Positions 1 through 64,000 of a stretch of DNA of 64,000 bases are shown here, piece by piece. The number at the start of each line of letters is the position of its first letter. Within the stretch, counting starts at the first letter, position 1. Position numbers and translations under genes: made by a program. Source of the stretch: Roseateles depolymerans. Its GTDB lineage: Bacteria > Pseudomonadota > Gammaproteobacteria > Burkholderiales > Burkholderiaceae_C. Location of the stretch: the NCBI RefSeq assembly GCF_003387155.1, contig NZ_QUMT01000005.1, positions 248,001-312,000 on the forward strand. The letters are read 5' to 3'. The notes beneath the pieces are model-generated. The model had not been told where the DNA came from and made no database searches. It worked only from the letters and a program-made list of their open reading frames with translations.

Positions 1-926
1 GGGAGCTGTCGGGCGTGGAGGTCGGGCTGCTGTATGCCTTCCTGGCCTACATCGCGCGAGTGGTGGAGCCGCTGATCCAGATCACCATGCAGTTCAGCCA
101 GCTGCAGCAGGCCCTGGTGGCGGCCTCGCGGGTGCGGGCGCTGCTGCGCGAGCCGGTGCCGGCGACGCAGCAACAGGCGTCGCTGACGGTGCCGCACGGC
201 GCCATCCACTTCGACCATGTGAGCTTTGGCTACAAGCCGGACCAGCCGGTGCTGCAGAACCTGGACCTGAAGATCGAGGCCGGCAGTTTCGTGGGCATTG
301 CGGGGCACACCGGGTCCGGCAAGTCGACGCTGCTGGCTTTGCTGCTGCGCTTTTATTCACCCGGTGCCGGGCGGATTCTGGTGGATGGGCAGCCGCTGGC
401 GCAGTTGCCGGACGAGGCCTTCCATCAGGCGGTGGGGCTGGTGCCGCAGGAGCCGTATCTGGTGGCCGGCACGGTGCGGGACAACATTCGCATGGGCCGC
501 GCCATCAGCGACGAGCGGCTGGAAGCCGCCGCCAAGGCGGCCCGGGCGTATGACTTCCTGTCAGCGCTGCCGCAGGGGTGGGACAGCCGGCTGGGGGATG
601 GCGGGCTGGCGGTCTCGACCGGGCAGAAGCAGTTGATCGCGCTGGCGCGTGCGCTGGCCGGCGACCCACGCATCCTGCTACTGGATGAAGCGACGGCCAA
701 CATCGACAGCGCCACCGAAGCGCAGGTGAGCGAAGCGCTGCGTGCCTTGCGCGGCCAGGTGACGGTGGTGGCGATTGCGCACCGGCTGTCCACCATCCGC
801 GAAGCCGATCAGATCGTGGTGCTGAACCACGGCCGTCTGTCGGAACGCGGCACGCATGAAGCGCTGATGGCGATCGATGGCGGGATCTATCAGCGGCTGG
901 TGCAGTTGCAGGCGCTTGAGGACTGA
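1..926 (+). CDS. ABC exporter, C-terminal part (MdlB-like), 5' truncated
   Basis: The reading frame is open from the window edge (first full codon at base 3), so the start lies outside the window. What remains is the end of a transmembrane domain followed by a full nucleotide-binding domain. Counting from the GTG at 15, Walker A GHTGSGKST is at about residues 97-105, the signature has the variant form STGQKQ at 201-206, Walker B ILLLDEATA is at 220-228, and an H-loop (IAHRLST) follows. The STGQKQ form is typical of the MdlA/MdlB (SmdAB) multidrug half-transporters, which work as heterodimers in the inner membrane. The partner is probably upstream of the window. The family is certain and the subfamily is inferred. 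Confidence 0.9.
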   Translation, partial: ELSGVEVGLLYAFLAYIARVVEPLIQITMQFSQLQQALVAASRVRALLREPVPATQQQASLTVPHGAIHFDHVSFGYKPDQPVLQNLDLKIEAGSFVGIAGHTGSGKSTLLALLLRFYSPGAGRILVDGQPLAQLPDEAFHQAVGLVPQEPYLVAGTVRDNIRMGRAISDERLEAAAKAARAYDFLSALPQGWDSRLGDGGLAVSTGQKQLIALARALAGDPRILLLDEATANIDSATEAQVSEALRALRGQVTVVAIAHRLSTIREADQIVVLNHGRLSERGTHEALMAIDGGIYQRLVQLQALED

Positions 927-1042
927 CCCTGTGCAGGCCGGTTCCGGCCCGTTCCGGTTAGTTCCGGCCAATCCCGGCCAGAAGCACGGTCAGGTTCATG
1001 AGTCGGAGATCTCAAGCAAGCTCTCGGGAGTCTAGAGCCTGC

Positions 1043-1294
1043 TCAGCGGGCGTCGGCCACCACCACCGTGGTTTCGCTCCGTGCCGACGTTGACGCCAGC
1101 GTGGCGCTGCGCCCGGCCGTGCTGTTCGCGACTTGCTGCGCCTGCAGCTGGTGCAGCCGCGCGACGCGGTCACTCTTGGCCCGGAATTCAGAGGGTTTGA
1201 CCCAGGCCCCCATTGACGCGGAGCTTGCCGCCGCGGCGCCGACCATCAGCACCGCCACAAGATCCAGCAGCCGTTCATTTGACAGAATCCGCAT
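1043..1294 (-). CDS. Small hypothetical protein with one membrane segment
   Basis: A protein of 83 residues is read from the ATG at 1294, which has a GGGGAG ribosome-binding site eight bases upstream. A longer frame upstream to 1387 is open, but its extra residues are Arg/Pro-rich and look non-coding. Residues about 8-30 form one hydrophobic segment (LLDLVAVLMVGAAAASSA), and the rest is a short polar tail, so it may be anchored in the inner membrane. No family was recognised. The gene stands alone on the minus strand, with about 200 bases of plain sequence on its upstream side. Confidence 0.45.
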   Translation of the reverse strand: MRILSNERLLDLVAVLMVGAAAASSASMGAWVKPSEFRAKSDRVARLHQLQAQQVANSTAGRSATLASTSARSETTVVVADAR

Positions 1295-1494
1295 GGCACA
1301 TCTCCCCGCCATGAAAGGCGTCTCCCGAGGTGACCTGGAACCGCGCCGCCCTTGTGGGGATGACGCGGAGGACGGAGCCCTTGTCACCGGGCCCTTGGGG
1401 AGAACTGTAGGACGGACGTCCGCGCAAGGAAAGTCCGTGCCAGCCTGAATCGGCTGTGCTGAGATTGCCTACAGCGGAGGTTTAGCGGGGGGGT

Positions 1495-1680
1495 TTAGAG
1501 CAGCCGGGCCACGGTTTCCAGCACCAGCACCGCAAAGGCGCCGATGCCAGCGATCACCGTCCACTTGACCAGCACGATGCCGCGCCAGCGCCAGACGGGG
1601 TTACGGGTGCCCACATACACCGCAAAGCAAACAAGGCCTGCTGCCAGCAAAAGCCCGATTACCAGCCGGATCACCATCAT
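1495..1680 (-). CDS. Small two-helix membrane protein
   Basis: A protein of 61 residues with two hydrophobic helices (about residues 3-23 and 36-58) separated by a short Trp/Arg-rich loop (NPVWRWRG). The compact two-helix layout and absence of rare codons fit a real small inner-membrane protein of unknown function. It lies downstream of lpxC on the same strand, separated by 128 bases. No strong ribosome-binding site is visible before the tandem ATG codons, so the start is uncertain. Confidence 0.55.
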   Translation of the reverse strand: MMVIRLVIGLLLAAGLVCFAVYVGTRNPVWRWRGIVLVKWTVIAGIGAFAVLVLETVARLL

Positions 1681-1808
1681 GGCGGAGCTGTCCTGTCAGT
1701 CATGCGCGCCATGGAATCTGGCGTCGAATCTTGCGCACGGAGCCAGGTCTGAACCCGGCTCGGGATGCGGCGCACACTTTGCCGTCACTAAGCAGCGCGT
1801 CAGGTTTT

Positions 1809-2744
1809 TCACCACGCTGGCGCCAGCTCCGCGAACCCCGGGGGAGCTTCCCGTTCATCCTCAAAAGTGACGATGTCGTAGGCCTCGGCGTCCTTGAGCA
1901 GCTCGCGCAGCAGCAGGTTGTTGAGGGCGTGGCCGCCCTTGAACGAGGTGTAGGCCGCCAGCAGCGGGTGGCCCACCACCTGCATGTCGCCGATGGCGTC
2001 CAGGATCTTGTGCTTCACGAATTCATCGTCGTAGCGCAGGCCTTCCGAGTTCAGCACCCGGTAGTCGTCCACCACGATGGCGTTGTCCATGCTGCCGCCC
2101 AGGGTGAGGCCGCGCGAGCGCATCAGCTCGATGTCCTTGGTCATGCCAAAGGTGCGGGCCCGGGCGATCTCGCGCTTGTAGCCGCCGCTGCCCATGTCGA
2201 AGACATATTGCTGGCCGGTGGCTGCCACGGCCGGATTGTCGAACTCGATCTCGAAGCTGAGGGTGTAGCCGTGATGCGGCACCAGCCGCGCCCACATCAG
2301 GCTCTTGCCTTCGCCGCGGCGCACTTCCACCGGCTTCTTCACGCGAAGAAACTGCTTGGGCGCGTCCTGCAGCTCGATGCCGGCGGACTGCAGCAGGAAG
2401 ACATAGCTCGCCGCCGAGCCGTCCAGCACCGGGACTTCATCGGCATTGATGTCGATCATCAGGTTGTCCAGACCCAGGCCGGCGCAGGCCGACAGCAGAT
2501 GCTCGATGGTCTGCACCTTGGGCTGTCCCGGATCCCCGTCCGGGCTGATGGTGGTGGCCATGCGGGTGTCGCAGACATTGGTCGTGCGCACCGGAATGTC
2601 CACCGGCTGCGCCAGGTCCACCCGCCGGAAGACGATGCCGGTGCCCGGCGCCGCCGGACGCAGGGTGATTTCCACCTTCTGGCCACTGTGGATGCCCACG
2701 CCGACGGCACGGGTCAGCGACTTGAGGGTTCTTTGCTTCAGCAT
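1809..2744 (-). CDS. lpxC: UDP-3-O-acyl-N-acetylglucosamine deacetylase LpxC
   Basis: LpxC is the zinc hydrolase that carries out the first committed step of lipid A synthesis, removing acetate from UDP-3-O-acyl-GlcNAc in the cytoplasm. The 311-residue length matches the family. Zinc ligands are visible: His82 in EHLLSA, and His245 and Asp249 in HKILDAIGD. The general acid/base pair is Glu81 and His272 (KGGHALNN). The ATG at 2744 is preceded by GGGAGA with eight-base spacing; a frame extending to 2771 would run into the end of the histidine kinase. lpxC closes the dcw region as in many proteobacteria, but here a histidine kinase separates it from ftsZ. Confidence 0.97.
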
Positions 2745-2767
2745 GCCGTCATTCTCCCAAAAGCGCG

Positions 2768-4957
2768 TCAACCCTGCTGAAGCGAAGGTTCCGGTTCCGT
2801 GCGTTCTACCGGGAGACGCAGGGTGACCACGGTCCCGTGGCCGGGGCTGCTGTCCACCCGCAGGCTGCCGCCGAGCTGGCGCGCCCGGCGCTGCAGGCCG
2901 CGCAGGCCGCGTCCGGCAGTGACCTGCTGGATGTCGAAGCCCTCCCCGTCATCCTCGACCCGGATCTCGACCTTGCGACCCAGGTCCCGGGTGACCACGC
3001 GCACGCGGGTGGCGCGGGCATGTTTGAGGGCGTTGGTGAGCGCTTCCTGCATCAGCCGCAGCACATGCAGCGCATCGGGCGGCTCCAGCCATTCCAGCAC
3101 CGGCAGGTCGTGCACGTCCCATTCCAGCCGCAGGCCGCCGAGCTGCAGCCGTTTGCCCAGGCGGTAGCGCATGGTGGCCAGCAGGGAGACCAGGTCATGC
3201 CCCACCGGCTCGAGCGAGTCGATGACCAGGCGCAGGTCGTCCACGCATTCCCGCAGCACGGTCACGACCTGGTCCTGCGCCATGGAGCCCTGTTCGACGG
3301 CGACCATGGCGGAGAGCAGCGACGAACCGAGGCCGTCGTGCATGTCCTGCATGATGCGCTGGCGCTCGAGCAGCAGCGCCTGCTGGCGTTCGACCTCGCG
3401 CAGCTTGTCGTGCTGGGCCTTGAGCTGTTCGCTTTGCTCATGCAGGCGCGTGGCCAGTTCCTCGTTGGCCTGCTCCACGCCGCGCAAGGCCTGGATGTAG
3501 CGGTGCTGCACCGCATAGAGGAAGCTGGCCAAAATGACCAGGGTGGCGAAGGGCATGAGGTAGATGTGCTCCGGCCACCACCAGCCGGCCAGCAGGCCCA
3601 GGTCGTGGATGGCCAGGCCAATGCCGATGACCAGCGCGGTGGCGATGAGCTTGAGCTCCCGGCTGCCCTGGCGCCAGGCGATGTTGGCAACGAAGGCGGT
3701 ACCGGCCAGGCCGACCACCGCATTGCAGATGTGCATCATCACCAGCATGTCCATGCCGCGGCCCCACAGCGGGAGGGAGACGATGCTGGCGATGAGGACA
3801 AAGGCGGTGATGGTGCGCTCGAAGCGGTCGAAGCGTCTTCGCGCAAAGCGCAAGGCAAAGAGGAAGGTGAGCAGCATCACCCAGGACATGGACGCATGGG
3901 TGATCCACCAGAACCATTCGAGGGCCTCGCGGGTGCGGGGCAGGTCGAGGTGGTAGTGGAGGTTGCGGACCAGCCAGGCGACGCTGGCCAGCGCGAAGAG
4001 CAGGTAGGCGGGGTCTTCGCGGCGTTTGAACCAGAGGACGAGGGCAAACAGACCCAGGGTGACCAGGGTGAGGCTGGTGGCCTGGGGGACGCCGATCTGC
4101 AGGACCCAGCGGCGGTCGTGGCGCGGTTCGAGGTCTTCGCGGGCGCCGAGCCAGACGCTGGAGACGGCGTAGTAGAGGCCCTGCATGACCGGGACGGCGA
4201 TGACGACTTCGATTTCGCGTTCGTCGCGCAGTTCAGTGAGGGCGGCGGGCAGGACGACCCAGAGGGGGCGCACCCATTGTTCGCGGGCGCCGGACTGATT
4301 GTCGAAGACGGGGCGCCAGCCGGTGTCGGTGCGGACGAGGACGGCCGCGGCCTGGGCGACGAGGCGCGGCATGTAGAGCGCCACGCTGGTAGGCCAGCGG
4401 CCCTGCGGAGGGGCGTAGCGGATGCGGTACCAGCGCATCTGGTAGCGGCTGTTGGCAGGGACGTCCTGGGTGGCTTCGCGTTGGCGGACGTCGGGGAGGG
4501 TGACGGGGGACCAGGCGGTGTTGGCGTCGGGGGGGAGCAGGTCGGCGGGGAGTTGGCCGGCGCCGCCGTCCATGGAGCGCAAGGCACTGCGCCAAGCCTG
4601 CAGTTGGGCGACGGACCAGTCGCTGGTGGCCACAAGGGCCTCGGTGGCGCGTTGGGCGCCTGGGCCTTCGATCAAGCCATGGGTCGCCGTGGGGTCGAGA
4701 CCGGTGCCGGCGCTCGCCGCAGGCGTGCCTTCGGTCGCGAGGACGCCCAGCAGGCTCGGGGGGGTGTTGGCGCCGACGTCCAGGCCAGGGGGCGCGGTCT
4801 GTGTGAGGGAAGCTGCGGGGGGCGCTGTTGTCGATGCAGTGGATGCGGTGGCTGGCGGGGCTGCGGAGGACAGCATCAACGTCAGCAGCGGCAACACCAG
4901 CATCAACAGCCGCAAACCCAGGGCCCCCGCGTACGCACCCCTCCATCGGCGCACCAT
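2768..4957 (-). CDS. Sensor histidine kinase with 7TMR-DISM type membrane domain
   Basis: A kinase of about 729 residues. The N-terminus is a signal/anchor segment ([15 protein letters not shown]), followed by an Ala/Thr/Pro-rich stretch, a periplasmic region of about 300 residues, and a block of seven hydrophobic helices (about residues 290-490). A coiled coil then leads to a HisKA_3 dimerisation domain with phospho-acceptor His540 in MHDGLGSS, and a HATPase_c domain with N-box [10 protein letters not shown] and G-box DDGEGFD. HisKA_3 kinases normally pair with NarL-type regulators; none is in the window. An alternative start at 5005 has a better ribosome-binding site, but both that ATG and its ribosome-binding site lie inside the hairpin repeat at 4973-5077, so the later ATG is preferred. 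The stop is 23 bases before lpxC. Confidence 0.88.
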
Positions 4958-4972
4958 CCTCTGACTGCGCCC

Positions 4973-5077
4973 GCATGCCAACAGGGCGGGGGGTATTTGC
5001 TCCATGTCATTCCTGTCCGGCTTCGCCGGCCATTCCCTTCTTAACTTCCGCAAATACCCCCCGCCCTGTCGGCATGC
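4973..5077 (-). repeat. Variable-arm hairpin repeat, copy A
   Basis: Arms of 27 bases (4973-4999 and 5051-5077) are complementary at 26 positions. The one exception is A.C on the plus strand and G.U on the minus strand. They enclose a 51-base core (5000-5050) that on the minus strand begins CGGAAGTTAAG, has an inner hairpin CCGGC-GAA-GCCGG and ends GACATGGAG. The same core occurs in copies B, D and, with a 68-base insert, C; copy E keeps the ends. The arms of the five copies differ in sequence. Outer flanks on the minus strand are ACTCGAG before and GCGCAGTCAGAG after, shared with copy C. It lies between the ftsZ terminator and the histidine kinase. Confidence 0.9.
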
Positions 5078-5400
5078 TCGAGTCGTGCACTTCCTCGGGC
5101 TCAACCGGCGCGGCTCTTCAGGGGGGGACATTCGCTTCGAAACGCGTCATTCGCGCGGCGCGGCAACTATGCCCAACTTCTCATGGACACACGAGCCCGG
5201 AATTGCAACAAGCGATCCCCGGACACCGTCCACTTGCGGGGGCCACTCTTTCCCACCCTCCTCCCCTCCACGTCTGCTCCGCCAGCACAAACATGCGCTG
5301 ACCCTCTACGGATCACCATCCATCATGGGAACGGTTTGGGTACAGGTGCCAGATGGCGCGGGAACAGATGAGCTCATCCGCCATCAGGAATCAGTGGGCG
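5078..5400. other. Intergenic region without a recognised gene
   Basis: About 320 bases between hairpin copy A and the terminator after ftsZ. Both strands have open frames in this GC-rich sequence, but none has a ribosome-binding site joined to a protein-like composition. The sequence around 5190-5330 is less GC-rich than its surroundings. Nothing further is seen. Confidence 0.5.
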
Positions 5401-5434
5401 AAAAGAAAAAAGGCCATGCCGGGAGGCATGGCCT
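5401..5434 (-). terminator. Rho-independent terminator after ftsZ
   Basis: On the minus strand an 11-bp stem AAGGCCATGCC with a four-base loop is followed by the T-rich run TTTTTTCTTTT. It lies about 60 bases after the ftsZ stop and would end the dcw transcript, separating it from the histidine kinase and lpxC. Confidence 0.85.
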
Positions 5435-5494
5435 TGATCGCTGATGGTGAGCAGTGGGGGGCGGGGTCAGGCCGCCGCCATCCCCATCGGGATC

Positions 5495-6733
5495 TCAGTC
5501 CGCCTGCTTGCGCAGGAAGGCCGGAATCTCGATTTCGTCCATGCCGTTGGACGAGAGCGCCTCGACCTTGGCAGCCGCAGTGCGGCCATGGCGCCAGACG
5601 CTCGGCACGTTCATGCTGCCGAAGTCCTGGGCGGTCATGGTGGCCGCAGGCGTGGCGGGGCCGGAAGCAGCGGCAGAACCGGGCATGACGACGGGCTGGG
5701 TCAGCACCGGCATGTTGTCCGTGCCCGTGCGCAGCGTGGTGGTCTGTTGGACCACCTGCAGCGGTTGCTGGGCGCGGCCGCGCTGGCTCAGGCCAGTGGC
5801 GATGACGGTGACGCGCAGCTGGTCGCCCAGGCTTTCGTCGTAGGCCGTGCCGTAGATGATGTGCGCATCTTCAGCGGCGTAACGCTTGATGGTGGTCATC
5901 GCGTTGCGGCTTTCGGCCAGCTTGAAGTTGGCGCGGCTGGCCGCGATCAGGACCAGCACACCGCGGGCGCCGGAGAGGTCGATGCCTTCCAGCAGCGGGC
6001 AGGCAACAGCCAGTTCGGCAGCCTTGGTGGCGCGGTCAGGACCGGCCGCAACAGCCGTGCCCATCATCGCCTTGCCGGGCTCGCTCATGACGGTCTTGAC
6101 GTCTTCGAAGTCGACGTTGACCAGGCCCGGCATGTGAATGATGTCGGAGATGCCGCCGACCGCATTCTTCAGCACGTCGTTGGCGTGCGCGAAAGCCTGG
6201 TCCTGCGTGACGTCGTCACCCAGCACTTCCAGCAGCTTGTCGTTCAGCACCACGATCAACGAGTCGACGTTGGCTTCGAGTTCGGCCAGGCCCAGGTCGG
6301 CCGCCTTGGAGCGACGCGAGCCCTCAAATTCGAACGGCTTGGTGACCACGCCCACCGTCAGGATGCCCATTTCGCGTGCAACGCGGGCAATGACCGGCGC
6401 AGCGCCCGTGCCAGTGCCGCCGCCCATGCCTGCCGTGATGAACAGCATGTGGGCGCCCGCGATCGATTCGCGGATGCGCGCTTCGGCCTCTTCGGCAGCA
6501 GTGCGGCCCACCTCCGGCTTGGCGCCGGCGCCCAGGCCGGTATGGCCCAGTTGCAGGAGCTGATCTGCCTTGGAACGGTTCAGGGCCTGAGCGTCGGTGT
6601 TCGCAACCACGAATTCCACACCCTGCACACCCTGCGCAATCATGTGTTCAACCGCGTTGCCGCCGCCGCCGCCGACACCGATCACCTTGATCTGCGTGCC
6701 CTGATCAAACTCTTCGATCATCTCGATGGCCAT
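5495..6733 (-). CDS. ftsZ: Cell division GTPase FtsZ
   Basis: FtsZ is the tubulin-like GTPase that polymerises into the cytokinetic Z ring. The 412-residue product has the tubulin signature GGGTGTG at about 104-110, the N-terminal glycine loop GVGGGGGNAVEH at 19-30, the NVDFEDVKTVM segment, and a C-terminal membrane-adaptor peptide EIEIPAFLRKQ that binds FtsA and ZipA-type partners. The linker before it (about residues 320-395) is Ala/Thr/Met-rich, as usual. The ATG at 6733 has a strong AGGAGG six bases upstream. It is the last gene of the dcw cluster, with a 122-base gap from ftsA, long enough for an extra promoter. Confidence 0.98.
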   Translation of the reverse strand: MAIEMIEEFDQGTQIKVIGVGGGGGNAVEHMIAQGVQGVEFVVANTDAQALNRSKADQLLQLGHTGLGAGAKPEVGRTAAEEAEARIRESIAGAHMLFITAGMGGGTGTGAAPVIARVAREMGILTVGVVTKPFEFEGSRRSKAADLGLAELEANVDSLIVVLNDKLLEVLGDDVTQDQAFAHANDVLKNAVGGISDIIHMPGLVNVDFEDVKTVMSEPGKAMMGTAVAAGPDRATKAAELAVACPLLEGIDLSGARGVLVLIAASRANFKLAESRNAMTTIKRYAAEDAHIIYGTAYDESLGDQLRVTVIATGLSQRGRAQQPLQVVQQTTTLRTGTDNMPVLTQPVVMPGSAAASGPATPAATMTAQDFGSMNVPSVWRHGRTAAAKVEALSSNGMDEIEIPAFLRKQAD

Positions 6734-6855
6734 ATCAAACCTCCTGTCCATATTGTGCAACTACCATCAGCGAAAATGAAGTGGCTTGGCCACATTTTTG
6801 ACACTCATTCCGGGGCCAAATCCCGACGACTGATCCAGAATGAGTCAGGAAAAAA

Positions 6856-8085
6856 CTAGAAATTTCCAAGGAACCAGTCCTTGGCACGTCCAAACAACGT
6901 CTTGACCGAGCCCGCCTGCTGCGCCGCCTTGAAACCCCGCGTCCGCGACAGCCGCGCTTCCTCCAGCAACCCCATGACCGTCGCCGATCGCGGATTGGCC
7001 ACCATGTCGAACAAGGCGCCGCTGTAGGTGGGATTTCCCCGGCGTACAGGTTTCAGGAAAATGTCCTCCGCCAGTTCCACCATTCCCGGCATCACCGACG
7101 AGCCGCCCGACAACACAATTCCGGACGACAACAGCTCCTCGTAACCCGATTCCCGGATGACCTGTTGAACCAAGGAGAAGATTTCCTCCACGCGCGGTTC
7201 AATGACGCCGGCCAAAGCCTGCTTGGAGAGCATTCGGGGGGCCCGGTCACCCAAACCAGGGACTTCCACCTGATCCGCCGGGTCCGCCAGCAATTGCTTG
7301 GCCACGCCATGCTCGACCTTGATTTCCTCGGCATCCTTGGTCGGCGTGCGCAGCGCCATGGCGATATCGCTGGTAATCAGGTCCCCGGCAATCGGAATCA
7401 CCGCGGTGTGCCGAATGGAGCCGCCCGTGAAAATCGCCACGTCCGTGGTGCCGGCACCGATGTCCACCAGCGCAACGCCCAGGTCCCGCTCGTCGGAAGT
7501 TAGTGCTGCCAAACTGGAAGCGCTTGGATTCAGAACGAGTTGCTCCACCTCCAGGCCACAGCGGCGGACGCACTTGACGATGTTCTCCGCCGCACTCTGG
7601 GCCCCGGTCACGATATGGACCTTGACCTCCAGGCGGCCGCCGCTCATGCCAATGGGCTCTTTCACCTCATGGCCGTCAATGACAAATTCCTGGGGCTCGA
7701 CCAAAAGCAGTCGCTGGTCATTCGGGATATTGATGGCCTTGGCAGTTTCCACCACCCGCGCCACATCCACCGGCGTGACTTCCTTGTCCCGCACGATGAC
7801 CATGCCGGTGGAGTTCTGGCCGCGGATATGGCTGCCGGTAATCCCGGTGAAAACCCTCGAGATCCGGCAGTCGGCCATCATTTCGGCCTCTTTCAGGGCC
7901 TGCTGGATGGACTGGACGGTGGCATCAATATTGACCACCACGCCCCGCTTGAGTCCGTGGCTGGGTGCAACCCCCAGGCCGGCAATGCGCAATTCCCCAT
8001 TGCCCATCACTTCGGCCACCACCGCCATGATCTTGGCGGTGCCAATGTCCAAACCAACGACCAAATCCTTGTATTCCTTGGCCAT
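6856..8085 (-). CDS. ftsA: Cell division protein FtsA
   Basis: FtsA is the actin-like ATPase that tethers FtsZ filaments to the inner membrane. The product has 409 residues. The phosphate-binding motif VGLDIGTAKI (about 9-18), a second phosphate loop VDIGAGTTDVAIF and the adenosine motif SGIVLSGGSS are all visible. The C-terminal amphipathic membrane-targeting helix is LFGRAKDWFLGNF. The start MAKEYKDL at 8085 has GAGG upstream and begins eight bases after the ftsQ stop, so the two are translated together. Confidence 0.97.
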   Translation of the reverse strand: MAKEYKDLVVGLDIGTAKIMAVVAEVMGNGELRIAGLGVAPSHGLKRGVVVNIDATVQSIQQALKEAEMMADCRISRVFTGITGSHIRGQNSTGMVIVRDKEVTPVDVARVVETAKAINIPNDQRLLLVEPQEFVIDGHEVKEPIGMSGGRLEVKVHIVTGAQSAAENIVKCVRRCGLEVEQLVLNPSASSLAALTSDERDLGVALVDIGAGTTDVAIFTGGSIRHTAVIPIAGDLITSDIAMALRTPTKDAEEIKVEHGVAKQLLADPADQVEVPGLGDRAPRMLSKQALAGVIEPRVEEIFSLVQQVIRESGYEELLSSGIVLSGGSSVMPGMVELAEDIFLKPVRRGNPTYSGALFDMVANPRSATVMGLLEEARLSRTRGFKAAQQAGSVKTLFGRAKDWFLGNF

Positions 8086-8093
8086 GCCAGTCC

Positions 8094-8933
8094 TCAATTC
8101 TTCTTGGTAGCGCCTTTGGGCGCATTGGAAACGGTGGTCACCCCAGCCAACCGTACAGCGTAGCCCTGCTCATGTCGCAGGTCCGCAGAAATCATCGATG
8201 TCTGATAGCGGGCAGTAATCCGGGGAATGCTGTCCATAAATTGGGTATACCGGGCCACGACTTCCGCCTCAGTGCCACGGCCCAGTTCCACCACCCCGCC
8301 CTTTTCCAGCGTGACTTTCCAGGAACCGCGGCCCGACAAATCCAGCCGGTCCACGCCTTCATTCACCTTGGCGTGGCTGATCGGGTCCAGCTGTTTCCAC
8401 ATGGCCAGCATGGCCGCCGAGGTTTTGGCGGGGCCGGAGAGGGTGGGCAGGTCCTCGTCCTCCACATCCCCGAGGTTGGCCTCGAAGACCTCGCCAAAGG
8501 TGTTGACCAGGCGGGTGTCCACCACCGCATCACTGTCGGCATCCGCGTTGTCGGCCTTGGTTTCCCAGTAGGCGGCCGGACGGTGCTCTTCCAGGTGCAC
8601 CAGCAACTTGCGCGGGAAGATGCGCTGCACCGTGGCCCGCCGCACCCAGGGCACGGCCTCGAAGGCCTGCCGGGCATTCTGCAAATTCATCGTGACGAAA
8701 TTGCCGCGCAACCGGGGCAGTGCATTGGCCCGCAGCGAGGCGGTGCTGTTGCGCGTGACGTCGCCTTCCACCGTGATCGCCCCCACCGCAAAGAAGGGTT
8801 GCTGCACCAGCCACTGCAGGCCCGCGCCCACGCAGCCCAGCGTGACCAGCACCAACAGCAATGCCGCCACGCCGTTCATCACGCGGATGTCCGGCGGCAC
8901 TGGCTGCGGGGTGTAGGTGAAGGTGGCGCCCAT
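8094..8933 (-). CDS. ftsQ: Cell division protein FtsQ
   Basis: A bitopic divisome protein of 279 residues that links early and late division proteins and binds FtsL and FtsB. A short cytoplasmic N-terminus is followed by one transmembrane helix (about 18-40, VAALLLVLVTLGCVGAGL), then a POTRA domain beginning at FFAVGAITVEGDVTRNS, and the FtsQ beta domain. The gene lies between ddlB and ftsA in the expected order. The motif VPWVRRATVQRIFPRKLLVHLEEHRP is the usual POTRA/beta junction, cited here by its parts VPWVRRATV and PRKLLVHLEEHRP. Confidence 0.95.
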   Translation of the reverse strand: MGATFTYTPQPVPPDIRVMNGVAALLLVLVTLGCVGAGLQWLVQQPFFAVGAITVEGDVTRNSTASLRANALPRLRGNFVTMNLQNARQAFEAVPWVRRATVQRIFPRKLLVHLEEHRPAAYWETKADNADADSDAVVDTRLVNTFGEVFEANLGDVEDEDLPTLSGPAKTSAAMLAMWKQLDPISHAKVNEGVDRLDLSGRGSWKVTLEKGGVVELGRGTEAEVVARYTQFMDSIPRITARYQTSMISADLRHEQGYAVRLAGVTTVSNAPKGATKKN

Positions 8934-8957
8934 GGCTCGTGGTGGGGGACGGAGTCC

Positions 8958-9962
8958 TCAGGTCGTCGGCGTCGCTGGTGACAGCGGCGACAGCGGCGTC
9001 TTCTGGTCCAGCGTCGCCTGGGCCAGCAGCCACAGGCACAGCTGCTCGTAGCTGACGCCCACCGCAGCCGCCGCCTTGGGCACCAGCGAATGCGAGGTCA
9101 TGCCCGGCGAGGTGTTCATCTCCAGCAGGAAGGCCTGGCCGTCGCTCTTGCGCAGCATCAGGTCGGCACGCCCCCAGCCCCGGCAGCCCAACGATCGGTA
9201 GGCCTTGAGCACCAGCGCCTGGATCTGGGCCTGTTGGTCCGCAGGCAGCTGACCGATCAGGTATTGCGTGGTGTCGGTGAAATATTTGTTCTGGTAGTCG
9301 TAGTTGCCCTGCTCGGCACGGATCTCGATGACCGGCAGCGCCAGCGCGGCATCGCCCTCGCCCAGCACCGCGCAGGTCAGCTCCTGGCCGTCGATGAATT
9401 CCTCGCAGAGCACTTCGGTGTCGAACCGCGCCGCGAGCTGGACCGCGTCCTGCATGTCCGAGTAGCCCATGACCTTGCTCGCGCCCATCGACGAGCCCTC
9501 ATGCGGCGGCTTCACGAAGAGCGGCAGCCCCAGTTCATCCGGCACCGTGCGCACCCGTTCCCGCTGCAGGTCCTGGCTCTTGAGGCTGACCCAGCGCGGC
9601 GTCGGCAGACCTTCGGCCACCCACACCCGCTTGGTGGTGATCTTGTCCATCGCAATGGCCGACGCCATCACGCCAGAGCCGGTGTAGGGAATGCGCAGCA
9701 GCTCCAGTGCGCCTTGCACCGTGCCATCCTCACCGTGACGACCATGCAGGGCGATGAAGGCGCGATCGAATCCCTCATCCTTGAGCGCCAGCAGCGAACG
9801 CTCCGCCGGATCGAAGCCATGCGCATCCACCCCGCTGGCGCGCAGCGCGCCCAGCACGCCAGCGCCCGACATGAGCGACACCTCGCGCTCCGCCGAGTCG
9901 CCCCCAAACAGCACGGCGACCTTGCCGAGCTTCTTCACATCGATGTTGAGGTCCAGTGTCAT
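8958..9962 (-). CDS. ddlB: D-alanine--D-alanine ligase
   Basis: An ATP-grasp enzyme that makes the D-Ala-D-Ala dipeptide used by MurF. The 334-residue product starts MTLDLNID and has the N-terminal motif [17 protein letters not shown], then [11 protein letters not shown], the ATP-binding region [14 protein letters not shown], and the C-terminal metal/substrate motif [11 protein letters not shown]. The ATG overlaps the murC stop by four bases (ATGA). A frame reaching 10118 is only upstream read-through within murC. Confidence 0.97.
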
Positions 9963-11395
9963 GGCCGGCCCTTCCCTTGCGTCATCAGTTCCACGGTGCG
10001 GGCCGGCACGGCGGCAATCGAGCCCGCGCCCATCACGATCAAGACATCCCCGTCGCGCGCCTGGTCGGCCAGCGCCTGGGGCAACTGCTGCCAGTCCCCG
10101 ACATAAGCGGCCGGGCATCCCTGCACGTTGACCGCCTGCGCCAGGCTCTCGCCACTGATGCCGGGCAGCGGGGCTTCACTGGCCGCATAGATGTCGGTGA
10201 GAAGCACCGCATCGGCCTGCGCCATCACCGCTGCGAATTCATCGAAGCAGTCGCGGGTGCGGGTGTAGCGGTGCGGCTGGAAGGCCAGCACCAGGCGCCG
10301 GCCCGGATAGGCGCCGCGAGCGGCGGCCAGCACGGCCTTCATCTCGACCGGATGATGGCCGTAGTCGTCGATCAGCAGCGCCGTGCCATCGCCCACCGGC
10401 AGCTCGCCATAGGACTGGAAGCGCCGGCCCACGCCGCTGAAGCCGGCCAGACCCTGCAGCACGGCGTCGTCCGCCACGCCCAGCTCCATCGCCATGGCGA
10501 TCACCGCCAGCGCGTTGAGCACGTTGTGGCGGCCGGCCAGGCGCAGTTGCACGGCCAGGGGCGCGCGCTCCACGCCCTGACGGTCGCGGCGCAACGCCGT
10601 GAAGCGCATCTGGCCGCCAGCATCCGCCTGGATGTCGATCGCCCGCACGTCCAGGTCCTCGCCATGCGGACCCTCGACGTCCAGGCCATAGCGGATCACC
10701 GGACGCGACAGCATCGGCACGATGCTGCGCACGCCCGCATCGTCGCCGCACAGCACCGCTGCACCCCAGAAGGGCATGCGATGCAGGAAGTCCACAAACG
10801 CCTGACGCAGACGGGCCATGTCATGGCCGTAGGTGTCCATGTGGTCGGCGTCGATGTTGGTCACGATCGCCAGTTGCGGCAGCAGATGCAGGAAGGACGC
10901 ATCCGACTCGTCGGCCTCCACCACCATCAGCGGTCCCCGGCCCAGCGCCGCATTGGCGCCGCTGGCCAGCAACTGTCCGCCGATGGCATAGCCCGGTTCC
11001 AGCCCGGCCTGCAGCAGGACGGTGGTGAGCAGCGAAGTGGTCGTGGTCTTGCCATGGGTGCCGGCCACGGCAATTCCCATGCGCGGGCGCATCAGTTCGG
11101 CCAGCATCTGGGCGCGCAGCAGCACCGGGATGTGCTGCTGGTGGGCGGCCATCAGTTCCGGGTTGTCCGCCTTGATGGCGCTGGACTTGACCAGCACCTG
11201 GGCCGCACCCACGTTGGCGGCCGCATGGCCGATCTGCACGGTGACGCCCAGCGAGCGCAGACGCCGCGTGGTGTCGCTCTCGCCCTGGTCGGAGCCGCTG
11301 ACCTGGTAGCCCTGCGCCACCAGCAGCTCGGCAATGCCGCTCATGCCGGCGCCGCCGATGCCGGTGAAGTGGATGCGTTGCAGCGCGTGTTTCAT
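9959..11395 (-). CDS. murC: UDP-N-acetylmuramate--L-alanine ligase
   Basis: The first Mur ligase, adding L-Ala to UDP-MurNAc. The 478-residue protein shows the N-terminal Rossmann motif [17 protein letters not shown] (about 9-25), the P-loop [14 protein letters not shown], the central motif [10 protein letters not shown], and the C-terminal domain motif [12 protein letters not shown]. It overlaps murG by four bases upstream and ddlB by four downstream. Length and motifs are ordinary for the family. Confidence 0.97.
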
Positions 11396-12480
11396 GCGCG
11401 GCCCTCCCGCTTCACCATGGATTCGATTTCATCGGCCACCCGGGACGCTGCCCGCGGACGTGCCAGGCTGCGGGCCTTGCTGGCCAGCTTCAGCCAGTGC
11501 TCGCGCGGGGCTTGCAGCAATTCATGCAGCTTTTGCGCGCTCAGCTCCGCCTGCGGCAGATGCACACCCGCCTCATGCTGGGCCATGTAGGCCGCGTTGT
11601 CGCGCTGATGCGAAGTGGTGCTGACCACCAGCGGCACCAGGATGCTGGCCACGCCAGCGGCGCAGAGCTCGGACACGGTGACGGCACCGGCGCGGCAGAT
11701 CACCACGTCGGCCTGCGCCAGGCGCTCGGCCATGTCGTGGATGAAGGGCACCACCTCGGCCTGCACACCGGCCTTGGCATAAGCCGCCTGCACCAGCGGG
11801 AAGTTGGCTTCGCCGGTCTGATGGGTGACCTGCGGACGCTGGTCCTCGGGCCACAGCGCCAGCGCCTGCGGCAGCACGTCATTGATGGCGCGCGCGCCCA
11901 GCGAGCCGCCCACCACCAGCACCTTGAGCGGGCCGCTGCGGCCGGCAAAACGCAGTTCGGGCGCAGGCAGGTCTTCGATGTCGGTGCGCACCGGATTGCC
12001 GGTGACGACGCTCTTGCGCTGCTGAGCCGCGGCCAGGCCGTCGAAGCCGAAGGCAATCTTGCGGGCCACCGGCGCCAGCGCCTTGTTGGACAGCAGCAGG
12101 GCCGCATCCGCATTGACCAGCAGCAGCGGGCGGCGCATCAGCCAGGCCATCAGGCCGCCCGGCAGGCAGACATAACCACCCATGCCCAGCACCGCATCAG
12201 CGCGGCGCTCGCCCAGCACATGGGCGCTCTGGGCCAGCGCGCGGAACAGCCGGCCAATGCCCAGCACCGCATGCCGCAGGCCCTTGCCGCGCAGGCCGGC
12301 AAAGGCCAGCCGGTCGATCGGCAGGCCCGACGGCGGCACCAGCTTGTTCTCCATGCCGGCTTCGGTGCCGAGCCAGGAGACGGTCCATCCACGCCGCTGC
12401 ATCTCAGCGGCCACGGCCAGTCCGGGGATCACATGGCCGCCGGTGCCGGCGGCCATCACAACGAGGTGGCGCGTGCTCAT
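11392..12480 (-). CDS. murG: UDP-GlcNAc:undecaprenyl-PP-MurNAc-pentapeptide GlcNAc transferase MurG
   Basis: The peripheral inner-membrane glycosyltransferase that converts lipid I to lipid II. It has 362 residues of GT-B fold (GT28). The N-terminal glycine loop [16 protein letters not shown] and a second glycine-rich loop [11 protein letters not shown] mark the acceptor and donor domains, and the UDP-GlcNAc site is [18 protein letters not shown]. Four-base overlaps with ftsW and murC show translational coupling. Confidence 0.97.
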
Positions 12481-13763
12481 GCCCGCCCTCCCCGCATCAA
12501 CTGCCGGTTCTCGATATCAATACGCAAAACGATCGCCAATGCCACACAGTTCAAAACAGTTGCCGAGCCGCCATAGCTCATCAGCGGCAGCGTCAGGCCC
12601 TTGGTCGGCAGCGCGCCCAGGTTCACGCCCATGTTGATGAAGGCCTGTCCGCCCATCCAGATGCCGATGCCCTGGGCATACAGCCCGGCAAAGACCCGGT
12701 CCAGCGCCACCGCCTGACGGCCGATGTGGAACAGCCGGCGCGACAGCCAAAAGAAGGCGAAGATGACCAGCGCCACGCCGATGAAGCCCAGTTCCTCGCC
12801 GATGACGGCCAGCAGGAAGTCCGTGTGGGCTTCGGGCAGGTAGTGCAGTTTTTCCAGGCTCGAGCCCAGGCCCTGGCCGAAGAACTCGCCGCGGCCGAAG
12901 GCAATCAGCGAATGGGTCAGCTGGTAGGCCTTGCCCTGGGCGTACTTCTCGTCCCAAGGGTTCAGATAGGCAAAGATCCGTTCACGGCGGAAATCGCTGA
13001 AGGTGATCATCAGCACGAAGGCGCCGATCAGCACCGCCACGCTCAGGAAGAACATGCGGCCGTTCACCCCGCCCAGGAACAGGATGCCCATGGCGATGGC
13101 GGCGATCACCATGAAGGCGCCCATGTCCGGCTCGGCCAGCAGCAGTACGCCGACAAAGGCCAGCGCGCAGGCCATCGGCCAGACTGCCTGGAAGAAGTTT
13201 TCCTTCACCTCCATCTTGCGGACCATGTAGTTGGCCGCATACATGGCGATGCCCAGCTTGGCGAGCTCGGACGGCTGGAAGTTCATGACGCCCAGCGGCA
13301 GCCAGCGGCGGGCGCCGTTGACGCCCTTGCCCACATGCGGAATGAGCACGATGACCAGCAGCACCAGCGCCACCACGAAGATCTTGGGCGCATGGCGCTC
13401 CCAGACATTCACCGGCACCATGACCGTCAGCCAGCCGCCCAGCAGGCCCAGCACCATGAAGAAGCTCTGACGCACGAAGAAGTGCATCGGCGAATACTTG
13501 GCAAAGCGCGGGCTGTCCGGCAGCGCGATGGAGGCCGAATAGACCATCAGCAGGCCCAGGCTCATCAGGCACAGCACCACGAACACCAGGGTCAGGTCAA
13601 AGCCCAGGATGCGCGTCGGCTGGCCGGCGGAGGTGGACACCCAGTCCCGCACCGGCACATCGACCCCGCCCGTGCCCACGCTGGCCGTGCCGCGCTGGCG
13701 GCGGGCCATCAGGCCCCGCAGGCGGTCGCCCAGGGTGCTGAAGGTGCTGGCCAGGGCGCTCAT
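12477..13763 (-). CDS. ftsW: Peptidoglycan glycosyltransferase FtsW
   Basis: A SEDS-family polytopic membrane protein of 428 residues that polymerises lipid II at the septum together with FtsI. Ten hydrophobic helices are visible after a basic cytoplasmic N-terminus of about 60 residues. Family motifs include GARRWLPLG after helix 4, QPSELAKLG, and the C-terminal [13 protein letters not shown]. It overlaps murD and murG by four bases each. Confidence 0.96.
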
Positions 13764-15925
13764 CCGATCAGCCCCTGGTCCTGCGCCAGCTCATGCACGG
13801 TCTGGATGAAGACCTCGGCACGGTGGGCGTAGTTGCGGAACATGTCCAGGCTGGCGCAGGCCGGGCTCAGCAGCACGCTGTCACCGGCATGCGCCTGATC
13901 CAACGCCCAGCGCGTGGCGGCTTCCAGCGAGTCGTGGCGCTGCATCGGCACGCCGGTGCCCTGCAGGGCCGCTTCGATCTGGGCCGCATCGCGGCCGATC
14001 AGCGCCGCGGCACGGGCATGCACGGCCATCGGCGTGGCCAGCGGGGAGAAGTCCTGCCCCTTGCCGTCGCCGCCCAGGATCATCACCAGCTTGGCCGGCG
14101 CGCGGTCCACGCCCAGGCCCAGGATGGCCGCGACGGTGGCGCCGACGTTGGTGCCCTTGCTGTCGTCGTAGAAGTCCACGCCCTGGATGGCGGTGACGAA
14201 TTCCACCCGGTGCGGCTCACCCCGGTATTCACGCAGGCCATGCAGCATCGGCGCCAGCGGGCAGTCGATGCTGCTGGCCAGGGCCAGGGCCGCCAGTGCA
14301 TTGGCGGCATTGTGGCGGCCGCGCACCCGCAGGGCATCGGCGGGCATCAGGCGTTGCAGGGAGAGCGGTTCTTCCTCCTCCCCCTTGCGACGCTTGACGC
14401 CTTCTTCCAGTTCACGAGCGCGCACCAGCCAGGCCATGCCGTTTTCGACGACGAGGCCGAAGTCGCCGGGACGGCGAGGCGCATCCAGGCCGAAGCGCAC
14501 CACGTGGCGTTCCACCAGTTTGCTCGGGCGGCCCCGGCCCTGCTTGACCTGCACCGGCGCGGGCACCAGGGCTTCGACTTCGGGGTCGTCGCGGTTGATG
14601 ACCATCACGGCCTGCTCGCCGAAGATGCGACCCTTGGCGCGGGCGTAGGACGGCATGTCCCCGTGCCAGTCCAGATGGTCCTGGGTGATGTTGAGCACCG
14701 CAGCGGCGGAGGGCTCGAAGCCCACCACGCCGTCGAGCTGGAAGCTGGAGAGCTCCAGGACCCAGACCTGTGGCAGCACCTCGAAATCAGGCGGGCGCGG
14801 CGGCGGCGGCTTGATCGGCAGCGGGGCTTCGTCGAGCAGTTCTGCGACGGTGTCGAGGACGTTGCGCTCGTCGGCCTCGGGAGCCACGGCGGCAGTGGGG
14901 ACACCAGCGGCGTCGGCTGCGGGGGCGCCAGCGATGTCGGCGGCAGTGTCGGCAGCGGTGACACCAGCGATGTCCGCGGCAGTGTCGGCAGCGACGCCAT
15001 CAGCGGCAGCAGCGACACCAACGGCCTCGCCATCGGCAGGCACGCCCGCGGTCTCGGCATCGGCAGGAGCACCAACGGTGTCAGCATCGGCAACCACACC
15101 AACGGTGTCGGCACCCGCGTCAGTGGAGACCGCCGCTTCGGTCTCAACATTGGTTGCTTCGGCAGCACCAGCAACGTGGTCTGCCGGAGTGGGCAGATCC
15201 GAGGCGACCGTCACATCGCCGTCGAGCGGCAGCGCGACGGTGGCGCGTGCAGCGGTGTCGTGCTCAAGAGGTGCGCTTGAAGGGGCCGACGTCGTTGGGG
15301 CAGTCACCTCGGCGTCGGCTTCCGACTTCGCCGCATCCGCCTCCGTCACGGCCTCGGCCTCCGCCAGCGCCTCCGGATCCACCGGCTGCGGCTCCTGGTC
15401 CAGCGCATCGGCCAGCGTGCCCAGCAGTGTCGGGCCGATGTTTCCCGCCATGGCCACCCGTCGGCCGGCCCGCTCGGCCAGCAGCGCGGTCATGCTGGTG
15501 GTCGTGGTCTTGCCATTGGTGCCGGTGATGGCCAGCACGCCCGGTGCGTAGCGATACAGCTGCTTGAGCTGATCGAGCGCCTGCGCAAACAGGTCCAGCT
15601 CGCCCTGCACCCGCAGGCCCAGCGCCGCAGCCGCGTCATAGACCGGCTTCAAGCGCTCATCCAGGGGCGACAGGCCCGGGCTCTTGAACACCAGCGCGCT
15701 GGCGTCCAGCAAGCCGGAGAGCAGGTCGGACGACAGCGGCCCGTGAATGAAACCAGCCTGCGGCAGTCGCTCGCGCAGCGTGGCCAGTTGCGGCGGCTGC
15801 TCGCGGCTGTCCCACACCGTCACGCGCGCACCCAGGCGCGCCGCCCAGGCCGCCATGGCCAGGCCGGAGTCGCCCAGGCCCAGCACCAAGGCGGGCCTGT
15901 CCTGGAAAAGCGCGGGGAAGTGCAT
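13760..15925 (-). CDS. murD: UDP-N-acetylmuramoylalanine--D-glutamate ligase with large low-complexity insert
   Basis: MurD adds D-Glu to UDP-MurNAc-L-Ala. The frame encodes 721 residues against about 450-500 for the family. The start MHFPALFQ at 15925 fits the family N-terminus ([14 protein letters not shown]). The P-loop [10 protein letters not shown] lies at 134-143 and the substrate motif [10 protein letters not shown] at 389-398. C-terminal motifs YDDSKGTN and GGDGKGQDF are intact. Residues of about 178-378, between [10 protein letters not shown] and the ELSSFQ strand, are an extra segment rich in Ala, Asp, Glu, Thr and Val, ending in a Pro-rich run. Because all catalytic motifs and the frame are kept, this is probably a surface loop expansion, not a pseudogene. 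It overlaps ftsW by four bases. Confidence 0.93.
14891..15115 (-). repeat. Degenerate tandem repeats inside murD
   Basis: This stretch encodes residues about 271-345 of MurD as imperfect units of about nine residues, for example [27 protein letters not shown] and ADGEAVGVA, then shorter TAADIAG units. At DNA level the unit is near 27 bases and remains in frame throughout. Units differ from one another by several bases, so the array is old or under relaxed selection. Confidence 0.8.
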
Positions 15926-15942
15926 GGTGCGGGTCCCGGCGC

Positions 15943-17121
15943 TCAGCGCAGTTTCAGGCTGGCCAGGCCCACGAGGCACAGCAGCATGGTGATGATCCAG
16001 AACCGGACGACCACCTGGGTCTCTTTCCAGCCCGACTTCTCGAAGTGGTGATGCAGCGGCGCCATCTTGAAGATGCGTCGCCCTTCCCCGTACTTCTTCT
16101 TCGTGTACTTGAACCAGGTCACCTGCAGCATCACCGACAGCACCTCGGCAACGAACACGCCGCCCATGATGCCCAGCACGATTTCCTGGCGGGTGATCAC
16201 CGCCAGCGTGCCCAGGCCCCCGCCCAGCGCCAGCGCGCCGACGTCGCCCATGAAGACCTGCGCCGGATGGGTGTTGAACCACAGGAAGGCCAGGCCCGCA
16301 CCGGCCAGCGCCGCGCAGAAGATCAGCAGTTCGCCGGCACCGGGGATGTAGGGGAACAGCAGGTAGCGGCTGTAGACCGATGAGCCGGTGACATAGGCAA
16401 AGACGCCCAGCGCCGAGCCCACCATCACCACCGGCATGATGGCCAGCCCGTCCAGCCCGTCGGTGAAGTTCACCGCATTGCTGGTGCCCACGATGACCAG
16501 GTAGGACAAGCCGATGAAGCCGAACACGCCCAGCGGATAGCTGATCGACTTGAAGAACGGCAGCATCAGGTCGGCCTTGGGCGGCAGCTCGGTCGAGAAG
16601 CCGCTGGAGACCCAGCGGAAGAACAGCTCCACCACGGCGTAGAAGCTGGTCTCCGACACGCTGAAGGCCAGGTAGATGGCGGCGATCAGGCCGATGATGG
16701 ACTGCCAGAAGAACTTCTCGCGGCTGCGCATGCCCTCGGGGTCCTTGTTGACCACCTTGCGGTAGTCATCCACCCAGCCGATGGCGCCAAAGCCCATGGT
16801 GACCAGCATCACCACCCAGACGAAGCGGTTGGACCAGTCGAACCACAGCAGGGTCGAGACCCCGATGCCGATCAGGATCAGCACCCCGCCCATGGTGGGC
16901 GTGCCGCTTTTGGAGAGGTGCTGCTGCACGCCGTATTCGCGGATGGGCTGGCCGATCTTGAGCTCGGTCAGGCGGCGGATCACCCAGGGACCAAAGGCCA
17001 GGCCGATCAGCAGCGCGGTCAGCGCCGCCATCACGGCGCGGAAGGTGATGTAGTTGAAAACGCGCAGGAAACCCAGTTCAGGGAAATAGGTCTGCAGCCA
17101 TTGGGCCAGACTAAGCAGCAT
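15943..17121 (-). CDS. mraY: Phospho-N-acetylmuramoyl-pentapeptide-transferase MraY
   Basis: The polytopic enzyme that transfers phospho-MurNAc-pentapeptide to undecaprenyl phosphate, forming lipid I. It has 392 residues and about ten membrane helices. Visible motifs are the N-terminal [10 protein letters not shown], the aspartate pair in [13 protein letters not shown], the [10 protein letters not shown] loop, and the C-terminal [13 protein letters not shown]. It overlaps the start of murF's neighbour frame by 11 bases (murF stop 17111, mraY start 17121) and precedes murD by 17 bases. Confidence 0.98.
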
Positions 17122-18598
17122 GGGTTTCTCCTCGACCGCCGGACTGCAGGGCGGCCACGATCTGTTCCATCTTCATGAAGCGCGAGCCCTTGACCAGGAC
17201 GTTCTGCACCTGGGGGGCTTCGTTGAGCGCCTGGATCAGCTGATCCACGGTGTCGAAGGCGCGGGCGCCGGCGCCATAAGCGGCGGCAGCATCGCAGGCA
17301 GCGGCACCGGCGGTCCACAGCGCGGCCAGGCCCTGGTCGGCGGCATGGGCGCCCACCTCGCGGTGGAAGGCCGGGCCCTGTTCGCCCACCTCGCCCATGT
17401 CGCCCAGCACCAGCCAGGAGCTGCCCGGCAGTTCGGCCAGCACGTCGATGGCGGCGCGGACGCTGTCCGGGTTGGCGTTGTAGCTGTCGTCGATGAGGGT
17501 GATGCGGCGCCCCTGCCACACCGCCGTCTGCAGCGCGGAGCGGCCCTTGACCGGCTTGAAGCGCTCCAGCCCGTCGCGGATGGCGGACCGCGGTGCGCCC
17601 GCCGCCAGGGTGCAGGCCGCCGCGGCCAGTGCATTGCGCAGGTTGTGCTGGCCGGCCATGGCCAGGCGTACCGGGATGTCGCCGGCGGGAGTGTGGATGT
17701 CCAGGGCCCAGTGGCCGGCGCCGGTGTCGTTGGCGCTGTTGTCGTTGGCGCTGTTGTGAGCGCTGTCGTTCGCGATGACGTTCTCGCCATCGGACGGAGG
17801 CACCCATTGCGCACGGCCCATCACGTCCGCCTGCCCTTGCAGCGCAAAGGTCAGCATGCCGCGGCCGGCCGCGAGTTCGTGCCACACCGGCGCGCAGGCG
17901 TCTTCCGCCGGGAACACCGCCACTCCGGCCGGGCCCAGGGCGCGGATCACTTCCCCGTTCTCGCGCGCCACCGCCTCAACGGTGTGCATGAATTCCTGAT
18001 GCTCGCGCTGGGCGTTGTTGACCAGGGCCACCGTCGGCTGGGCCATGGCGGCCAGCGGCGCGATCTCGCCCGGATGGTTCATGCCCAGCTCCACCACGGC
18101 GGCGCGGTGCCACACGGCATCGTCCTGGCGCAGGCGCAGCAGGGTCAGCGGCACGCCGATCTCGTTGTTGAAGTTGCCTTCGGTGGCCAGCATGCCGGTG
18201 TCACCCAGCCAGGCGCGCAGGATGGACGCGATCATCTGCGTCACCGTGGTCTTGCCATTGCTGCCAGTGACGGCAATCACCGGCAGGTGCTGCGTCGCGC
18301 GCCACGCTTGCGAGAGCAGCCCCAGCGCCTGCTTGGCGTCCGGCACCAGCAGCCCCGGCAGGCCGGCTTCGGCCAGGCCGCGCTCGGCCACGGCGGCGAC
18401 CGCGCCAGCGGCGCGCGCCTGCGGCAGGAAATCATGCGCGTCGAAACGCTCGCCGCGCAGCGCCACGAACAGGTCGCCTTCACGCAGTTGGCGCGTGTCG
18501 GTGCTCACCCGCTGGATCGGAGTGGCGGCGTCGCCCAGCAGTTGCACCTGCGGCAGCAGCGGCTGCAGCAGGGCATGGGCCTGGCCGAGGGTCATCAC
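17111..18598 (-). CDS. murF: UDP-N-acetylmuramoyl-tripeptide--D-alanyl-D-alanine ligase
   Basis: MurF adds D-Ala-D-Ala to the UDP-MurNAc-tripeptide. The product has 495 residues. The P-loop is [12 protein letters not shown] (111-122), with the central motif [11 protein letters not shown] (170-180) and C-terminal [12 protein letters not shown]. Residues about 274-292 form an Asn/Ser/Ala-rich mini-repeat ([15 protein letters not shown]) that is not part of the family fold; the DNA there has a 15-base direct repeat. The stop overlaps mraY and the start overlaps murE by four bases. Confidence 0.97.
17723..17779 (-). repeat. Short tandem repeat inside murF
   Basis: A 15-base unit (plus strand gtcgttggcgctgtt) occurs twice in direct succession, followed by a third degenerate part. 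It encodes the Asn/Asp/Ser/Ala-rich residues about 274-292 of MurF and keeps the frame. Confidence 0.75.
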
Positions 18599-20112
18599 AG
18601 GCCGGCCCTTTCGATCAGCGCCGCACGGGCAGCCTGCACATCGGAGAACGGACGGCGCTCGCCGCGGATCTCCTGGTAGTCCTCATGGCCCTTGCCGGCG
18701 ATCAGCACCACATCACGGGCGCCTGCGTTGCGCACGGCGGTGGCGATGGCTTCGGCGCGGTCCGCCAGCACCAGGCGCTGTGCTGAAGCAGGCAGGCCGG
18801 CTTCGATGTCGGCCAGGATGCGGGCGGGATCTTCATCCCGCGGGTTGTCGCTGGTCAGCACGACATGCCGCGCCAGTCGCGCTGCAATGGCCCCCATCAG
18901 GGGACGCTTGCCGGGATCCCGGTTGCCGCCGCAGCCAAACACCACGCGCAGCTCACCGCCGCGTGCCGCCGCCAACGGGGCCAGCGCCTGCAGCGCCTTT
19001 TCGAGCGCGTCGGGGGTGTGGGCATAGTCCACCACCAGTTGCGGCAGTTCACGGCCATTGCCCACGCGCTGCATGCGGCCGGGCACCGGCGTCACCTGGG
19101 CCGCCACGCGGGCGATGTCGTCCAGGCCATGGCCCAATGCGCGCAGGCCGGCCATCACGCCCAACAGGTTGGCGACGTTGTAGTCGCCGATCAGGCCGGT
19201 CTGCACGGCCACCGACTGCTCGCCTTCGCGCAGCGTGAACGCCAGGCCCTGGGCCTCATGGCGCAGGTTCTCCGCCCACAGGCGGGCGTCGCTGCGGTTC
19301 AGGCCGTAGGTCCACACGTCCAGGCCCGAGGCAGCGCCCGCGGTGAGTTCCGCAGCCAATTCGGCGCCCTTGGCATCGTCGATGTTCAGCACCGCGGCCT
19401 GCAGGCCGGGCCAGCTGAACAGACGGCGCTTGGCAGCCCAGTAGGCGTCCATGCTGCCGTGATAGTCCAGGTGGTCCTGCGTGAAATTGGTGAACAGCGC
19501 CACCTGGATGCGGGTGCCCGTCAGGCGGTGTTCCTCGATGCCGATGGACGAAGCCTCGATGGCGCAGGCGCCGAAGCCGTCATCCCGCATGCGGCGAAAC
19601 GCCTCCTGCAGCCGCACCGGGTCGGGCGTGGTCAGGCCCGTGGCCTCGATCGAGCTGTGGGTGATCGCGCCCGGAACGGGCGGTTGGCCGACGCCGAGCG
19701 TGCCCACCACACCGCAGCGCGACCCCAGCAGGGTCAGCGCCTGGGCGATCCACCAGGCGCTGGACGTCTTGCCATTGGTGCCGGTCACGGCCAGGACGCT
19801 CAGCTGGCTGCTGGGCTCGCCGTAGAACGCGGAGGCAATCTGGCCGCAACGGGCCTTGAGGTCCGGCAGCGAGGCAATGCGCGCATCCACAAACCCGTAC
19901 TCGGCCACGCCCTGGTCTTCCACCAGGCAGGTGGCCGCGCCGGCCGCCAGCGCGCCGGCCACGAATTGGCGCGCGTCCTTGGCGTAGCCGGGCCAGGCGA
20001 TGAAGGCGTCGCCCGCGCCGACCAGCCGGCTGTCAGTGCGCAGCTGGCCGCTGGGGGTCCATTCCTGCAGCCAGCGGGCGGCTGCTTCGGGAGATTTGAG
20101 GTGCATCAACAT
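18595..20112 (-). CDS. murE: UDP-N-acetylmuramoyl-L-alanyl-D-glutamate--2,6-diaminopimelate ligase
   Basis: The third Mur ligase, adding the third stem-peptide residue. It has 505 residues, with P-loop AVTGTNGKTSSAWW, the motif NFTQDHLDYHG and the C-terminal DNPRDEDPARI. The DNPR sequence is the specificity motif of meso-diaminopimelate-adding enzymes, as expected for a Gram-negative wall. Four-base overlap with murF; 12 bases separate it from the ftsI stop. Confidence 0.97.
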   Translation of the reverse strand: MLMHLKSPEAAARWLQEWTPSGQLRTDSRLVGAGDAFIAWPGYAKDARQFVAGALAAGAATCLVEDQGVAEYGFVDARIASLPDLKARCGQIASAFYGEPSSQLSVLAVTGTNGKTSSAWWIAQALTLLGSRCGVVGTLGVGQPPVPGAITHSSIEATGLTTPDPVRLQEAFRRMRDDGFGACAIEASSIGIEEHRLTGTRIQVALFTNFTQDHLDYHGSMDAYWAAKRRLFSWPGLQAAVLNIDDAKGAELAAELTAGAASGLDVWTYGLNRSDARLWAENLRHEAQGLAFTLREGEQSVAVQTGLIGDYNVANLLGVMAGLRALGHGLDDIARVAAQVTPVPGRMQRVGNGRELPQLVVDYAHTPDALEKALQALAPLAAARGGELRVVFGCGGNRDPGKRPLMGAIAARLARHVVLTSDNPRDEDPARILADIEAGLPASAQRLVLADRAEAIATAVRNAGARDVVLIAGKGHEDYQEIRGERRPFSDVQAARAALIERAGL

Positions 20113-20124
20113 GAGGCGGCCCGC

Positions 20125-21900
20125 TTAAAAACTTTCATCCACGGCCTGGAGCTTCTGGGCCGCGACGATCTGTGGCTTGACGTCCAGGTCCGGCGGCTCC
20201 CCCAGCAGACGCAGGGTCTGGGCCACCACCTGGCTGAAGACGGGGCCGGCCACGGCCCCACCGAAATACTGGCCGTTCTTGGGCTCGTCCACCATCACCG
20301 CCACAATGATGCGCGGCTTGGAAATCGGGGCGATGCCCACGAACCACGAACGGTATTTGTGGCTGGCGTAGCCCTTGCCTTCCTGCTTGTGGGCCGTACC
20401 GGACTTCCCGCCCACGCTGTAGCCGGGCACCATGGCCTGCGGCGCCGTGCCGCCAGGGCCGGCGGCCATCTGCAGCATTTCGCGGATCTGGGCCGCGGTC
20501 TTGGGCGAGAACACCTTGATGCCGGCCACCGGCTCATCCGGCGCCCGCTTGGTCATGGTGACGGGGATGATGTCGCCGTCCCGCGCGAACACGGTGTAGG
20601 CGCGCGCCAGTTGCAGCAGCGAGGCCGACAGGCCGTAGCCGTAGCTCATGGTGGCCTGCTCGATCGGCCGCCAGCTCTTGTAGGGACGCAGCTTGCCGGT
20701 CACCGCGCCGGGAAAGTTGATCTGCGGACGCTGCCCCAGGCCGATGGCCGTGAACATGTCGTACATCTCGCGCGGCTGCATCATCAGCGCCATGCGGGCG
20801 GCACCGATGTTGCTGGACTTCTGGATGACCTGCTGAACGGTCAAGTCCCCGTGCGGATGGGAATCCGTCGGGGACCAGCCGGCAATCACCACGCTGCGCG
20901 GGCCGGTGCTCAGCACCGTGTCCGGCTTCACCCGGCCGGTCTCCAGCGCCAGGCCGGTGGTGAAGGGCTTCATGGTGGAGCCCGGTTCAAACACGTCGGT
21001 CAGGGCGCGATTGCGCAACTGCTCGCCGGAGAGGTTGCTGCGATGGCCGGGGTCGTAGCTGGGGTAGTTGGCCAGGGCCAGCACTTCGCCGGTGTGCACG
21101 TCCAGCACCACCACCGAGCCGGCCTTGGCATTGTTCTCGGCCACGGCATCGCGCACGCGCTGGTAGGCGAAGAACTGCACCTTGGCATCGATGGAGAGTT
21201 CGATGTCCTTGCCATTGAGCGCCGGCACCTGCTCGCCGATGTCTTCCACCACGCGGCCCAGGCGGTCGCGCACGACCGAGCGCGAGCCGTCGCGGCCCTG
21301 CAGGTCCTTCTGGAATGCCAGCTCCACGCCCTCCTGGCCGCGTTCTTCCAGGTTGGTGAAGCCCACCACGTGCGCGGCGGCTTCGCCTTCCGGATATTGG
21401 CGCTTGTATTCGCGGTCCTGGAAGATGCCTTTGAGGCCCAGGTCCTTGATCTTGGCGGCGGTCTGGTCGTCGGCCTGGCGGCGCAGGTAGACGAAGCGGT
21501 TGGACGGGTCCAGCCGCTTTTCGAGTTCGGCGTAGCTGATGCCCAGGATCTTGGCCAGTTGCTTGCGCTTGTCCGGGTCGTTGTCCACGTCCTTCGGAAA
21601 GGCCCAGATGGAGGGCACCGCCACGCTGGCAGCCAGCACCTGGCCGCTGCGGTCGCTGATCTTGCCGCGGCTGGCCGGCACTTCCATCTTGTGGGCGTAG
21701 CGCGCCTCCCCCTGACGCTGGAAGAAGTCTTCCCCGATCAGCTGGATGTAGGCAGCGCGCCCGAGCAGCCCGGTGAAGGCCAGCCCCACCAGCGCCACCA
21801 GGAAACGCGAACGCCACGGCGGCGTCTTGGACGCCAGCAGCGGGCTGCTGGAATAGCTGACGCTGCGCGAGGCGGCGCTGGCGCGCTTGCGGCCGATCAT
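20125..21900 (-). CDS. ftsI: Septal peptidoglycan transpeptidase FtsI (PBP3)
   Basis: A class B penicillin-binding protein of 591 residues that cross-links septal peptidoglycan with FtsW. A cytoplasmic N-terminus and one membrane helix (about residues 32-52) are followed by the pedestal domain and the transpeptidase domain. The active serine is Ser308 in STMK, the second motif is SSN near residue 365, and the third is KSGT at 499-502. Four-base overlap with ftsL. Confidence 0.97.
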   Translation of the reverse strand: MIGRKRASAASRSVSYSSSPLLASKTPPWRSRFLVALVGLAFTGLLGRAAYIQLIGEDFFQRQGEARYAHKMEVPASRGKISDRSGQVLAASVAVPSIWAFPKDVDNDPDKRKQLAKILGISYAELEKRLDPSNRFVYLRRQADDQTAAKIKDLGLKGIFQDREYKRQYPEGEAAAHVVGFTNLEERGQEGVELAFQKDLQGRDGSRSVVRDRLGRVVEDIGEQVPALNGKDIELSIDAKVQFFAYQRVRDAVAENNAKAGSVVVLDVHTGEVLALANYPSYDPGHRSNLSGEQLRNRALTDVFEPGSTMKPFTTGLALETGRVKPDTVLSTGPRSVVIAGWSPTDSHPHGDLTVQQVIQKSSNIGAARMALMMQPREMYDMFTAIGLGQRPQINFPGAVTGKLRPYKSWRPIEQATMSYGYGLSASLLQLARAYTVFARDGDIIPVTMTKRAPDEPVAGIKVFSPKTAAQIREMLQMAAGPGGTAPQAMVPGYSVGGKSGTAHKQEGKGYASHKYRSWFVGIAPISKPRIIVAVMVDEPKNGQYFGGAVAGPVFSQVVAQTLRLLGEPPDLDVKPQIVAAQKLQAVDESF

Positions 21901-22205
21901 CGCGCGGCTCCGGTCCCCCGGGCGCCGCTGGCGACCTGCGCCGGGGCGTCGGGGTTGAAGGTGATGGCGGGCGTGATGGCCCGCATCTTCAGACGCTCAC
22001 GCGCCACCTGCTCCACCCGCAGGTTGGTGGCCTGCGCCTGGCGATCGGCCAGCAGGCGCTGGTAGTCGGCGTCCAGGCGACGGGCTTCGCTCTGCGAGCG
22101 GTCGAGTTCGGTGAACAGCCGCCGCGCCTCATAGGCACTGCGCACCATGTAGATGCCAGACACCAACACGGCCAGCATCAGCAGCAGGTTCAGCCGGGTG
22201 ATCAT
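21897..22205 (-). CDS. ftsL: Cell division protein FtsL
   Basis: A small bitopic divisome protein of 102 residues. It has one N-terminal transmembrane helix ([17 protein letters not shown], about 5-21) followed by a periplasmic coiled coil ([20 protein letters not shown], residues about 25-44, and onward). It forms a complex with FtsQ and FtsB and activates FtsWI. Its position between rsmH and ftsI, with four-base overlaps on both sides, confirms the assignment despite weak sequence conservation in this family. Confidence 0.93.
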
Positions 22206-23200
22206 CGGCGCCCTCCTCCGCGGCGCTGTTTGCCGGTGGCTTCAGGCGCGGGTGGGGGCAGCGGCGCATCGGTGCGCTCCGCCACCCGCAGGATGGCCGA
22301 GCGCGAGCGGGGATTGGCGCGCACTTCGCCCTCGGACGGCTTGATGCGGGCAATCGCCTTCAGGGCCAGCGGCTTGGGCGCGGCAAACGGGGCACGGCGG
22401 TCCACTTCATCCTTGCTGTGCGCGGTGATGAAGTTCTTGACGATGCGGTCTTCCAGCGAATGGAAGCTGATGATCGCCAGACGCCCGCCCGGCACCAGCC
22501 GCGCCAGCGCGGCATTCAGCCCCTGCTGCAGCTCTTCAAGCTCGGCGTTGACGAAAATCCGTAGAGCCTGAAATGTGCGCGTTGCAGGATCCTGGCCCGG
22601 TTCGCGGGTTTTGACCGCACCAGCCACGACTTGGGAAAGCTCGGCGGTGCTTCGTACAGGACGCCCGCTTTCCCGGCGAGCCACAAGCGCCTTTGCAATC
22701 GGCAGAGCAAACCGTTCTTCCCCATAGTCGCGTATCACCGTGGCAAGTTGATTGACTTCCGCCCGCGCCAGGAATTCGGCGGCGCTTTCGCCCCGCGTCG
22801 TGTCCATGCGCATGTCCAGCGGGCCATCGAAGCGGAAGCTGAAGCCGCGCTCCGGGTTGTCGATTTGTGGACTGGAAACGCCCAGGTCCAGCAGCACGCC
22901 ATGGACCTGGGGAATGTTCAGGGCATCCAGTTGCGCGCCCATGTCGGCAAACGGGGCGTGGCAGATGGAGAAACGCGGGTCATCGACCCGCGTCTGACCG
23001 GACGTGGCGGCCGCGACGGCTTCCGGGTCGCGGTCGATGGCGATCAATCGCCCCCGCTCGGACAGCCGTGAGAGCAGCAGGCGCGAATGCCCGCCGCGGC
23101 CAAAGGTGCCGTCGACATAGATGCCATCCGGCGAATTCAGGACGCCCTCCACCGTTTCCTGCAACAGGACGGTGGTGTGGGTGAAAGGGGTGGCGCTCAT
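22202..23200 (-). CDS. rsmH: 16S rRNA (cytosine(1402)-N(4))-methyltransferase RsmH
   Basis: The MraW methyltransferase that modifies C1402 of 16S rRNA. It has 332 residues starting [15 protein letters not shown]. The SAM motif [11 protein letters not shown], the [10 protein letters not shown] motif and the C-terminal [12 protein letters not shown] are typical. The ATG shares one base with the mraZ stop (TGATG). The long upstream frame to 23284 lies within mraZ and is ignored. Confidence 0.97.
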
Positions 23201-23628
23201 CAGAAGCTGAAATCCTTGAGCGCATCCGGCAGTTCGGACTGCATGACGGCGGCTTCGTGGGCGGCATAGGCTTGCGCGTCCCACAGTTCGAAGTGGCTGC
23301 CCATCCCGAGCAGCATGACGTCTTTCTGCAGGCCGGCAGCCGCGCGCAGCTCAGGGGCGACGAGCACGCGGGCGGCGGAGTCGATCTCGACATCCTGCGC
23401 ATTGCCCAGAAAGACACGTTTCCAGCCGGCAGCGGACATGGGCAGTGCGGCCACACGATCGCGGAATTGCTCCCAGGCTGGACGGGGGAAGACCATGAGG
23501 CAGCCTTCCGGGTGCTTGGTGAGCGTGAGCTCGCCATTGCACAGTGCCTGCAGGACTTCGCGGTGCCGTGCAGGGACGGTCAAGCGCCCCTTGGCGTCCA
23601 ACGCCAAGGCACTCGCCCCTTGAAACAC
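23200..23628 (-). CDS. mraZ: Transcriptional regulator MraZ
   Basis: MraZ is a DNA-binding repressor of its own dcw operon and forms ring-shaped oligomers. Starting at the GTG at 23628 ([15 protein letters not shown]), the product has 142 residues, which is the family length, with two AbrB-like MraZ repeats. A longer frame to 23697 exists, but it would translate through the promoter and the 10-bp-spaced operator repeats, so the later start is preferred. A GTG at 23640 is another possibility. It is the first gene of the cluster. Confidence 0.92.
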
Positions 23629-23630
23629 GA

Positions 23631-23670
23631 CATTCGCCACTTTGCCCCACCGAAATGCACTTTCTCCCAC
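23631..23670 (-). promoter_or_regulatory. MraZ box: four GTG-type repeats with 10-bp period
   Basis: On the minus strand four units of exactly ten bases follow each other: GTGGGAGAAA, GTGCATTTCG, GTGGGGCAAA and GTGGCGAATG. MraZ is known to bind TGGGN repeats separated by five-base spacers upstream of mraZ. Units 1 and 3 fit perfectly; units 2 and 4 are degenerate. The array ends two bases before the GTG start, so MraZ binding would block both RNA polymerase and the ribosome site. Confidence 0.85.
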
Positions 23671-23697
23671 TTTAATGGCGGTCGAGCGTCCGGTCAA
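23669..23697 (-). promoter_or_regulatory. Candidate sigma-70 promoter of the dcw operon
   Basis: On the minus strand TTGACC (23692-23697) and TAAAGT (23669-23674) are separated by 17 bases. The predicted transcription start falls inside the MraZ repeats, which fits autorepression. The -10 box is only a moderate match. Confidence 0.6.
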
Positions 23698-23759
23698 GAA
23701 AATCTGGCGTTTTTCCCAATCAAATCAACTACTTAGCGGCACTTCTCAAGCGATCCTCA

Positions 23760-23793
23760 AAAAAGAAAGTCCTTCTAAATGAAGGACTTAAAT
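23760..23793 (-). terminator. Rho-independent terminator between the MBL hydrolase and mraZ
   Basis: On the minus strand a 9-bp stem AAGTCCTTC with loop ATTTA is followed by TCTTTTTT. It lies about 90 bases after the stop of the gene at 23884-25104 and would insulate the dcw promoter from upstream transcription. The surrounding 23700-23850 is the most AT-rich stretch nearby. Confidence 0.8.
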
Positions 23794-23883
23794 AGGTCTA
23801 TGCAAGTGATGGATCAACTAAATGCCGGGATGTACCGGCACGAAACAGGGGGCACGGCCTGTGAATAACTGGGCCCAAAGGCG

Positions 23884-25104
23884 TCAGGTCGGGCTCTGCC
23901 ACCACGCGGATGTGGGAGCCGGCTGACGGATATCCACAGGAGCGCCCATGATGGGCGTCACCAGTTCCACCGACCGCAGACGCGCCAGGGACAGGATGCG
24001 TTCGAACGGGTCCTGCCAGCGGTGCATGGCCAGGTCAAAAGTGCCATTGTGGATGGGCATCAGGCGGCGGCCACGCAGGTCCAGGTGGGCCTGCAGCGTC
24101 TGCTCGGGCTGCATGTGGACATAGGGCCAGCGGGCGTCGTAGGCGCCGGTTTCCATCAGGGTCAGGTCGAAACTGCCGAAGCGCTCGCCGATGGCCTTGA
24201 AGCCGTCGAAGTAGCCGGTGTCGCCGCTGAAGAAAACGCGCAGCGCGGGGGATGCGGGTTGTGAAGGCACGTCTCCCGGCACGTCTGCGGGGACATCCTT
24301 GGACATCCCGGCCGGCACTTCCATCACCCATGACGCCCACAGCGTGCTGTTGCGGTCCCACAGGCTGCGGCCGGAGAAATGCTGGGCCGGCGTGGCGGTG
24401 AAGGTCACGCCCCCCACACGGGTGGACTGCCACCAGTCCAGTTGCTGCACCTTCTCCGCCGGCACGCCCCAGTCGATCAGCCGCTTCCCCACGCCCAGCG
24501 GCGTCAGGAAATGACGCACCTTCGGCGCCAGCGCCTTGACCGTCGCTTCGTCCAGATGGTCGTAGTGGTCGTGGGACAGGATCACCGCTTCCAGCTCCGG
24601 CAGGTCCTCCAGCGCCAGCGGCGGCGCATGGAAGCGCTTGGGGCCGGCGAAGGAGAACGGCGAGGCGCGCTCGGAGAACACCGGGTCCGTCATGAAGAAC
24701 CGCCCCTGCAGCTTGAGCAGGACGGTGGAGTGGCCCAGGCGGTAGAGCGTCTGATCGGCGGCAGCCTGGAGCTGCGCCAGCGTCAGGGGCTGCACCGGCA
24801 CGGCCTGGGCCGCCGAGGGCGCGGTGCCGGCGGGCTTGCGGAACATGACGTCCCAGAACAGGCCCATCGTTTTCCAGAAGCCCTGCTTGGGTTCGCTCAC
24901 CGGGTTGTGGAAGGTGCCGTCGGTGTCGCGGCGGTAGGCCGTGCCGGCGGGCGCCGACGCGCCGGGCGCCGCGACTTGCGCATCAGCAGGGAGGGACACC
25001 GACGCGGCGGCGGTGCGGGGAACGGAGAGAGAAACGGTCACGGCAACAACTCCCACAAAACAGATCAAGATCGCCCAGGCCAGGCGGGGGATGGACATCA
25101 ACAT
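23884..25104 (-). CDS. Metallo-beta-lactamase-fold hydrolase (RomA / NAPE-PLD-like)
   Basis: A 406-residue protein with an N-terminal membrane anchor or signal (about 6-26), a variable linker, and an MBL-fold domain. Metal ligands are visible in SHDHYDHLD (HxHxDH), AQHFSGR, FFSGDTGYFDGF and MPIHNGTFDLA. This ligand pattern is that of the NAPE-PLD/RomA group of lipid or lactone hydrolases; the substrate here is unknown. A small repeat (DVPADVPGDVP) sits in a surface loop. SD sequence TGGAG precedes the start. It is divergent from a TetR gene, an arrangement suggesting local control. Confidence 0.8.
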   Translation of the reverse strand: MLMSIPRLAWAILICFVGVVAVTVSLSVPRTAAASVSLPADAQVAAPGASAPAGTAYRRDTDGTFHNPVSEPKQGFWKTMGLFWDVMFRKPAGTAPSAAQAVPVQPLTLAQLQAAADQTLYRLGHSTVLLKLQGRFFMTDPVFSERASPFSFAGPKRFHAPPLALEDLPELEAVILSHDHYDHLDEATVKALAPKVRHFLTPLGVGKRLIDWGVPAEKVQQLDWWQSTRVGGVTFTATPAQHFSGRSLWDRNSTLWASWVMEVPAGMSKDVPADVPGDVPSQPASPALRVFFSGDTGYFDGFKAIGERFGSFDLTLMETGAYDARWPYVHMQPEQTLQAHLDLRGRRLMPIHNGTFDLAMHRWQDPFERILSLARLRSVELVTPIMGAPVDIRQPAPTSAWWQSPT

Positions 25105-25262
25105 CACGGCTCCAGATGGCCACGGGCGTCGGCAGCAGGGGTCCGGAAGGACGTTTCCCGATGCGTGTTTCTCCGTGTCGGCAGACAGCCCGATGCCAGG
25201 CCGCCTGCACTTGCACTTACGTTGGCGAACGCCTTTGGGATCACCCTCAAAGCCAAACTTGC

Positions 25263-25277
25263 ACTACACAGTGTAGT
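25263..25277. promoter_or_regulatory. 15-bp palindrome, candidate TetR operator
   Basis: The sequence ACTACAC-A-GTGTAGT is a perfect inverted repeat in the divergent region between the MBL hydrolase and the TetR gene. A related half GAGTGTAG follows at about 25284. Position and symmetry fit an operator for the TetR protein encoded at 25337. Confidence 0.65.
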
Positions 25278-25336
25278 TTCAGCGGAGTGTAGGCAGGCTC
25301 TGGGCAAAAGTAAACTCCCCCGTGTAACATGAGGCC

Positions 25337-26071
25337 ATGTGCCCCGATCTGCCTCCCTCTTCCCTCGATGCCATGGACGGCGCCGATGCTGGCGCTGAAA
25401 TCGCTGCTGACGCCGGGTGTTCCGAATCCAGCCCGACGCCCACCGGCGACGACTGCAGCCCCCTGCGCCTGACCGACCGCAAGCGCCAGGCCATCGTGGA
25501 CGCCGCCATCGCGGAGTTCCGTGAACACGGCTTCGAGGTGGCCAACATGGACCGCATCGCGGCGCGGGCGCAGGTGTCCAAGCGCACCGTCTACAACCAC
25601 TTCGCGGGCAAGGACGCGCTGTTCGAGGCGATCGTCGAGCGGCTGTTCCAGTCCACCCAGGACCTGGCGGATGTCGCCTACCAGCCGGACCAGCCGCTGC
25701 GCGAGCAACTGGTGGCCTTGATCCAGCGCAAGCTGGGCATGATGAAGGACGAGCAGTTCATCAACCTGGCGCGGGTGCTGATCGCCGAGGCCATCCACAC
25801 GCCGGACCGCGCCCGGGACATGCTGGCCCGGCTGGGCAGCAAGGAAGAAGGCATGACGGTCTGGGTGCGTGCGGCTGCGGCGCACGGCCGGCTGGAGGTG
25901 GCCGACCCGGCCTTCGCGTCGGCCCAGCTGCAGGCGCTGGTGAAGGGGTTTGCCTTCTGGCCGCAGATCACCCTGGGCCAGCCGCCGCTGGGCGAGGCCG
26001 ACCAGCAGCGCATTGCCGCCTCCACCGCCGACCTGTTCCTGCGCAGCTACGCCAGGGCCACGGACCGCTGA
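25337..26071 (+). CDS. TetR/AcrR family transcriptional regulator
   Basis: A 244-residue regulator. After an acidic, probably disordered N-terminal stretch of about 40 residues comes the TetR helix-turn-helix domain (RQAIVDAAIAEFREHGFE, then VSKRTVYNHFAGKDALFEA). The C-terminal ligand domain resembles AefR-type regulators. It is divergent from the MBL-fold gene and probably represses it through the palindrome at 25263. The start may lie 12 codons further in (MDGADAG); no strong ribosome-binding site separates the two. Confidence 0.88.
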   Translation: MCPDLPPSSLDAMDGADAGAEIAADAGCSESSPTPTGDDCSPLRLTDRKRQAIVDAAIAEFREHGFEVANMDRIAARAQVSKRTVYNHFAGKDALFEAIVERLFQSTQDLADVAYQPDQPLREQLVALIQRKLGMMKDEQFINLARVLIAEAIHTPDRARDMLARLGSKEEGMTVWVRAAAAHGRLEVADPAFASAQLQALVKGFAFWPQITLGQPPLGEADQQRIAASTADLFLRSYARATDR

Positions 26072-26098
26072 CGCCGGACAGCGCGGCCTCTCAATAGC

Positions 26099-26123
26099 AA
26101 AGGCGCCCGAAGGCGCCTTTTTT
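26099..26123 (+). terminator. Rho-independent terminator after the TetR gene
   Basis: A 9-bp stem AAAGGCGCC with loop CGAA and a run of T follows the TetR stop by 28 bases. It lies between convergent genes and, because its stem starts with AAA, may also slow transcription from the minus strand. Confidence 0.85.
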
Positions 26124-26181
26124 GTCGGTGTCGGCGAGGACCGCGGCGGGCTCACGCCCCGCCCCGGATCGCCCCTCGGGC

Positions 26182-28023
26182 TCAATGCTGAGCAAAACCG
26201 CCGGCGCCGCTGCGGCCAGCGCTTTCGCCACTGAGGCGGAAGGTGCCCACCACGTCCGCCAGGCGCTGCGCCTGTTCCTTCAGGCTCTCCGCCGCCGCCG
26301 CGGATTCCTCCACCAGCGACGCATTCTGCTGCGTCACCTGGTCCAGCTGCGCGATCGCCTCGTTGACCTGCCCGATGCCATGGCTCTGCTCCTTGGCCGT
26401 GTGGCTGATCTCGCCGATCATCTGCGCCACCCGCTGCACGCTGCTCACCACATCGCCCATGGTGGTGCCGGCCGTGCTGACCTGCCGCGTGCCGGTCTCC
26501 ACCCGCTCCACGCTCTGCGTGATCAGCGTCTTGATTTCCTTGGCCGCGCTGGCCGAACGCTGCGCCAGTGCGCGCACCTCGCCAGCCACAACCGCGAAGC
26601 CGCGCCCCTGTTCACCGGCCCGGGCCGCTTCCACCGCCGCATTCAGCGCCAGGATGTTGGTCTGGAAGGCGATGCCGTCGATCACGCCGATGATGTCGCC
26701 GATCTGGCGCGAGCTCTCGCTGATCGACTGCATGGTGGACACGACCTGACCCATCGCCTCGCCGCCCTGCTGGGCCACACGGCTGGCGGTGTCGGCCAGG
26801 TCCCGGGCCTGCGAGGCGTTGTCCGCGCTGTGCGAGACGGTGCTGGTGAGCTCTTCCATCGAGCTGGCGGTTTCCTGCAGGTTGCTGGCGGTCTCCTCGG
26901 TGCGCTGGCTCAGGTCATGGTTGCCTGCGGCGATCTGGCGCGACGCCACGGCGATCGACTGGCTGGTCTCCCGCACCTGCAGCATCACCTGCTCGATCTT
27001 CTGCACGAACTGGTTGAAGCCGCGGGAGATGTCGGCAATCTCGTCGTCACCGCGCACTTGCAGGCGCTGGCTCAGGTCGCCCTCGCCCGCACCGATGTCG
27101 TTCATCGCGCGTTTGATGCCGGACAAGCCCTTGAGCAGCACCCCCACGGCCACGGCCGCGAGCAGCGCCGCCACGACGGTCACCACCACCAGCGTGAGGC
27201 CCGCCAGGCGCAGCACGCTGGACAGCGCCGACAGCGCCTCCGACTGATCCGCCGCCACCACCAGCACCCAGTTGGTCCCGGCGATGTCCGCCGCCTTGAG
27301 GAAGTAGCGGGCGTCGCCGATGGCGGCTTCGGTCAGGTCCTTGCCGCCGGCGCGCTGGATGAGCGCCTCGTCCAGGCCCGCGGCCAGGTCCTTGACCGGC
27401 TTGAGGGTCAGGGCCGCATCGGGGTGCGCAATGATGTTGCCGGACTTGTCCAGCAGCATGGCAAAGCCGTGTTCGGTCGGCTTGATCGCTTTCATCGTCG
27501 CGATCACGTCGTCCAGCGCCACGTCCGCGCCGGTCACCGCCTTGAGCTCACCGCCCTGCTTCACCGCGCTGGCGAAGGTCACCACCAGCTTCTTGCTGGA
27601 CGAGGCGACGTAGGGCGCGGTCAGCACCGGCTGGTCGCTGCCGGAGGCCAGCTTGTACCAGGGACGTGCGGTGGGGTCGTAGTCGGCCGGCCGTTTGCGG
27701 TCGGGGATGGAGATCATGCGCTTGTCGGCCCCACCCACATAGGCCAGGTCCAGTCGGCCGCTTTGCAGCGCCTGGGTCAGGGCCGGACGAGGGTCTTCCA
27801 GTGCGGCGGCGGGCGCGAGGGCGGCCACCACGTCTTTCTGGGTGCGCACCCAGGCGGCAATGCCGGCGGCATGCGCATCGGCCAGGCTGGACAGTTGGTC
27901 CTGCACTTCGCGCTGGGTATGGCTGCGGACCGTCAGGTAACTGGCCAGCGTGGCCAGCGAGACAGCCCCCACGACAATGAGGATGGTCAGGGCAATGAGC
28001 CGGGATTTGATGGTCTTCAACAC
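26182..28023 (-). CDS. Methyl-accepting chemotaxis protein with Cache sensor
   Basis: A transmembrane chemoreceptor of 613 residues starting at a GTG with AGGAA upstream. The first helix is at about 7-30, a periplasmic dCache-like domain follows (motif [20 protein letters not shown], given by its ends RPWYK and TAPYV), the second helix is at about 270-295, then HAMP and the signalling domain. The hairpin tip is canonical: [20 protein letters not shown]. No CheR-binding pentapeptide ends the protein. It is a single gene, away from the chemosensory cluster at 57 kb, and probably feeds a flagellar chemotaxis system elsewhere. Confidence 0.93.
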
Positions 28024-28317
28024 GGAAAGTTCCTGTGACTACTAAGGAATGTCGGCCACCTTCCCAGGTTGTTCGGCCCGTTCACCGCAGAGGCAGCCGC
28101 GTCCCGGTGCGGGGCTGTCAGCCGCCCGCGGTTTGACGAGGGTCAAGCTTCAACTGGGAATATGCGCCACTCGCCCATTTTGCGCACGTATCGCCTGCAA
28201 TTCGAGGGTTTCCACGAAGGAAGATGGGGACGTCGTGAATGCGTTCACAGCCGGTTTTGCGCAGGCTCCCGTTCCTCGCACGGGGCGTCCGGATGTCGGA
28301 GCGGTGTCTTCGACGTC
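28024..28317. other. Intergenic region upstream of the chemoreceptor
   Basis: Nearly 300 bases between the carbonic anhydrase stop and the chemoreceptor start. No convincing open frame, hairpin or sigma-28 promoter is seen; a GCCGACAT sequence on the minus strand resembles a sigma-28 -10 box, but the matching -35 box is missing. Confidence 0.4.
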
Positions 28318-29298
28318 TTAGTTCGATTCCTTGATGAGCCGGCCGCCGGCCGCTTGCAGGGGGCGGGCGTTCATCGGGTACAGACGCGAAAAAATCGAGA
28401 TCTGCTGGCTGGACACCTGCACCGGCTGCCGAAGCACCATCCACAGCACGCCTTCGCTGCACGGGGGGGTGGTGAGCGAGCCCATGTAGGTAAAGTAAGC
28501 CCGGTCTTTGGGGAGCAGTTGGTTGAGGTCGATGCTGACCGGGGCGTCGTATTGGTCGCCACGCTCCAGGGGCAGGTAGTTCCAGACGGTTTGCACCAGG
28601 GGCTGGTCCTGTCCGCGTTCGAGCAGGACGGCAATCGTTGCGAAGCGGCCGTCTGAATCCTTGTGGACGAGGTGCACGACCATGTCGTACTGGCGGCCGT
28701 TGATGCGCTCTTCACTCGGGCGGTGGAAGTGGAACTGCTGGAGTTCGAAACGGCGGCCCATGATCTCGATAAAGTTGCCGGACGAGACATTCACCTGGAT
28801 GGTGTGGCCGGTGTCCACGACGGAGAAGCGGCTGGCGCGGTAGTCGAAGCGGATGGCTTCCTGGTCGACGCGGATGGTGTCGCGGATGTCGATCGGGCTT
28901 TGGCGGGTGCCGACGGCGCACTGTTTCCACTCCGGCAACAGCTGGCCCCAGCGGTCCGGGCCGTTGTCGCCGGTGTAGGACCAAGGCACCTCGGGGCGCG
29001 CGGCGGAGGCGGCTACTGCGACGGCGGGCAAGGTGGTCGACTTGCCTCCGGAGCGGCGGGGGGCGCGGTCCTTGTCCTGGCTGTTTTCCTGGCTCTTGCC
29101 GGTTCGGGTACCGGTGCCGACCTTCGTCGTGCTGCCAATGTCCTCCTTCAACCGCTCAGCCAAGCGCTGACGCAGTTGCTCCGGCGTCTCCTCCCCCTGC
29201 GCCCAAACGCGCGGCACCGCGGTGACGGTCAAGGCCATCACAGCAGACACAGCAACCAGGGCAGACAGCCAGCGGCGGCCAGCAGCAAACGAGAACAT
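28318..29298 (-). CDS. Secreted alpha-carbonic anhydrase
   Basis: A periplasmic zinc enzyme for CO2/bicarbonate interconversion, of 326 residues. The start at 29298 gives a clear signal peptide (LSALVAVSAVMALTVTAV, cleaved near VWAQ). A basic Lys/Thr/Ser linker of about 60 residues follows, then the alpha-CA domain beginning WSYTGDNGPDRWGQL. The zinc ligands are the two His of QFHFHRPSEE and the His of VVHLVHKD; TTPPCSEGV is the family motif near the substrate pocket. The frame is open upstream to 29520, into the hairpin repeat at 29488, but those residues are not protein-like. Confidence 0.93.
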   Translation of the reverse strand: MFSFAAGRRWLSALVAVSAVMALTVTAVPRVWAQGEETPEQLRQRLAERLKEDIGSTTKVGTGTRTGKSQENSQDKDRAPRRSGGKSTTLPAVAVAASAARPEVPWSYTGDNGPDRWGQLLPEWKQCAVGTRQSPIDIRDTIRVDQEAIRFDYRASRFSVVDTGHTIQVNVSSGNFIEIMGRRFELQQFHFHRPSEERINGRQYDMVVHLVHKDSDGRFATIAVLLERGQDQPLVQTVWNYLPLERGDQYDAPVSIDLNQLLPKDRAYFTYMGSLTTPPCSEGVLWMVLRQPVQVSSQQISIFSRLYPMNARPLQAAGGRLIKESN

Positions 29299-29748
29299 GG
29301 CAGAACTCCGGACGACAGCGGTCAGGCTCGGCCCAAAGGTGGGCGCAGCCAAGGCGCTTTTTGCGGCGCCTCTTCTCTGAATGTCGGCAGCGGGAGCGGC
29401 GACTTGAGACGCCGAACGGTGTCGGGGTGGTAAATCCTGCCGGGGATCGGGGGGCAGATGGGGCGGGGGATCGGTGGCGGGCGCGTCGGAAAGAGGAAGC
29501 CCGGGGCCCCTTTGCTCCATGTCACTCCTGTCCGGCTGCGCCGGCCATTCCCCTCTTTACTTCCGCAAAGGGGCCCCGGGCTCCCTCTTTCCTGCACCGA
29601 GTACTGCCAGCAGGGCGGAGGACTGCGGTCGCCGCGCAGCTGTGGGCAACGCTGTAGGTCTAGTCGCTAACGTCCATCAGCCACGTGGGTAGGCCGGGGC
29701 GCGTGCCACAGAGGTGCGCTTGCGCAGATCCAGGCCCGGTCTGCGGGG
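29299..29748. other. Intergenic region holding hairpin copy B
   Basis: The 450 bases between the exporter stop and the carbonic anhydrase start contain the hairpin repeat at 29488-29592. Outside it no gene, promoter or terminator could be supported. Confidence 0.5.
29488..29592 (-). repeat. Variable-arm hairpin repeat, copy B
   Basis: Arms of 27 bases (29488-29514 and 29566-29592) pair at 26 positions; the exception is G.U on the minus strand and A.C on the plus strand. The 51-base core at 29515-29565 reads, on the minus strand, CGGAAGTAAAG, inner hairpin CCGGC-GCA-GCCGG, then AGGAGTGACATGGAG. The flank before it on the minus strand is GCAGTACTCGGTG. Only arm composition, not sequence, resembles the other copies (purine-rich outer part, GC-rich middle, CTTTG next to the core). 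Confidence 0.9.
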
Positions 29749-30954
29749 TCAGGCCACTTCGCGTCGGATCCAGGTCCAGGAGAACAGGCCGATGCACAGC
29801 AGGCCGGCCGATGTCAGCGCCAGCACCAGCGTCGAGTGCATCACCAGGGGCACCAGCACACCAGCGACCACACCGTTCGCCGCGCTGCCCACGCAGGCCT
29901 GCAGCGACGAGGCCATGCCGCGCCGCTCCGGCGCCTGGTCCAGCACCATCAAGGTCACCACCGGCACCATCAGCGCCCAGCCAAAGGCGAAGCCGCCAAT
30001 CAGCGGGAAGGACCACCAGGCACTCACCGGCAGCAGAAGGTTGCCGGCGATGTTCAGCAGGGAGGTGATCACCATGATCAGGAAGCCGCGTTTGATCTGG
30101 CGGGCCGGCGGAATACGGCCCGCCAAGCGTCCGCTGAGCCAGGCCCCGCCCATGATGCCGCCGATGGTGAAGAGGAAGAAGATGAAGAACTGCGTGGGCG
30201 CCAGGCCCAGGTGCTCGCCCAGGAAGACCGGCGCCGCCAGCACATAGAGGAACATGCCGTTGAACGGAATGCCGCTGGCCAGGGTGAGCAGCAGGAAGCG
30301 GCGGCTGGTCACCAGGCTGCGGTAGCCGCGCATCAGGGCCCGCACGTTGAAGGGCTGCTTGTGGTCCTTGTGCAGGGTCTCGGGCAGCAGGCGCCAGTTG
30401 GAGACGAAGAGCAGCGCGCCTACGCCGCTGAGGAACCAGAAAATGGCGTGCCAGTCGGCGTGAGCAAACAGGAAGCCACCAATCATCGGCGCGATGGCAG
30501 GCGCCAGGCCGAAGAAAATGGTCACCTGGGACATCACCCGCTGCGCTTCGGAAGGCGGGAACATGTCGCGGATGATGGCGCGGGACACGACCACACCAGC
30601 CCCCGCCGACAGCCCCTGCACCACGCGCCAGAACACCAGTTGGCCAATGCTGCCCGCCAGCGCGCAGCCGACTGAGGCCAGGGTGAACACCGCCATGCCA
30701 GCCAGCACCACCGGACGACGTCCGAAACTGTCGGACAAGGCGCCGTGGAAAAGGTTCATCACCGCAAAGCCCAGCAGGTAGCCAGACAAGGTCTGCTGCA
30801 TCTGCACCGGCGTCGCATCCAGGGCACGTGCAATGCCGGCAAAGGCAGGCAGGAACGTGTCGATGGAAAATGGGCCCACGGTGGCCAGCGCCGCCAGAAG
30901 GATGGAAAGCGCCCAGCGCGGGGCGCGCCAGAGTTGGCTGGCTTGTGGATTCAT
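29749..30954 (-). CDS. MFS drug exporter, Bcr/CflA family
   Basis: A 401-residue, twelve-helix major facilitator. The first helix has the Bcr/CflA motif FSIDTFLPAF, loop 2-3 has GALSDSFGRRPVVLAG (motif A), and helix 5 has the antiporter motif C region GLAPAIAPMIGG. Such proteins expel bicyclomycin, chloramphenicol, sulfonamides or peptides by proton antiport. It is divergent from the oxidoreductase gene at 31110 with a 155-base gap that must hold both promoters. Confidence 0.93.
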   Translation of the reverse strand: MNPQASQLWRAPRWALSILLAALATVGPFSIDTFLPAFAGIARALDATPVQMQQTLSGYLLGFAVMNLFHGALSDSFGRRPVVLAGMAVFTLASVGCALAGSIGQLVFWRVVQGLSAGAGVVVSRAIIRDMFPPSEAQRVMSQVTIFFGLAPAIAPMIGGFLFAHADWHAIFWFLSGVGALLFVSNWRLLPETLHKDHKQPFNVRALMRGYRSLVTSRRFLLLTLASGIPFNGMFLYVLAAPVFLGEHLGLAPTQFFIFFLFTIGGIMGGAWLSGRLAGRIPPARQIKRGFLIMVITSLLNIAGNLLLPVSAWWSFPLIGGFAFGWALMVPVVTLMVLDQAPERRGMASSLQACVGSAANGVVAGVLVPLVMHSTLVLALTSAGLLCIGLFSWTWIRREVA

Positions 30955-31109
30955 CCGGGATGGACCTGCAAGGTGTATGCGTTGGGTGGTCGTCAGCCAA
31001 ACAGGCTGTGCGATTGCCGCCCTTGCGGTGGAATGGGAGATCGGCGGCGCACGGCAGTGTAGCGGCGGCCCCTACACTGCGACGGTTTTGCGGGCGAGGA
31101 GCAGCGGGC

Positions 31110-32093
31110 GTGCCTGGGGTGTTGAGTATTGGTGTGATCGGACTGGGTGTGATGGGGCAACGCATGTTGGCCCGTCTGGCCGGTCATGGCCGTTTGCGGG
31201 TGACCCGGGTGTGGGACGAAAATCCCGCAGTGCTGGCGCAGGCGCTGGCCCACTATCCGCTGTTGCGTGCTGCCAGCAGTGCGCAGGCGTTGATGCAGGA
31301 GCCCGGGTTGCATGGGGTGTATATCGCCACGCCGCCCGCGTCCCACATGGCACTCACCGACGAGGCATTCGATGCCGGACTGTCGGTGTTGTGCGAGAAG
31401 CCCCTGACCACGGATTTCGAGGCGGCGAAGGTCGCGATTTCGCGCATTCAGCGGGAGCAGCGGCGTGCTGCAGTGAACTATTCGCTGGCATCGTCGACGG
31501 GGCTGGCAACATTGCAACTCGCCTTCGGCATCGGCGCGCGGCGCACGCTGGGCACGCTGCAGGAAGTGCGGATCGAAGCGCGTTTCTCGGCCTGGCCTCG
31601 GCCGTGGCAACGTCAGGCCGGGCCCTGGTTGGCTCAGCGCACGGAAGGCGGTTTCACCCGCGAGGTGCTGTCCCACTTCATCTTCGTGCTGCAACGGGTG
31701 CTGGGGCCCGCAGACGTGGTGTCGAGCCGGGTCACCTGGCCGGACGACGGCATCAGTGCCGAGACAGCCCTGGAAGCAGAACTCCAGGCAGCCGGTGTGG
31801 CCGTCAGCATCCGCGCCGGGATCGGCGGCGATAAGGCCGACGACACCCGCATGTGGTGGCGCGCCACCGAAGGGGAAGTCGAACTGCGCGATTGGTTCGG
31901 GGTGACCCAGCATCGTCATGGGGAAAAGGCACAGAGCCTGGGGGACACCGACATGCTCCGCATGACCGGCATGAACGACCAGCTCAGCCATTGGTCCGCC
32001 ATGCTCGAAGGTCGGTCGCACAGCCTGCCCAGCTTTGCGGAAGCCCTCGCAGTGCAGCGTACCGTCGAGCGGTTGCTCATCGGGGCGGGGTGA
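31110..32093 (+). CDS. Gfo/Idh/MocA family oxidoreductase
   Basis: An NAD(P)-dependent dehydrogenase-like protein of 327 residues. The start is the GTG at 31110, eight bases after GAGGAG; the open frame continues further upstream, but its extra residues are not protein-like. The Rossmann motif is IGVIGLGVMGQRM (about 6-18) and the EKP motif is CEKPLTTD (about 97-104), followed by a C-terminal alpha/beta substrate domain. The substrate, usually a sugar or inositol, cannot be told from the sequence. Confidence 0.88.
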   Translation: MPGVLSIGVIGLGVMGQRMLARLAGHGRLRVTRVWDENPAVLAQALAHYPLLRAASSAQALMQEPGLHGVYIATPPASHMALTDEAFDAGLSVLCEKPLTTDFEAAKVAISRIQREQRRAAVNYSLASSTGLATLQLAFGIGARRTLGTLQEVRIEARFSAWPRPWQRQAGPWLAQRTEGGFTREVLSHFIFVLQRVLGPADVVSSRVTWPDDGISAETALEAELQAAGVAVSIRAGIGGDKADDTRMWWRATEGEVELRDWFGVTQHRHGEKAQSLGDTDMLRMTGMNDQLSHWSAMLEGRSHSLPSFAEALAVQRTVERLLIGAG

Positions 32094-32145
32094 AGCTTCT
32101 CGGGGGACTCTGCTGGAGGTGTGCGGCGGGTTCTCTGCCTGCGCT

Positions 32146-32318
32146 AGATCAGGAAGGCGGGAGCCCCTTCCCCTCCATGCCAGGGCCCGAGGCCCTGGCC
32201 TTCGCTAGGCTCAAACAGTCCACAGGACTGTTTGAGTCCGAGCTCAGTCCCTTCTGTCCGGCTTCGCCGGCCATTCATTCCTTGACTTCCGGGGAAGGGG
32301 CTCCCGCCTTCCTGATCT
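32146..32318 (-). repeat. Variable-arm hairpin repeat, copy C, with 68-base insert
   Basis: Arms 32146-32172 and 32292-32318 are perfectly complementary over 27 bases. The core (32173-32291, 119 bases) matches copy D except for a 68-base insert at 32180-32247. The insert holds two perfect hairpins: an 8-bp stem CCAGGGCC with loop CGA (32180-32198) and a 12-bp stem CTCAAACAGTCC with loop ACA (32210-32236). The conserved inner hairpin CCGGC-GAA-GCCGG (minus strand) is kept. It lies between two convergent genes. Outer flanks CTCGAG and GCGCAGGCAGAG resemble copy A. Confidence 0.9.
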
Positions 32319-32381
32319 CGGACTCGAGTACTGCTGAAGGGGCAGAGCGGCATGGCAGAGGCTGTCGCGCTGCGGCATCGC

Positions 32382-32711
32382 TCATCCCGTCGCCACACTC
32401 GCCAGGCGGGGCCCGCGCACGCGAGTGTCCTTGGCGGTGCGGGTGCGCGTCATGAGCAGGAGATAAACCACCGTCGTCAGCAGCAGGGCCAGAGCGCCCG
32501 CCTGCCAGAAGACCACTCGCCAAAGCAGCTCTGCCCCTTTGAGCAGCGTCCATGTCGCATTCAGAATGGCCATGCCGTCGGCGCCAAACACCCAATGCAG
32601 CAGCGCCGCCCAGACGCACAGCCACAGCAGCAGGCTCAGCGCCAGAAACATCATCAAGCGGGTGAAAAACAGACGGGCACAGTAGGCCCAGGGATCGTCG
32701 TAAGGGGTCAT
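32382..32711 (-). CDS. Small membrane protein of unknown function
   Basis: A 109-residue protein with two long hydrophobic segments (about 15-42, RLMMFLALSLLLWLCVWAALL in parts RLMMFLALSLLL and WLCVWAALL; and 62-87, RVVFWQAGALALLLTTVVYLLL in parts) and a short basic tail. The N-terminus has the acidic aromatic stretch PYDDPWAYCARLFF. It is convergent with the oxidoreductase gene and about 200 bases downstream of cysK. No named family was recognised, but composition and strand context support a real gene. Confidence 0.65.
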   Translation of the reverse strand: MTPYDDPWAYCARLFFTRLMMFLALSLLLWLCVWAALLHWVFGADGMAILNATWTLLKGAELLWRVVFWQAGALALLLTTVVYLLLMTRTRTAKDTRVRGPRLASVATG

Positions 32712-32915
32712 CAGCCGCTCCTCAGGAGCCAGGGGAAATCAGGCAGACCCCAGTCGCCCACCCAGCAAAAGCCGTAGCCGGCCCAGCAAGCGGGGACGAG
32801 GGTCCTCAATCCCGCGTTTGTCATCGGCACAGCGCCAGCAGTTCCCCGGCGCCCTCCCCTACACCGGTGGGAGAGCGGCGCTCTGCATGGCGTCTTCGAG
32901 GAGGGCCGTTCCCGC

Positions 32916-33836
32916 TTAGGTCGGGAGGAAGCCTTCCACCGAGAGGTAGCGCTCGCCCGTGTCGTAGTTGAAGCCCAGCACGCGCGGGTGGTCGCCCAGC
33001 TCGGGCAGCTTCTTGGCAATCGCCGCCAGCGTGGCACCACTGGAGATGCCCACCAGCAGCCCCTCTTCACGGGCGCTGCGCCGCGCGTATTCGCGGGCTT
33101 CCTCAGCATCGACCTGGATCACGCCGTCCAGCAGCGCGGTGTCCAGGTTCTTGGGAATGAAGCCAGCACCAATGCCCTGGATGGGGTGCGGGCTCGGCGA
33201 CCCGCCACTGATGACCGGCGAGGCAGCCGGTTCCACCGCAAACACCTTCAGCTTCGGCCAGGCCTTCTTCAGCACCTGCGCACAACCCGTGATGTGGCCG
33301 CCAGTGCCCACCCCCGTGATCAGCACATCCAGCCCCTCCGGAAAATCTTCCAGAATCTCCTGCGCGGTGGTGCGCACATGCACGTCCACATTGGCGCCGT
33401 TCTCGAATTGCTGCGGAATCCAGGCCCCAGGCGTCTGGGCGGCCAGTTCCTCGGCCCGGGCGATCGCGCCCTTCATGCCCTTCTCACGCGGCGTCAGGTC
33501 AAAGGTGGCACCATAAGCCAGCATCAGGCGGCGGCGCTCCACCGACATGCTGTCCGGCATCACCAGCACCAGCTTGTAGCCCTTCACCGCCGCCACCATG
33601 GCCAGGCCCACGCCCGTGTTGCCAGAGGTCGGCTCGATGATGGTGCCGCCCGGCTTCAGCACGCCTCGCGCCTCTGCATCCTCAATCATGGCCAGCGCAA
33701 TGCGGTCCTTGATGGAGCCGCCCGGGTTGCTGCGTTCGGACTTGATCCAGACCTCGGACGCCTGGCCGGCAAACAGGCGCTGAAGACGAATGTGGGGCGT
33801 GCGGCCAATGGTGGCCAGAACGTTGTCTGCTTTCAT
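32916..33836 (-). CDS. cysK: Cysteine synthase A
   Basis: The PLP-dependent O-acetylserine sulfhydrylase, making cysteine from O-acetylserine and sulfide. It has 306 residues starting [11 protein letters not shown] with AGGA upstream. The PLP lysine is in [12 protein letters not shown], the phosphate/substrate loop is [10 protein letters not shown], the GTGGHITG loop holds the PLP phosphate, and the C-terminal [10 protein letters not shown] is typical. Residue identity between CysK and CysM is close; length and the GVGTGG region favour CysK. Confidence 0.92.
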
Positions 33837-34009
33837 GGGAGCTTCCTGCAATGAAGCCCCCATGCTAAGAGGAAATGGGAGGCCCTGGGAGCCTGTGCGT
33901 TCCTACAGAAGGGCCAACAAGAGATCAGCCCCATGGGCACGCGGGTCGGGCGATAAGCGTGTGGACGTGGGGGGCTGGCAGGGACGCTGGCGCCACAACC
34001 CTCAGCGGC

Positions 34010-34465
34010 TCAGCTGCTCAACCGCTTTTCCATGAACACCAGCCTCGGGTCCGGCGCATGCGGACCGAACGGCTCACGCCGGTCATAGCCCATGCGCTCA
34101 TACAAGGCCAGCGCTTCCGCCTGGTGCACGCCCGCCTCCAGCCGCACCAGCGGAATGCCCTGGGCCCGCAGATGGGCCTCGAGCTGCTCCATCAGCGCCT
34201 TGGACAAACCCCGTCCCCGGAAGTGCGGTTGCACGAACATGCCCTTGATTTCGCCGTAAGGCTCGGCGTCCGCATCCTTGACGACGCGCACCGCCCCGCA
34301 CCCGGCCAGCCACTCCGCCAGCCAGACGCCCAGGAAGAGCTCCTTGGCACCGGAGGACGGCATGGCGTCACCGGCCGGGTCCGCGGAAGCCGCCGAAGCG
34401 GCTTGCGATTGCGCCAGCAGGGATTGGGCCGCCTGGCTGCGGGGGTCAAGGGCTACGATCTGCAT
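34010..34465 (-). CDS. GNAT family N-acetyltransferase
   Basis: A 151-residue acetyltransferase. The acetyl-CoA binding motif A is visible as MFVQPHFRGRGLSKALM (Q/RxxGxG/A type) and motif B as LYERMGYDRREPFG. The start MQIVALDP at 34465 has AGGCGG upstream; a longer frame to 34528 would run toward the RNase P RNA promoter. The substrate is unknown. It is divergent from rnpB. Confidence 0.85.
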   Translation of the reverse strand: MQIVALDPRSQAAQSLLAQSQAASAASADPAGDAMPSSGAKELFLGVWLAEWLAGCGAVRVVKDADAEPYGEIKGMFVQPHFRGRGLSKALMEQLEAHLRAQGIPLVRLEAGVHQAEALALYERMGYDRREPFGPHAPDPRLVFMEKRLSS

Positions 34466-34539
34466 GTCCGCCTGCGGGCAATTCCCGTTCCCGGCAGAAA
34501 CCACCCGAGTGCCCGCCCGGCCGGACACCCGCCGTCCCC

Positions 34540-34545
34540 TACAAT
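34540..34545 (+). promoter_or_regulatory. Likely -10 box of rnpB
   Basis: TACAAT lies eight bases before the first base of the RNase P RNA, a good distance for transcription to begin at the P1 helix. No clear -35 box is seen in the GC-rich sequence before it. Confidence 0.5.
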
Positions 34546-34553
34546 GCGCCGGT

Positions 34554-34888
34554 GAAGCAAGCCAGACCGCCGCTGGTGCAATCGTGGAAACACGGCACTG
34601 GAGGAAGGTCCGGACTGCATAGAGCGGCGTAGCAGCTAACGGCTGCCCGGCGAAAGCCGAGGATCAGAGCAACAGAGACGAGTCGGACGGGGCCCGCCCC
34701 GTCCGGGTGAAACGGGCAATCTCTACGCGCAGCAACACCAAGTAGGCCAGCGTTGATGCGGCTCGCAGAGCTGGCGGGTAGGTGGCACCGAGCCGTGGCA
34801 GTGATGCCCGGCCCAGAGGAATGGCGGTCACGCAGGCAGGTCCGCAAGGACCCGCCTGTGCACAGAATCCGGCCTATCGGCTTGCTTC
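34554..34888 (+). ncRNA. rnpB: RNase P RNA
   Basis: The catalytic RNA that trims tRNA 5' leaders. The ends form helix P1: GAAGCAAGCC at the 5' end and GGCTTGCTTC at the 3' end are perfectly complementary. Universally conserved segments are present: GAGGAAGGTCCGGACT near position 60 of the RNA, and ACAGAATCCGGCCTATCGG near the 3' end (the P4 strand and neighbouring bases). The 335-base length and the GC-rich P12-like stem (GACGGGGC/GCCCCGTC) fit a bacterial type A RNA. No U-tract terminator follows before the convergent gene at 34894. Confidence 0.96.
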
Positions 34889-34893
34889 ACACT

Positions 34894-35886
34894 TTATTCA
34901 TCATCCCCGGACGTCTGCTCCTGGTCATTGCGCTTGCGGGCCTGCTTCTGCAAAGGGGCCTCCAGGCGCTGCATCCCGTCCACGAAGCTGTCCACCGGCT
35001 TGGGCGTCACCAGGCGCAGCGCAGGCGGAGGCAAGGCACTCAGGTAGTTGGGGCCCAGCCAGTGCTGCTGTTCAGTCCGCCGACCCACCGTGAGCACCAG
35101 GCCCAGCAGCGCCATGCCGCCAATGGCCAGCGCCAGACGGCGACGCGGACGGGGCCACACCACCGTGGCATGCCACCACAGCAGCGCCGCGCCGCCAACG
35201 GACACCGCCAAAGTGTCCAGGGCCATCAGTCGCGGCCAGGACAAGGCATACGCCAGCACCGGCAGCGTCACGTCCAGCAACTGGAACACCAGGCTCACCA
35301 CCAGCGCCCGCCACAGGTGGGCGCCGAAGGCGAACCAGTGGCGGAAGAGCTGTGTCACCAGCGCCCAGGCCGCCGCCCAGGTCAGCGCCAGCGCCACCGG
35401 CATCAGCACGCCGCTGATGGTGTCCACCCAGGTGCTGCTGCCGTCAGTGCCGGACCAGTTGGTCAGCCAGAGCACCAGCAGCCACAGCACGCTCACCGCC
35501 GGCAGGGCCCAGGCCGGACGCGCGTCGCGGCGCATGGGTTCGTCGGCGCGGGGCAGCGGTTGCTCGTCCGGGAGCGCGTCCAGCGCGGTGCGCAGGCGCA
35601 ACCGGGTGCTGCCGAGTTGAACGACGTTCTGGGCGGTCCAGGGGGCCGTGGCGCCGGCGCCCAGCCGCTGGCCGTCCAGCCAGCCGCCGTTGCGGCTCTC
35701 CAGCAGCTCCAGTCGTGCGCCTGCCTCGGTCCAGTGCAGCAGGGCATGGGCGCCCGCCAGATGCGGGTCGGGCAGCACCAGGTCGGCAGACGGCGCGCGG
35801 CCAATGGTCAGCGGCCACTGGCGGACTTTGTGGGTCTCGCGGCAGTGACCCTCGCGGTCCAGGATCTCGATTACCGCGTGGTCCAT
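34894..35886 (-). CDS. FHA-domain membrane protein
   Basis: A 330-residue protein. Residues about 1-100 form a forkhead-associated (FHA) phosphothreonine-binding domain, with the core motifs IGRAPSADLVLPDPHLAGAH (in parts IGRAPSADLV and DPHLAGAHALLHW) and SRNGGWLDGQRL. About 190 residues with six hydrophobic helices follow, then a charged C-terminal tail. The gene overlaps the end of the upstream protease by 16 bases, so the two are co-translated and probably act together at the membrane. The phosphorylated partner is unknown. Confidence 0.85.
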   Translation of the reverse strand: MDHAVIEILDREGHCRETHKVRQWPLTIGRAPSADLVLPDPHLAGAHALLHWTEAGARLELLESRNGGWLDGQRLGAGATAPWTAQNVVQLGSTRLRLRTALDALPDEQPLPRADEPMRRDARPAWALPAVSVLWLLVLWLTNWSGTDGSSTWVDTISGVLMPVALALTWAAAWALVTQLFRHWFAFGAHLWRALVVSLVFQLLDVTLPVLAYALSWPRLMALDTLAVSVGGAALLWWHATVVWPRPRRRLALAIGGMALLGLVLTVGRRTEQQHWLGPNYLSALPPPALRLVTPKPVDSFVDGMQRLEAPLQKQARKRNDQEQTSGDDE

Positions 35887-37328
35887 GCGAATCCTTGCAG
35901 GTAGTGGCGCGTGAGGCGGGTGGCGTTGGCAAAGCTCACCCCGCGTGCATCAAAGCGGCCCAGCGCGCCTTCGGTGGACGCATCGACATTGGTCACCAGC
36001 ACGGAGACGTCATACAGGCCTTCCAGCTTGCGATAGGCCCGCAGGCAGGCGACGGCGCGCAGCGGCGGGCCATCCTTTTGCTGGACAAAGTCTTCGGTGC
36101 AGTAGGGCGCGGTGCGGTCCTTGTCGGCACCGCCCAGGCGTTCATTGCGGAAGCTGGCGGAAAACTGGCGGGAGAAGCGCAGGGCCCCCAGCTTGCTGCC
36201 GTCGTACGCTTCCTGGGTGACGCCCAGGTAGCCGGTCTGGAGTTCTTCGCTGATGAACAGCGCCTGCTCCATGCGGCATTGGGTGCGTTGCATTTGCAAG
36301 CCCTGGGCATCGGCCTCGGAGGCGCTGCCCCAGCAGCGCATGTACTGTTCCGGCGGGATGGGCAGGCGGTAGCGTGGGTGGTCGAGGCTGCGCCAGGGCT
36401 GGGCGGTGAAGTTGCGCACCAGCTCATCCTGGTAGGCCATCAGCTGTTCCTTGATGCGGGGCCAGGCCGGGCCCTTCATGGGCGCGGCGGTGCGGCTGCG
36501 GGTCAGCAGTGCGGAGGCGTGGCCGCCCGGGACCAGGAAGCTCATCTGCTGGGAGAAGAACATGGTGGAGACGTTGACACCGACCACCTCGCCCTCCTCG
36601 TCCAGCACGGGGCCGCCGCTCATGCCGGGGTTGATGGAGCCGGAGTAGTAGATGAGCGGGTCGAAGCTGCGCTCAACCAGCCCGTTGTAGGTGCCCTCGA
36701 CGACGGCAAAGGCCACGTCGTGCGGGTTGCCCATCGAGTAGATGCGCTCGCCCTTGGCCAGGGGACGGTCGGCGGGGCGGAACGGCAGAGGGGACGCCGT
36801 CATGCGGCGCACGAGCTCGGCCTTGCCACTCAGGCGCAGCAGGGCGAGGTCGCGGCGGACGTCCACGTCCAGCAGTTGGAGGTCGCCGCTTTCGCCGTCA
36901 GGGGTGGAAAACTGGAGGTGGTAGCGCTCAGGCTCCAGCGCATGCTGGCTGACGACGTGGTAGTTGGTGATGACCAGGCCGTCCGATGTCACCACGAAGC
37001 CCGAACCGACGGAAGCCTGGCTGCCGTTGAGCAGGGTGCGGACCTGCAGCAGTTGGGACCGGGTGCGGTCGTAGAGGCGGCGTGCGCTGGCGGAAAACTG
37101 GGCGGGGTGTTTGTCGGGCGACAGCGGCTTGGCGCTGGGCGCGGCCGGGTCGGTGGGGGCCGGGGATGCGTTCGACGTTGAGGCCGCAGCAGGCGTTGGT
37201 GGCGTTGCCGGTGGGTTTGCTGCTACGGCCCACGGCACTACAGCGCTGAGGCTGAGAGCCAGGCCGACGCGGATCCACAACCTGCGCAGGCCCTGGCGAG
37301 AGGTGAAGTCAGTGAACAGCTCAGACAA
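35871..37328 (-). CDS. Exported trypsin-like serine protease
   Basis: A 485-residue protein with a signal peptide (IRVGLALSLSAVVPWAVA, ending near residue 36), an Ala/Pro/Ser-rich linker, and a chymotrypsin-fold domain. The catalytic triad is visible: His in ITNYHVV, Asp in DVRRDLALL and Ser in NPGMSGGPV. There is no PDZ domain; the C-terminal 200 residues are unfamiliar and contain several Cys (MRCWGS, TQCRME, APYCTED, VACLRA). The start is a TTG at 37328 after AAGGAG. An ATG three codons before it, in another frame, reads only four codons. It is the first gene of a two-gene unit with the FHA protein. Confidence 0.85.
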   Translation of the reverse strand: MSELFTDFTSRQGLRRLWIRVGLALSLSAVVPWAVAANPPATPPTPAAASTSNASPAPTDPAAPSAKPLSPDKHPAQFSASARRLYDRTRSQLLQVRTLLNGSQASVGSGFVVTSDGLVITNYHVVSQHALEPERYHLQFSTPDGESGDLQLLDVDVRRDLALLRLSGKAELVRRMTASPLPFRPADRPLAKGERIYSMGNPHDVAFAVVEGTYNGLVERSFDPLIYYSGSINPGMSGGPVLDEEGEVVGVNVSTMFFSQQMSFLVPGGHASALLTRSRTAAPMKGPAWPRIKEQLMAYQDELVRNFTAQPWRSLDHPRYRLPIPPEQYMRCWGSASEADAQGLQMQRTQCRMEQALFISEELQTGYLGVTQEAYDGSKLGALRFSRQFSASFRNERLGGADKDRTAPYCTEDFVQQKDGPPLRAVACLRAYRKLEGLYDVSVLVTNVDASTEGALGRFDARGVSFANATRLTRHYLQGFAWTTR

Positions 37329-37458
37329 GCGACATTGCTCCTTCTAGGACCCCGGGGAAACCGTGGGGAGATCCCGAGGGCTCAAGCGTACATCGTGGCG
37401 CGGATGCGCCGGTGGGGGATGGGCAAAGAACCGCCGCATTCGGTTGGGCTGAGCGGAC

Positions 37459-37559
37459 GCGGAGACCAGGGGCACCCTGTTTCCTCCATGTCCCTTCTGC
37501 CCGGCTGCGCCGGTCATTCATTCCTTGACTTCCGGAAACAGGGCACCCCTGGTCTCCGC
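37459..37559 (-). repeat. Variable-arm hairpin repeat, copy D
   Basis: Arms 37459-37483 and 37535-37559 pair over 25 bases except two adjacent positions in the middle, which are C.A and A.C on the plus strand but U.G and G.U on the minus strand. Two further outer positions are unpaired or wobble, giving a possible 27-base arm. The 51-base core (37484-37534) on the minus strand reads CGGAAGTCAAGG, inner hairpin CCGGC-GCA-GCCGG, then AAGGGACATGGAG. The flank before it on the minus strand is GGGCTCGGTGG. Confidence 0.88.
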
Positions 37560-37711
37560 TCACCACCACCGAGCCCGGACAAGAAAAACCAGCGCTTCAC
37601 GGACACCCTGCCCGCCCCCTCTTCTCACATTGGGCTGGCGCCCCGCGCCTAGCCCACCCTCAAGCCACACCCGCGGAACTGGCTTTGCCAGGCCGCTGGG
37701 TGGCGCCCCTT

Positions 37712-37778
37712 GGGGGCAGGAGCGTGAGCGACTGGGGGGCCCTTCATTCAGGGGCAGGAGCGAAGCGACTGGGGGGCC
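37712..37778 (+). repeat. Two direct copies of a GC-rich intergenic repeat
   Basis: Two near-identical units lie at 37712-37742 and 37751-37778, each containing GGGGCAGGAGCG, then TGAGCGACT or AAGCGACT, then GGGGGGCC. They are separated by the short AT-richer spacer CTTCATTCA. Similar short GC-rich intergenic repeats are common in Burkholderiales genomes; the function is unknown. Confidence 0.75.
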
Positions 37779-37790
37779 AACGGTTCTCGG

Positions 37791-38825
37791 CTAGATCATT
37801 TTCCAGTGCAGGGATTCGCCGCCGCGCAGTGGCTTGAGCTGCGCAGCCTCGCCGAAAGGCACCGCCTCAGGCAGCGTCCATTCAGTCTTTTGCAGCGTGA
37901 CGCGCGTCGTGTTGCGCGGCAATTCATAGAAGTCCGGGCCGTGGAAGCTGGCGAACGCCTCCAGCTTGTCCAAGGCACCCGCAGCCTCAAAAGCCTCCGC
38001 ATACAGCTCCATCGCAGACAGCGCCGTGAAGCAGCCCGCCCCGCACACCGAGTTCTCCTTCATGACCGACGCGTGCGGCGCACTGTCCGTGCCAAGGAAG
38101 AACTTGGGACTGCCGGAAGTCGCCGCCTTGATCAGGGCCAGGCGGTGCTCTTCCCGCTTGAGCACCGGCAGGCAGTAGTAGTGCGGACGCAAGCCCCCCA
38201 TGAAAATGGCGTTGCGGTTGTAGAGCAGATGCTGCGGCGTGATGGTGGCGCCCGTGAAGCGGTCCGCGTCGGTGACGTACTGCGCCGCTTCCTTGGTCGT
38301 GATGTGCTCGAACACCACCTTCAGCTCAGGAAAGTCCTTGCGCAGCGGCCGCATGATGCGGTCCACAAACACCGCCTCCCGGTCGAAGACGTCCACCTCC
38401 GGGTCCGTCACCTCACCATGCACCAGCAGCAGCAGGCCCGCCTTCTGCATGGCCTCCAGCGTGGCGTAGGTCTTGCGAATGTCAGTGACCCCGTGGTCAC
38501 TGTTCGTGGTGGCGCCGGCCGGATAGAGCTTCAGCGCCACAACACCCGCCGCCTTGACCGCGGCAATGTCCTCAGGCGTGGTGCGGTCGGTGAGATACAG
38601 CGTCATGAGCGGCGTGAAGTCCACGCCCGCAGGGACGGCCGCCATGATGCGGGCCCGGTACGCCTCAGCCTGCGCCGCCGTGGTGATGGGCGGCTTGAGG
38701 TTGGGCATCGCAATGGCGCGGGCAAACTGGCGGGCGGTGTAAGGCACAACACTTTGCAGCGCAGCGCCGTCGCGCAGGTGCACATGCCAGTCGTCCGGAC
38801 GGATCAGGGAAAGGGTGTCGCTCAT
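37791..38825 (-). CDS. pyrC: Dihydroorotase PyrC
   Basis: A zinc amidohydrolase that cyclises carbamoyl-aspartate to dihydroorotate in pyrimidine synthesis. The 344-residue product starts [20 protein letters not shown]; the metal motif is WHVHLRD. The carboxylated lysine is in [19 protein letters not shown] (VALKLYPAG), the later metal ligands in LLVHGEV and FEHITT, and the catalytic Asp in LGTDSAPH. This is the short class II type of E. coli. Confidence 0.96.
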
Positions 38826-38839
38826 GGCCGGAGATTGTC

Positions 38840-38884
38840 GCACTGCCCAAAAAGAAAAAGCCCGCCTCCTGGGAAGCGGGCCTT
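38840..38884 (-). terminator. Rho-independent terminator after gltL
   Basis: On the minus strand the stem GGCCCGCTTCCCAGGAGGCGGGC (GCCCGC paired with GCGGGC) is followed by TTTTTCTTTTT. It lies about 145 bases after the gltL stop and just before pyrC, and so ends the gltIJKL transcript. Confidence 0.88.
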
Positions 38885-38915
38885 AGGCAGTCATCGGTGC
38901 AATCACCATGCAAGC

Positions 38916-38987
38916 ATCGGCACAGGGACAAGCACCGGTAACGGCACCAGTCACCGCATCAGTACCGGCACCAGTAACGGCACAAGG
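38916..38987. repeat. 12-bp minisatellite, six units
   Basis: Six consecutive 12-base units (atcggcacaggg, acaagcaccggt, aacggcaccagt, caccgcatcagt, accggcaccagt, aacggcacaagg) lie between the gltL stop and its terminator. Their shared pattern is ACCGGCACCAGT. The array is untranslated if gltL ends at 39029 and would be part of the 3' end of the glt mRNA. Confidence 0.8.
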
Positions 38988-39028
38988 GGCGGCGCTGGTG
39001 GCCTCAGGGCCGTCCAGGCCCCGGTCAA

Positions 39029-39763
39029 TCAGTGCTGCAGGATCTTGTTCAGGAAGTCCTTGGCGCGCGGCGAACGAGCTTCCGGATTGTTGAAGAACTC
39101 GTCCTTGGTGCAGTCCTCGATGATCTTGCCGGCGTCCATGAAGATGACCCGGTTGCTGACCTTGCGCGCAAAACCCATTTCGTGGGTCACGCACATCATG
39201 GTCATGCCCTCGTTGGCCAGCTGCACCATCACGTCCAGCACTTCACCGACCATTTCCGGGTCCAGGGCCGAAGTGGGCTCGTCAAACAGCATGACGATCG
39301 GGTCCATCGACAGCGCACGGGCAATCGCCACACGCTGCTGCTGACCCCCAGAGAGCTGGCCCGGGAACTTGTCCTTGTGCGCCATCAGGCCCACGCGGTC
39401 CAGCATCTTCAGGCCGCGCGCCTTGGCGTCGTCCTTGCTCCGCCCCAGGACCTTGATCTGCGCCAGCGTGAGGTTGTCCGTCACCGACAGGTGCGGGAAC
39501 AGCTCAAAGTGCTGGAACACCATGCCCACCCGCGAACGCAGCTTGGGCAGGTTGGTCTTGGGATCGGTCAGGCTGGTGCCGTCCACCACGATGTCGCCCG
39601 CCTGGATCGGCTCCAAAGCGTTCACCGTCTTGATCAGCGTGGACTTGCCCGAGCCCGACGGCCCGCACACCACCACGACCTCGCCCTTGCGGATGCTGGT
39701 CGTGCAATCGGTCAGCACCTGGAAAGGGCCGTACCACTTGGAGACATTCTTGATTTCGATCAT
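39029..39763 (-). CDS. gltL: Glutamate/aspartate ABC transporter ATPase GltL
   Basis: The ATP-binding subunit of a polar amino acid importer, 244 residues. Walker [11 protein letters not shown] (about 32-41), Q-loop QHFELFPHL, signature [15 protein letters not shown], Walker [16 protein letters not shown] and H-loop CVTHEMGFA are intact. It is the last gene of the gltI-gltJ-gltK-gltL unit, 12 bases after gltK. Confidence 0.94.
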
Positions 39764-39775
39764 GGCGCAGGGACC

Positions 39776-40456
39776 TCAGCGAATGATGGCGATCTTCTTC
39801 TGCAAACGGCGGACCAGCATGGACAGGCTGAAGCAGATGACGAAATAAACGGCGGCAACCGCCAGGTAGGTTTCAACTGGACGCTGAATATTCTTGCCAG
39901 CGGTCTCGAAACCCTTGAGCAGGTCATACGCACCGATGGCATACACCAGCGACGTGTCCTGGAACAGCACGATGGTCTGCGTGAGCAGCACCGGCAGCAT
40001 GTTGCGGAACGCCTGCGGCAGCACCACCAGGCTCATGGTCTGGCGGTAGTTCATGCCCAAGGCATACCCAGCAAAACTCTGACCCTTGCTGACCGACTGG
40101 ATGCCGGCCCGCATGATTTCAGAGTAGTAAGTGGCCTCGAACAGCGTGAAGGTGATCAGCGCCGTGGTCTCGGGCGCGAAATTGCCCCAGCCCATGGCCT
40201 GCGTGGCATAGGGCAGCAGCAAATACACCCACAAAATCACCAGCACCAGCGGAATGGAGCGCAGCGTGTCCACATAGATCGCCGCCGGCACCTCCAGCCA
40301 CTTGCGGCCGGACAGCCGCATCATCGCCAGCAAGGTGCCCAAAATGATGCCGCCCAGCATGGCCATCAGGGTCAGCTGGAAGGAGAAGATCAGGCCCTTG
40401 GAGACATACGCGGACAGCGTCTCCCAGGTCAGCCGGGAAAAATCAAGATCCGTCAT
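39776..40456 (-). CDS. gltK: Glutamate/aspartate ABC transporter permease GltK
   Basis: An inner-membrane permease of 226 residues of the HisM/GlnP group. The start MTDLDFSRL lies one base after the gltJ stop. The EAA loop, which contacts the ATPase, is YALGMNYRQTMSLVVLPQAFRNMLP, seen in parts ALGMNYRQTM and VVLPQAFRNMLP. About five hydrophobic helices are visible. It forms a heterodimeric channel with GltJ. Confidence 0.93.
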   Translation of the reverse strand: MTDLDFSRLTWETLSAYVSKGLIFSFQLTLMAMLGGIILGTLLAMMRLSGRKWLEVPAAIYVDTLRSIPLVLVILWVYLLLPYATQAMGWGNFAPETTALITFTLFEATYYSEIMRAGIQSVSKGQSFAGYALGMNYRQTMSLVVLPQAFRNMLPVLLTQTIVLFQDTSLVYAIGAYDLLKGFETAGKNIQRPVETYLAVAAVYFVICFSLSMLVRRLQKKIAIIR

Positions 40457-40457
40457 G

Positions 40458-41192
40458 TCACTTGGCTCCCAGGATGCCAGGCACACGCACCGACACTTCA
40501 ATCAGCTTGGCCACCCGGTTGATGGCGAACCCCGACACGAAATACAGCACCGTCACCGGCAGGAAAATCTGCAGGAAGCTGGACTGCTCGGACGCCTGCT
40601 GCGCATATTGCGTCAGCTCAGGAATGCCGATGGCAAAGGCCACGGCAGAGTTCTTGACGATGTTCATGCTTTCGCTGGTCACCGGCGGAATCACGATGCG
40701 CAGCGCCATCGGCAGCAGCACATGGCGGTAGGTCTGCGGCAGCGTCAGGCCCAGGGCCTGGCCGGCATAGCGCTGCCCCTTGGGCAAGGTCAGGATGCCG
40801 GCCTTGACCTGCTCGGAAATCCGGGCCGAAGTAAACAGGCCCAGGCCGACAAAGGCCAGCACCATCGGCGGCACCGACTGCGCCCCCGGAATCAGCCGCG
40901 GCAGCACGTGATACCAGAGGAAGAGCTGGACGATCAGCGGAATGTTGCGGAAGAGCTCGGTCCAGGCCTCGCCCAGCCAGGCCACCTTGCGGTTAGGCAC
41001 CGTGCGCAGGATGCCCACCAGGATGCCCACCACCAGGGCCACGGCCAGACCCAGCAACGCGAGGGTCATGGTCCAGCCCCAGGCATGCACCATCGCATCC
41101 AGGTAGGTCTCATACCCCTTCGCACCAAAACACTTCGGTGCGACCTCTTCGGTCACCATGTCCGTGCAGTACAACTGCCAGTCCCAGCTCAT
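40458..41192 (-). CDS. gltJ: Glutamate/aspartate ABC transporter permease GltJ
   Basis: The partner permease of 244 residues, starting MSWDWQLYC at 41192 after GGAGG with six-base spacing. An N-terminal region with two Cys (LYCTD and PKCFGAKG) precedes the first helix WGWTMTLALLGLAVAL. The EAA loop is ALGLTLPQTYRHVLLP. It is separated from gltI by 117 bases that hold two strong hairpins, so it is probably expressed at a lower level than the binding protein. Confidence 0.93.
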   Translation of the reverse strand: MSWDWQLYCTDMVTEEVAPKCFGAKGYETYLDAMVHAWGWTMTLALLGLAVALVVGILVGILRTVPNRKVAWLGEAWTELFRNIPLIVQLFLWYHVLPRLIPGAQSVPPMVLAFVGLGLFTSARISEQVKAGILTLPKGQRYAGQALGLTLPQTYRHVLLPMALRIVIPPVTSESMNIVKNSAVAFAIGIPELTQYAQQASEQSSFLQIFLPVTVLYFVSGFAINRVAKLIEVSVRVPGILGAK

Positions 41193-41215
41193 GGCCAGCC
41201 TCCATTCATCCATAC

Positions 41216-41242
41216 AAAAGGGGCCGCCTTGGCCGCGGCCCC
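41216..41242 (-). terminator. Intergenic hairpin with T-run between gltI and gltJ
   Basis: On the minus strand the stem GGGGCCG / CGGCCCC with a nine-base loop is followed by TTTTG. It would act as a partial terminator that lowers permease expression relative to the binding protein, a common design in such operons. Confidence 0.65.
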
Positions 41243-41268
41243 ATCACCCACCTTCCAGCGCTTGCGAC

Positions 41269-41290
41269 AAGGCGCCCCGCGGGGCGCCTT
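41269..41290. repeat. 22-bp perfect palindrome after gltI
   Basis: AAGGCGCCCC and GGGGCGCCTT flank a central GC, forming a perfect palindrome 19 bases after the gltI stop. No T-run follows on the minus strand, so it more likely protects the 3' end of the gltI message from exonucleases than ends transcription. Confidence 0.65.
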
Positions 41291-41309
41291 GAGGCTTGGC
41301 CGGAACGGC

Positions 41310-42203
41310 TTACTTCTTGGCGTATTCCTCGACCGGCTTGTCGTTCGGATTCGCCCAGGCCGCCTTCGTCGCTTCCGAGGCCGGCATGTTCAGCTTGGCA
41401 TTGACCGGGGGGATGGGCTGCACGAACCACTTGTCATACAGCTTGGCAATCTCGCCCGACTTCATCATGCCCTTGATGCTGTCGTCCACAGCCTTCTTGA
41501 AGGCCGGGTCGTCCTTGCGGATCATGATGGCGATCGGCTCGACCGACAGGGTTTCACCCACGATCTTGTACTCAGCCGGGTTCTTGGACTTGGCAATGTT
41601 GCCAGCCAGGATCTGGCCGTCCATCACGAACGCATCGGCGCGGCCCGATTCCAGCAGCAGGAAGCTGTCGGCGTGGTCCTTGCCCAGCACTTCCTTGAAG
41701 TCCACGCCGTTGGCGCGCTCATGCTTGCGCAGCAGTTGCACGGAGGTGGTGCCGGTGGTCGTGGCCACCGTCTTGCCGTTGAGCTGGCTGATGGACGTGA
41801 TGCCGGAGTTGGCCTTCACCGCAATGCGCACTTCCTCGACATAGGTCGTGACCGCAAAAGCCACGTCCTTGGCGCGGGTGGCGTTGTTGGTGGTGGAGCC
41901 GCATTCGATGTCCACGGTGCCGTTCTGCACCAGGGGCACGCGGTTCTGCGAGGTCACCGGCAGGTACTTGATGTCCAGCTTGGCCAGGCCCAGCTGCTTT
42001 TGCACGTCCGCCAGCACGCGTTGGCAGACCTCGACGTGGTAGCCCACGTACTTGCCGTCACCCAGGGTGTAGGACAGGGCGCCCGAGGATTCGCGCACGC
42101 CCATGGTCACGCTGCCCGAGTCCTTGATCTTCTTCAGCGTATCGGCCTGAGCCACACCGGCCAGAGCGGCGCCAAGGGCCAGGACAAGCATTGCCTTCTT
42201 CAT
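41310..42203 (-). CDS. gltI: Glutamate/aspartate periplasmic binding protein GltI
   Basis: A solute-binding protein of 297 residues. The start MKKAMLVLALG at 42203, with AGGAG upstream, gives a signal peptide cleaved after GVAQA. Family features are GVRESSGALSY near the N-terminus, the DIECGSTTNN motif with a conserved Cys, and the hinge segments GKTVATTTGTT. The GSTTNN segment contacts the ligand carboxylates in acidic amino-acid binding proteins. It is the first gene of gltIJKL. Confidence 0.93.
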   Translation of the reverse strand: MKKAMLVLALGAALAGVAQADTLKKIKDSGSVTMGVRESSGALSYTLGDGKYVGYHVEVCQRVLADVQKQLGLAKLDIKYLPVTSQNRVPLVQNGTVDIECGSTTNNATRAKDVAFAVTTYVEEVRIAVKANSGITSISQLNGKTVATTTGTTSVQLLRKHERANGVDFKEVLGKDHADSFLLLESGRADAFVMDGQILAGNIAKSKNPAEYKIVGETLSVEPIAIMIRKDDPAFKKAVDDSIKGMMKSGEIAKLYDKWFVQPIPPVNAKLNMPASEATKAAWANPNDKPVEEYAKK

Positions 42204-42328
42204 AAGTGCTCCTGCAAATTCGGAATCGAATTGTGTCTGTGAACGGGCGAAGCAGACCACGTACGGGCGGTCTGACGGATAGGGAGTATTACGCATCTCA
42301 AGGGGGGCGCCCAGATGTCATGCACGAT

Positions 42329-43258
42329 TCATGCCGTGCCACCACCCGGCTGGTTGAGGAACGACCACAGGGCCTGGGCCACGGGCTTGACACGCCGCGT
42401 GGTGGCCTGGCGCTCCCGGTACATGCGCAACTCCATGTTCAGTTCATAGTGGCCGGGTTCCGCAGCGCGGACCAGCCGACGGGCCTTCACTTCCTTCTTC
42501 ACCGAGCTGGCCGGCAGGAAGGCCAGACCGTGCCCCTCCAGGGCCATGGCCTTGAGGCTTTCGGCCATGTCCGTCTCGAAGACGGATTCCAGATTCAGCG
42601 GCAGTGCGGCGTCCTTGACGATCAGCTCCACCAGGCGCCCGAGATAGGCGCCCGAGGCGTAGCTCAGAAACGGGATTTTCTGCCCAGGATGGCCGGTGAT
42701 GCGGAACATCGGCGCCCCGGCAGCGTCCGCCTTCGCATAGGCGGACAGGGTTTCGTGTCCGAGGGACACCGACTCGTAACGCTCCGGGTCCAGCTGCAGC
42801 GGCTGGCTGGGATGGTGATAGACCACCAGCAGGTCGCAGTTGCCTTCGCTAAGTTGCAAGGTAGCGTCGTGCACATTCAAAGCATTCAGCCGGCACTTCA
42901 CTTCGCCGAAGCGCTGGCGCAACTCCATGAGCCAGTGCGGGAAGAAGCTGAAGGACAGGGAGTGCGGGACGGCGAACTCGATCATGTCCTGGCCGGCCGA
43001 CTGGTGGCTGCGCAGCATGTTGCGCGTGGCCTGGAGGTTGCCCAGCAGGTCGACCGCCTGCCCGAGCAGGGTCTCACCGGCAGCGGTCAGCCGGGTGGGA
43101 TAGGACGAGCGGTCCACCAGATCCACGCCGGCCCAGGCCTCGAGCGCCTGGATGCGCCGTGAGAAGGCGGGCTGCGTCACGTGTCGCAGCTGGGCCGAAC
43201 GCGAGAAGCTGCGCGTCTCCGCCAAACTCACAAAGTCTTCAAGCCACTTGGTTTCCAC
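42329..43258 (-). CDS. LysR family transcriptional regulator
   Basis: A 309-residue regulator with an N-terminal winged HTH (WLEDFVSLAETRSFSRSAQL and VTQPAFSRRIQALE) and a C-terminal substrate-binding domain. It reads in the same direction as gltIJKL and ends 125 bases before gltI, so it may sense acidic amino acids and control the transporter; this is inference from position. The start is a GTG at 43258; CATAAT lies a few bases upstream of it, so the message may have a very short leader. Confidence 0.9.
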   Translation of the reverse strand: METKWLEDFVSLAETRSFSRSAQLRHVTQPAFSRRIQALEAWAGVDLVDRSSYPTRLTAAGETLLGQAVDLLGNLQATRNMLRSHQSAGQDMIEFAVPHSLSFSFFPHWLMELRQRFGEVKCRLNALNVHDATLQLSEGNCDLLVVYHHPSQPLQLDPERYESVSLGHETLSAYAKADAAGAPMFRITGHPGQKIPFLSYASGAYLGRLVELIVKDAALPLNLESVFETDMAESLKAMALEGHGLAFLPASSVKKEVKARRLVRAAEPGHYELNMELRMYRERQATTRRVKPVAQALWSFLNQPGGGTA

Positions 43259-43330
43259 GAGGCGGGATTATGCCCGCGCGCCAAGGGCTCAGGCCGGTGC
43301 GCCTCGTGCTCATCCGGACGCGCCGAGCGC

Positions 43331-45199
43331 TCATTCCGACGCGCTGGGTGCTGAGGCCGGCGTGCCGGCGGGGCTGCCGCCTTGCCCGTCCTGCTGCATG
43401 GACCACATCTGCGCATAACGGCCCTGCTGCGCCAGCAACTGCGCATGGGTGCCCCGCTCCACGATCTCGCCATGCTCCATCACCAGGATCTCGTGCGCAT
43501 CCACGATGGTGGACAGGCGATGGGCGATCACCAGCACCGTCTTGTTTTCGGCGGCGGCTTCCAGTTCGGCCTGGATGGCCCGCTCGTTGCGGGAATCCAG
43601 GGCCGAGGTGGCCTCGTCGAAGATCAGGATGGGCGGATTCTTCAGCAGCGTGCGGGCGATGGCCACCCGCTGCTTCTCCCCGCCGGAGAGCTTCAGGCCC
43701 CGCTCGCCCACCATGGTCTGGTAGCCCTGCGGCAGGCTGCTGATGAAGCTGTGGATGTGGGCCGCGCGGGCGGCGGCCTCCACCTCCTCGGTGCTGGCTT
43801 CCGGGCGTCCGTACGCGATGTTGTAGGCGATGGTGTCGTTGAACAGCACGGTGTCCTGCGGCACGATGCCGATGGCGCGGCGCAGGCTCTGCTGCGTCAC
43901 CTGGACCAGCGGCTGGCCGTCGATGGTGATGCGGCCCCCGTCCACGTCATAGAAGCGATAGAGCAGCCGCGCCAGCGTGCTCTTGCCCGACCCGCTGGGC
44001 CCCACCACCGCCACCTTGCGTCCGGCCGGAATCTCGAAGGACACGCCCTTGAGAATCGGCCGGTCCGGCTCATAGGCAAACACCACGTCCTCGAAGCGCA
44101 CGGTCGCGCCGCGCACCTGCAGCGGCTGGGCCTGCGGCGTGTCGGCCACTTCCCGCTCCTTGGAGAGCAGGGCAAACATCTTGTCCAGGTCGGTCAGGCT
44201 CTGCTTGATCTCCCGATAGATCACCCCCAGGAAGTTCAGCGGGATGTAGAGCTGGATCATGAAGGCGTTGATCATCACCAGGTCGCCCAGGCTCATGTGG
44301 CCGTCCACCACGCCCTGGGTGGCCCGCCACAGCATGGCCACCAGGGCCGAGGCGATGATCACCTGCTGCCCGCTGTTGAGCAGCGACAGCGTGGTCTGCG
44401 ACTTGAGCTGGGCGCGGCGCAGTTGCTCCAGACTCTGGTCGTAGCGGGCGGCCTCGAAGTCCTCGTTGTTGAAGTACTTCACCGTCTCGTAGTTCAACAG
44501 CGAGTCGATGGCCTTGCTGTGGGCCACCGAATCCAGCTCGTTCAGCCGGCGGCGGAACTGGGTGCGCCACTCGGTGACCATCACGGTGAAGCCGATGTAG
44601 AACACGAGTGCGGCGCCGGTGATCCAGGCGAACATGGCGTCGAACTTGACGGCCAGCAGGCTGAGCACCAGCACCACTTCCACCAGCGTCGGGAAGATGC
44701 TGTAGAGGGAATAGGAAATCAGGGAATGCACGGCGCGGGTGCCGCGTTCGATGTCCCGGGTCATGCCACCGGTCTGGCGCTCCAGATGGAAGCGCAGGCT
44801 CAGGTCATGCAGATGGCGGAACACCTGCAGCGAGATGCTGCGGGAGGCGCCTTCGGTGGCCTTGGCGAAGATCAGTTCCCGGGCTTCGGTGAACAGCGAG
44901 GTGCACAGCCGCAGCAGTCCGTAGGCCAGCAGCAGGCCCACCGGCACCACCATCAGCGCCTGTGGGCTGCCGGGCTGCACGTCCAGGCTATCGACCAGCC
45001 GCTTGAGCAGCAGCGGCACGCTCACGTTGGCGAATTTCGCCCCAATCATGAAAGCCAGGGCCACGGCGACCCGCCAGCGATAGCGCCAGAAATACGGCAG
45101 CAGCCGGCCCACCGTCCGCCAATCGCCCCGGCGAGGGGTGCTGGCGTCGCTTGTGGGCGAGGAGGGAACAGGGTTGGGCAATGAAGAAGACCGGCGCAT
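43331..45199 (-). CDS. ABC transporter, Atm1/ABCB7-like half-transporter
   Basis: A fused membrane-ATPase half-transporter of 622 residues starting MRRSSSLPNP. Six helices occupy about residues 40-330, with the Atm1-type motifs ERQTGGMTRDIERGTR and LLNYETVKYFNNEDFEA (given as NYETVKYFNNE) that line the glutathione-binding region. Walker A is [17 protein letters not shown], the signature LSGGEKQRVAIARTLLK and Walker B ILIFDEATSALDS. Atm1 relatives export glutathione-linked sulfur or metal compounds. The C-terminal tail is Ala/Ser/Pro-rich. It is divergent from the thioesterase gene with a 78-base gap. Confidence 0.92.
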   Translation of the reverse strand: MRRSSSLPNPVPSSPTSDASTPRRGDWRTVGRLLPYFWRYRWRVAVALAFMIGAKFANVSVPLLLKRLVDSLDVQPGSPQALMVVPVGLLLAYGLLRLCTSLFTEARELIFAKATEGASRSISLQVFRHLHDLSLRFHLERQTGGMTRDIERGTRAVHSLISYSLYSIFPTLVEVVLVLSLLAVKFDAMFAWITGAALVFYIGFTVMVTEWRTQFRRRLNELDSVAHSKAIDSLLNYETVKYFNNEDFEAARYDQSLEQLRRAQLKSQTTLSLLNSGQQVIIASALVAMLWRATQGVVDGHMSLGDLVMINAFMIQLYIPLNFLGVIYREIKQSLTDLDKMFALLSKEREVADTPQAQPLQVRGATVRFEDVVFAYEPDRPILKGVSFEIPAGRKVAVVGPSGSGKSTLARLLYRFYDVDGGRITIDGQPLVQVTQQSLRRAIGIVPQDTVLFNDTIAYNIAYGRPEASTEEVEAAARAAHIHSFISSLPQGYQTMVGERGLKLSGGEKQRVAIARTLLKNPPILIFDEATSALDSRNERAIQAELEAAAENKTVLVIAHRLSTIVDAHEILVMEHGEIVERGTHAQLLAQQGRYAQMWSMQQDGQGGSPAGTPASAPSASE

Positions 45200-45277
45200 G
45201 GGTAGGGTCGTGTGCTCTGGCGCGTGCTGGACGACAATGGCGCCCATTCTCACCCCGGGCTCTCCCTGCTGCTGACC

Positions 45278-45706
45278 ATGAGCACCCCTACCCCCAAGTC
45301 TCCTGACACCTTGCCGCCTGCCGACGCGCTGGGCCCCCGTGAACTGGTGATGCGGGTCATGCCCATGCCGGCGGATGCCAACGGCAACGGCGACATCTTC
45401 GGCGGCTGGATCATGGCGCAGGTCGACCTGGCCGGTTCCGTGCTGCCGCTGCGTATCTCGCGGGGCCGGGTGGCCACGGTGGCGGTGAATGAATTCATCT
45501 TCAAGCAGCCGGTGTCCATCGGGGACCTGCTGAGCTTTTATGCCGAGGTCAAGCGCATTGGCCGCACCTCGATCACTGTGCATGTGGAAGTGTTTGCCGA
45601 ACGCAACCCGGCGAATCCGCATGTGGTGAAGGTGACCGAGGCCAACCTCACCTATGTGGCGATCGACCGTGAAGGCAAGCCGCGGGCGTTTGCCGAGCAG
45701 GCCTGA
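45278..45706 (+). CDS. Acyl-CoA thioesterase, YciA-like hotdog fold
   Basis: A cytoplasmic hydrolase of acyl-CoA esters, 142 residues from MSTPTPKSP. The hotdog-fold motif NGDIFGGWIMAQVDLAG holds the catalytic region (the Asn/Asp of ANGNGDIFGGW), followed by VNEFIFKQPVSIGDLL. Length and motif order match YciA. The frame is open to 45212, but those residues overlap the divergent promoter region. Confidence 0.9.
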   Translation: MSTPTPKSPDTLPPADALGPRELVMRVMPMPADANGNGDIFGGWIMAQVDLAGSVLPLRISRGRVATVAVNEFIFKQPVSIGDLLSFYAEVKRIGRTSITVHVEVFAERNPANPHVVKVTEANLTYVAIDREGKPRAFAEQA

Positions 45707-45875
45707 GGCTTGCCGCAGCGGCGACTCAGCGTTTGTGGACAAGGCTTCGCGCTGATGTCCCTCTGAATTTCAATCCGGACCATGGGGCAGGTGTCCAGGA
45801 CCTCCCTATGGGACTTTTCATCCCCCCAGGCGGTCCTGCAGTATGAAAGCCGCCATTTCCCAGGAGACACCCCCG

Positions 45876-47201
45876 ATGCAGCCCATCCCCGCATCATCCG
45901 CCCACACTGGCGCGCGTCCCGCGCCGGTGCCCTTCTATAAGCAGCTGTATGTCCAGGTGGTGGTGGCAATCGTCATCGGCGTCTTGCTGGGCTACTTCGA
46001 GCCGAAGTATGGGGTGGCGCTCAAGCCGCTGGGGGACGCCTTCATCAAGCTGGTGAAGATGATCATCGCGCCGGTGATCTTCCTGACCATCGTCACCGGC
46101 ATCGCCAGCATGACCCACCTCAAATCGGTGGGCCGGGTGTTTGGCAAGGCGATGGTGTACTTCCTGTTCTTCTCCACGCTGGCGCTGATCGTTGGCCTGG
46201 TGGTGGCGCATGTGGTGCAGCCGGGCGCCGGCATGAATGTGAACGTGGCCGACCTGGACCAGAAGGAAGTGCGCGGCTACGTGGATAAGACCCATGAGCT
46301 GACGATCACCGGCTTCCTGATGGACATCATTCCGAAGTCGCTGCTCGGCTCGCTGTCGGACGGCAACATCCTGCAGACGCTGTTCGTGGCGGTGCTGTTC
46401 GGGGTGGCGCTGTCGCTGTCGGGCGAGCGCGGCCGGCCGGTGCTGACCTTCATGGAATCGCTGACCGTGCCGGTCTTCCGTCTGGTGCACATCCTGATGC
46501 GTGCGGCGCCGATTGGTGCGCTGGGCGCAATGGCCTTCACCATTGGCAAGTACGGGGTGGCAGCGCTGGTGAACCTGGCGTGGCTGGTGGGCAGTTTCTA
46601 CATCACGGCGCTGCTGTTCGTGCTGGTGATCCTGGGCCTGGTGGCGCGCCTGTGCGGCTTCTCGGTCCTGAAGCTGATCCGTTATCTGAAGGCCGAGCTG
46701 CTGCTGGTGCTGGGCACCTCTTCGTCGGAATCGGCCCTGCCCTCGCTGATGGAGAAGATGGAGAAGGCCGGTTGCGAGAAGACGGTGGTGGGCCTGGTGG
46801 TCCCGACCGGCTATTCGTTCAACCTGGACGGCACCAACATCTACATGACGCTGGCGGCGCTGTTCATTGCGCAGGCCACCAACACTGAACTGACGCTGGG
46901 CCACCAGATCTCGCTGCTGCTGGTGGCGATGCTGAGCTCCAAGGGCGCGGCGGGCGTGACGGGGGCGGGGTTCATCACCCTGGCGGCGACGCTGTCGGTG
47001 GTGCCGGAAGTACCGGTGGCGGGCATGGCGCTGATTCTGGGCGTGGACCGCTTCATGTCCGAATGCCGTTCGCTGACCAACTTCATCGGTAATGCCGTGG
47101 CCACGGTAGTGGTCTCGAAGTGGGAAGGCGCGCTGGACATGAAGAAGCTCCAGGAGGCCCTGAATTCGCCGGTCGATCCGGACGACGCCCCGATCGCCTG
47201 A
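45876..47201 (+). CDS. dctA: C4-dicarboxylate transporter DctA
   Basis: A DAACS-family symporter (glutamate-transporter fold) that takes up succinate, fumarate and malate with protons or sodium. The ATG at 45876 follows AGGAGA with eight-base spacing and gives 441 residues; an ATG at 45843 lacks a ribosome site. Eight helices and two re-entrant loops are seen. Key motifs are [16 protein letters not shown] (first hairpin loop), [16 protein letters not shown] (helix 7), and [17 protein letters not shown]-like [16 protein letters not shown] (helix 8). A weak sigma-54-like GG-N10-GC lies at 45700, but within the previous gene's end. Confidence 0.95.
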
Positions 47202-47227
47202 GGACCTTCGCGGTACCTGGATGAACA

Positions 47228-47249
47228 CACGGGCCCTGCGGGGCCCGTG
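47228..47249 (+). terminator. Hairpin after dctA, possible terminator
   Basis: A 9-bp stem CACGGGCCC with loop TGCG lies 26 bases after the dctA stop, followed only by CCTGTTTCC. The T-run is short, so termination may be partial. Confidence 0.5.
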
Positions 47250-47266
47250 CCTGTTTCCGGGCCGAG

Positions 47267-48076
47267 ATGTCCAAAGTCACTCGCCAGCGGAGCGCGGGGC
47301 CGTTAAGTTGCGGATCTTCGCCACTTCGAGCAGTGATCGTGCCGCCCGCTCCTGGACCTCTCGGACTCGACACCAACACCCCGGCCCTGGACGCGGGGAC
47401 CTTGTGCCTTCAGCAGTCCAAGCCCCCGGGGCCCTTGTGCGGGGTCACCGGACCCGCCGCCACGGCGGCGCCGGCGCTGGATGCGCAGACGCGCAAGCTG
47501 GCGGCCATTGCGTTTGGTGAGGCGTCCACGGCCAATGATCCGGATGAAATCGGCGGCATCGCCTGGGCCGTTGCCAACCGCTGCAGAGCCTGGGGCGGCA
47601 AGACCGTGGACCAGTTGCTCACGGCCGATCCCAACTACACCTATGCGGTCAAGGACGGCAATGCGCGCTATGGTCAGTTCATGGGGGCCACAACTGCGCA
47701 GATTGCTGCCGACCCTGGCATGAAACTCGCCAGGGAATGGGCCGAAAACGCCTTGGCCAGCCGGGGCAAGGACCCGTCCAACGGTGCTTATTGGTGGGAC
47801 GGCAAGGACTTCAAGACCAACTTCAAGAACCATCCCAAGGTCAAGGACGGCTTCCGTTTTGGCGACCCGTCCCACAACATTTTCGGGGTGAAAGAGCCGG
47901 TGAACGACGAGACGGTGACCTACTGGACTGCCAAGAAGAATGGGGTGCTGGTCAACGTCAAGGAGCGGGGTCGCTACACTGCGGTGTGGGTCTCCACCGC
48001 TGCACATGGGTCCACGATTTTCTGGACGCATCCCCAGGACTATCTCACCGCCACTGGCGGCAAGAGCTACCGCTGA
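47267..48076 (+). CDS. Putative cell-wall hydrolase-like protein
   Basis: A 269-residue protein. The first 65 residues are Pro/Gly/Leu-rich (PPAPGPLGLDTNTPALDAG) without a clear signal peptide. Residues about 75-150 resemble the core of SleB/CwlJ-type hydrolases: LAAIAFGEAST, with the Glu at the catalytic position, then EIGGIAWAVANRC. The remainder has YWWDGKDFKTNF and HNIFGV motifs of unknown role. The next gene starts five bases after the stop and encodes an exported protein, so the pair may be a toxin with its periplasmic inhibitor; this is inference. No secretion-system gene is nearby. Confidence 0.6.
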   Translation: MSKVTRQRSAGPLSCGSSPLRAVIVPPAPGPLGLDTNTPALDAGTLCLQQSKPPGPLCGVTGPAATAAPALDAQTRKLAAIAFGEASTANDPDEIGGIAWAVANRCRAWGGKTVDQLLTADPNYTYAVKDGNARYGQFMGATTAQIAADPGMKLAREWAENALASRGKDPSNGAYWWDGKDFKTNFKNHPKVKDGFRFGDPSHNIFGVKEPVNDETVTYWTAKKNGVLVNVKERGRYTAVWVSTAAHGSTIFWTHPQDYLTATGGKSYR

Positions 48077-48080
48077 CACC

Positions 48081-48758
48081 ATGAACCGAAACCTTGCTGC
48101 GGCCTTGCTTGCCGCTGCCATGAGTATGGCGCACGCTGCCGATGGCGAGGCCAACGTCTTTGAGGGATACGACGACTTCTACAGCAGCCTGCCTTCACGA
48201 CTGTTCAGCCCCGCAGACCTTCGCAAGGTCGCCCGCGGCGGACTGGGGGAGCCGGCGGGCGACTTCTGGAAGTTCACCCTGGACGGGGGTGCGGCGCATG
48301 TTCTGGAACTGCGGGGGCCTGACGTCATCCTGGATGGACGGCGCATCGCTGCCGCGCGTGCCATCCGCTTCGAGGGGGAACCGCCGGCCCCGTCATTGGG
48401 CCGCACGGCCCGGGTCTTTGCGAATGAAGAGGCCGTCTGCGTCGAAGGTGTGCCGAGCAGCGCCAGCGGCACGGCGGTGCGGCATGTGCGGGTGTGGCTG
48501 ATCAAGCAGCCCTATGGCCCACAGGCGCAGCGCTTCGAACTGCCCAGCCTCTTTGCCAGTTGCCTGGCTCTCTCCCGAGACCCGGACGGCATAGGATTTT
48601 TCAAGGCCAGCTACCGCTGGCCCGAAGGGCAACCGGAGGCGCTGGGACTGACGCTGACCCCCTGGCGTCTCCAGGGGAGGCGCTTCGTCCCTGCGGGCGA
48701 GCCCCGGACCACCACCTTCGTTGAGCCCGGGAACCTCTACCGCTTTACTGCGCCCTGA
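48081..48758 (+). CDS. Exported hypothetical protein, partner of the upstream gene
   Basis: A 225-residue protein with a signal peptide (RNLAAALLAAAMSMAHA, cleaved near AHAA). The mature part is rich in Phe, Arg and Pro, with FEGYDDFYSSLPSRLFS near the N-terminus, and two Cys (AVCVEG and FASCLAL) that could form a disulfide. No family was recognised. ATG follows the previous stop by four bases, so translation is coupled. Its place directly after a hydrolase-like gene is the main clue to its role. Confidence 0.6.
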   Translation: MNRNLAAALLAAAMSMAHAADGEANVFEGYDDFYSSLPSRLFSPADLRKVARGGLGEPAGDFWKFTLDGGAAHVLELRGPDVILDGRRIAAARAIRFEGEPPAPSLGRTARVFANEEAVCVEGVPSSASGTAVRHVRVWLIKQPYGPQAQRFELPSLFASCLALSRDPDGIGFFKASYRWPEGQPEALGLTLTPWRLQGRRFVPAGEPRTTTFVEPGNLYRFTAP

Positions 48759-48761
48759 AGA

Positions 48762-49523
48762 TCAGAACTTGGAGAAGTCCGGCTGACGCTTCTGGAAGAA
48801 GGCCTGGAAGGCTTCGATGGCTTCGGGGCTGCGCAGGCGGGCGCCGAAGATCTCTGCTTCCACCTGGATGGTGTTCAGCAGTTCTTCCTCGGTGCTGCGG
48901 CGCATCAGCTTCTTGCTCTCCATCACGGCGGTCGGCGGCAGGCTGTTGAAGCGCTCGGCGACGCGGCGGGCGTAGTTCACCACTTCGCCGGCGGGCAGCA
49001 CGCTGTTGGCAATGCCATATTCCACGGCCTGTTCGCCGGTGAACGGATCGCCCAGCAGCAGCTTCTCCGCGGCGCGGCGCTGGCCCATCAGGCGGGGCAC
49101 GATCAGGCTTGAACCGAACTCCGGCACCAGGCCCAGGCTGACGAAGGGCATGGCCAGGCGTGCATCGTCGGCCACGTAGACCAGATCGCAGTGCAGCAGC
49201 AGCGTGGTGCCGATGCCGATGGCGGCGCCGTTCACGGCGGCGACGATGGGCTTGTTGCAGCCGATCATGGCCTTCATGAACTGGAAGACGGGGGCTTCCT
49301 CGTCCCGGGGCGGGCTGGCCATGAAGTCTTCGATGTCGTTGCCCGACGTGAAGATGGACGGCTGGCCCTGGATCAGCACCGCGCGGACGGTCTTGTCGTC
49401 GTTGGCGGCGACCAGTGCGTCGGCCATGGCCTGGTACATCGCACGGGTCAGTGCGTTCTTCTTCTCGGGACGCGCGATCTCGATGGTCAACACGCCGTTG
49501 ACGATGGCGGTCTTGATGCTCAT
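48762..49523 (-). CDS. Enoyl-CoA hydratase/isomerase family protein
   Basis: A crotonase-fold enzyme of 253 residues. The CoA-binding and oxyanion segments are FTSGNDIEDF and AAVNGAAIGIGTTLLLHCD, with the Pro-rich FVSLGLVPEFGSS that follows. The Glu of LVPEFGSS sits at a catalytic position, while the first catalytic Glu of true hydratases (in the GAAIGIGTT helix) is not evident, so isomerase or another crotonase reaction is possible. AGAGGAG lies seven bases before the ATG. It is the last gene of the beta-oxidation set, convergent with the exported-protein gene. Confidence 0.88.
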   Translation of the reverse strand: MSIKTAIVNGVLTIEIARPEKKNALTRAMYQAMADALVAANDDKTVRAVLIQGQPSIFTSGNDIEDFMASPPRDEEAPVFQFMKAMIGCNKPIVAAVNGAAIGIGTTLLLHCDLVYVADDARLAMPFVSLGLVPEFGSSLIVPRLMGQRRAAEKLLLGDPFTGEQAVEYGIANSVLPAGEVVNYARRVAERFNSLPPTAVMESKKLMRRSTEEELLNTIQVEAEIFGARLRSPEAIEAFQAFFQKRQPDFSKF

Positions 49524-49985
49524 GGAGCGACTCCTCTCAAAACGAATTGCATGATGCTACCGGTGATCCACCTGTCCTGAGGCTTCGAAGCTTCTAGGCT
49601 TCGATGCCCACCTGGATTCCTGCCACGAGCCCGAATACGGTCTTGATGGAGGAAGCGGTTGAGTACGGACTCGATCTGCGCATTTGCCAGCGCCGATCCG
49701 TGGCGGCACTGCTGCGTGTTCTACGCTGGTTGGCTCGGTGAATCGCAAGAGGGGGATGGGCCCCCTGTTTTCGGAAGTATTAGGGGGAGACCGCGGAGCG
49801 GTCGGAGGACATGGAGAAAACAGGGGGCCCATCCCCCTCTTGCTGGCGCTCGGTCGTTCGCAACCACTACCCTCGGGCTGTTTGCCTATCGATAAAACAA
49901 AAAGGGGAGAAGACCCGCCCCCGTCCCATTTCAATGGAACAGCAGCTTCCCTTCCCCCCCTTTGATGGCTAACGAGCCGCTCGAC
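49524..49985. other. Intergenic region with hairpin copy E
   Basis: The 462 bases between the thiolase stop and the enoyl-CoA hydratase start contain hairpin copy E (49745-49843). An A-rich stretch (ATAAAACAAAAAGGGG) lies at about 49893. No gene is supported. Confidence 0.5.
49745..49843 (+). repeat. Variable-arm hairpin repeat, copy E (reverse orientation)
   Basis: Arms 49745-49771 and 49817-49843 are perfectly complementary over exactly 27 bases. The core (49772-49816, 45 bases) keeps the family ends CGGAAGT and GGACATGGAG but has a different inner hairpin: GACCGC-GGA-GCGGTC. So both the arms and the inner stem differ from copies A-D while the GNA triloop and the core ends are kept. CTCGGTG lies four bases before the first arm. 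The sense strand is plus here, opposite to the flanking genes. Confidence 0.88.
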
Positions 49986-51200
49986 TTACAGCCGCTCGAT
50001 GATGCCCGCAGCGCCCTGCCCCGCACCCACGCACATCGTCACCATGCCGTACTTGGCACCGGTGCGACGCAGGCCGTGGATGACGGAAGCGGCGCGGATG
50101 GCACCGGTGGCGCCCAGCGGGTGGCCCAGGGCGATGGCGCCGCCGTTGGGGTTCACCTTGCTGCGGTCCAGCACGATGCCCTTGCTGTCCAGGTCGTTCA
50201 GCACGGCCAGCGACTGGGCGGCGAAGGCTTCATTCAGCTCCACCCAACCCAGGTCCTCAGCCTTGATGCCTGCCAGCTTCAGCGCCGCGGGGATGGCTTC
50301 GATCGGGCCGATGCCCATGATCTCCGGCGGCACACCGCGCACCGCGAACGACACGAAGCGAGCCAGCGGCGTCAGACCGAAGCGCTTCACAGCCGCTTCC
50401 GACGCCACGATCAGCGCGCCCGCGCCATCCGACGTCTGCGAGCTGTTGCCGGCCGTCACGCTGCCCTTGGCGGCGAACACCGGCTTGAGCTTGGCCAGTC
50501 CTTCCATCGACGTGTCCTTGCGCGGACCTTCGTCGATATCCACCGTGCGCGACTTCACCACCACGCCATCGCCATTCAGATCCGGCTGACGGTCCTTCAC
50601 CTCGAAGGGCGTGATCTCGTCCTTGAAGAAACCGCCTTCGATCGCAGCCAGCGCGCGACGATGCGACTCCAGCGCGAACTCGTCCTGCGCCTCCCGCGAC
50701 ACCTTCCACTGCGCCGCCACCTTCTCGGCGGTCAACCCCATCCCGTAGGCCAGGCCGATGTTCTCGTCCCGCTCAAAAATCGCAGGCGGGAACGACGGCT
50801 TGTTGCCGCCCATCGGCACCATCGACATCGATTCGACGCCGCCGGCAATCATCACTTCCGACTCACCCACGCGGATGCGGTCGGCCGCCATCGCCAGCGC
50901 CGTGATGCCCGACGCGCAATAACGGTTCACCGTCACGCCACCCACGGTATTGGGCAGGCCCGACAGCACCGCCGCCACGCGGGCGATGTTCATGCCCTGC
51001 TCCCCTTCCGGGAACGAGCAACCGATGATCGCGTCCTCGATCACCGACGGATCCAGCCCCGGCACCTGGGCCAGCGCGGCCTGGATCACGCGGGACAGCA
51101 TCTCGTCCGGACGGGTGTTCTTGAAATAGCCCCGGCCCGACTTGCCGATCGGCAGACGGGTGGCAGCGCAGATGTAGGCGTCTTGAACTTGTTTGGTCAT
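49986..51200 (-). CDS. Acetyl-CoA C-acyltransferase (thiolase)
   Basis: The last enzyme of beta-oxidation, cleaving 3-ketoacyl-CoA with CoA. It has 404 residues. The nucleophile Cys is in VNRYCASGITAL, the catalytic His in NPNGGAIALGHPLGATG, and the second Cys in MVTMCVGAGQGAAG. The ATG at 51200 has AAGGA six bases upstream. It follows the hydroxyacyl-CoA dehydrogenase gene by 28 bases, forming the usual FadA-type pair. Confidence 0.94.
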   Translation of the reverse strand: MTKQVQDAYICAATRLPIGKSGRGYFKNTRPDEMLSRVIQAALAQVPGLDPSVIEDAIIGCSFPEGEQGMNIARVAAVLSGLPNTVGGVTVNRYCASGITALAMAADRIRVGESEVMIAGGVESMSMVPMGGNKPSFPPAIFERDENIGLAYGMGLTAEKVAAQWKVSREAQDEFALESHRRALAAIEGGFFKDEITPFEVKDRQPDLNGDGVVVKSRTVDIDEGPRKDTSMEGLAKLKPVFAAKGSVTAGNSSQTSDGAGALIVASEAAVKRFGLTPLARFVSFAVRGVPPEIMGIGPIEAIPAALKLAGIKAEDLGWVELNEAFAAQSLAVLNDLDSKGIVLDRSKVNPNGGAIALGHPLGATGAIRAASVIHGLRRTGAKYGMVTMCVGAGQGAAGIIERL

Positions 51201-51228
51201 TTCTGATCCTTTCAACGATCAGCAAAAA

Positions 51229-53625
51229 TCAATTGCGCACCGGCTTGCCGGTCTGCAGCATGCCCATGATCCGCTCCTGGGTCTTCGGATGCTCCAGCAG
51301 CGAGCAGAAGTGCTTGCGCTCCAGGGCCATCAGGTACTCCTCGGTCACCAGCGCGCCGGCTTCCACCTCACCGCCGCACACCACATCGGCGATCAGCGAA
51401 GCCAGATGGAAATCGTGCTGGCTGATGAAGCCGCCGTCACGCATGTTGGCCAGCTGGGCCTTCACCGTGGCGATGCCCGAGCGACCGGCTACCGGGAAGG
51501 TGGCCTTCAGCGGCGGACGGTAGCCGGAGTCGGCCATCGCCTTGACCTGGGCCGAGGCCACGAACAGCAGCTCGTCCTTGTTGGGCACGATCACGTCGCT
51601 GTCCAGCAGGTAACCCAGCTTGCGGGCTTCCAGCGCCGAGGTCGCCACCTTGGCCGTGGCGGCATTGGTGAAGCCGTCCTTCAGGAAGGCGAAGATGTCG
51701 GCATTGGCATTGCCGGCCGATGCCATCTCGGCCGCGCGACGGGCGATGTAGGTCAGACCGCCGCCGCCGGGGATCAGGCCCACGCCCACTTCCACCAGAC
51801 CCACATACGACTCCATGTGGGCCACGCGACGGGCGCAATGCACCGCCAGCTCGCAGCCGCCGCCCAGGGCCAGACCGCGCATGGCGGCCACCACCGGCAC
51901 ATTGGCGTAGCGGATGCGCAGCATCATGTCCTGCAGCTTCTTCTCTTCCGGCGCAATGCCCTTGGCGCCCTTGGTCATGAAGACCGGCATCAGCGCTTCC
52001 AGGTTGGCACCGGCGGAGAACACGTCGTCCGGCGACCAGATCACCAGGCCCTTGTACTTCGCCTCGGCGATCTCGACCGCCTTGAGCAGGCCTTCGGTCA
52101 CCGTCGGGCTGATCAGGTGCAGCTTGGCGCTGATCGAGGCGATCAGCACGTCGCCGTCCAGCGACCACACGCGGACTTCTTCGTTCTTGAACTCTTCGGT
52201 GCCGGCCTTCAGCGGCTCGACGGCGCCCTCGCCCACCAGCGATTCCGGGAAGGCCTGACGCTCATACACCGGCAGCTTGGCGCGCGGCTTGAACTTGCCT
52301 TCCGCAGCGCTCCACGAGCCGTCCTTGCTGTGCACGCCGCCGTTCTCGGCCACCGGGCCTTCGAACACCCAGGCGGGCAGCGGTGCCGACGACAGCGTCT
52401 TGCCGGCGTCGATGTCGGCCTTCACCCATTCCGCCACCTGCTTCCAGCCGGCCGCCTGCCACAGCTCGAACGGGCCTTGCTGCGAGCCGAAGCCCCAGCG
52501 CATGGCGAAGTCGATTTCGCGGGCGGTGTCGGCCACGGTGTCCAGATGCACGGCCACGTAGTGGAAGCTGTCGCGCAGGATGGACCACAGGAACTGCGCC
52601 TGCGGATTGGTCGATTCACGCAGCAGCTTGATGCGGTCCGCTGCCGGCTTCTTCAGCATGCGGGCCACGATCTCGTCGGCCTTCTTGCCGCCGGCCACGT
52701 ATTCACCGGTGGCGAAGTCCAGGCGCTGGATGTCCTTGCCGACCTTCTTGTAGAAGCCCGCGCCGGCCTTCTGGCCCAGTGCGCCCTTCTCGATCAGGCC
52801 CGCCAGCACCTTGGGCGTGGCATAGGTCGAATAGAACGGATCGTCCTTCAGGTTGTCCTGCATCGTCTTGACGACGTGGGCCATCGTGTCCAGGCCCACC
52901 ACGTCCGCGGTGCGGAAGGTGCCCGATGACGCGCGGCCCAGCTTCTTGCCGGTCAGGTCGTCCACCACGTCCACGCTCAGGCCGAACTTCTCGGCCTCGA
53001 TCATCGTGGCCATCATGCCGGCGATGCCCACGCGATTGGCAACGAAGTTGGGCGTGTCATTGGCACGCACCACACCCTTGCCGACGGCGGTGGTCACGAA
53101 GCTTTCCAGCTGGTCGATCACTTCCGGACGGGTCGTCGGCGTGTTGATCAGCTCCACCAGGTACATGTAGCGCGGCGGATTGAAGAAGTGGATGCCGCAG
53201 AAGCGCGGCTTGATTTCCTCGGGCAGCACTTCGCTCAGCTTGGTGATCGACAGGCCGGACGTGTTGGAGGCCACGATGGCATGCGGGGCCACGAACGGCG
53301 CGATCTTGGTGTACAGATCCAGCTTCCAGTCCATGCGCTCGGCGATGGCCTCGATGATCAGGTCGCAGTCCTTGAGCAGCTCCAGGTGCTCTTCATAGTT
53401 GGCCTGCTGGATCAGCGCGGCGTTCTCCGGCACGCCCAGCGGGGCCGGCTTGAGCTTCTTCAGCCCCTCGACCGCCTTGGTCACGATCCCGTTCTTGGGG
53501 CCTTCCTTGGCCGGCAGGTCGAACAGCACGACCGGCACTTTCACGTTGACCAGATGGGCGGCGATCTGCGCGCCCATCACGCCGGCGCCGAGCACGGCCA
53601 CCTTGCGAACTTGGAATCGACTCAT
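51229..53625 (-). CDS. Bifunctional 3-hydroxyacyl-CoA dehydrogenase / enoyl-CoA hydratase
   Basis: A 798-residue beta-oxidation enzyme. The NAD-binding dehydrogenase domain is N-terminal (VAVLGAGVMGAQIAAHL, then SNTSGLSI and HFFNPPRYM), and a crotonase hydratase domain is C-terminal (FSAGANLEALMP, GLALGGGCELAVHC, LVEVGVGLIPGGGGL). This order is that of Bacillus FadN and differs from E. coli FadB, where the hydratase comes first. Both glutamates of the hydratase site (GGCELAVH and GLVEVGVG) are present. GGAG precedes the ATG at 53625. Confidence 0.95.
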   Translation of the reverse strand: MSRFQVRKVAVLGAGVMGAQIAAHLVNVKVPVVLFDLPAKEGPKNGIVTKAVEGLKKLKPAPLGVPENAALIQQANYEEHLELLKDCDLIIEAIAERMDWKLDLYTKIAPFVAPHAIVASNTSGLSITKLSEVLPEEIKPRFCGIHFFNPPRYMYLVELINTPTTRPEVIDQLESFVTTAVGKGVVRANDTPNFVANRVGIAGMMATMIEAEKFGLSVDVVDDLTGKKLGRASSGTFRTADVVGLDTMAHVVKTMQDNLKDDPFYSTYATPKVLAGLIEKGALGQKAGAGFYKKVGKDIQRLDFATGEYVAGGKKADEIVARMLKKPAADRIKLLRESTNPQAQFLWSILRDSFHYVAVHLDTVADTAREIDFAMRWGFGSQQGPFELWQAAGWKQVAEWVKADIDAGKTLSSAPLPAWVFEGPVAENGGVHSKDGSWSAAEGKFKPRAKLPVYERQAFPESLVGEGAVEPLKAGTEEFKNEEVRVWSLDGDVLIASISAKLHLISPTVTEGLLKAVEIAEAKYKGLVIWSPDDVFSAGANLEALMPVFMTKGAKGIAPEEKKLQDMMLRIRYANVPVVAAMRGLALGGGCELAVHCARRVAHMESYVGLVEVGVGLIPGGGGLTYIARRAAEMASAGNANADIFAFLKDGFTNAATAKVATSALEARKLGYLLDSDVIVPNKDELLFVASAQVKAMADSGYRPPLKATFPVAGRSGIATVKAQLANMRDGGFISQHDFHLASLIADVVCGGEVEAGALVTEEYLMALERKHFCSLLEHPKTQERIMGMLQTGKPVRN

Positions 53626-53672
53626 GGTTTCTCCAATGAACATCACTCGGATGTATGAAATCTACGGGGGGC

Positions 53673-54125
53673 TTATTCAGCCCTCACCCAGGTCTGTGTA
53701 CGCCCCAACAAAGGCATGCCGATGAAACCGCGCACTTCCAGCTTGCGGCCGCCGTCCACCGGGCGCAGGCGCACCTTGTAGACCTTGCCGTTGGACGGAT
53801 CGAGGATGTCCCCGCCGTCCCACAGCTGCGTGTCGCCGGTGTTCTTCTTGACGTTGCGGATGATGGTCATGCCCAGGATGGGCTGACCCTTGCGGTCGTC
53901 GCTGCATTCTTCGCAGACGGCCGTCTGCTTGGCAGGGTCGCTGATCTTCTCGATCTTGCCGACCAGCACGCCGCCCACCTCGCTGATGCGGACGGTGGAA
54001 CGCTCCTGGCGGGTCTCGTCGTCGATCGTCTTCCAGACGCCGACCGGCGAGCTGCTCTGGGCCAGGGCCACATTGACGGACATGCTCAGGCCCAGGGCCA
54101 TGGCGGTCGCGATCAGCGGTTTCAT
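53673..54125 (-). CDS. Exported DUF2147 family protein
   Basis: A 150-residue protein with a signal peptide (LIATAMALGLSMSVNVALA). The mature part has the DUF2147 pattern: VGVWKTIDDETRQERS at the N-terminus, VCEECSDDRKGQPILG in the middle and a C-terminal GFIGMPLLGRTQTWVR. The family is predicted to form a small beta-barrel in the periplasm; its function is unknown. It sits between the acyl-CoA dehydrogenase and hydroxyacyl-CoA dehydrogenase genes and is probably co-transcribed with them. Confidence 0.88.
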   Translation of the reverse strand: MKPLIATAMALGLSMSVNVALAQSSSPVGVWKTIDDETRQERSTVRISEVGGVLVGKIEKISDPAKQTAVCEECSDDRKGQPILGMTIIRNVKKNTGDTQLWDGGDILDPSNGKVYKVRLRPVDGGRKLEVRGFIGMPLLGRTQTWVRAE

Positions 54126-54231
54126 CGTGTCTCTCTCCTGCTTTATTGGATGCGATGTTGAGCGGACTACGCCCGGGCGTCAAAACCCGGGCGCGTGCTG
54201 GGGGCATCCGCTGGAAGCCCCGCGGGGACGA

Positions 54232-56022
54232 TCAGAACAGGGCTTCGTCCATTTCCATCAGCGAGCTCAGGCCCGCACGGCAGGTGCGGATCAGGCCGGC
54301 GGTTTCCGGCAGCAGCTTGGCGAAATAGAAGCGGGCGGTGGAGAGCTTGGCGGTGTAGAAGGGATCGCCGCTGTCCTTCTTGTCCAGGGCCAGGCGGGCC
54401 ATGCGGGCCCACATGTAGGCGAAGGTCAGGTGACCCACCACGCGCAAGTAGTCCACGGCGGCGGCGCCGACTTCGTCCGGATTCTGGAAGGCCTTCATGC
54501 CGATCTCGGTGGTCAGCTTGGTGACCTTGTCGCCGATGTCGGCCAGCGGGTTGATGAACTCCTGCATCGCCTCGTTGGTGCCCTCTTCCTCGACGAACTC
54601 GGCGATCTTCTTGCCGAACTTCTTCAGGACAGCGCCATTGTTGGCCAGGATCTTGCGGCCCAGCAGGTCCAGCGCCTGGATGGTGTTGGTGCCCTCATAG
54701 ATCATGTTGATGCGGGAGTCCCGCACGAACTGCTCCATGCCCCACTCGTGGATGAAGCCGTGGCCGCCGAAGACCTGCATGCAGTGCGAGGTGGCGATCC
54801 AGCCGTTGTCGGTGATGAAGGCCTTGATGATGGGCGTCAGCAGGGCGACTTCGTCTTCGCAGGCCTTGCGCTCGTCGGCGTCGTCGCTGGACAGGGCCTT
54901 GTCCAGTTGCAGGGCCACGTAGCCGGTCAGGGCACGGCCGCCTTCGGCATAGGCACGGGCGGTCAGCAGCATCTTGCGCACGTCGGGGTGCACGATGATG
55001 GGGTCGGCGGCCTTGTCCGGGGCCTTCGGGCCGGACAGGGCACGCATCTGGATGCGGTCCTTGGCGTAAGCCACGGCATTCTGGTAGGCCACTTCGGTCA
55101 GGCCCAGGGACTGGTTGCCCACGCCCAGGCGGGCGGCGTTCATCATCACGAACATGGCCTGCAGGCCCTTGTTGGGCTGGCCCACCATCGTGCCCACGGC
55201 GCCGTCCAGCACCATCTGGGCGGTGGCGTTGCCATGGATGCCCATCTTGTGCTCCAGGCCGCCGCAGTAGATGGCGTTGCGCTCACCCAGCGAGCCATCG
55301 GCATTCACATTGAACTTGGGCACGACGAACAGCGAGATGCCCTTGGAACCGGCCGGTGCGTCCGGCAGGCGCGCCAGCACCAGGTGGACGATGTTCTCGG
55401 CCAGGTCGTGTTCACCGGCGGAGATGAAGATCTTCTGGCCGGTGATCTTGTAGGTGCCGTCGGCCTGGGGTTCCGCCTTGGAGCGCAGCAGGCCCAGGTC
55501 GGTGCCGCAATGCGGCTCGGTCAGGCACATGGTGCCGGTCCACACGCCGGAGGTCAGCTTGGGCAGGTAGAGCCGCTTCTGCTCGGGCGTGCCGTGGGCA
55601 TGCAGGGCCTCGTAGGCGCCGTGGCTCAGGCCGGGATACATCGTCCAGGCCTGGTTGGCCGAGTTCAGCATCTCGTAGAAGGCGTTGTTGACCACCACCG
55701 GCAGGCCCTGGCCGCCGAATTCCGGGTCGCAGGACAGGGCCGGCCAGCCGCCTTCCACATACTGGGCGTAGGCTTCCTTGAAGCCCTTGGGCGCCTTCAC
55801 CTCATGGGTGGTCTTGTCCAGCACGCAGCCTTCGGCGTCGCCGGACAGGTTCAGCGGGGCGATCACTTCAGCAGCGAACTTGCCGCCTTCTTCCAGCACC
55901 GCATTGATCGTGTCCTCATCCACCTCGGCATGGGCCGGCAGCATCTTGAGTTCGTCAGCGACGTGCAGCAGCTCGTGCAGAACGAACTGCATGTCGCGCA
56001 GGGGCGGGTTGTACTGGGGCAT
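54232..56022 (-). CDS. Acyl-CoA dehydrogenase (long form, FadE5-like)
   Basis: An FAD enzyme for the first step of beta-oxidation, 596 residues, longer than the 380-residue short form. The FAD motif MCLTEPHCGTDLG and the flavin-adjacent KIFISAGEHD are present. The motif IYEGTNTIQALDLLGRKIL holds the catalytic-region Glu. The C-terminal extra domain (about 450-596) is typical of this group. AGGAG lies six bases before the ATG. The regulator gene ends 62 bases upstream on the same strand. Confidence 0.94.
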   Translation of the reverse strand: MPQYNPPLRDMQFVLHELLHVADELKMLPAHAEVDEDTINAVLEEGGKFAAEVIAPLNLSGDAEGCVLDKTTHEVKAPKGFKEAYAQYVEGGWPALSCDPEFGGQGLPVVVNNAFYEMLNSANQAWTMYPGLSHGAYEALHAHGTPEQKRLYLPKLTSGVWTGTMCLTEPHCGTDLGLLRSKAEPQADGTYKITGQKIFISAGEHDLAENIVHLVLARLPDAPAGSKGISLFVVPKFNVNADGSLGERNAIYCGGLEHKMGIHGNATAQMVLDGAVGTMVGQPNKGLQAMFVMMNAARLGVGNQSLGLTEVAYQNAVAYAKDRIQMRALSGPKAPDKAADPIIVHPDVRKMLLTARAYAEGGRALTGYVALQLDKALSSDDADERKACEDEVALLTPIIKAFITDNGWIATSHCMQVFGGHGFIHEWGMEQFVRDSRINMIYEGTNTIQALDLLGRKILANNGAVLKKFGKKIAEFVEEEGTNEAMQEFINPLADIGDKVTKLTTEIGMKAFQNPDEVGAAAVDYLRVVGHLTFAYMWARMARLALDKKDSGDPFYTAKLSTARFYFAKLLPETAGLIRTCRAGLSSLMEMDEALF

Positions 56023-56084
56023 GAGGAACTCCTGATGTCGAGGTTTTGTGGGTGGAGAACGAAGCGGGGGTGCCGCTGTCTGGG

Positions 56085-56846
56085 TCAGGCCCGTCGTCGC
56101 GCGGCGGGCGCGTCGGCGGAGTCCGGAGAAGGGGTGCCGGGGGCGGCCGTCCGCTGGCGCGCCAGCACATCGGCGGCGCGTCCGGCGGGGGTCGCGAAGC
56201 TGTCCACGATGCGGGCCAGGCCCACGCTGGCCCGGGCCAGGGCGCCGGGGCTGCGCAGGAAGCGGGCATCGTGGTGAAGGGAGAGGATCAGGCCGTGCAT
56301 TTCGAAGAGGATCTGGTCCGCGTCGGCGTCAGGCGCCAGATGGCCTTCGGCCTGCGCCAGCAGGATGGCCTTGCGCAGTGCGTCGTGCCAGTCCTTGACC
56401 ATGCTCACCAGGGCGTCACGCACCGGGCCGGGCCGGTCGTCAAATTCAACGGCGCCGCTGATGTAGATGCAGCCGGAGTCCACTTCGATGGACACCCGGT
56501 GCACCCAGCGCTCAAACAGTGCCCGCAGCCGAGGCAGGCCGCGCGGCTCACGGATGGCGGTGAAGAAGACTTCCTCTTCGAACTTGGCGTGATATTCACG
56601 CACCACCGCGATCTGCAGTTCTTCCCGGGAGCCAAAGTGGGCGAAGACGCCCGACTTGCTCATCTTGGTGACGTCCGCCAGCGCGCCGATGGACAAGCCC
56701 TCCAGCCCCATGTGCGACGCCAGACCCAGGGCCGCATCCAGGATGGCGGCACGGGTCTGCTGGCCTTTTTGCAGCGAGCGCGCGCCCCGGCGGGGGACGG
56801 TGCTGGCAGCGGCAGGCTTTTGGCGGGTGACGGAGGTGGGGGACAC
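56085..56846 (-). CDS. TetR family regulator of the beta-oxidation genes
   Basis: A 253-residue regulator with an N-terminal HTH (RAAILDAALGLASHMGLEG, then MSKSGVFAHFGSREELQIA) and a ligand-binding C-terminal domain. The best start is the GTG at 56846: no ATG lies between it and the HTH, and the open frame further up covers the operator. A dyad at 56867-56878 sits about 20 bases before the start and suggests autorepression. Position at the head of the acyl-CoA dehydrogenase gene implies control by acyl-CoA, as in FadR/PsrA-type systems. Confidence 0.88.
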   Translation of the reverse strand: MSPTSVTRQKPAAASTVPRRGARSLQKGQQTRAAILDAALGLASHMGLEGLSIGALADVTKMSKSGVFAHFGSREELQIAVVREYHAKFEEEVFFTAIREPRGLPRLRALFERWVHRVSIEVDSGCIYISGAVEFDDRPGPVRDALVSMVKDWHDALRKAILLAQAEGHLAPDADADQILFEMHGLILSLHHDARFLRSPGALARASVGLARIVDSFATPAGRAADVLARQRTAAPGTPSPDSADAPAARRRA

Positions 56847-56866
56847 GGTTGCCCAAATAATAAAAC

Positions 56867-56878
56867 GAACGGTCGTTC
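56867..56878. promoter_or_regulatory. Candidate TetR operator GAACG-N2-CGTTC
   Basis: GAACG-GT-CGTTC is a perfect dyad in an AT-rich setting about 20 bases upstream of the TetR start. Its shape and position fit an operator for the encoded regulator. Confidence 0.65.
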
Positions 56879-56976
56879 TATTTTGCAGACTTCCGGGGTC
56901 CCTGCGCAATCCTTCCCCCTGCTTTTTTAGTGGCGCCGGCCTAAAAATCCAAGCCATCCGGGGGCGCAAGCGCTTC

Positions 56977-57002
56977 ATGTCAGGCGCGCCGCCTGCTGAC
57001 AT
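56977..57002. promoter_or_regulatory. Spaced dyad ATGTCAG-N12-CTGACAT
   Basis: Seven-base arms repeat in perfect inversion around a 12-base GC-rich spacer that itself holds GGCGCGCC. It lies about 180 bases upstream of the chemosensory operon and is followed by ATATATTCG. It may bind a dimeric regulator. Confidence 0.45.
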
Positions 57003-57179
57003 ATATTCGAGGCAAGACGCTTCGCAGGTCTTGCCCCGGTCTGGCGCACGGCGCTGGGCTGCCCACTGCGGAACGTTCTTCACAGGGAGCCATAAAAATG
57101 CCAATGTCCTGGATGAGTCGCCCCTTCCGGAATCCTTGCCCCTCCTCGGCCCCACGTCCTGCCTGACCGGAGTTCCGGC

Positions 57180-57743
57180 ATGCAGGGATCAAGGGAGGAC
57201 AAGGCCGTCCTGGTCTGCCGGGTGGGCACGCGTCTGTGCGCCTGGCCGCTGGACGGCGTGGATGAAATCCTGCGGCCCCGGCCGCTGCGCACCCTGATGG
57301 CCCCGGTGGACCATGTGCCCGGGCTGGCCCGGGTGCGTGGGCGCTGGGTGCCGGTGGTGGATGTGGCCGGCGCGGTCGGGCTGGGCGAGGTGCCCGTCGG
57401 GCGACTGGTGGTGGTGCATCACCAGGGCCAGGTGGCGGCACTGGCCGTGACCGAGGTGACGGGGGTGCAGCAGTTGGACGCTGCGGCGCTGGAGGCCCTG
57501 CCGCCGCTGCTGCGAGACGGCTCGCAGGCACCGCTGGACGGACTGGCGACACTGAATGAGGCGCTGGTGGCGCTGCTGGACCCCGCGCGGCTGATGCCGC
57601 CGCCCGGTCTGGAGGCGCCGGCGGACGACGAGCCCAACACGCCGCACCTACCGCCCCCACCCAGCCGGGCCGACGGGCCCGACACGCCGGACGCGCCCCC
57701 CGGCCCCCACGATCCCCCGACCATCCAGGAGAGCGCCGCATGA
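57180..57743 (+). CDS. CheW-type coupling protein (WspB-like)
   Basis: A 187-residue adaptor joining receptor and kinase. The CheW fold is at residues about 8-135 (LVCRVGTRLCAWPLDGV, then VPGLARVRGRWVPVVDVAG and QVAALAVTEVTGVQQLD). A Pro/Asp-rich tail of about 45 residues (LPPPPSRADGPDTPD) follows. GGAG lies seven bases before the ATG. The stop overlaps cheR by four bases; this is the first gene of a six-gene chemosensory operon. Confidence 0.87.
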   Translation: MQGSREDKAVLVCRVGTRLCAWPLDGVDEILRPRPLRTLMAPVDHVPGLARVRGRWVPVVDVAGAVGLGEVPVGRLVVVHHQGQVAALAVTEVTGVQQLDAAALEALPPLLRDGSQAPLDGLATLNEALVALLDPARLMPPPGLEAPADDEPNTPHLPPPPSRADGPDTPDAPPGPHDPPTIQESAA

Positions 57744-59170
57744 CGCGGGAGCTCGTCCCGGACCTGTTGGAAGGCGAACAGGCCTTTGGACTGCTGGAGC
57801 GCCTGCGCACCCTGGTCGCGCGCCATCTCGGACTGCTGCTGGACCCCAGCCAGGACGACCGCCTGCGGGACACCCTGCGCCGTCTGGCAGGCCCTGAAAC
57901 ACCGGCCGCCTGGCTCACCCGGATGGAGCGCTTCACCAGCCAGGCCGACCAGGACGCGCTGGCCGCCGCCCTGACCGTGGGAGAAACCTATTTCTTCCGC
58001 CACGCCGAGCAACTCGACGCGCTGCGCACCGTGGTGCTGCCCCGCTGGGTCAAACGTCACCCGGCGCCCCGCCGACTGCGCGCCTTGTGCGCCGGCTGCG
58101 CCAGTGGCGAGGAGGCCTACACCCTGGCCATGACCCTGATGCGGTCGGTGCTGGGCCCGGGCGGCGTGGACTGGGACATCACCGCTTTCGACGTCAACCC
58201 CGCCGCGCTGCGCCATGCCGAGCGGGCGCACTACAACGCCTGGAGCCTGCGGGCGACCCCGCAAGCCTGGCGCGACCTGTGGTTCCGCAAGGACGAATCG
58301 GGCTGGACGCCGCTGCCCTCCCTGCGCCGCCGGGTGCAGTTCCATCAGCGCCAGATCGCGATGCCGGACCCGGCCTTCTGGTCCTCCGGTCGCTTCGACG
58401 TCATCTTCTGCCGCAACATGCTGATGTACCTGGACGGCCCGTCCCTGCAGCAGGCGGTTCGGCACCTGGCCACCGTGCTGGCGCCCGGCGGCACGCTGTT
58501 CCTGGGCCATGCCGAGACGCTGCACAGCCTGACCGACCAGTTGGTCCTGCAGCAGGGCGGGGGTTGCTTCTTCTATCAGCGGCGAGAGGATGTGGAGAAG
58601 GGCCCGACGTCCTGGCCGTTCCCGGTGGAAGCTGCGGACACCCGCCCCGTCAACCCGGAGCCGCCGGACTCGTTGTTCGGCGCCCTGGCCTCCGTGCCCA
58701 CGACGGTGTGGCCGACTCTGGACACCGACACGCAGCCGCCCTCCCCCTCCCGCTCCTCCTCCGACGCCACCCATCAGCTCGACAAGGCCCTGCGCCTGGT
58801 GGAGACCGGTCAACTGGACGAAGGCCTGCGCGCCTGCACCCGCCTAATGACCGACCCGGCCGCGTCCCAGCTGCATGCCGATGCCCTCTACATCCAGGCA
58901 CTGGCGCTGGAGGAGCGCGGTGAGCTGCCGGCGGCTGAATGGCATCACCAGCGCGCCGCAGCCAAGGATGCCGACTTCGCCATGCCGCATCTGCGCCTGG
59001 GCCTGCTGGCCCGGCGCCGCGGCGAACCCGTGGCCGCCCGCCGCGAATTGCGTCGCGCCCTGGAGCTGCTGGACAGCGAGTCCTTAGACCGGCTGCGGCG
59101 TTTCGGTGGGGGCTTTGAGCGCGAAGCCCTGCGACAACTGTGCACCCACGATCTGGGAGACCTCCGATGA
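57740..59170 (+). CDS. CheR-type methyltransferase with TPR-like tail (WspC-like)
   Basis: A SAM-dependent receptor glutamate methyltransferase of 476 residues. The CheR domain covers about 1-285, with the helical N-terminus, VGETYFFRHAEQLDAL, the SAM motif CAGCASGEEAYTLAM and FDVIFCRNMLMYLDGP. A Pro/Ser-rich linker precedes a C-terminal TPR-like helical region at about 345-450 (ALYIQALALEERGELPAAEW). CheR with a TPR tail is typical of Wsp and other non-flagellar systems. Four-base overlaps on both sides. Confidence 0.92.
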   Translation: MTRELVPDLLEGEQAFGLLERLRTLVARHLGLLLDPSQDDRLRDTLRRLAGPETPAAWLTRMERFTSQADQDALAAALTVGETYFFRHAEQLDALRTVVLPRWVKRHPAPRRLRALCAGCASGEEAYTLAMTLMRSVLGPGGVDWDITAFDVNPAALRHAERAHYNAWSLRATPQAWRDLWFRKDESGWTPLPSLRRRVQFHQRQIAMPDPAFWSSGRFDVIFCRNMLMYLDGPSLQQAVRHLATVLAPGGTLFLGHAETLHSLTDQLVLQQGGGCFFYQRREDVEKGPTSWPFPVEAADTRPVNPEPPDSLFGALASVPTTVWPTLDTDTQPPSPSRSSSDATHQLDKALRLVETGQLDEGLRACTRLMTDPAASQLHADALYIQALALEERGELPAAEWHHQRAAAKDADFAMPHLRLGLLARRRGEPVAARRELRRALELLDSESLDRLRRFGGGFEREALRQLCTHDLGDLR

Positions 59171-59724
59171 GTCCGTCCTCACAAGCCTCCAATGAAGCGC
59201 TGCTGGCGCAACTGCAAGGCTGGCGGGAATCCTTCGACCAGTCCTTCGCGGAGCCGCGCATCACCGACGGTTGGGGCGATGCCTGGAATGTGCTGGGCAT
59301 CCGGATTGCCGGAGAGCCCTTCGCGCTGTCACTGGACGAACTCGCCGGACTGCTGCCTTCGCAAACGCCCGCGCCTTATCCGGCCGATGTTCCCGCCTTG
59401 CTGGGGCTCATTGGCCATCGGGGCCAGGCGCTGCCGCTGTACGACCTTCGGGCCCTGCTCGGGCGGGGGGCCAGCAGCGGCTCTCGCTGGTGGGTCATCC
59501 TGCGGGCAGCGCCGGTGGCCCTGGCTGTGGAGGGATTTGACGGACAGTGGCGGTTGCCGCCCGAGGACCGCTTGCAGCAGGCCGGCAGCCACGACGATGT
59601 CAGCAGTTGGACCTTGAGATGCAACGGTGAACTGCGGCCGCTCATTGCACTGGGACCCCTGGTCGAACGTTTGACGGCAAGTCTTGCCGCGAAGAAGAAC
59701 GTCGAACCCGTGGCCTCGGCCTGA
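59167..59724 (+). CDS. Second CheW-type coupling protein (WspD-like)
   Basis: A 185-residue protein. An N-terminal helical stretch of about 45 residues precedes the CheW fold ([55 protein letters not shown]). The ATG overlaps the cheR stop by four bases. Two CheW genes in one operon, one with an N-terminal extension and one with a C-terminal tail, is the Wsp arrangement. Confidence 0.87.
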
Positions 59725-59741
59725 TTGAAGGAGGAGACACC

Positions 59742-61202
59742 ATGTGGACGTTTGGCCGGAAGCTGACCATTGGGTTCAGCCTGTCGTTTGCCTTGCTGCT
59801 GATCATCGGGGTGATGTCGTACCGCGCGGTCGACACCCTCACGACCACCAGCTACCAGGTCACCCGCACCCATCAGGCGCAGGCGCACATCGCGGCGCTG
59901 ATGAGTGCGATGAAGGACGCGGAGACGGGCCAGCGTGGCTTCATGCTGACGGCGGACGATGCCTACCTGGACCCCTACCGTACAGCGCTGGCGGACATCC
60001 CGCGCCTGCTGGCTGAACTGCGACCGCTGATCCGCGACAACCCGGCGCAGCAGACCCGGCTCAATCAGGCCGCGATCATGATCGAGAACCTGATGACCCT
60101 GCACAAGGACCGCATCGAGATCCGCAGGAACTCGCCGGCGGAGTCCGCGCTCAAGCTGATCCGCACCGGTGAGGGCAAGCGGCGCATGGATGACCTGCGG
60201 GCCATCATCGACCAGATGATGGATGCGGAAGAGGAAGTGCTGAAGCAACGCGCTGCGGATGTGGAAACCACCGCCAGCAATGTGCGCACCGCCATCTTCA
60301 GCGGCACGATCGCCGGGCTGTTGCTGGTGCTGGGCGCGGGCTATGTGCTCAACCGTGCACTGTCCGGCCAGGTGGGCGCGGCGGTGCGCCATGTACAGCG
60401 CTCCGCGGCCGAGCTGCAGGCAGCCGCCAACCAGCAGGCCGCCGGGGCCCGCGAGACCGCCACCTCGATGACGGAGATCTCCACCACCATCTCCGAGCTG
60501 CTCGCCACGTCGCGCCAGATTGCCGACAGCGCGCAGCGCGTGGTGCAGATCGCGGAGCAGACGGCCACCTATGCACGCGGCGGCGAGGGCACGCTGCAAG
60601 GCGCGCGGGACACCATCGTGGCCATGCGCCGGCAGATCGACCAGGTGGTGGGCCACATGCTGGACCTGGGCCAGAAGTCCCAGCGCATTGGCGTGGTGCT
60701 GGACCTGGTGAGCGAGCTGGCCGAGCAGACCAACATCCTGGCGATCAATGCCACCATCGAGGCCACCGTGGCGGGGGATGCCGGCCGGCGCTTCGGCGTG
60801 GTGGCCGACGAGATCCGCAAGCTGGCCGACCGCATGACGGCGTCCACCAAGGAAATCCGCCTGCAGATCGACGACATGCGCGGCGCGGTGAACACCACGG
60901 TGATGGCCACGGAGGCCGGCTCCAAGGCGGTGGATGCTGGCGCCCGCCAGTTCGACGACGTGGCCTCGACCTTTGCCCGCATCGCCGGCCAGGTGGTGAC
61001 GACCACCGAGGCGGCGCGGGAGATCGAGCTGTCCACCAAGCAGCAGGCCACCGCGGTGGAGCAGCTCAACATCGCGCTGAGCAACACCGCCCAGGCGTCC
61101 CGCGAAACCGAGACCAGCTCCGGCCAGACCTCGCAAACCGCCACCGAGCTGGCGCAAACCTCCCGTCAGCTGCTGAGCCTGGTCCAGGCGCAGCCGACCT
61201 GA
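59742..61202 (+). CDS. Chemoreceptor with CHASE3 sensor and no clear HAMP domain
   Basis: A 486-residue receptor preceded by AAGGAGGAG. Helix 1 is at about 9-30, the periplasmic domain is of CHASE3 type ([21 protein letters not shown]), and helix 2 is at about 187-207. The signalling helices begin almost directly after helix 2 ([20 protein letters not shown]); no HAMP pattern is evident. The tip is unusual: [20 protein letters not shown], followed by [20 protein letters not shown], with Thr-Val where most receptors have Ala-Arg. It is the likely input to the linked kinase and corresponds to WspA by position. Confidence 0.9.
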
Positions 61203-61230
61203 GGCGGGCCCGGGCATCGGAGACGGCAGC

Positions 61231-63444
61231 GTGGCCAAGGACCCCTACCGCTACTTCCGCGTCGAGGCACGTGACCTGCTGACGCAGATGAGCGACGCCG
61301 TGCTGGCGGCGGAGAACGGCGACCTGGACCAGCAGATCGCCCTGCCCAGCCGCATGCTGCGCTGGGCCCACACGCTCAAGGGCGCCGCCAGCGTGGTGAG
61401 GCTGCCGGAGATCGCGGCGATGGCGCATGCCATCGAGGATCTGCTCACGCCGCTCCGGGACGCCGGGCAGGCGTTGTCCCGCATCGATCTGGATGCGACG
61501 CTGGTGCTGATCGACGAGGCGCTGGCGACTGTTTCGGCGTTGGCTGCGCCTTCGGCGGCCGGCAGCACGGCTTCGGCAGCGACCGCAGCTGGGGGGTCGC
61601 AATCAGCGAGTCCGCCACTGGGGGCTGGGCAGGCGTCTTCCTCTCCGTCAGCCTCTGACGCCACGCTGGCGCCGCATATCAGAGATGCCTCCTCCCCCGC
61701 CACCCCACCGCCGGCTGAGGCAGCGAAAACGGCTGAGACCGCCGAGCCGCCCGATGTGGACGCCCTTCCGCTGCCCATCATGGAGATTCCCCAAGTGGCC
61801 ACCCAGGAGGTGGACACGCTGAGCGACAGCATTGCCGAAACCCTGACTCACGTCATCACGCTCCAGCGCCTGGCCGCGCAGATCACTGAGCTGCGGGAAG
61901 CGCTACCCCTGGCGCCGGAGGACCTGGTCCCCCGGCTGCTTCGCATCGAGGAGCATCTGGAACGGGGCGGACGCCAGTTGGAACGCGAGCTGCTGCAAGC
62001 GCGCGACCATGCCGAGCAACTGCGCCTGGCGCCTGCCTCGGTGCTGTTCGGGCCGCTGCAGCGCGCGGCGCGGGATGCTGCCCGCGCCGTGGGCAAGCAG
62101 GTGCAGTTCCACGGCAGCGGTGGCGACGTGAAGCTGGAAGGCGGCGTGCTCAATGCCGCCCTGGGCGCGCTGGTGCAGATGATCCGCAACGCCGTGGCCC
62201 ACGGCATCGAGACGCCGGAGGAACGCCTGGCCGCCGGCAAGCCGGCCGCGGGACGGATCGAATTGCAGGTGATCCGCGAAGGCCGTCAGATCCGGCTGCG
62301 TTGCCAGGATGACGGCGCGGGTCTGGACCTGGAGGCCCTGCGCCGCACCGCGCTGGCCAAGGGCGTGCCCAATGCTGCGACGCTGGACGAGCAAGGCTTG
62401 ATCGACCGCCTGCTGCGCGGCGGCCTGAGCACGGCGCGTCAGGTCAACACGCTGGCCGGACGCGGCGTCGGCATGGACCTGGTGCGCGACACGGCCGAGC
62501 GGCTGGGCGGCCAGCTCAGCCTTCGCAGCACGCGCGGACAGGGCACGACACTGGAGTTGCGCGTCCCACTGCGCCTGGGCGCCGTGCGAGCCCTGGGCGT
62601 GCTCAGTGAAGGCGTCGCCGCCTGGGTGCCGCTGGATGCGGTCGAGCAGGTGGTGCAGCAGCCGCAGATTCACGGACAGCAGCTGATGCTGGGCCAGGAC
62701 CTGCTGCCCTATGTGCGTCTTTCCGAATTGCTGATGCCCACCCGGCCCGCGCCGGCCAGACTTCCCGCCACGGCCGTGCTGCTGCGCTGCGGCGAACGGC
62801 GCGCGGCCCTGGGCGTGGATGCGGTGGATGGCGTGTCCACCGTGGTCTGGCGCCCGCCACCCGATCTGCTGCCGCCCAGCCCGGTGGTCACCGGCCTGAC
62901 GCTGGACGCGGCCCAGCAGCCGCTGGCCGTGCTCAGCCCGGACGGCCTGATCGAGGCAGCCCGCCGTGCGCGCCCCCTGCCGGTCGTGCCCACGCGGTCA
63001 GTCGCCACCATCCTGGTCATCGACGATTCGCTCACCACCCGCATGCTGGAGCAGAGCATCCTGGAGGCAGCCGGCTACCGCGTGCACATGGCCTCGTCCG
63101 CCGAGGACGGGCTGGAAGCGGTGCGCCGGGAAGCCTATGCCCTGGTCCTGGTGGATGTGGAGATGCCGCCGGGCATGGACGGCTTCAGCTTCGTGGCGCA
63201 ACTGCGTGCCGACGAGGCCCTGCGGGACCTGCCCGCGGTGCTGGTCAGCTCCCGCAACGCGCCGGAAGACCTGGCGCGTGGCGTGGCGGTGGGCGCGGAC
63301 GGCTACATCATCAAGGGCGAGTTCTCGCAGAACAGCTTCCTGGACAAGGTGGCGGAGCTGGTGGCGCGTTCGCAGGTGGCGGGGCTGGAGCGGCGCGCCC
63401 GGCAGCCCGACCCGGTCGGTGAAGGGGTGGGGGTAGGCCCATGA
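61231..63444 (+). CDS. Hybrid CheA kinase with receiver domain (WspE-like)
   Basis: A 737-residue kinase starting at a GTG after GGAGA. An Hpt domain has phospho-acceptor His47 in WAHTLKGAA. A long Ala/Ser/Pro-rich linker (about 110-195) precedes a dimerisation region, the HATPase domain (N-box MIRNAVAHGIETPEER near 317, DDGAGLD, GRGVGMDLV), a CheW-like domain (about 450-580) and a C-terminal receiver (about 590-715) with acidic pair in VIDDS, phospho-acceptor Asp642 in LVDVEMP and Lys695. The receiver fused to CheA is typical of Wsp and Frz-type systems. The stop overlaps cheB by four bases. Confidence 0.93.
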   Translation: MAKDPYRYFRVEARDLLTQMSDAVLAAENGDLDQQIALPSRMLRWAHTLKGAASVVRLPEIAAMAHAIEDLLTPLRDAGQALSRIDLDATLVLIDEALATVSALAAPSAAGSTASAATAAGGSQSASPPLGAGQASSSPSASDATLAPHIRDASSPATPPPAEAAKTAETAEPPDVDALPLPIMEIPQVATQEVDTLSDSIAETLTHVITLQRLAAQITELREALPLAPEDLVPRLLRIEEHLERGGRQLERELLQARDHAEQLRLAPASVLFGPLQRAARDAARAVGKQVQFHGSGGDVKLEGGVLNAALGALVQMIRNAVAHGIETPEERLAAGKPAAGRIELQVIREGRQIRLRCQDDGAGLDLEALRRTALAKGVPNAATLDEQGLIDRLLRGGLSTARQVNTLAGRGVGMDLVRDTAERLGGQLSLRSTRGQGTTLELRVPLRLGAVRALGVLSEGVAAWVPLDAVEQVVQQPQIHGQQLMLGQDLLPYVRLSELLMPTRPAPARLPATAVLLRCGERRAALGVDAVDGVSTVVWRPPPDLLPPSPVVTGLTLDAAQQPLAVLSPDGLIEAARRARPLPVVPTRSVATILVIDDSLTTRMLEQSILEAAGYRVHMASSAEDGLEAVRREAYALVLVDVEMPPGMDGFSFVAQLRADEALRDLPAVLVSSRNAPEDLARGVAVGADGYIIKGEFSQNSFLDKVAELVARSQVAGLERRARQPDPVGEGVGVGP

Positions 63445-64000
63445 CGTCCAGCAGTGGCGCGACCAAGCGCTTGCGGGTGCTGCTGGTGGAGGACTCTCCC
63501 ACCGTGCTGGCTCACATCCGCGAGGTGCTGCAAAGCCAGGGCGATATCGAGATCGTCGGCGAAGCCTACGACGGCAAGCAGGCGGTGGCGCTGTGTGGCG
63601 AGTTGCGACCGGACGTCATTTCGATGGACATGATGCTGCCGGGCATGGACGGCCAGGCGGCGACCGAAGCCATCATGGCGCACTGCCCGACGCCGATCCT
63701 GATCGTGTCCTCCTCGACCAATCGCGGCGAGCTGCTGCGCACTTACGAGGCCCTGGCGGCCGGCGCCGTCGAAGTTCTGGAAAAACCCAACGGCCGCCAG
63801 CCCGACGGGGAATGGGAACAGCGCTATCTGCGGCTGTTGCGGCTGGTGGCCCGCATCCGCGTCATCACGCATGTGAGGGCCCGGCACCTGGTGCCCGCGC
63901 CCGCGCCATCCGCCCTGCTGCAAGCCCGTCATGTGCTGGCACTGGGCGCCTCCACCGGCGGACCCGGTGCGCTGATGCAGGTGCTGCAGTCGCTGCCGCA
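63441..64000 (+). CDS. CheB-type methylesterase (WspF-like), cut by the window end
   Basis: The first 186 codons of a receptor methylesterase. Residues 1-125 are a receiver domain (VLLVEDSPTVLAHI; phospho-acceptor Asp in SMDMMLPGMDG; Thr/Ser in IVSSSTN; Lys in LEKPNG). A linker of about 40 residues leads to the methylesterase domain, which begins ALGASTGGPGAL, where the Ser is the nucleophile. In Wsp systems this protein resets the receptor, and a diguanylate cyclase response regulator usually follows; that gene would be outside the window. Confidence 0.92.
   Translation, partial: MTSSSGATKRLRVLLVEDSPTVLAHIREVLQSQGDIEIVGEAYDGKQAVALCGELRPDVISMDMMLPGMDGQAATEAIMAHCPTPILIVSSSTNRGELLRTYEALAAGAVEVLEKPNGRQPDGEWEQRYLRLLRLVARIRVITHVRARHLVPAPAPSALLQARHVLALGASTGGPGALMQVLQSLP

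Follow-up and report, generated by a model that had tools for sequence, protein, structure and literature searches.

The five long hairpins of the window, i.e., of the whole 64,000-nt stretch of Roseateles depolymerans DNA that was analysed, belong to a real and widespread family that is apparently undescribed and unnamed, and some bacteria carry dozens of copies of it per genome. As far as the sequences can tell, its members covary in the manner of a strand-specific secondary structure, as would be expected of a structured non-coding RNA. The account that seems to fit best, and that we hold with slightly less than even confidence, is that of an element, some 135 nt long and dispersed in many copies, one strand of which would be a folded RNA, with a REPIN-like mode of dispersal and with arms kept by selection together with template-switch repair.

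All five hairpins that had been recognised in a first-pass annotation were found in their places and fold as it had described. Copy A (4973..5077, minus strand) consists of arms at 4973-4999 and 5051-5077 around a 51-nt core at 5000-5050, copy B (29488..29592, minus strand) of arms at 29488-29514 and 29566-29592 around a core at 29515-29565, and copy D (37459..37559, minus strand) of arms at 37459-37483 and 37535-37559 around a core at 37484-37534. Copy C (32146..32318, minus strand) has arms at 32146-32172 and 32292-32318 and a core at 32173-32291 that encloses an extra module, and copy E (49745..49843), the only one on the plus strand, has arms at 49745-49771 and 49817-49843 and a core at 49772-49816. 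The core length of 51 nt initially given for A, B and D is correct; that of E is 45 nt, and C possesses a 51-nt core plus an extra hairpin module of 68 nt. Arm pairing is high in every copy, as had been claimed, and most of what had been counted as mismatches are wobble pairs. Within the 27 innermost arm positions, copies A and B contain one G·T each, copy D contains a tandem G·T/T·G and one A·G, and copy E shows no departure, while every arm position of copy C pairs in its fold. When the entire window is searched for stems of 22 or more, allowing up to two mismatches and a loop of 30-140, these five hairpins and no others come up, and the identical search yields none in any of 20 windows simulated with a first-order Markov model. 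Nor does the covariance model, at E ≤ 0.001, add a further copy to the five of the window. A near-identical paralogue exists for copy B (L015/L466).

Read in the orientation of the core, the element comprises a 5′ flank of about 15 nt, an arm, the core, the complementary arm and a 3′ flank of about 14 nt. Arms are usually 27-28 nt long (range 22-45), and the structure resembles a rod, built of an outer helix of 27-28 bp with free sequence and near-fixed length, a purine-rich internal loop and a short apical stem. Core types of 51 nt and of 44/45 nt are encountered in this genome, core types with longer inner stems are also present in other species, and in distant genomes conservation is highest in a segment reading approximately AAGTAAAGGAGGAG - stem - CGGGGGACAT, of which variants exist. 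In copy C the 68-nt module (32179..32246, minus strand; insertion point GGGAC^ATGGAG) contains two hairpins; it recurs at the identical point in other copies and occurs outside of hairpins as well. The recurrence of flanking motifs, noticed earlier from the window, is real across 106 genus copies, and the motifs are weak. In these copies the 5′ flank of about 15 nt is weakly conserved as GCAGTCCTCGGTtcg, the 3′ flank of about 14 nt is degenerate and reads GGCGCAGTCAAAGAA, and no evident conserved sequence extends outside the flanks of about 15 nt. In 29/106 copies an exact GCAGT is located no more than 20 nt from the 5′ foot, vs. 3/106 at a control distance, and with one mismatch it lies near that foot in 63 vs. 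29 (n = 106); GCAGTCA with at most one mismatch follows the 3′ foot in 32/106 copies vs. 5 at the control. The flank motifs of copy A, both on the minus strand, are situated at 5078..5092 (5′, a weak GCAGTCCTCGGT-type) and 4958..4972 (3′, GGGCGCAGTCAGAGG), and those of copy C, on the same strand, at 32319..32334 (5′, GCAGTACTCGAG-type) and 32131..32145 (3′, AGCGCAGGCAGAGAA).

The genome (5.66 Mb) contains 34 matches to a two-box pattern for the core, vs. 0 in a reversed control. Across wider collections this pattern is too loose, and mostly unrelated phyla appear among the matches listed; of these matches only L123, from a MAG labelled Rubrivivax, was used. A covariance model was trained on 21 copies selected by their cores; at E ≤ 0.01 it returns 57 matches in the own genome (G000), corresponding to 55 places, as two hairpins match on the reverse strand too; a few of the places are partial or carry an insert. 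Match counts for other genomes likewise include a hairpin twice where its reverse strand also passes. Model R1 identifies relatives in 15/16 genus genomes (own included) and in 57/250 family genomes, distributed over 46/141 genera, and at least six family genomes that it misses (G035, G081, G109, G127, G153, G161) are found by model R2. The latter detects relatives in 18/399 genomes of an order sample, nine of them in one family and two in another, and in 11/398 genomes of a phylum sample, four of them from one family that belongs to a different order within the class. Since the samples overlap and the large ones were searched under strict filters, these counts are lower bounds. The distribution is very patchy and covers several families. 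Outside the genus, divergent pairs with facing 5′ sides and spacers of 37-158 nt are present at 10/28 family-level loci and at 14/22 order- or phylum-level loci; same-direction neighbours are seen at L367 and L496, and none of these 50 loci contains a convergent pair within 300 nt. Genus copies are mostly single, and among the few loci with two or more copies one is a divergent pair (L422). A decayed partner hairpin beside the genus singles was considered and rejected, as a search of 56 single-copy loci at E ≤ 5 recovered known copies only and one match with an E of 2.6. Comparison of two copies with 72,556 plasmid records by blastn gave no match, such a search being insensitive because the arms differ between copies.

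Pairing within the arms is sustained by extensive covariation. Alignment A2 contains 21 ungapped copies out of the 23 51-nt ones, excluding L013 and L018, which have shorter arms. Of its 735 cells, 98.2% are paired; double-sided changes are found at 27/35 pairs, including 25/28 arm pairs, and the covariation score amounts to 0.662, vs. 0.168 for shuffled and at most 0.155 for slid arrangements. For 46 diverse copies, in a model-fitted alignment that is biased towards the model, the score is 0.990 vs. 0.198 shuffled, and double-sided changes occur at all 35 pairs, but 49/500 shuffles equal that count. As the copies share ancestry, covariation counts are not independent events. The inner purine loop covaries too, in a non-Watson-Crick, purine-purine fashion: 152 of 175 regex-selected copies carry one of five reciprocal 5′/3′ combinations, e.g., GAGGA/GGGGG or GGGGA/GGAGG, and a neighbouring pair of the loop is A-T in 150, G-C in 21, G-T in 3 and A-C in 1 of the 175 copies. 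Template switching would yield Watson-Crick complements and should not create purine-purine covariation. The covariance model proposed in the first-pass annotation has thus brought to light many copies and strong arm covariation, in this genome and in related ones, and the outcomes that would have spoken against the proposal, i.e., non-complementary arms or a hit to a family already known, were looked for and not encountered.

It is noteworthy that departures from Watson-Crick pairing are strongly asymmetric. The set used here contains 30 of the 34 exact-core copies of the own genome (four are without a locus), picked by the core alone; of 31 regex matches in the own set, one (14/27 paired, with a spurious span of 144 nt) was removed by a filter requiring at least 20 paired positions. 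Read in the core frame, the 810 cells of these 30 copies include 32 G·T, 1 A·C and 12 other non-Watson-Crick cells, the asymmetry between G·T and A·C having a binomial p of 8e-9. After removal of 18 tandem-wobble cells, 14 G·T vs. 1 A·C are left, and the G·T excess is present in elements on either genome strand. In 69 partly model-selected copies the numbers are 82 G·T vs. 3 A·C, with a model that itself favours G·U. All tandem wobbles (9/9) are 5′-UG/3′-GU, several of them inherited, and this is the preferred kind of tandem wobble in RNA. As neutral transitions would give equal G·T and A·C, the core strand is indicated as the folded and selected one, and the asymmetry together with the loop covariation argues that one strand folds and is selected. 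The simplest reading is that the core strand acts as RNA. However, ssDNA likewise tolerates G·T better than A·C, and the asymmetry therefore identifies a strand without proving that it acts as RNA.

Comparison among species clarifies how the copies change at settled sites. All 15 other genus genomes contain sequence matching positions 31000-50900 of the window, and regions matching the five window sites were compared in six genus genomes. A hairpin is present in 7/30 combinations of site and genome (site A in two, D in two and E in three of the six genomes, with none found at the sites matching B and C), and sites are therefore gained and lost. G008 has three of the five sites occupied and the more distant G015 and G002 none of the five. 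At site A, the hairpin of G008 differs by one paired G-C to T-A change and G001 retains a partly decayed copy; orthologues at site D in G008 and G001 show compensated changes, and those at site E in G008, G012, and G011 show compensated paired changes. In the copies that were fetched from five genomes and recognised by the model, 62 cross-species pairs agree in the flanks of both sides, and 62/62 keep at least 23/27 pairs on both sides despite many paired changes; these pairs are non-independent and conditioned on the model finding both members, lost or decayed copies being uncounted. In the 37 pairs with at least 20/27 identical, 43 single changes lead to or from G·U and 18 to another mismatch, and paired changes consist of 27 transitions, 38 transversions, and 6 others. 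The share of paired transversions is larger than predicted for stepwise passage through G·U, and this excess fits the restoration of one arm from its partner or an exchange with another copy. At one fixed locus (L460 vs. L431/L395) the core type has switched with nearly identical arms, so that copies seem to exchange their cores. Orthologues showing paired substitutions, in which the first-pass annotation had seen the strongest support to be hoped for, thus exist, and jointly with the covariation within the genome they strongly support its proposal of compensatory change or of renewal of one arm from the other.

The element could be assigned to none of the known families compared. In the window, no Rfam family reaches its gathering score except RNase P elsewhere, and permissive scans of one window stretch and five loci produced sub-threshold matches only, the best being mir-617 (33.8 bits vs. 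a cut-off of 80, E 9e-4) and the best bacterial one ar7 (12.7 bits vs. 60). The Rfam comparison suggested at the outset was therefore run and gave no known-family match, and searches of open-licence papers turned up no account of such a family. With the structured RNAs curated in Rfam the element nevertheless has in common that its pairs covary and that an internal loop is conserved. Sites of the attC type and IS200-IS605 elements are strand-specific folded ssDNA hairpins with bulges. The present element resembles them in being a strand-specific folded hairpin but lacks a Y1 association and hardly has any attC-like 7-mers; core-site 7-mers corresponding to the attC motif lie near the feet in 2/106 copies. 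Like the SLS families, ERIC, and NEMIS/Correia, in so far as the partial descriptions of these extend, it is a dispersed intergenic repeat foldable into a long stem-loop, and RNase III reportedly processes SLS-type hairpins in mRNAs. A free-sequence stem of fixed length together with a covarying purine loop sets the element apart from these families by their descriptions only. Strand-specific folding of ssDNA hairpins is described for IS200/IS605 (PMC8266576, in part), and dispersed intergenic stem-loop repeats for SLS-type families (PMC2267715, in part). REPINs, according to portions of their descriptions, have complementary spacer arms whose sequence varies with compensatory changes while their length stays constant (PMC3116915), and in REP/REPIN systems the RAYT (Y1) gene is flanked by two inverted repeats (PMC2817692). 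With REPINs and BIMEs, as portrayed there, the element shares tens of intergenic copies, divergent pairs at part of the loci, tandem clusters, and constant-length variable arms with compensatory changes. In contrast to the inverted terminal 16-mers of REPINs, the hairpin tip and weak 15-nt flanks are conserved here, only one strand is selected, and a consistent RAYT is lacking. A conserved GTAG/GTGG head is lacking as well, with GTRG near the 5′ foot in 21/106 copies and on the other strand in 4/106. Of the three identities contemplated in the first-pass annotation, a structured RNA is favoured by the strand asymmetry, a strict REP/attC-type element fails on its defining features, and non-autonomous dispersal is likely rather than proved. 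The element looks like a structured RNA with REPIN-like dispersal, and its membership in any named family is not shown.

The main rival, which we regard as less likely, is a non-autonomous mobile ssDNA hairpin (REPIN/PATE-like), where an HUH-type or other transposase would read the hairpin of one strand via the internal loop and short flanks, and where the needs of the transposase and gene conversion between copies would keep the arms complementary. Defined ends with GCAGT-type flanks on both sides, the frequent occurrence of divergent pairs as a unit in genomes beyond the genus, a tandem array of three copies repeating every 146 nt, the core switch of L460 with nearly unchanged arms, site turnover and the patchy spread over several families are all in line with it, and constant-length variable complementary arms are known from REPINs as well (PMC3116915, in part). 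Divergent pairs, patchiness, and core switching indeed look like mobile DNA and count against the folded-RNA reading, as do the limited retention at window sites (7/30) and the excess of paired transversions over transitions (38 vs. 27) beyond the expectation for G·U-stepwise change. However, orthologues in different species have remained paired in spite of many paired changes, and at a settled site transposition by itself would not demand this. Of the Y1 loci inspected, those of G000, G008, and G011, and no others, have one hairpin upstream of the Y1_Tnp gene, a candidate transposase gene, which would suit the rival. Pfam, applied to the G000 locus only, confirms the Y1 domain and a gene for an HD-associated phosphohydrolase upstream. 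We take the latter to be dGTPase-like (dgt) and the Y1 gene, which is RAYT-like, to be a RAYT; by eye, G008, G012, G001, and G005 presumably have the same Y1 neighbourhood. The corresponding Y1 loci of G001, G012, and G005 are devoid of a hairpin, though, and G006 has Y1 genes and no hairpin. A Y1 match is equally frequent in family genomes with (45/57) and without (142/193) hairpins (p 0.49), also when the six genomes found by R2 only are moved over (50/63 vs. 137/187, p 0.40), and 12/57 hairpin genomes have no Y1 match at all. Owing to this equal co-occurrence and to the Y1 loci lacking a hairpin, Y1/RAYT was rejected as a general mobiliser.

Two other explanations are improbable. The slightly less probable of them, neutral maintenance, is disfavoured; it supposes old inserted palindromes without function, the arms of which are identical only through template-switch (quasipalindrome) correction. 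Compensated stems are known to arise by template switching, as set out in part of PMC8794818, and paired double transversions are present even in close orthologues (6 vs. 4 paired transitions in the 19 pairs with at least 24/27 identical). Neutral maintenance predicts neither the core-frame excess of G·T over A·C, yet seen in both orientations, nor purine-purine loop covariation, nor a core conserved over several families. The other explanation is a cis-acting mRNA hairpin serving the neighbouring gene as 3′-UTR stabiliser, RNase III site or terminator. According to gene calls from a home-made codon model, not from annotation, only 1/107 copies lies inside a called gene, and gene 3′ ends are preferred (median distance to the stop codon 69 nt on the 3′ side, 62 cases, vs. 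157 nt on the 5′ side, 60 cases); convergent sites (26) outnumber divergent ones (9), with 2 at edges among the 107 copies. Such a preference for gene 3′ ends, in accordance with a cis-acting hairpin, is likewise known from REP elements. Relative to tandem neighbours, however, 34 of the 107 copies have the same and 35 the opposite sense, and a U tract follows neither foot on either strand (0/106). The nearest 60 nt on the 5′ side are free of gene starts in 45 cases, and a conserved promoter, terminator or A+T-rich upstream dip is not seen in the genus copies. Absence of orientation bias and intergenic sites imply a self-standing element, and the context argues against a leader or terminator as common role. 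An intrinsic terminator was rejected for the missing U tract, and an sRNA gene with its own promoter and terminator is unsupported, as U tract, A+T dip, and conservation past about 15 nt are lacking.

If the folded-RNA reading with REPIN-like dispersal holds, the element would be transcribed in the core direction. Its conserved internal loop might be the docking site for an RNA-binding protein or a processing enzyme, and the outer helix might serve as a generic double-stranded handle, for which length would matter and sequence would not. Selection at the RNA level would preserve the pairing, jointly with a template-switch repair that restores one arm from its partner, and the number of copies may have risen by non-autonomous dispersal in the manner of REPINs. 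Going further, and only tentatively, the family may represent a new class of structured RNA that is both mobile and multicopy (SINE-like or REPIN-like, in bacteria), in which a protein would read the purine-purine loop and measure the free-sequence helix of 27-28 bp, and in which each locus would have its own helix, renewed by template switching and selected at sites common to species. With dozens of paralogous and orthologous 28-bp stems on one conserved tip, the family is a natural record of compensatory stem evolution and a test bed for the question whether perfect stems persist by stepwise compensation or by template switching, and its conserved purine loop predicts a putative binding partner.

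The core of one hairpin copy in the window (32146-32318, minus strand) is interrupted by a 68-nt module (32179-32246, minus strand) that comprises two hairpins of its own and reads TGAGCYCGGAC...GGACTGTTTG.GCCTRGCGAAGGCC... Eight of the 14 exact matches to the module pattern (7/250 family genomes) lie within a hairpin core at exactly GGGAC^ATGGAG (loci L501, L502, L506, L507, and L511-L514), and the remaining six (L503-L505 and L508-L510) are situated outside any such hairpin. The module is a second dispersed element, which seems to target this point of the hairpin core.

Bacterial class A RNase P RNA (RF00010) is also encoded in the window (34554-34892, plus strand; 203.7 bits).

Elsewhere in the genome from which the window derives (G000), three hairpins stand in tandem with a period of 146 nt (C1:665886-666282; L007, L458), each with arms of its own, and their cores are of two different types. 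At C1:283108-283151 (L003), a hairpin copy has a perfect arm of 45 bp, and two divergent copies at C6:240859-241275 share the same 44-nt core.

By eye, the 3' foot of the hairpin together with its flank (..GGCTTTCGAGCGCAGTCAGAGAACC) is present several times between the hairpin and the Y1 transposase gene (L476, ~1132-2137; L473, ~511-885), as if the 3' boundary of the hairpin had been duplicated again and again.
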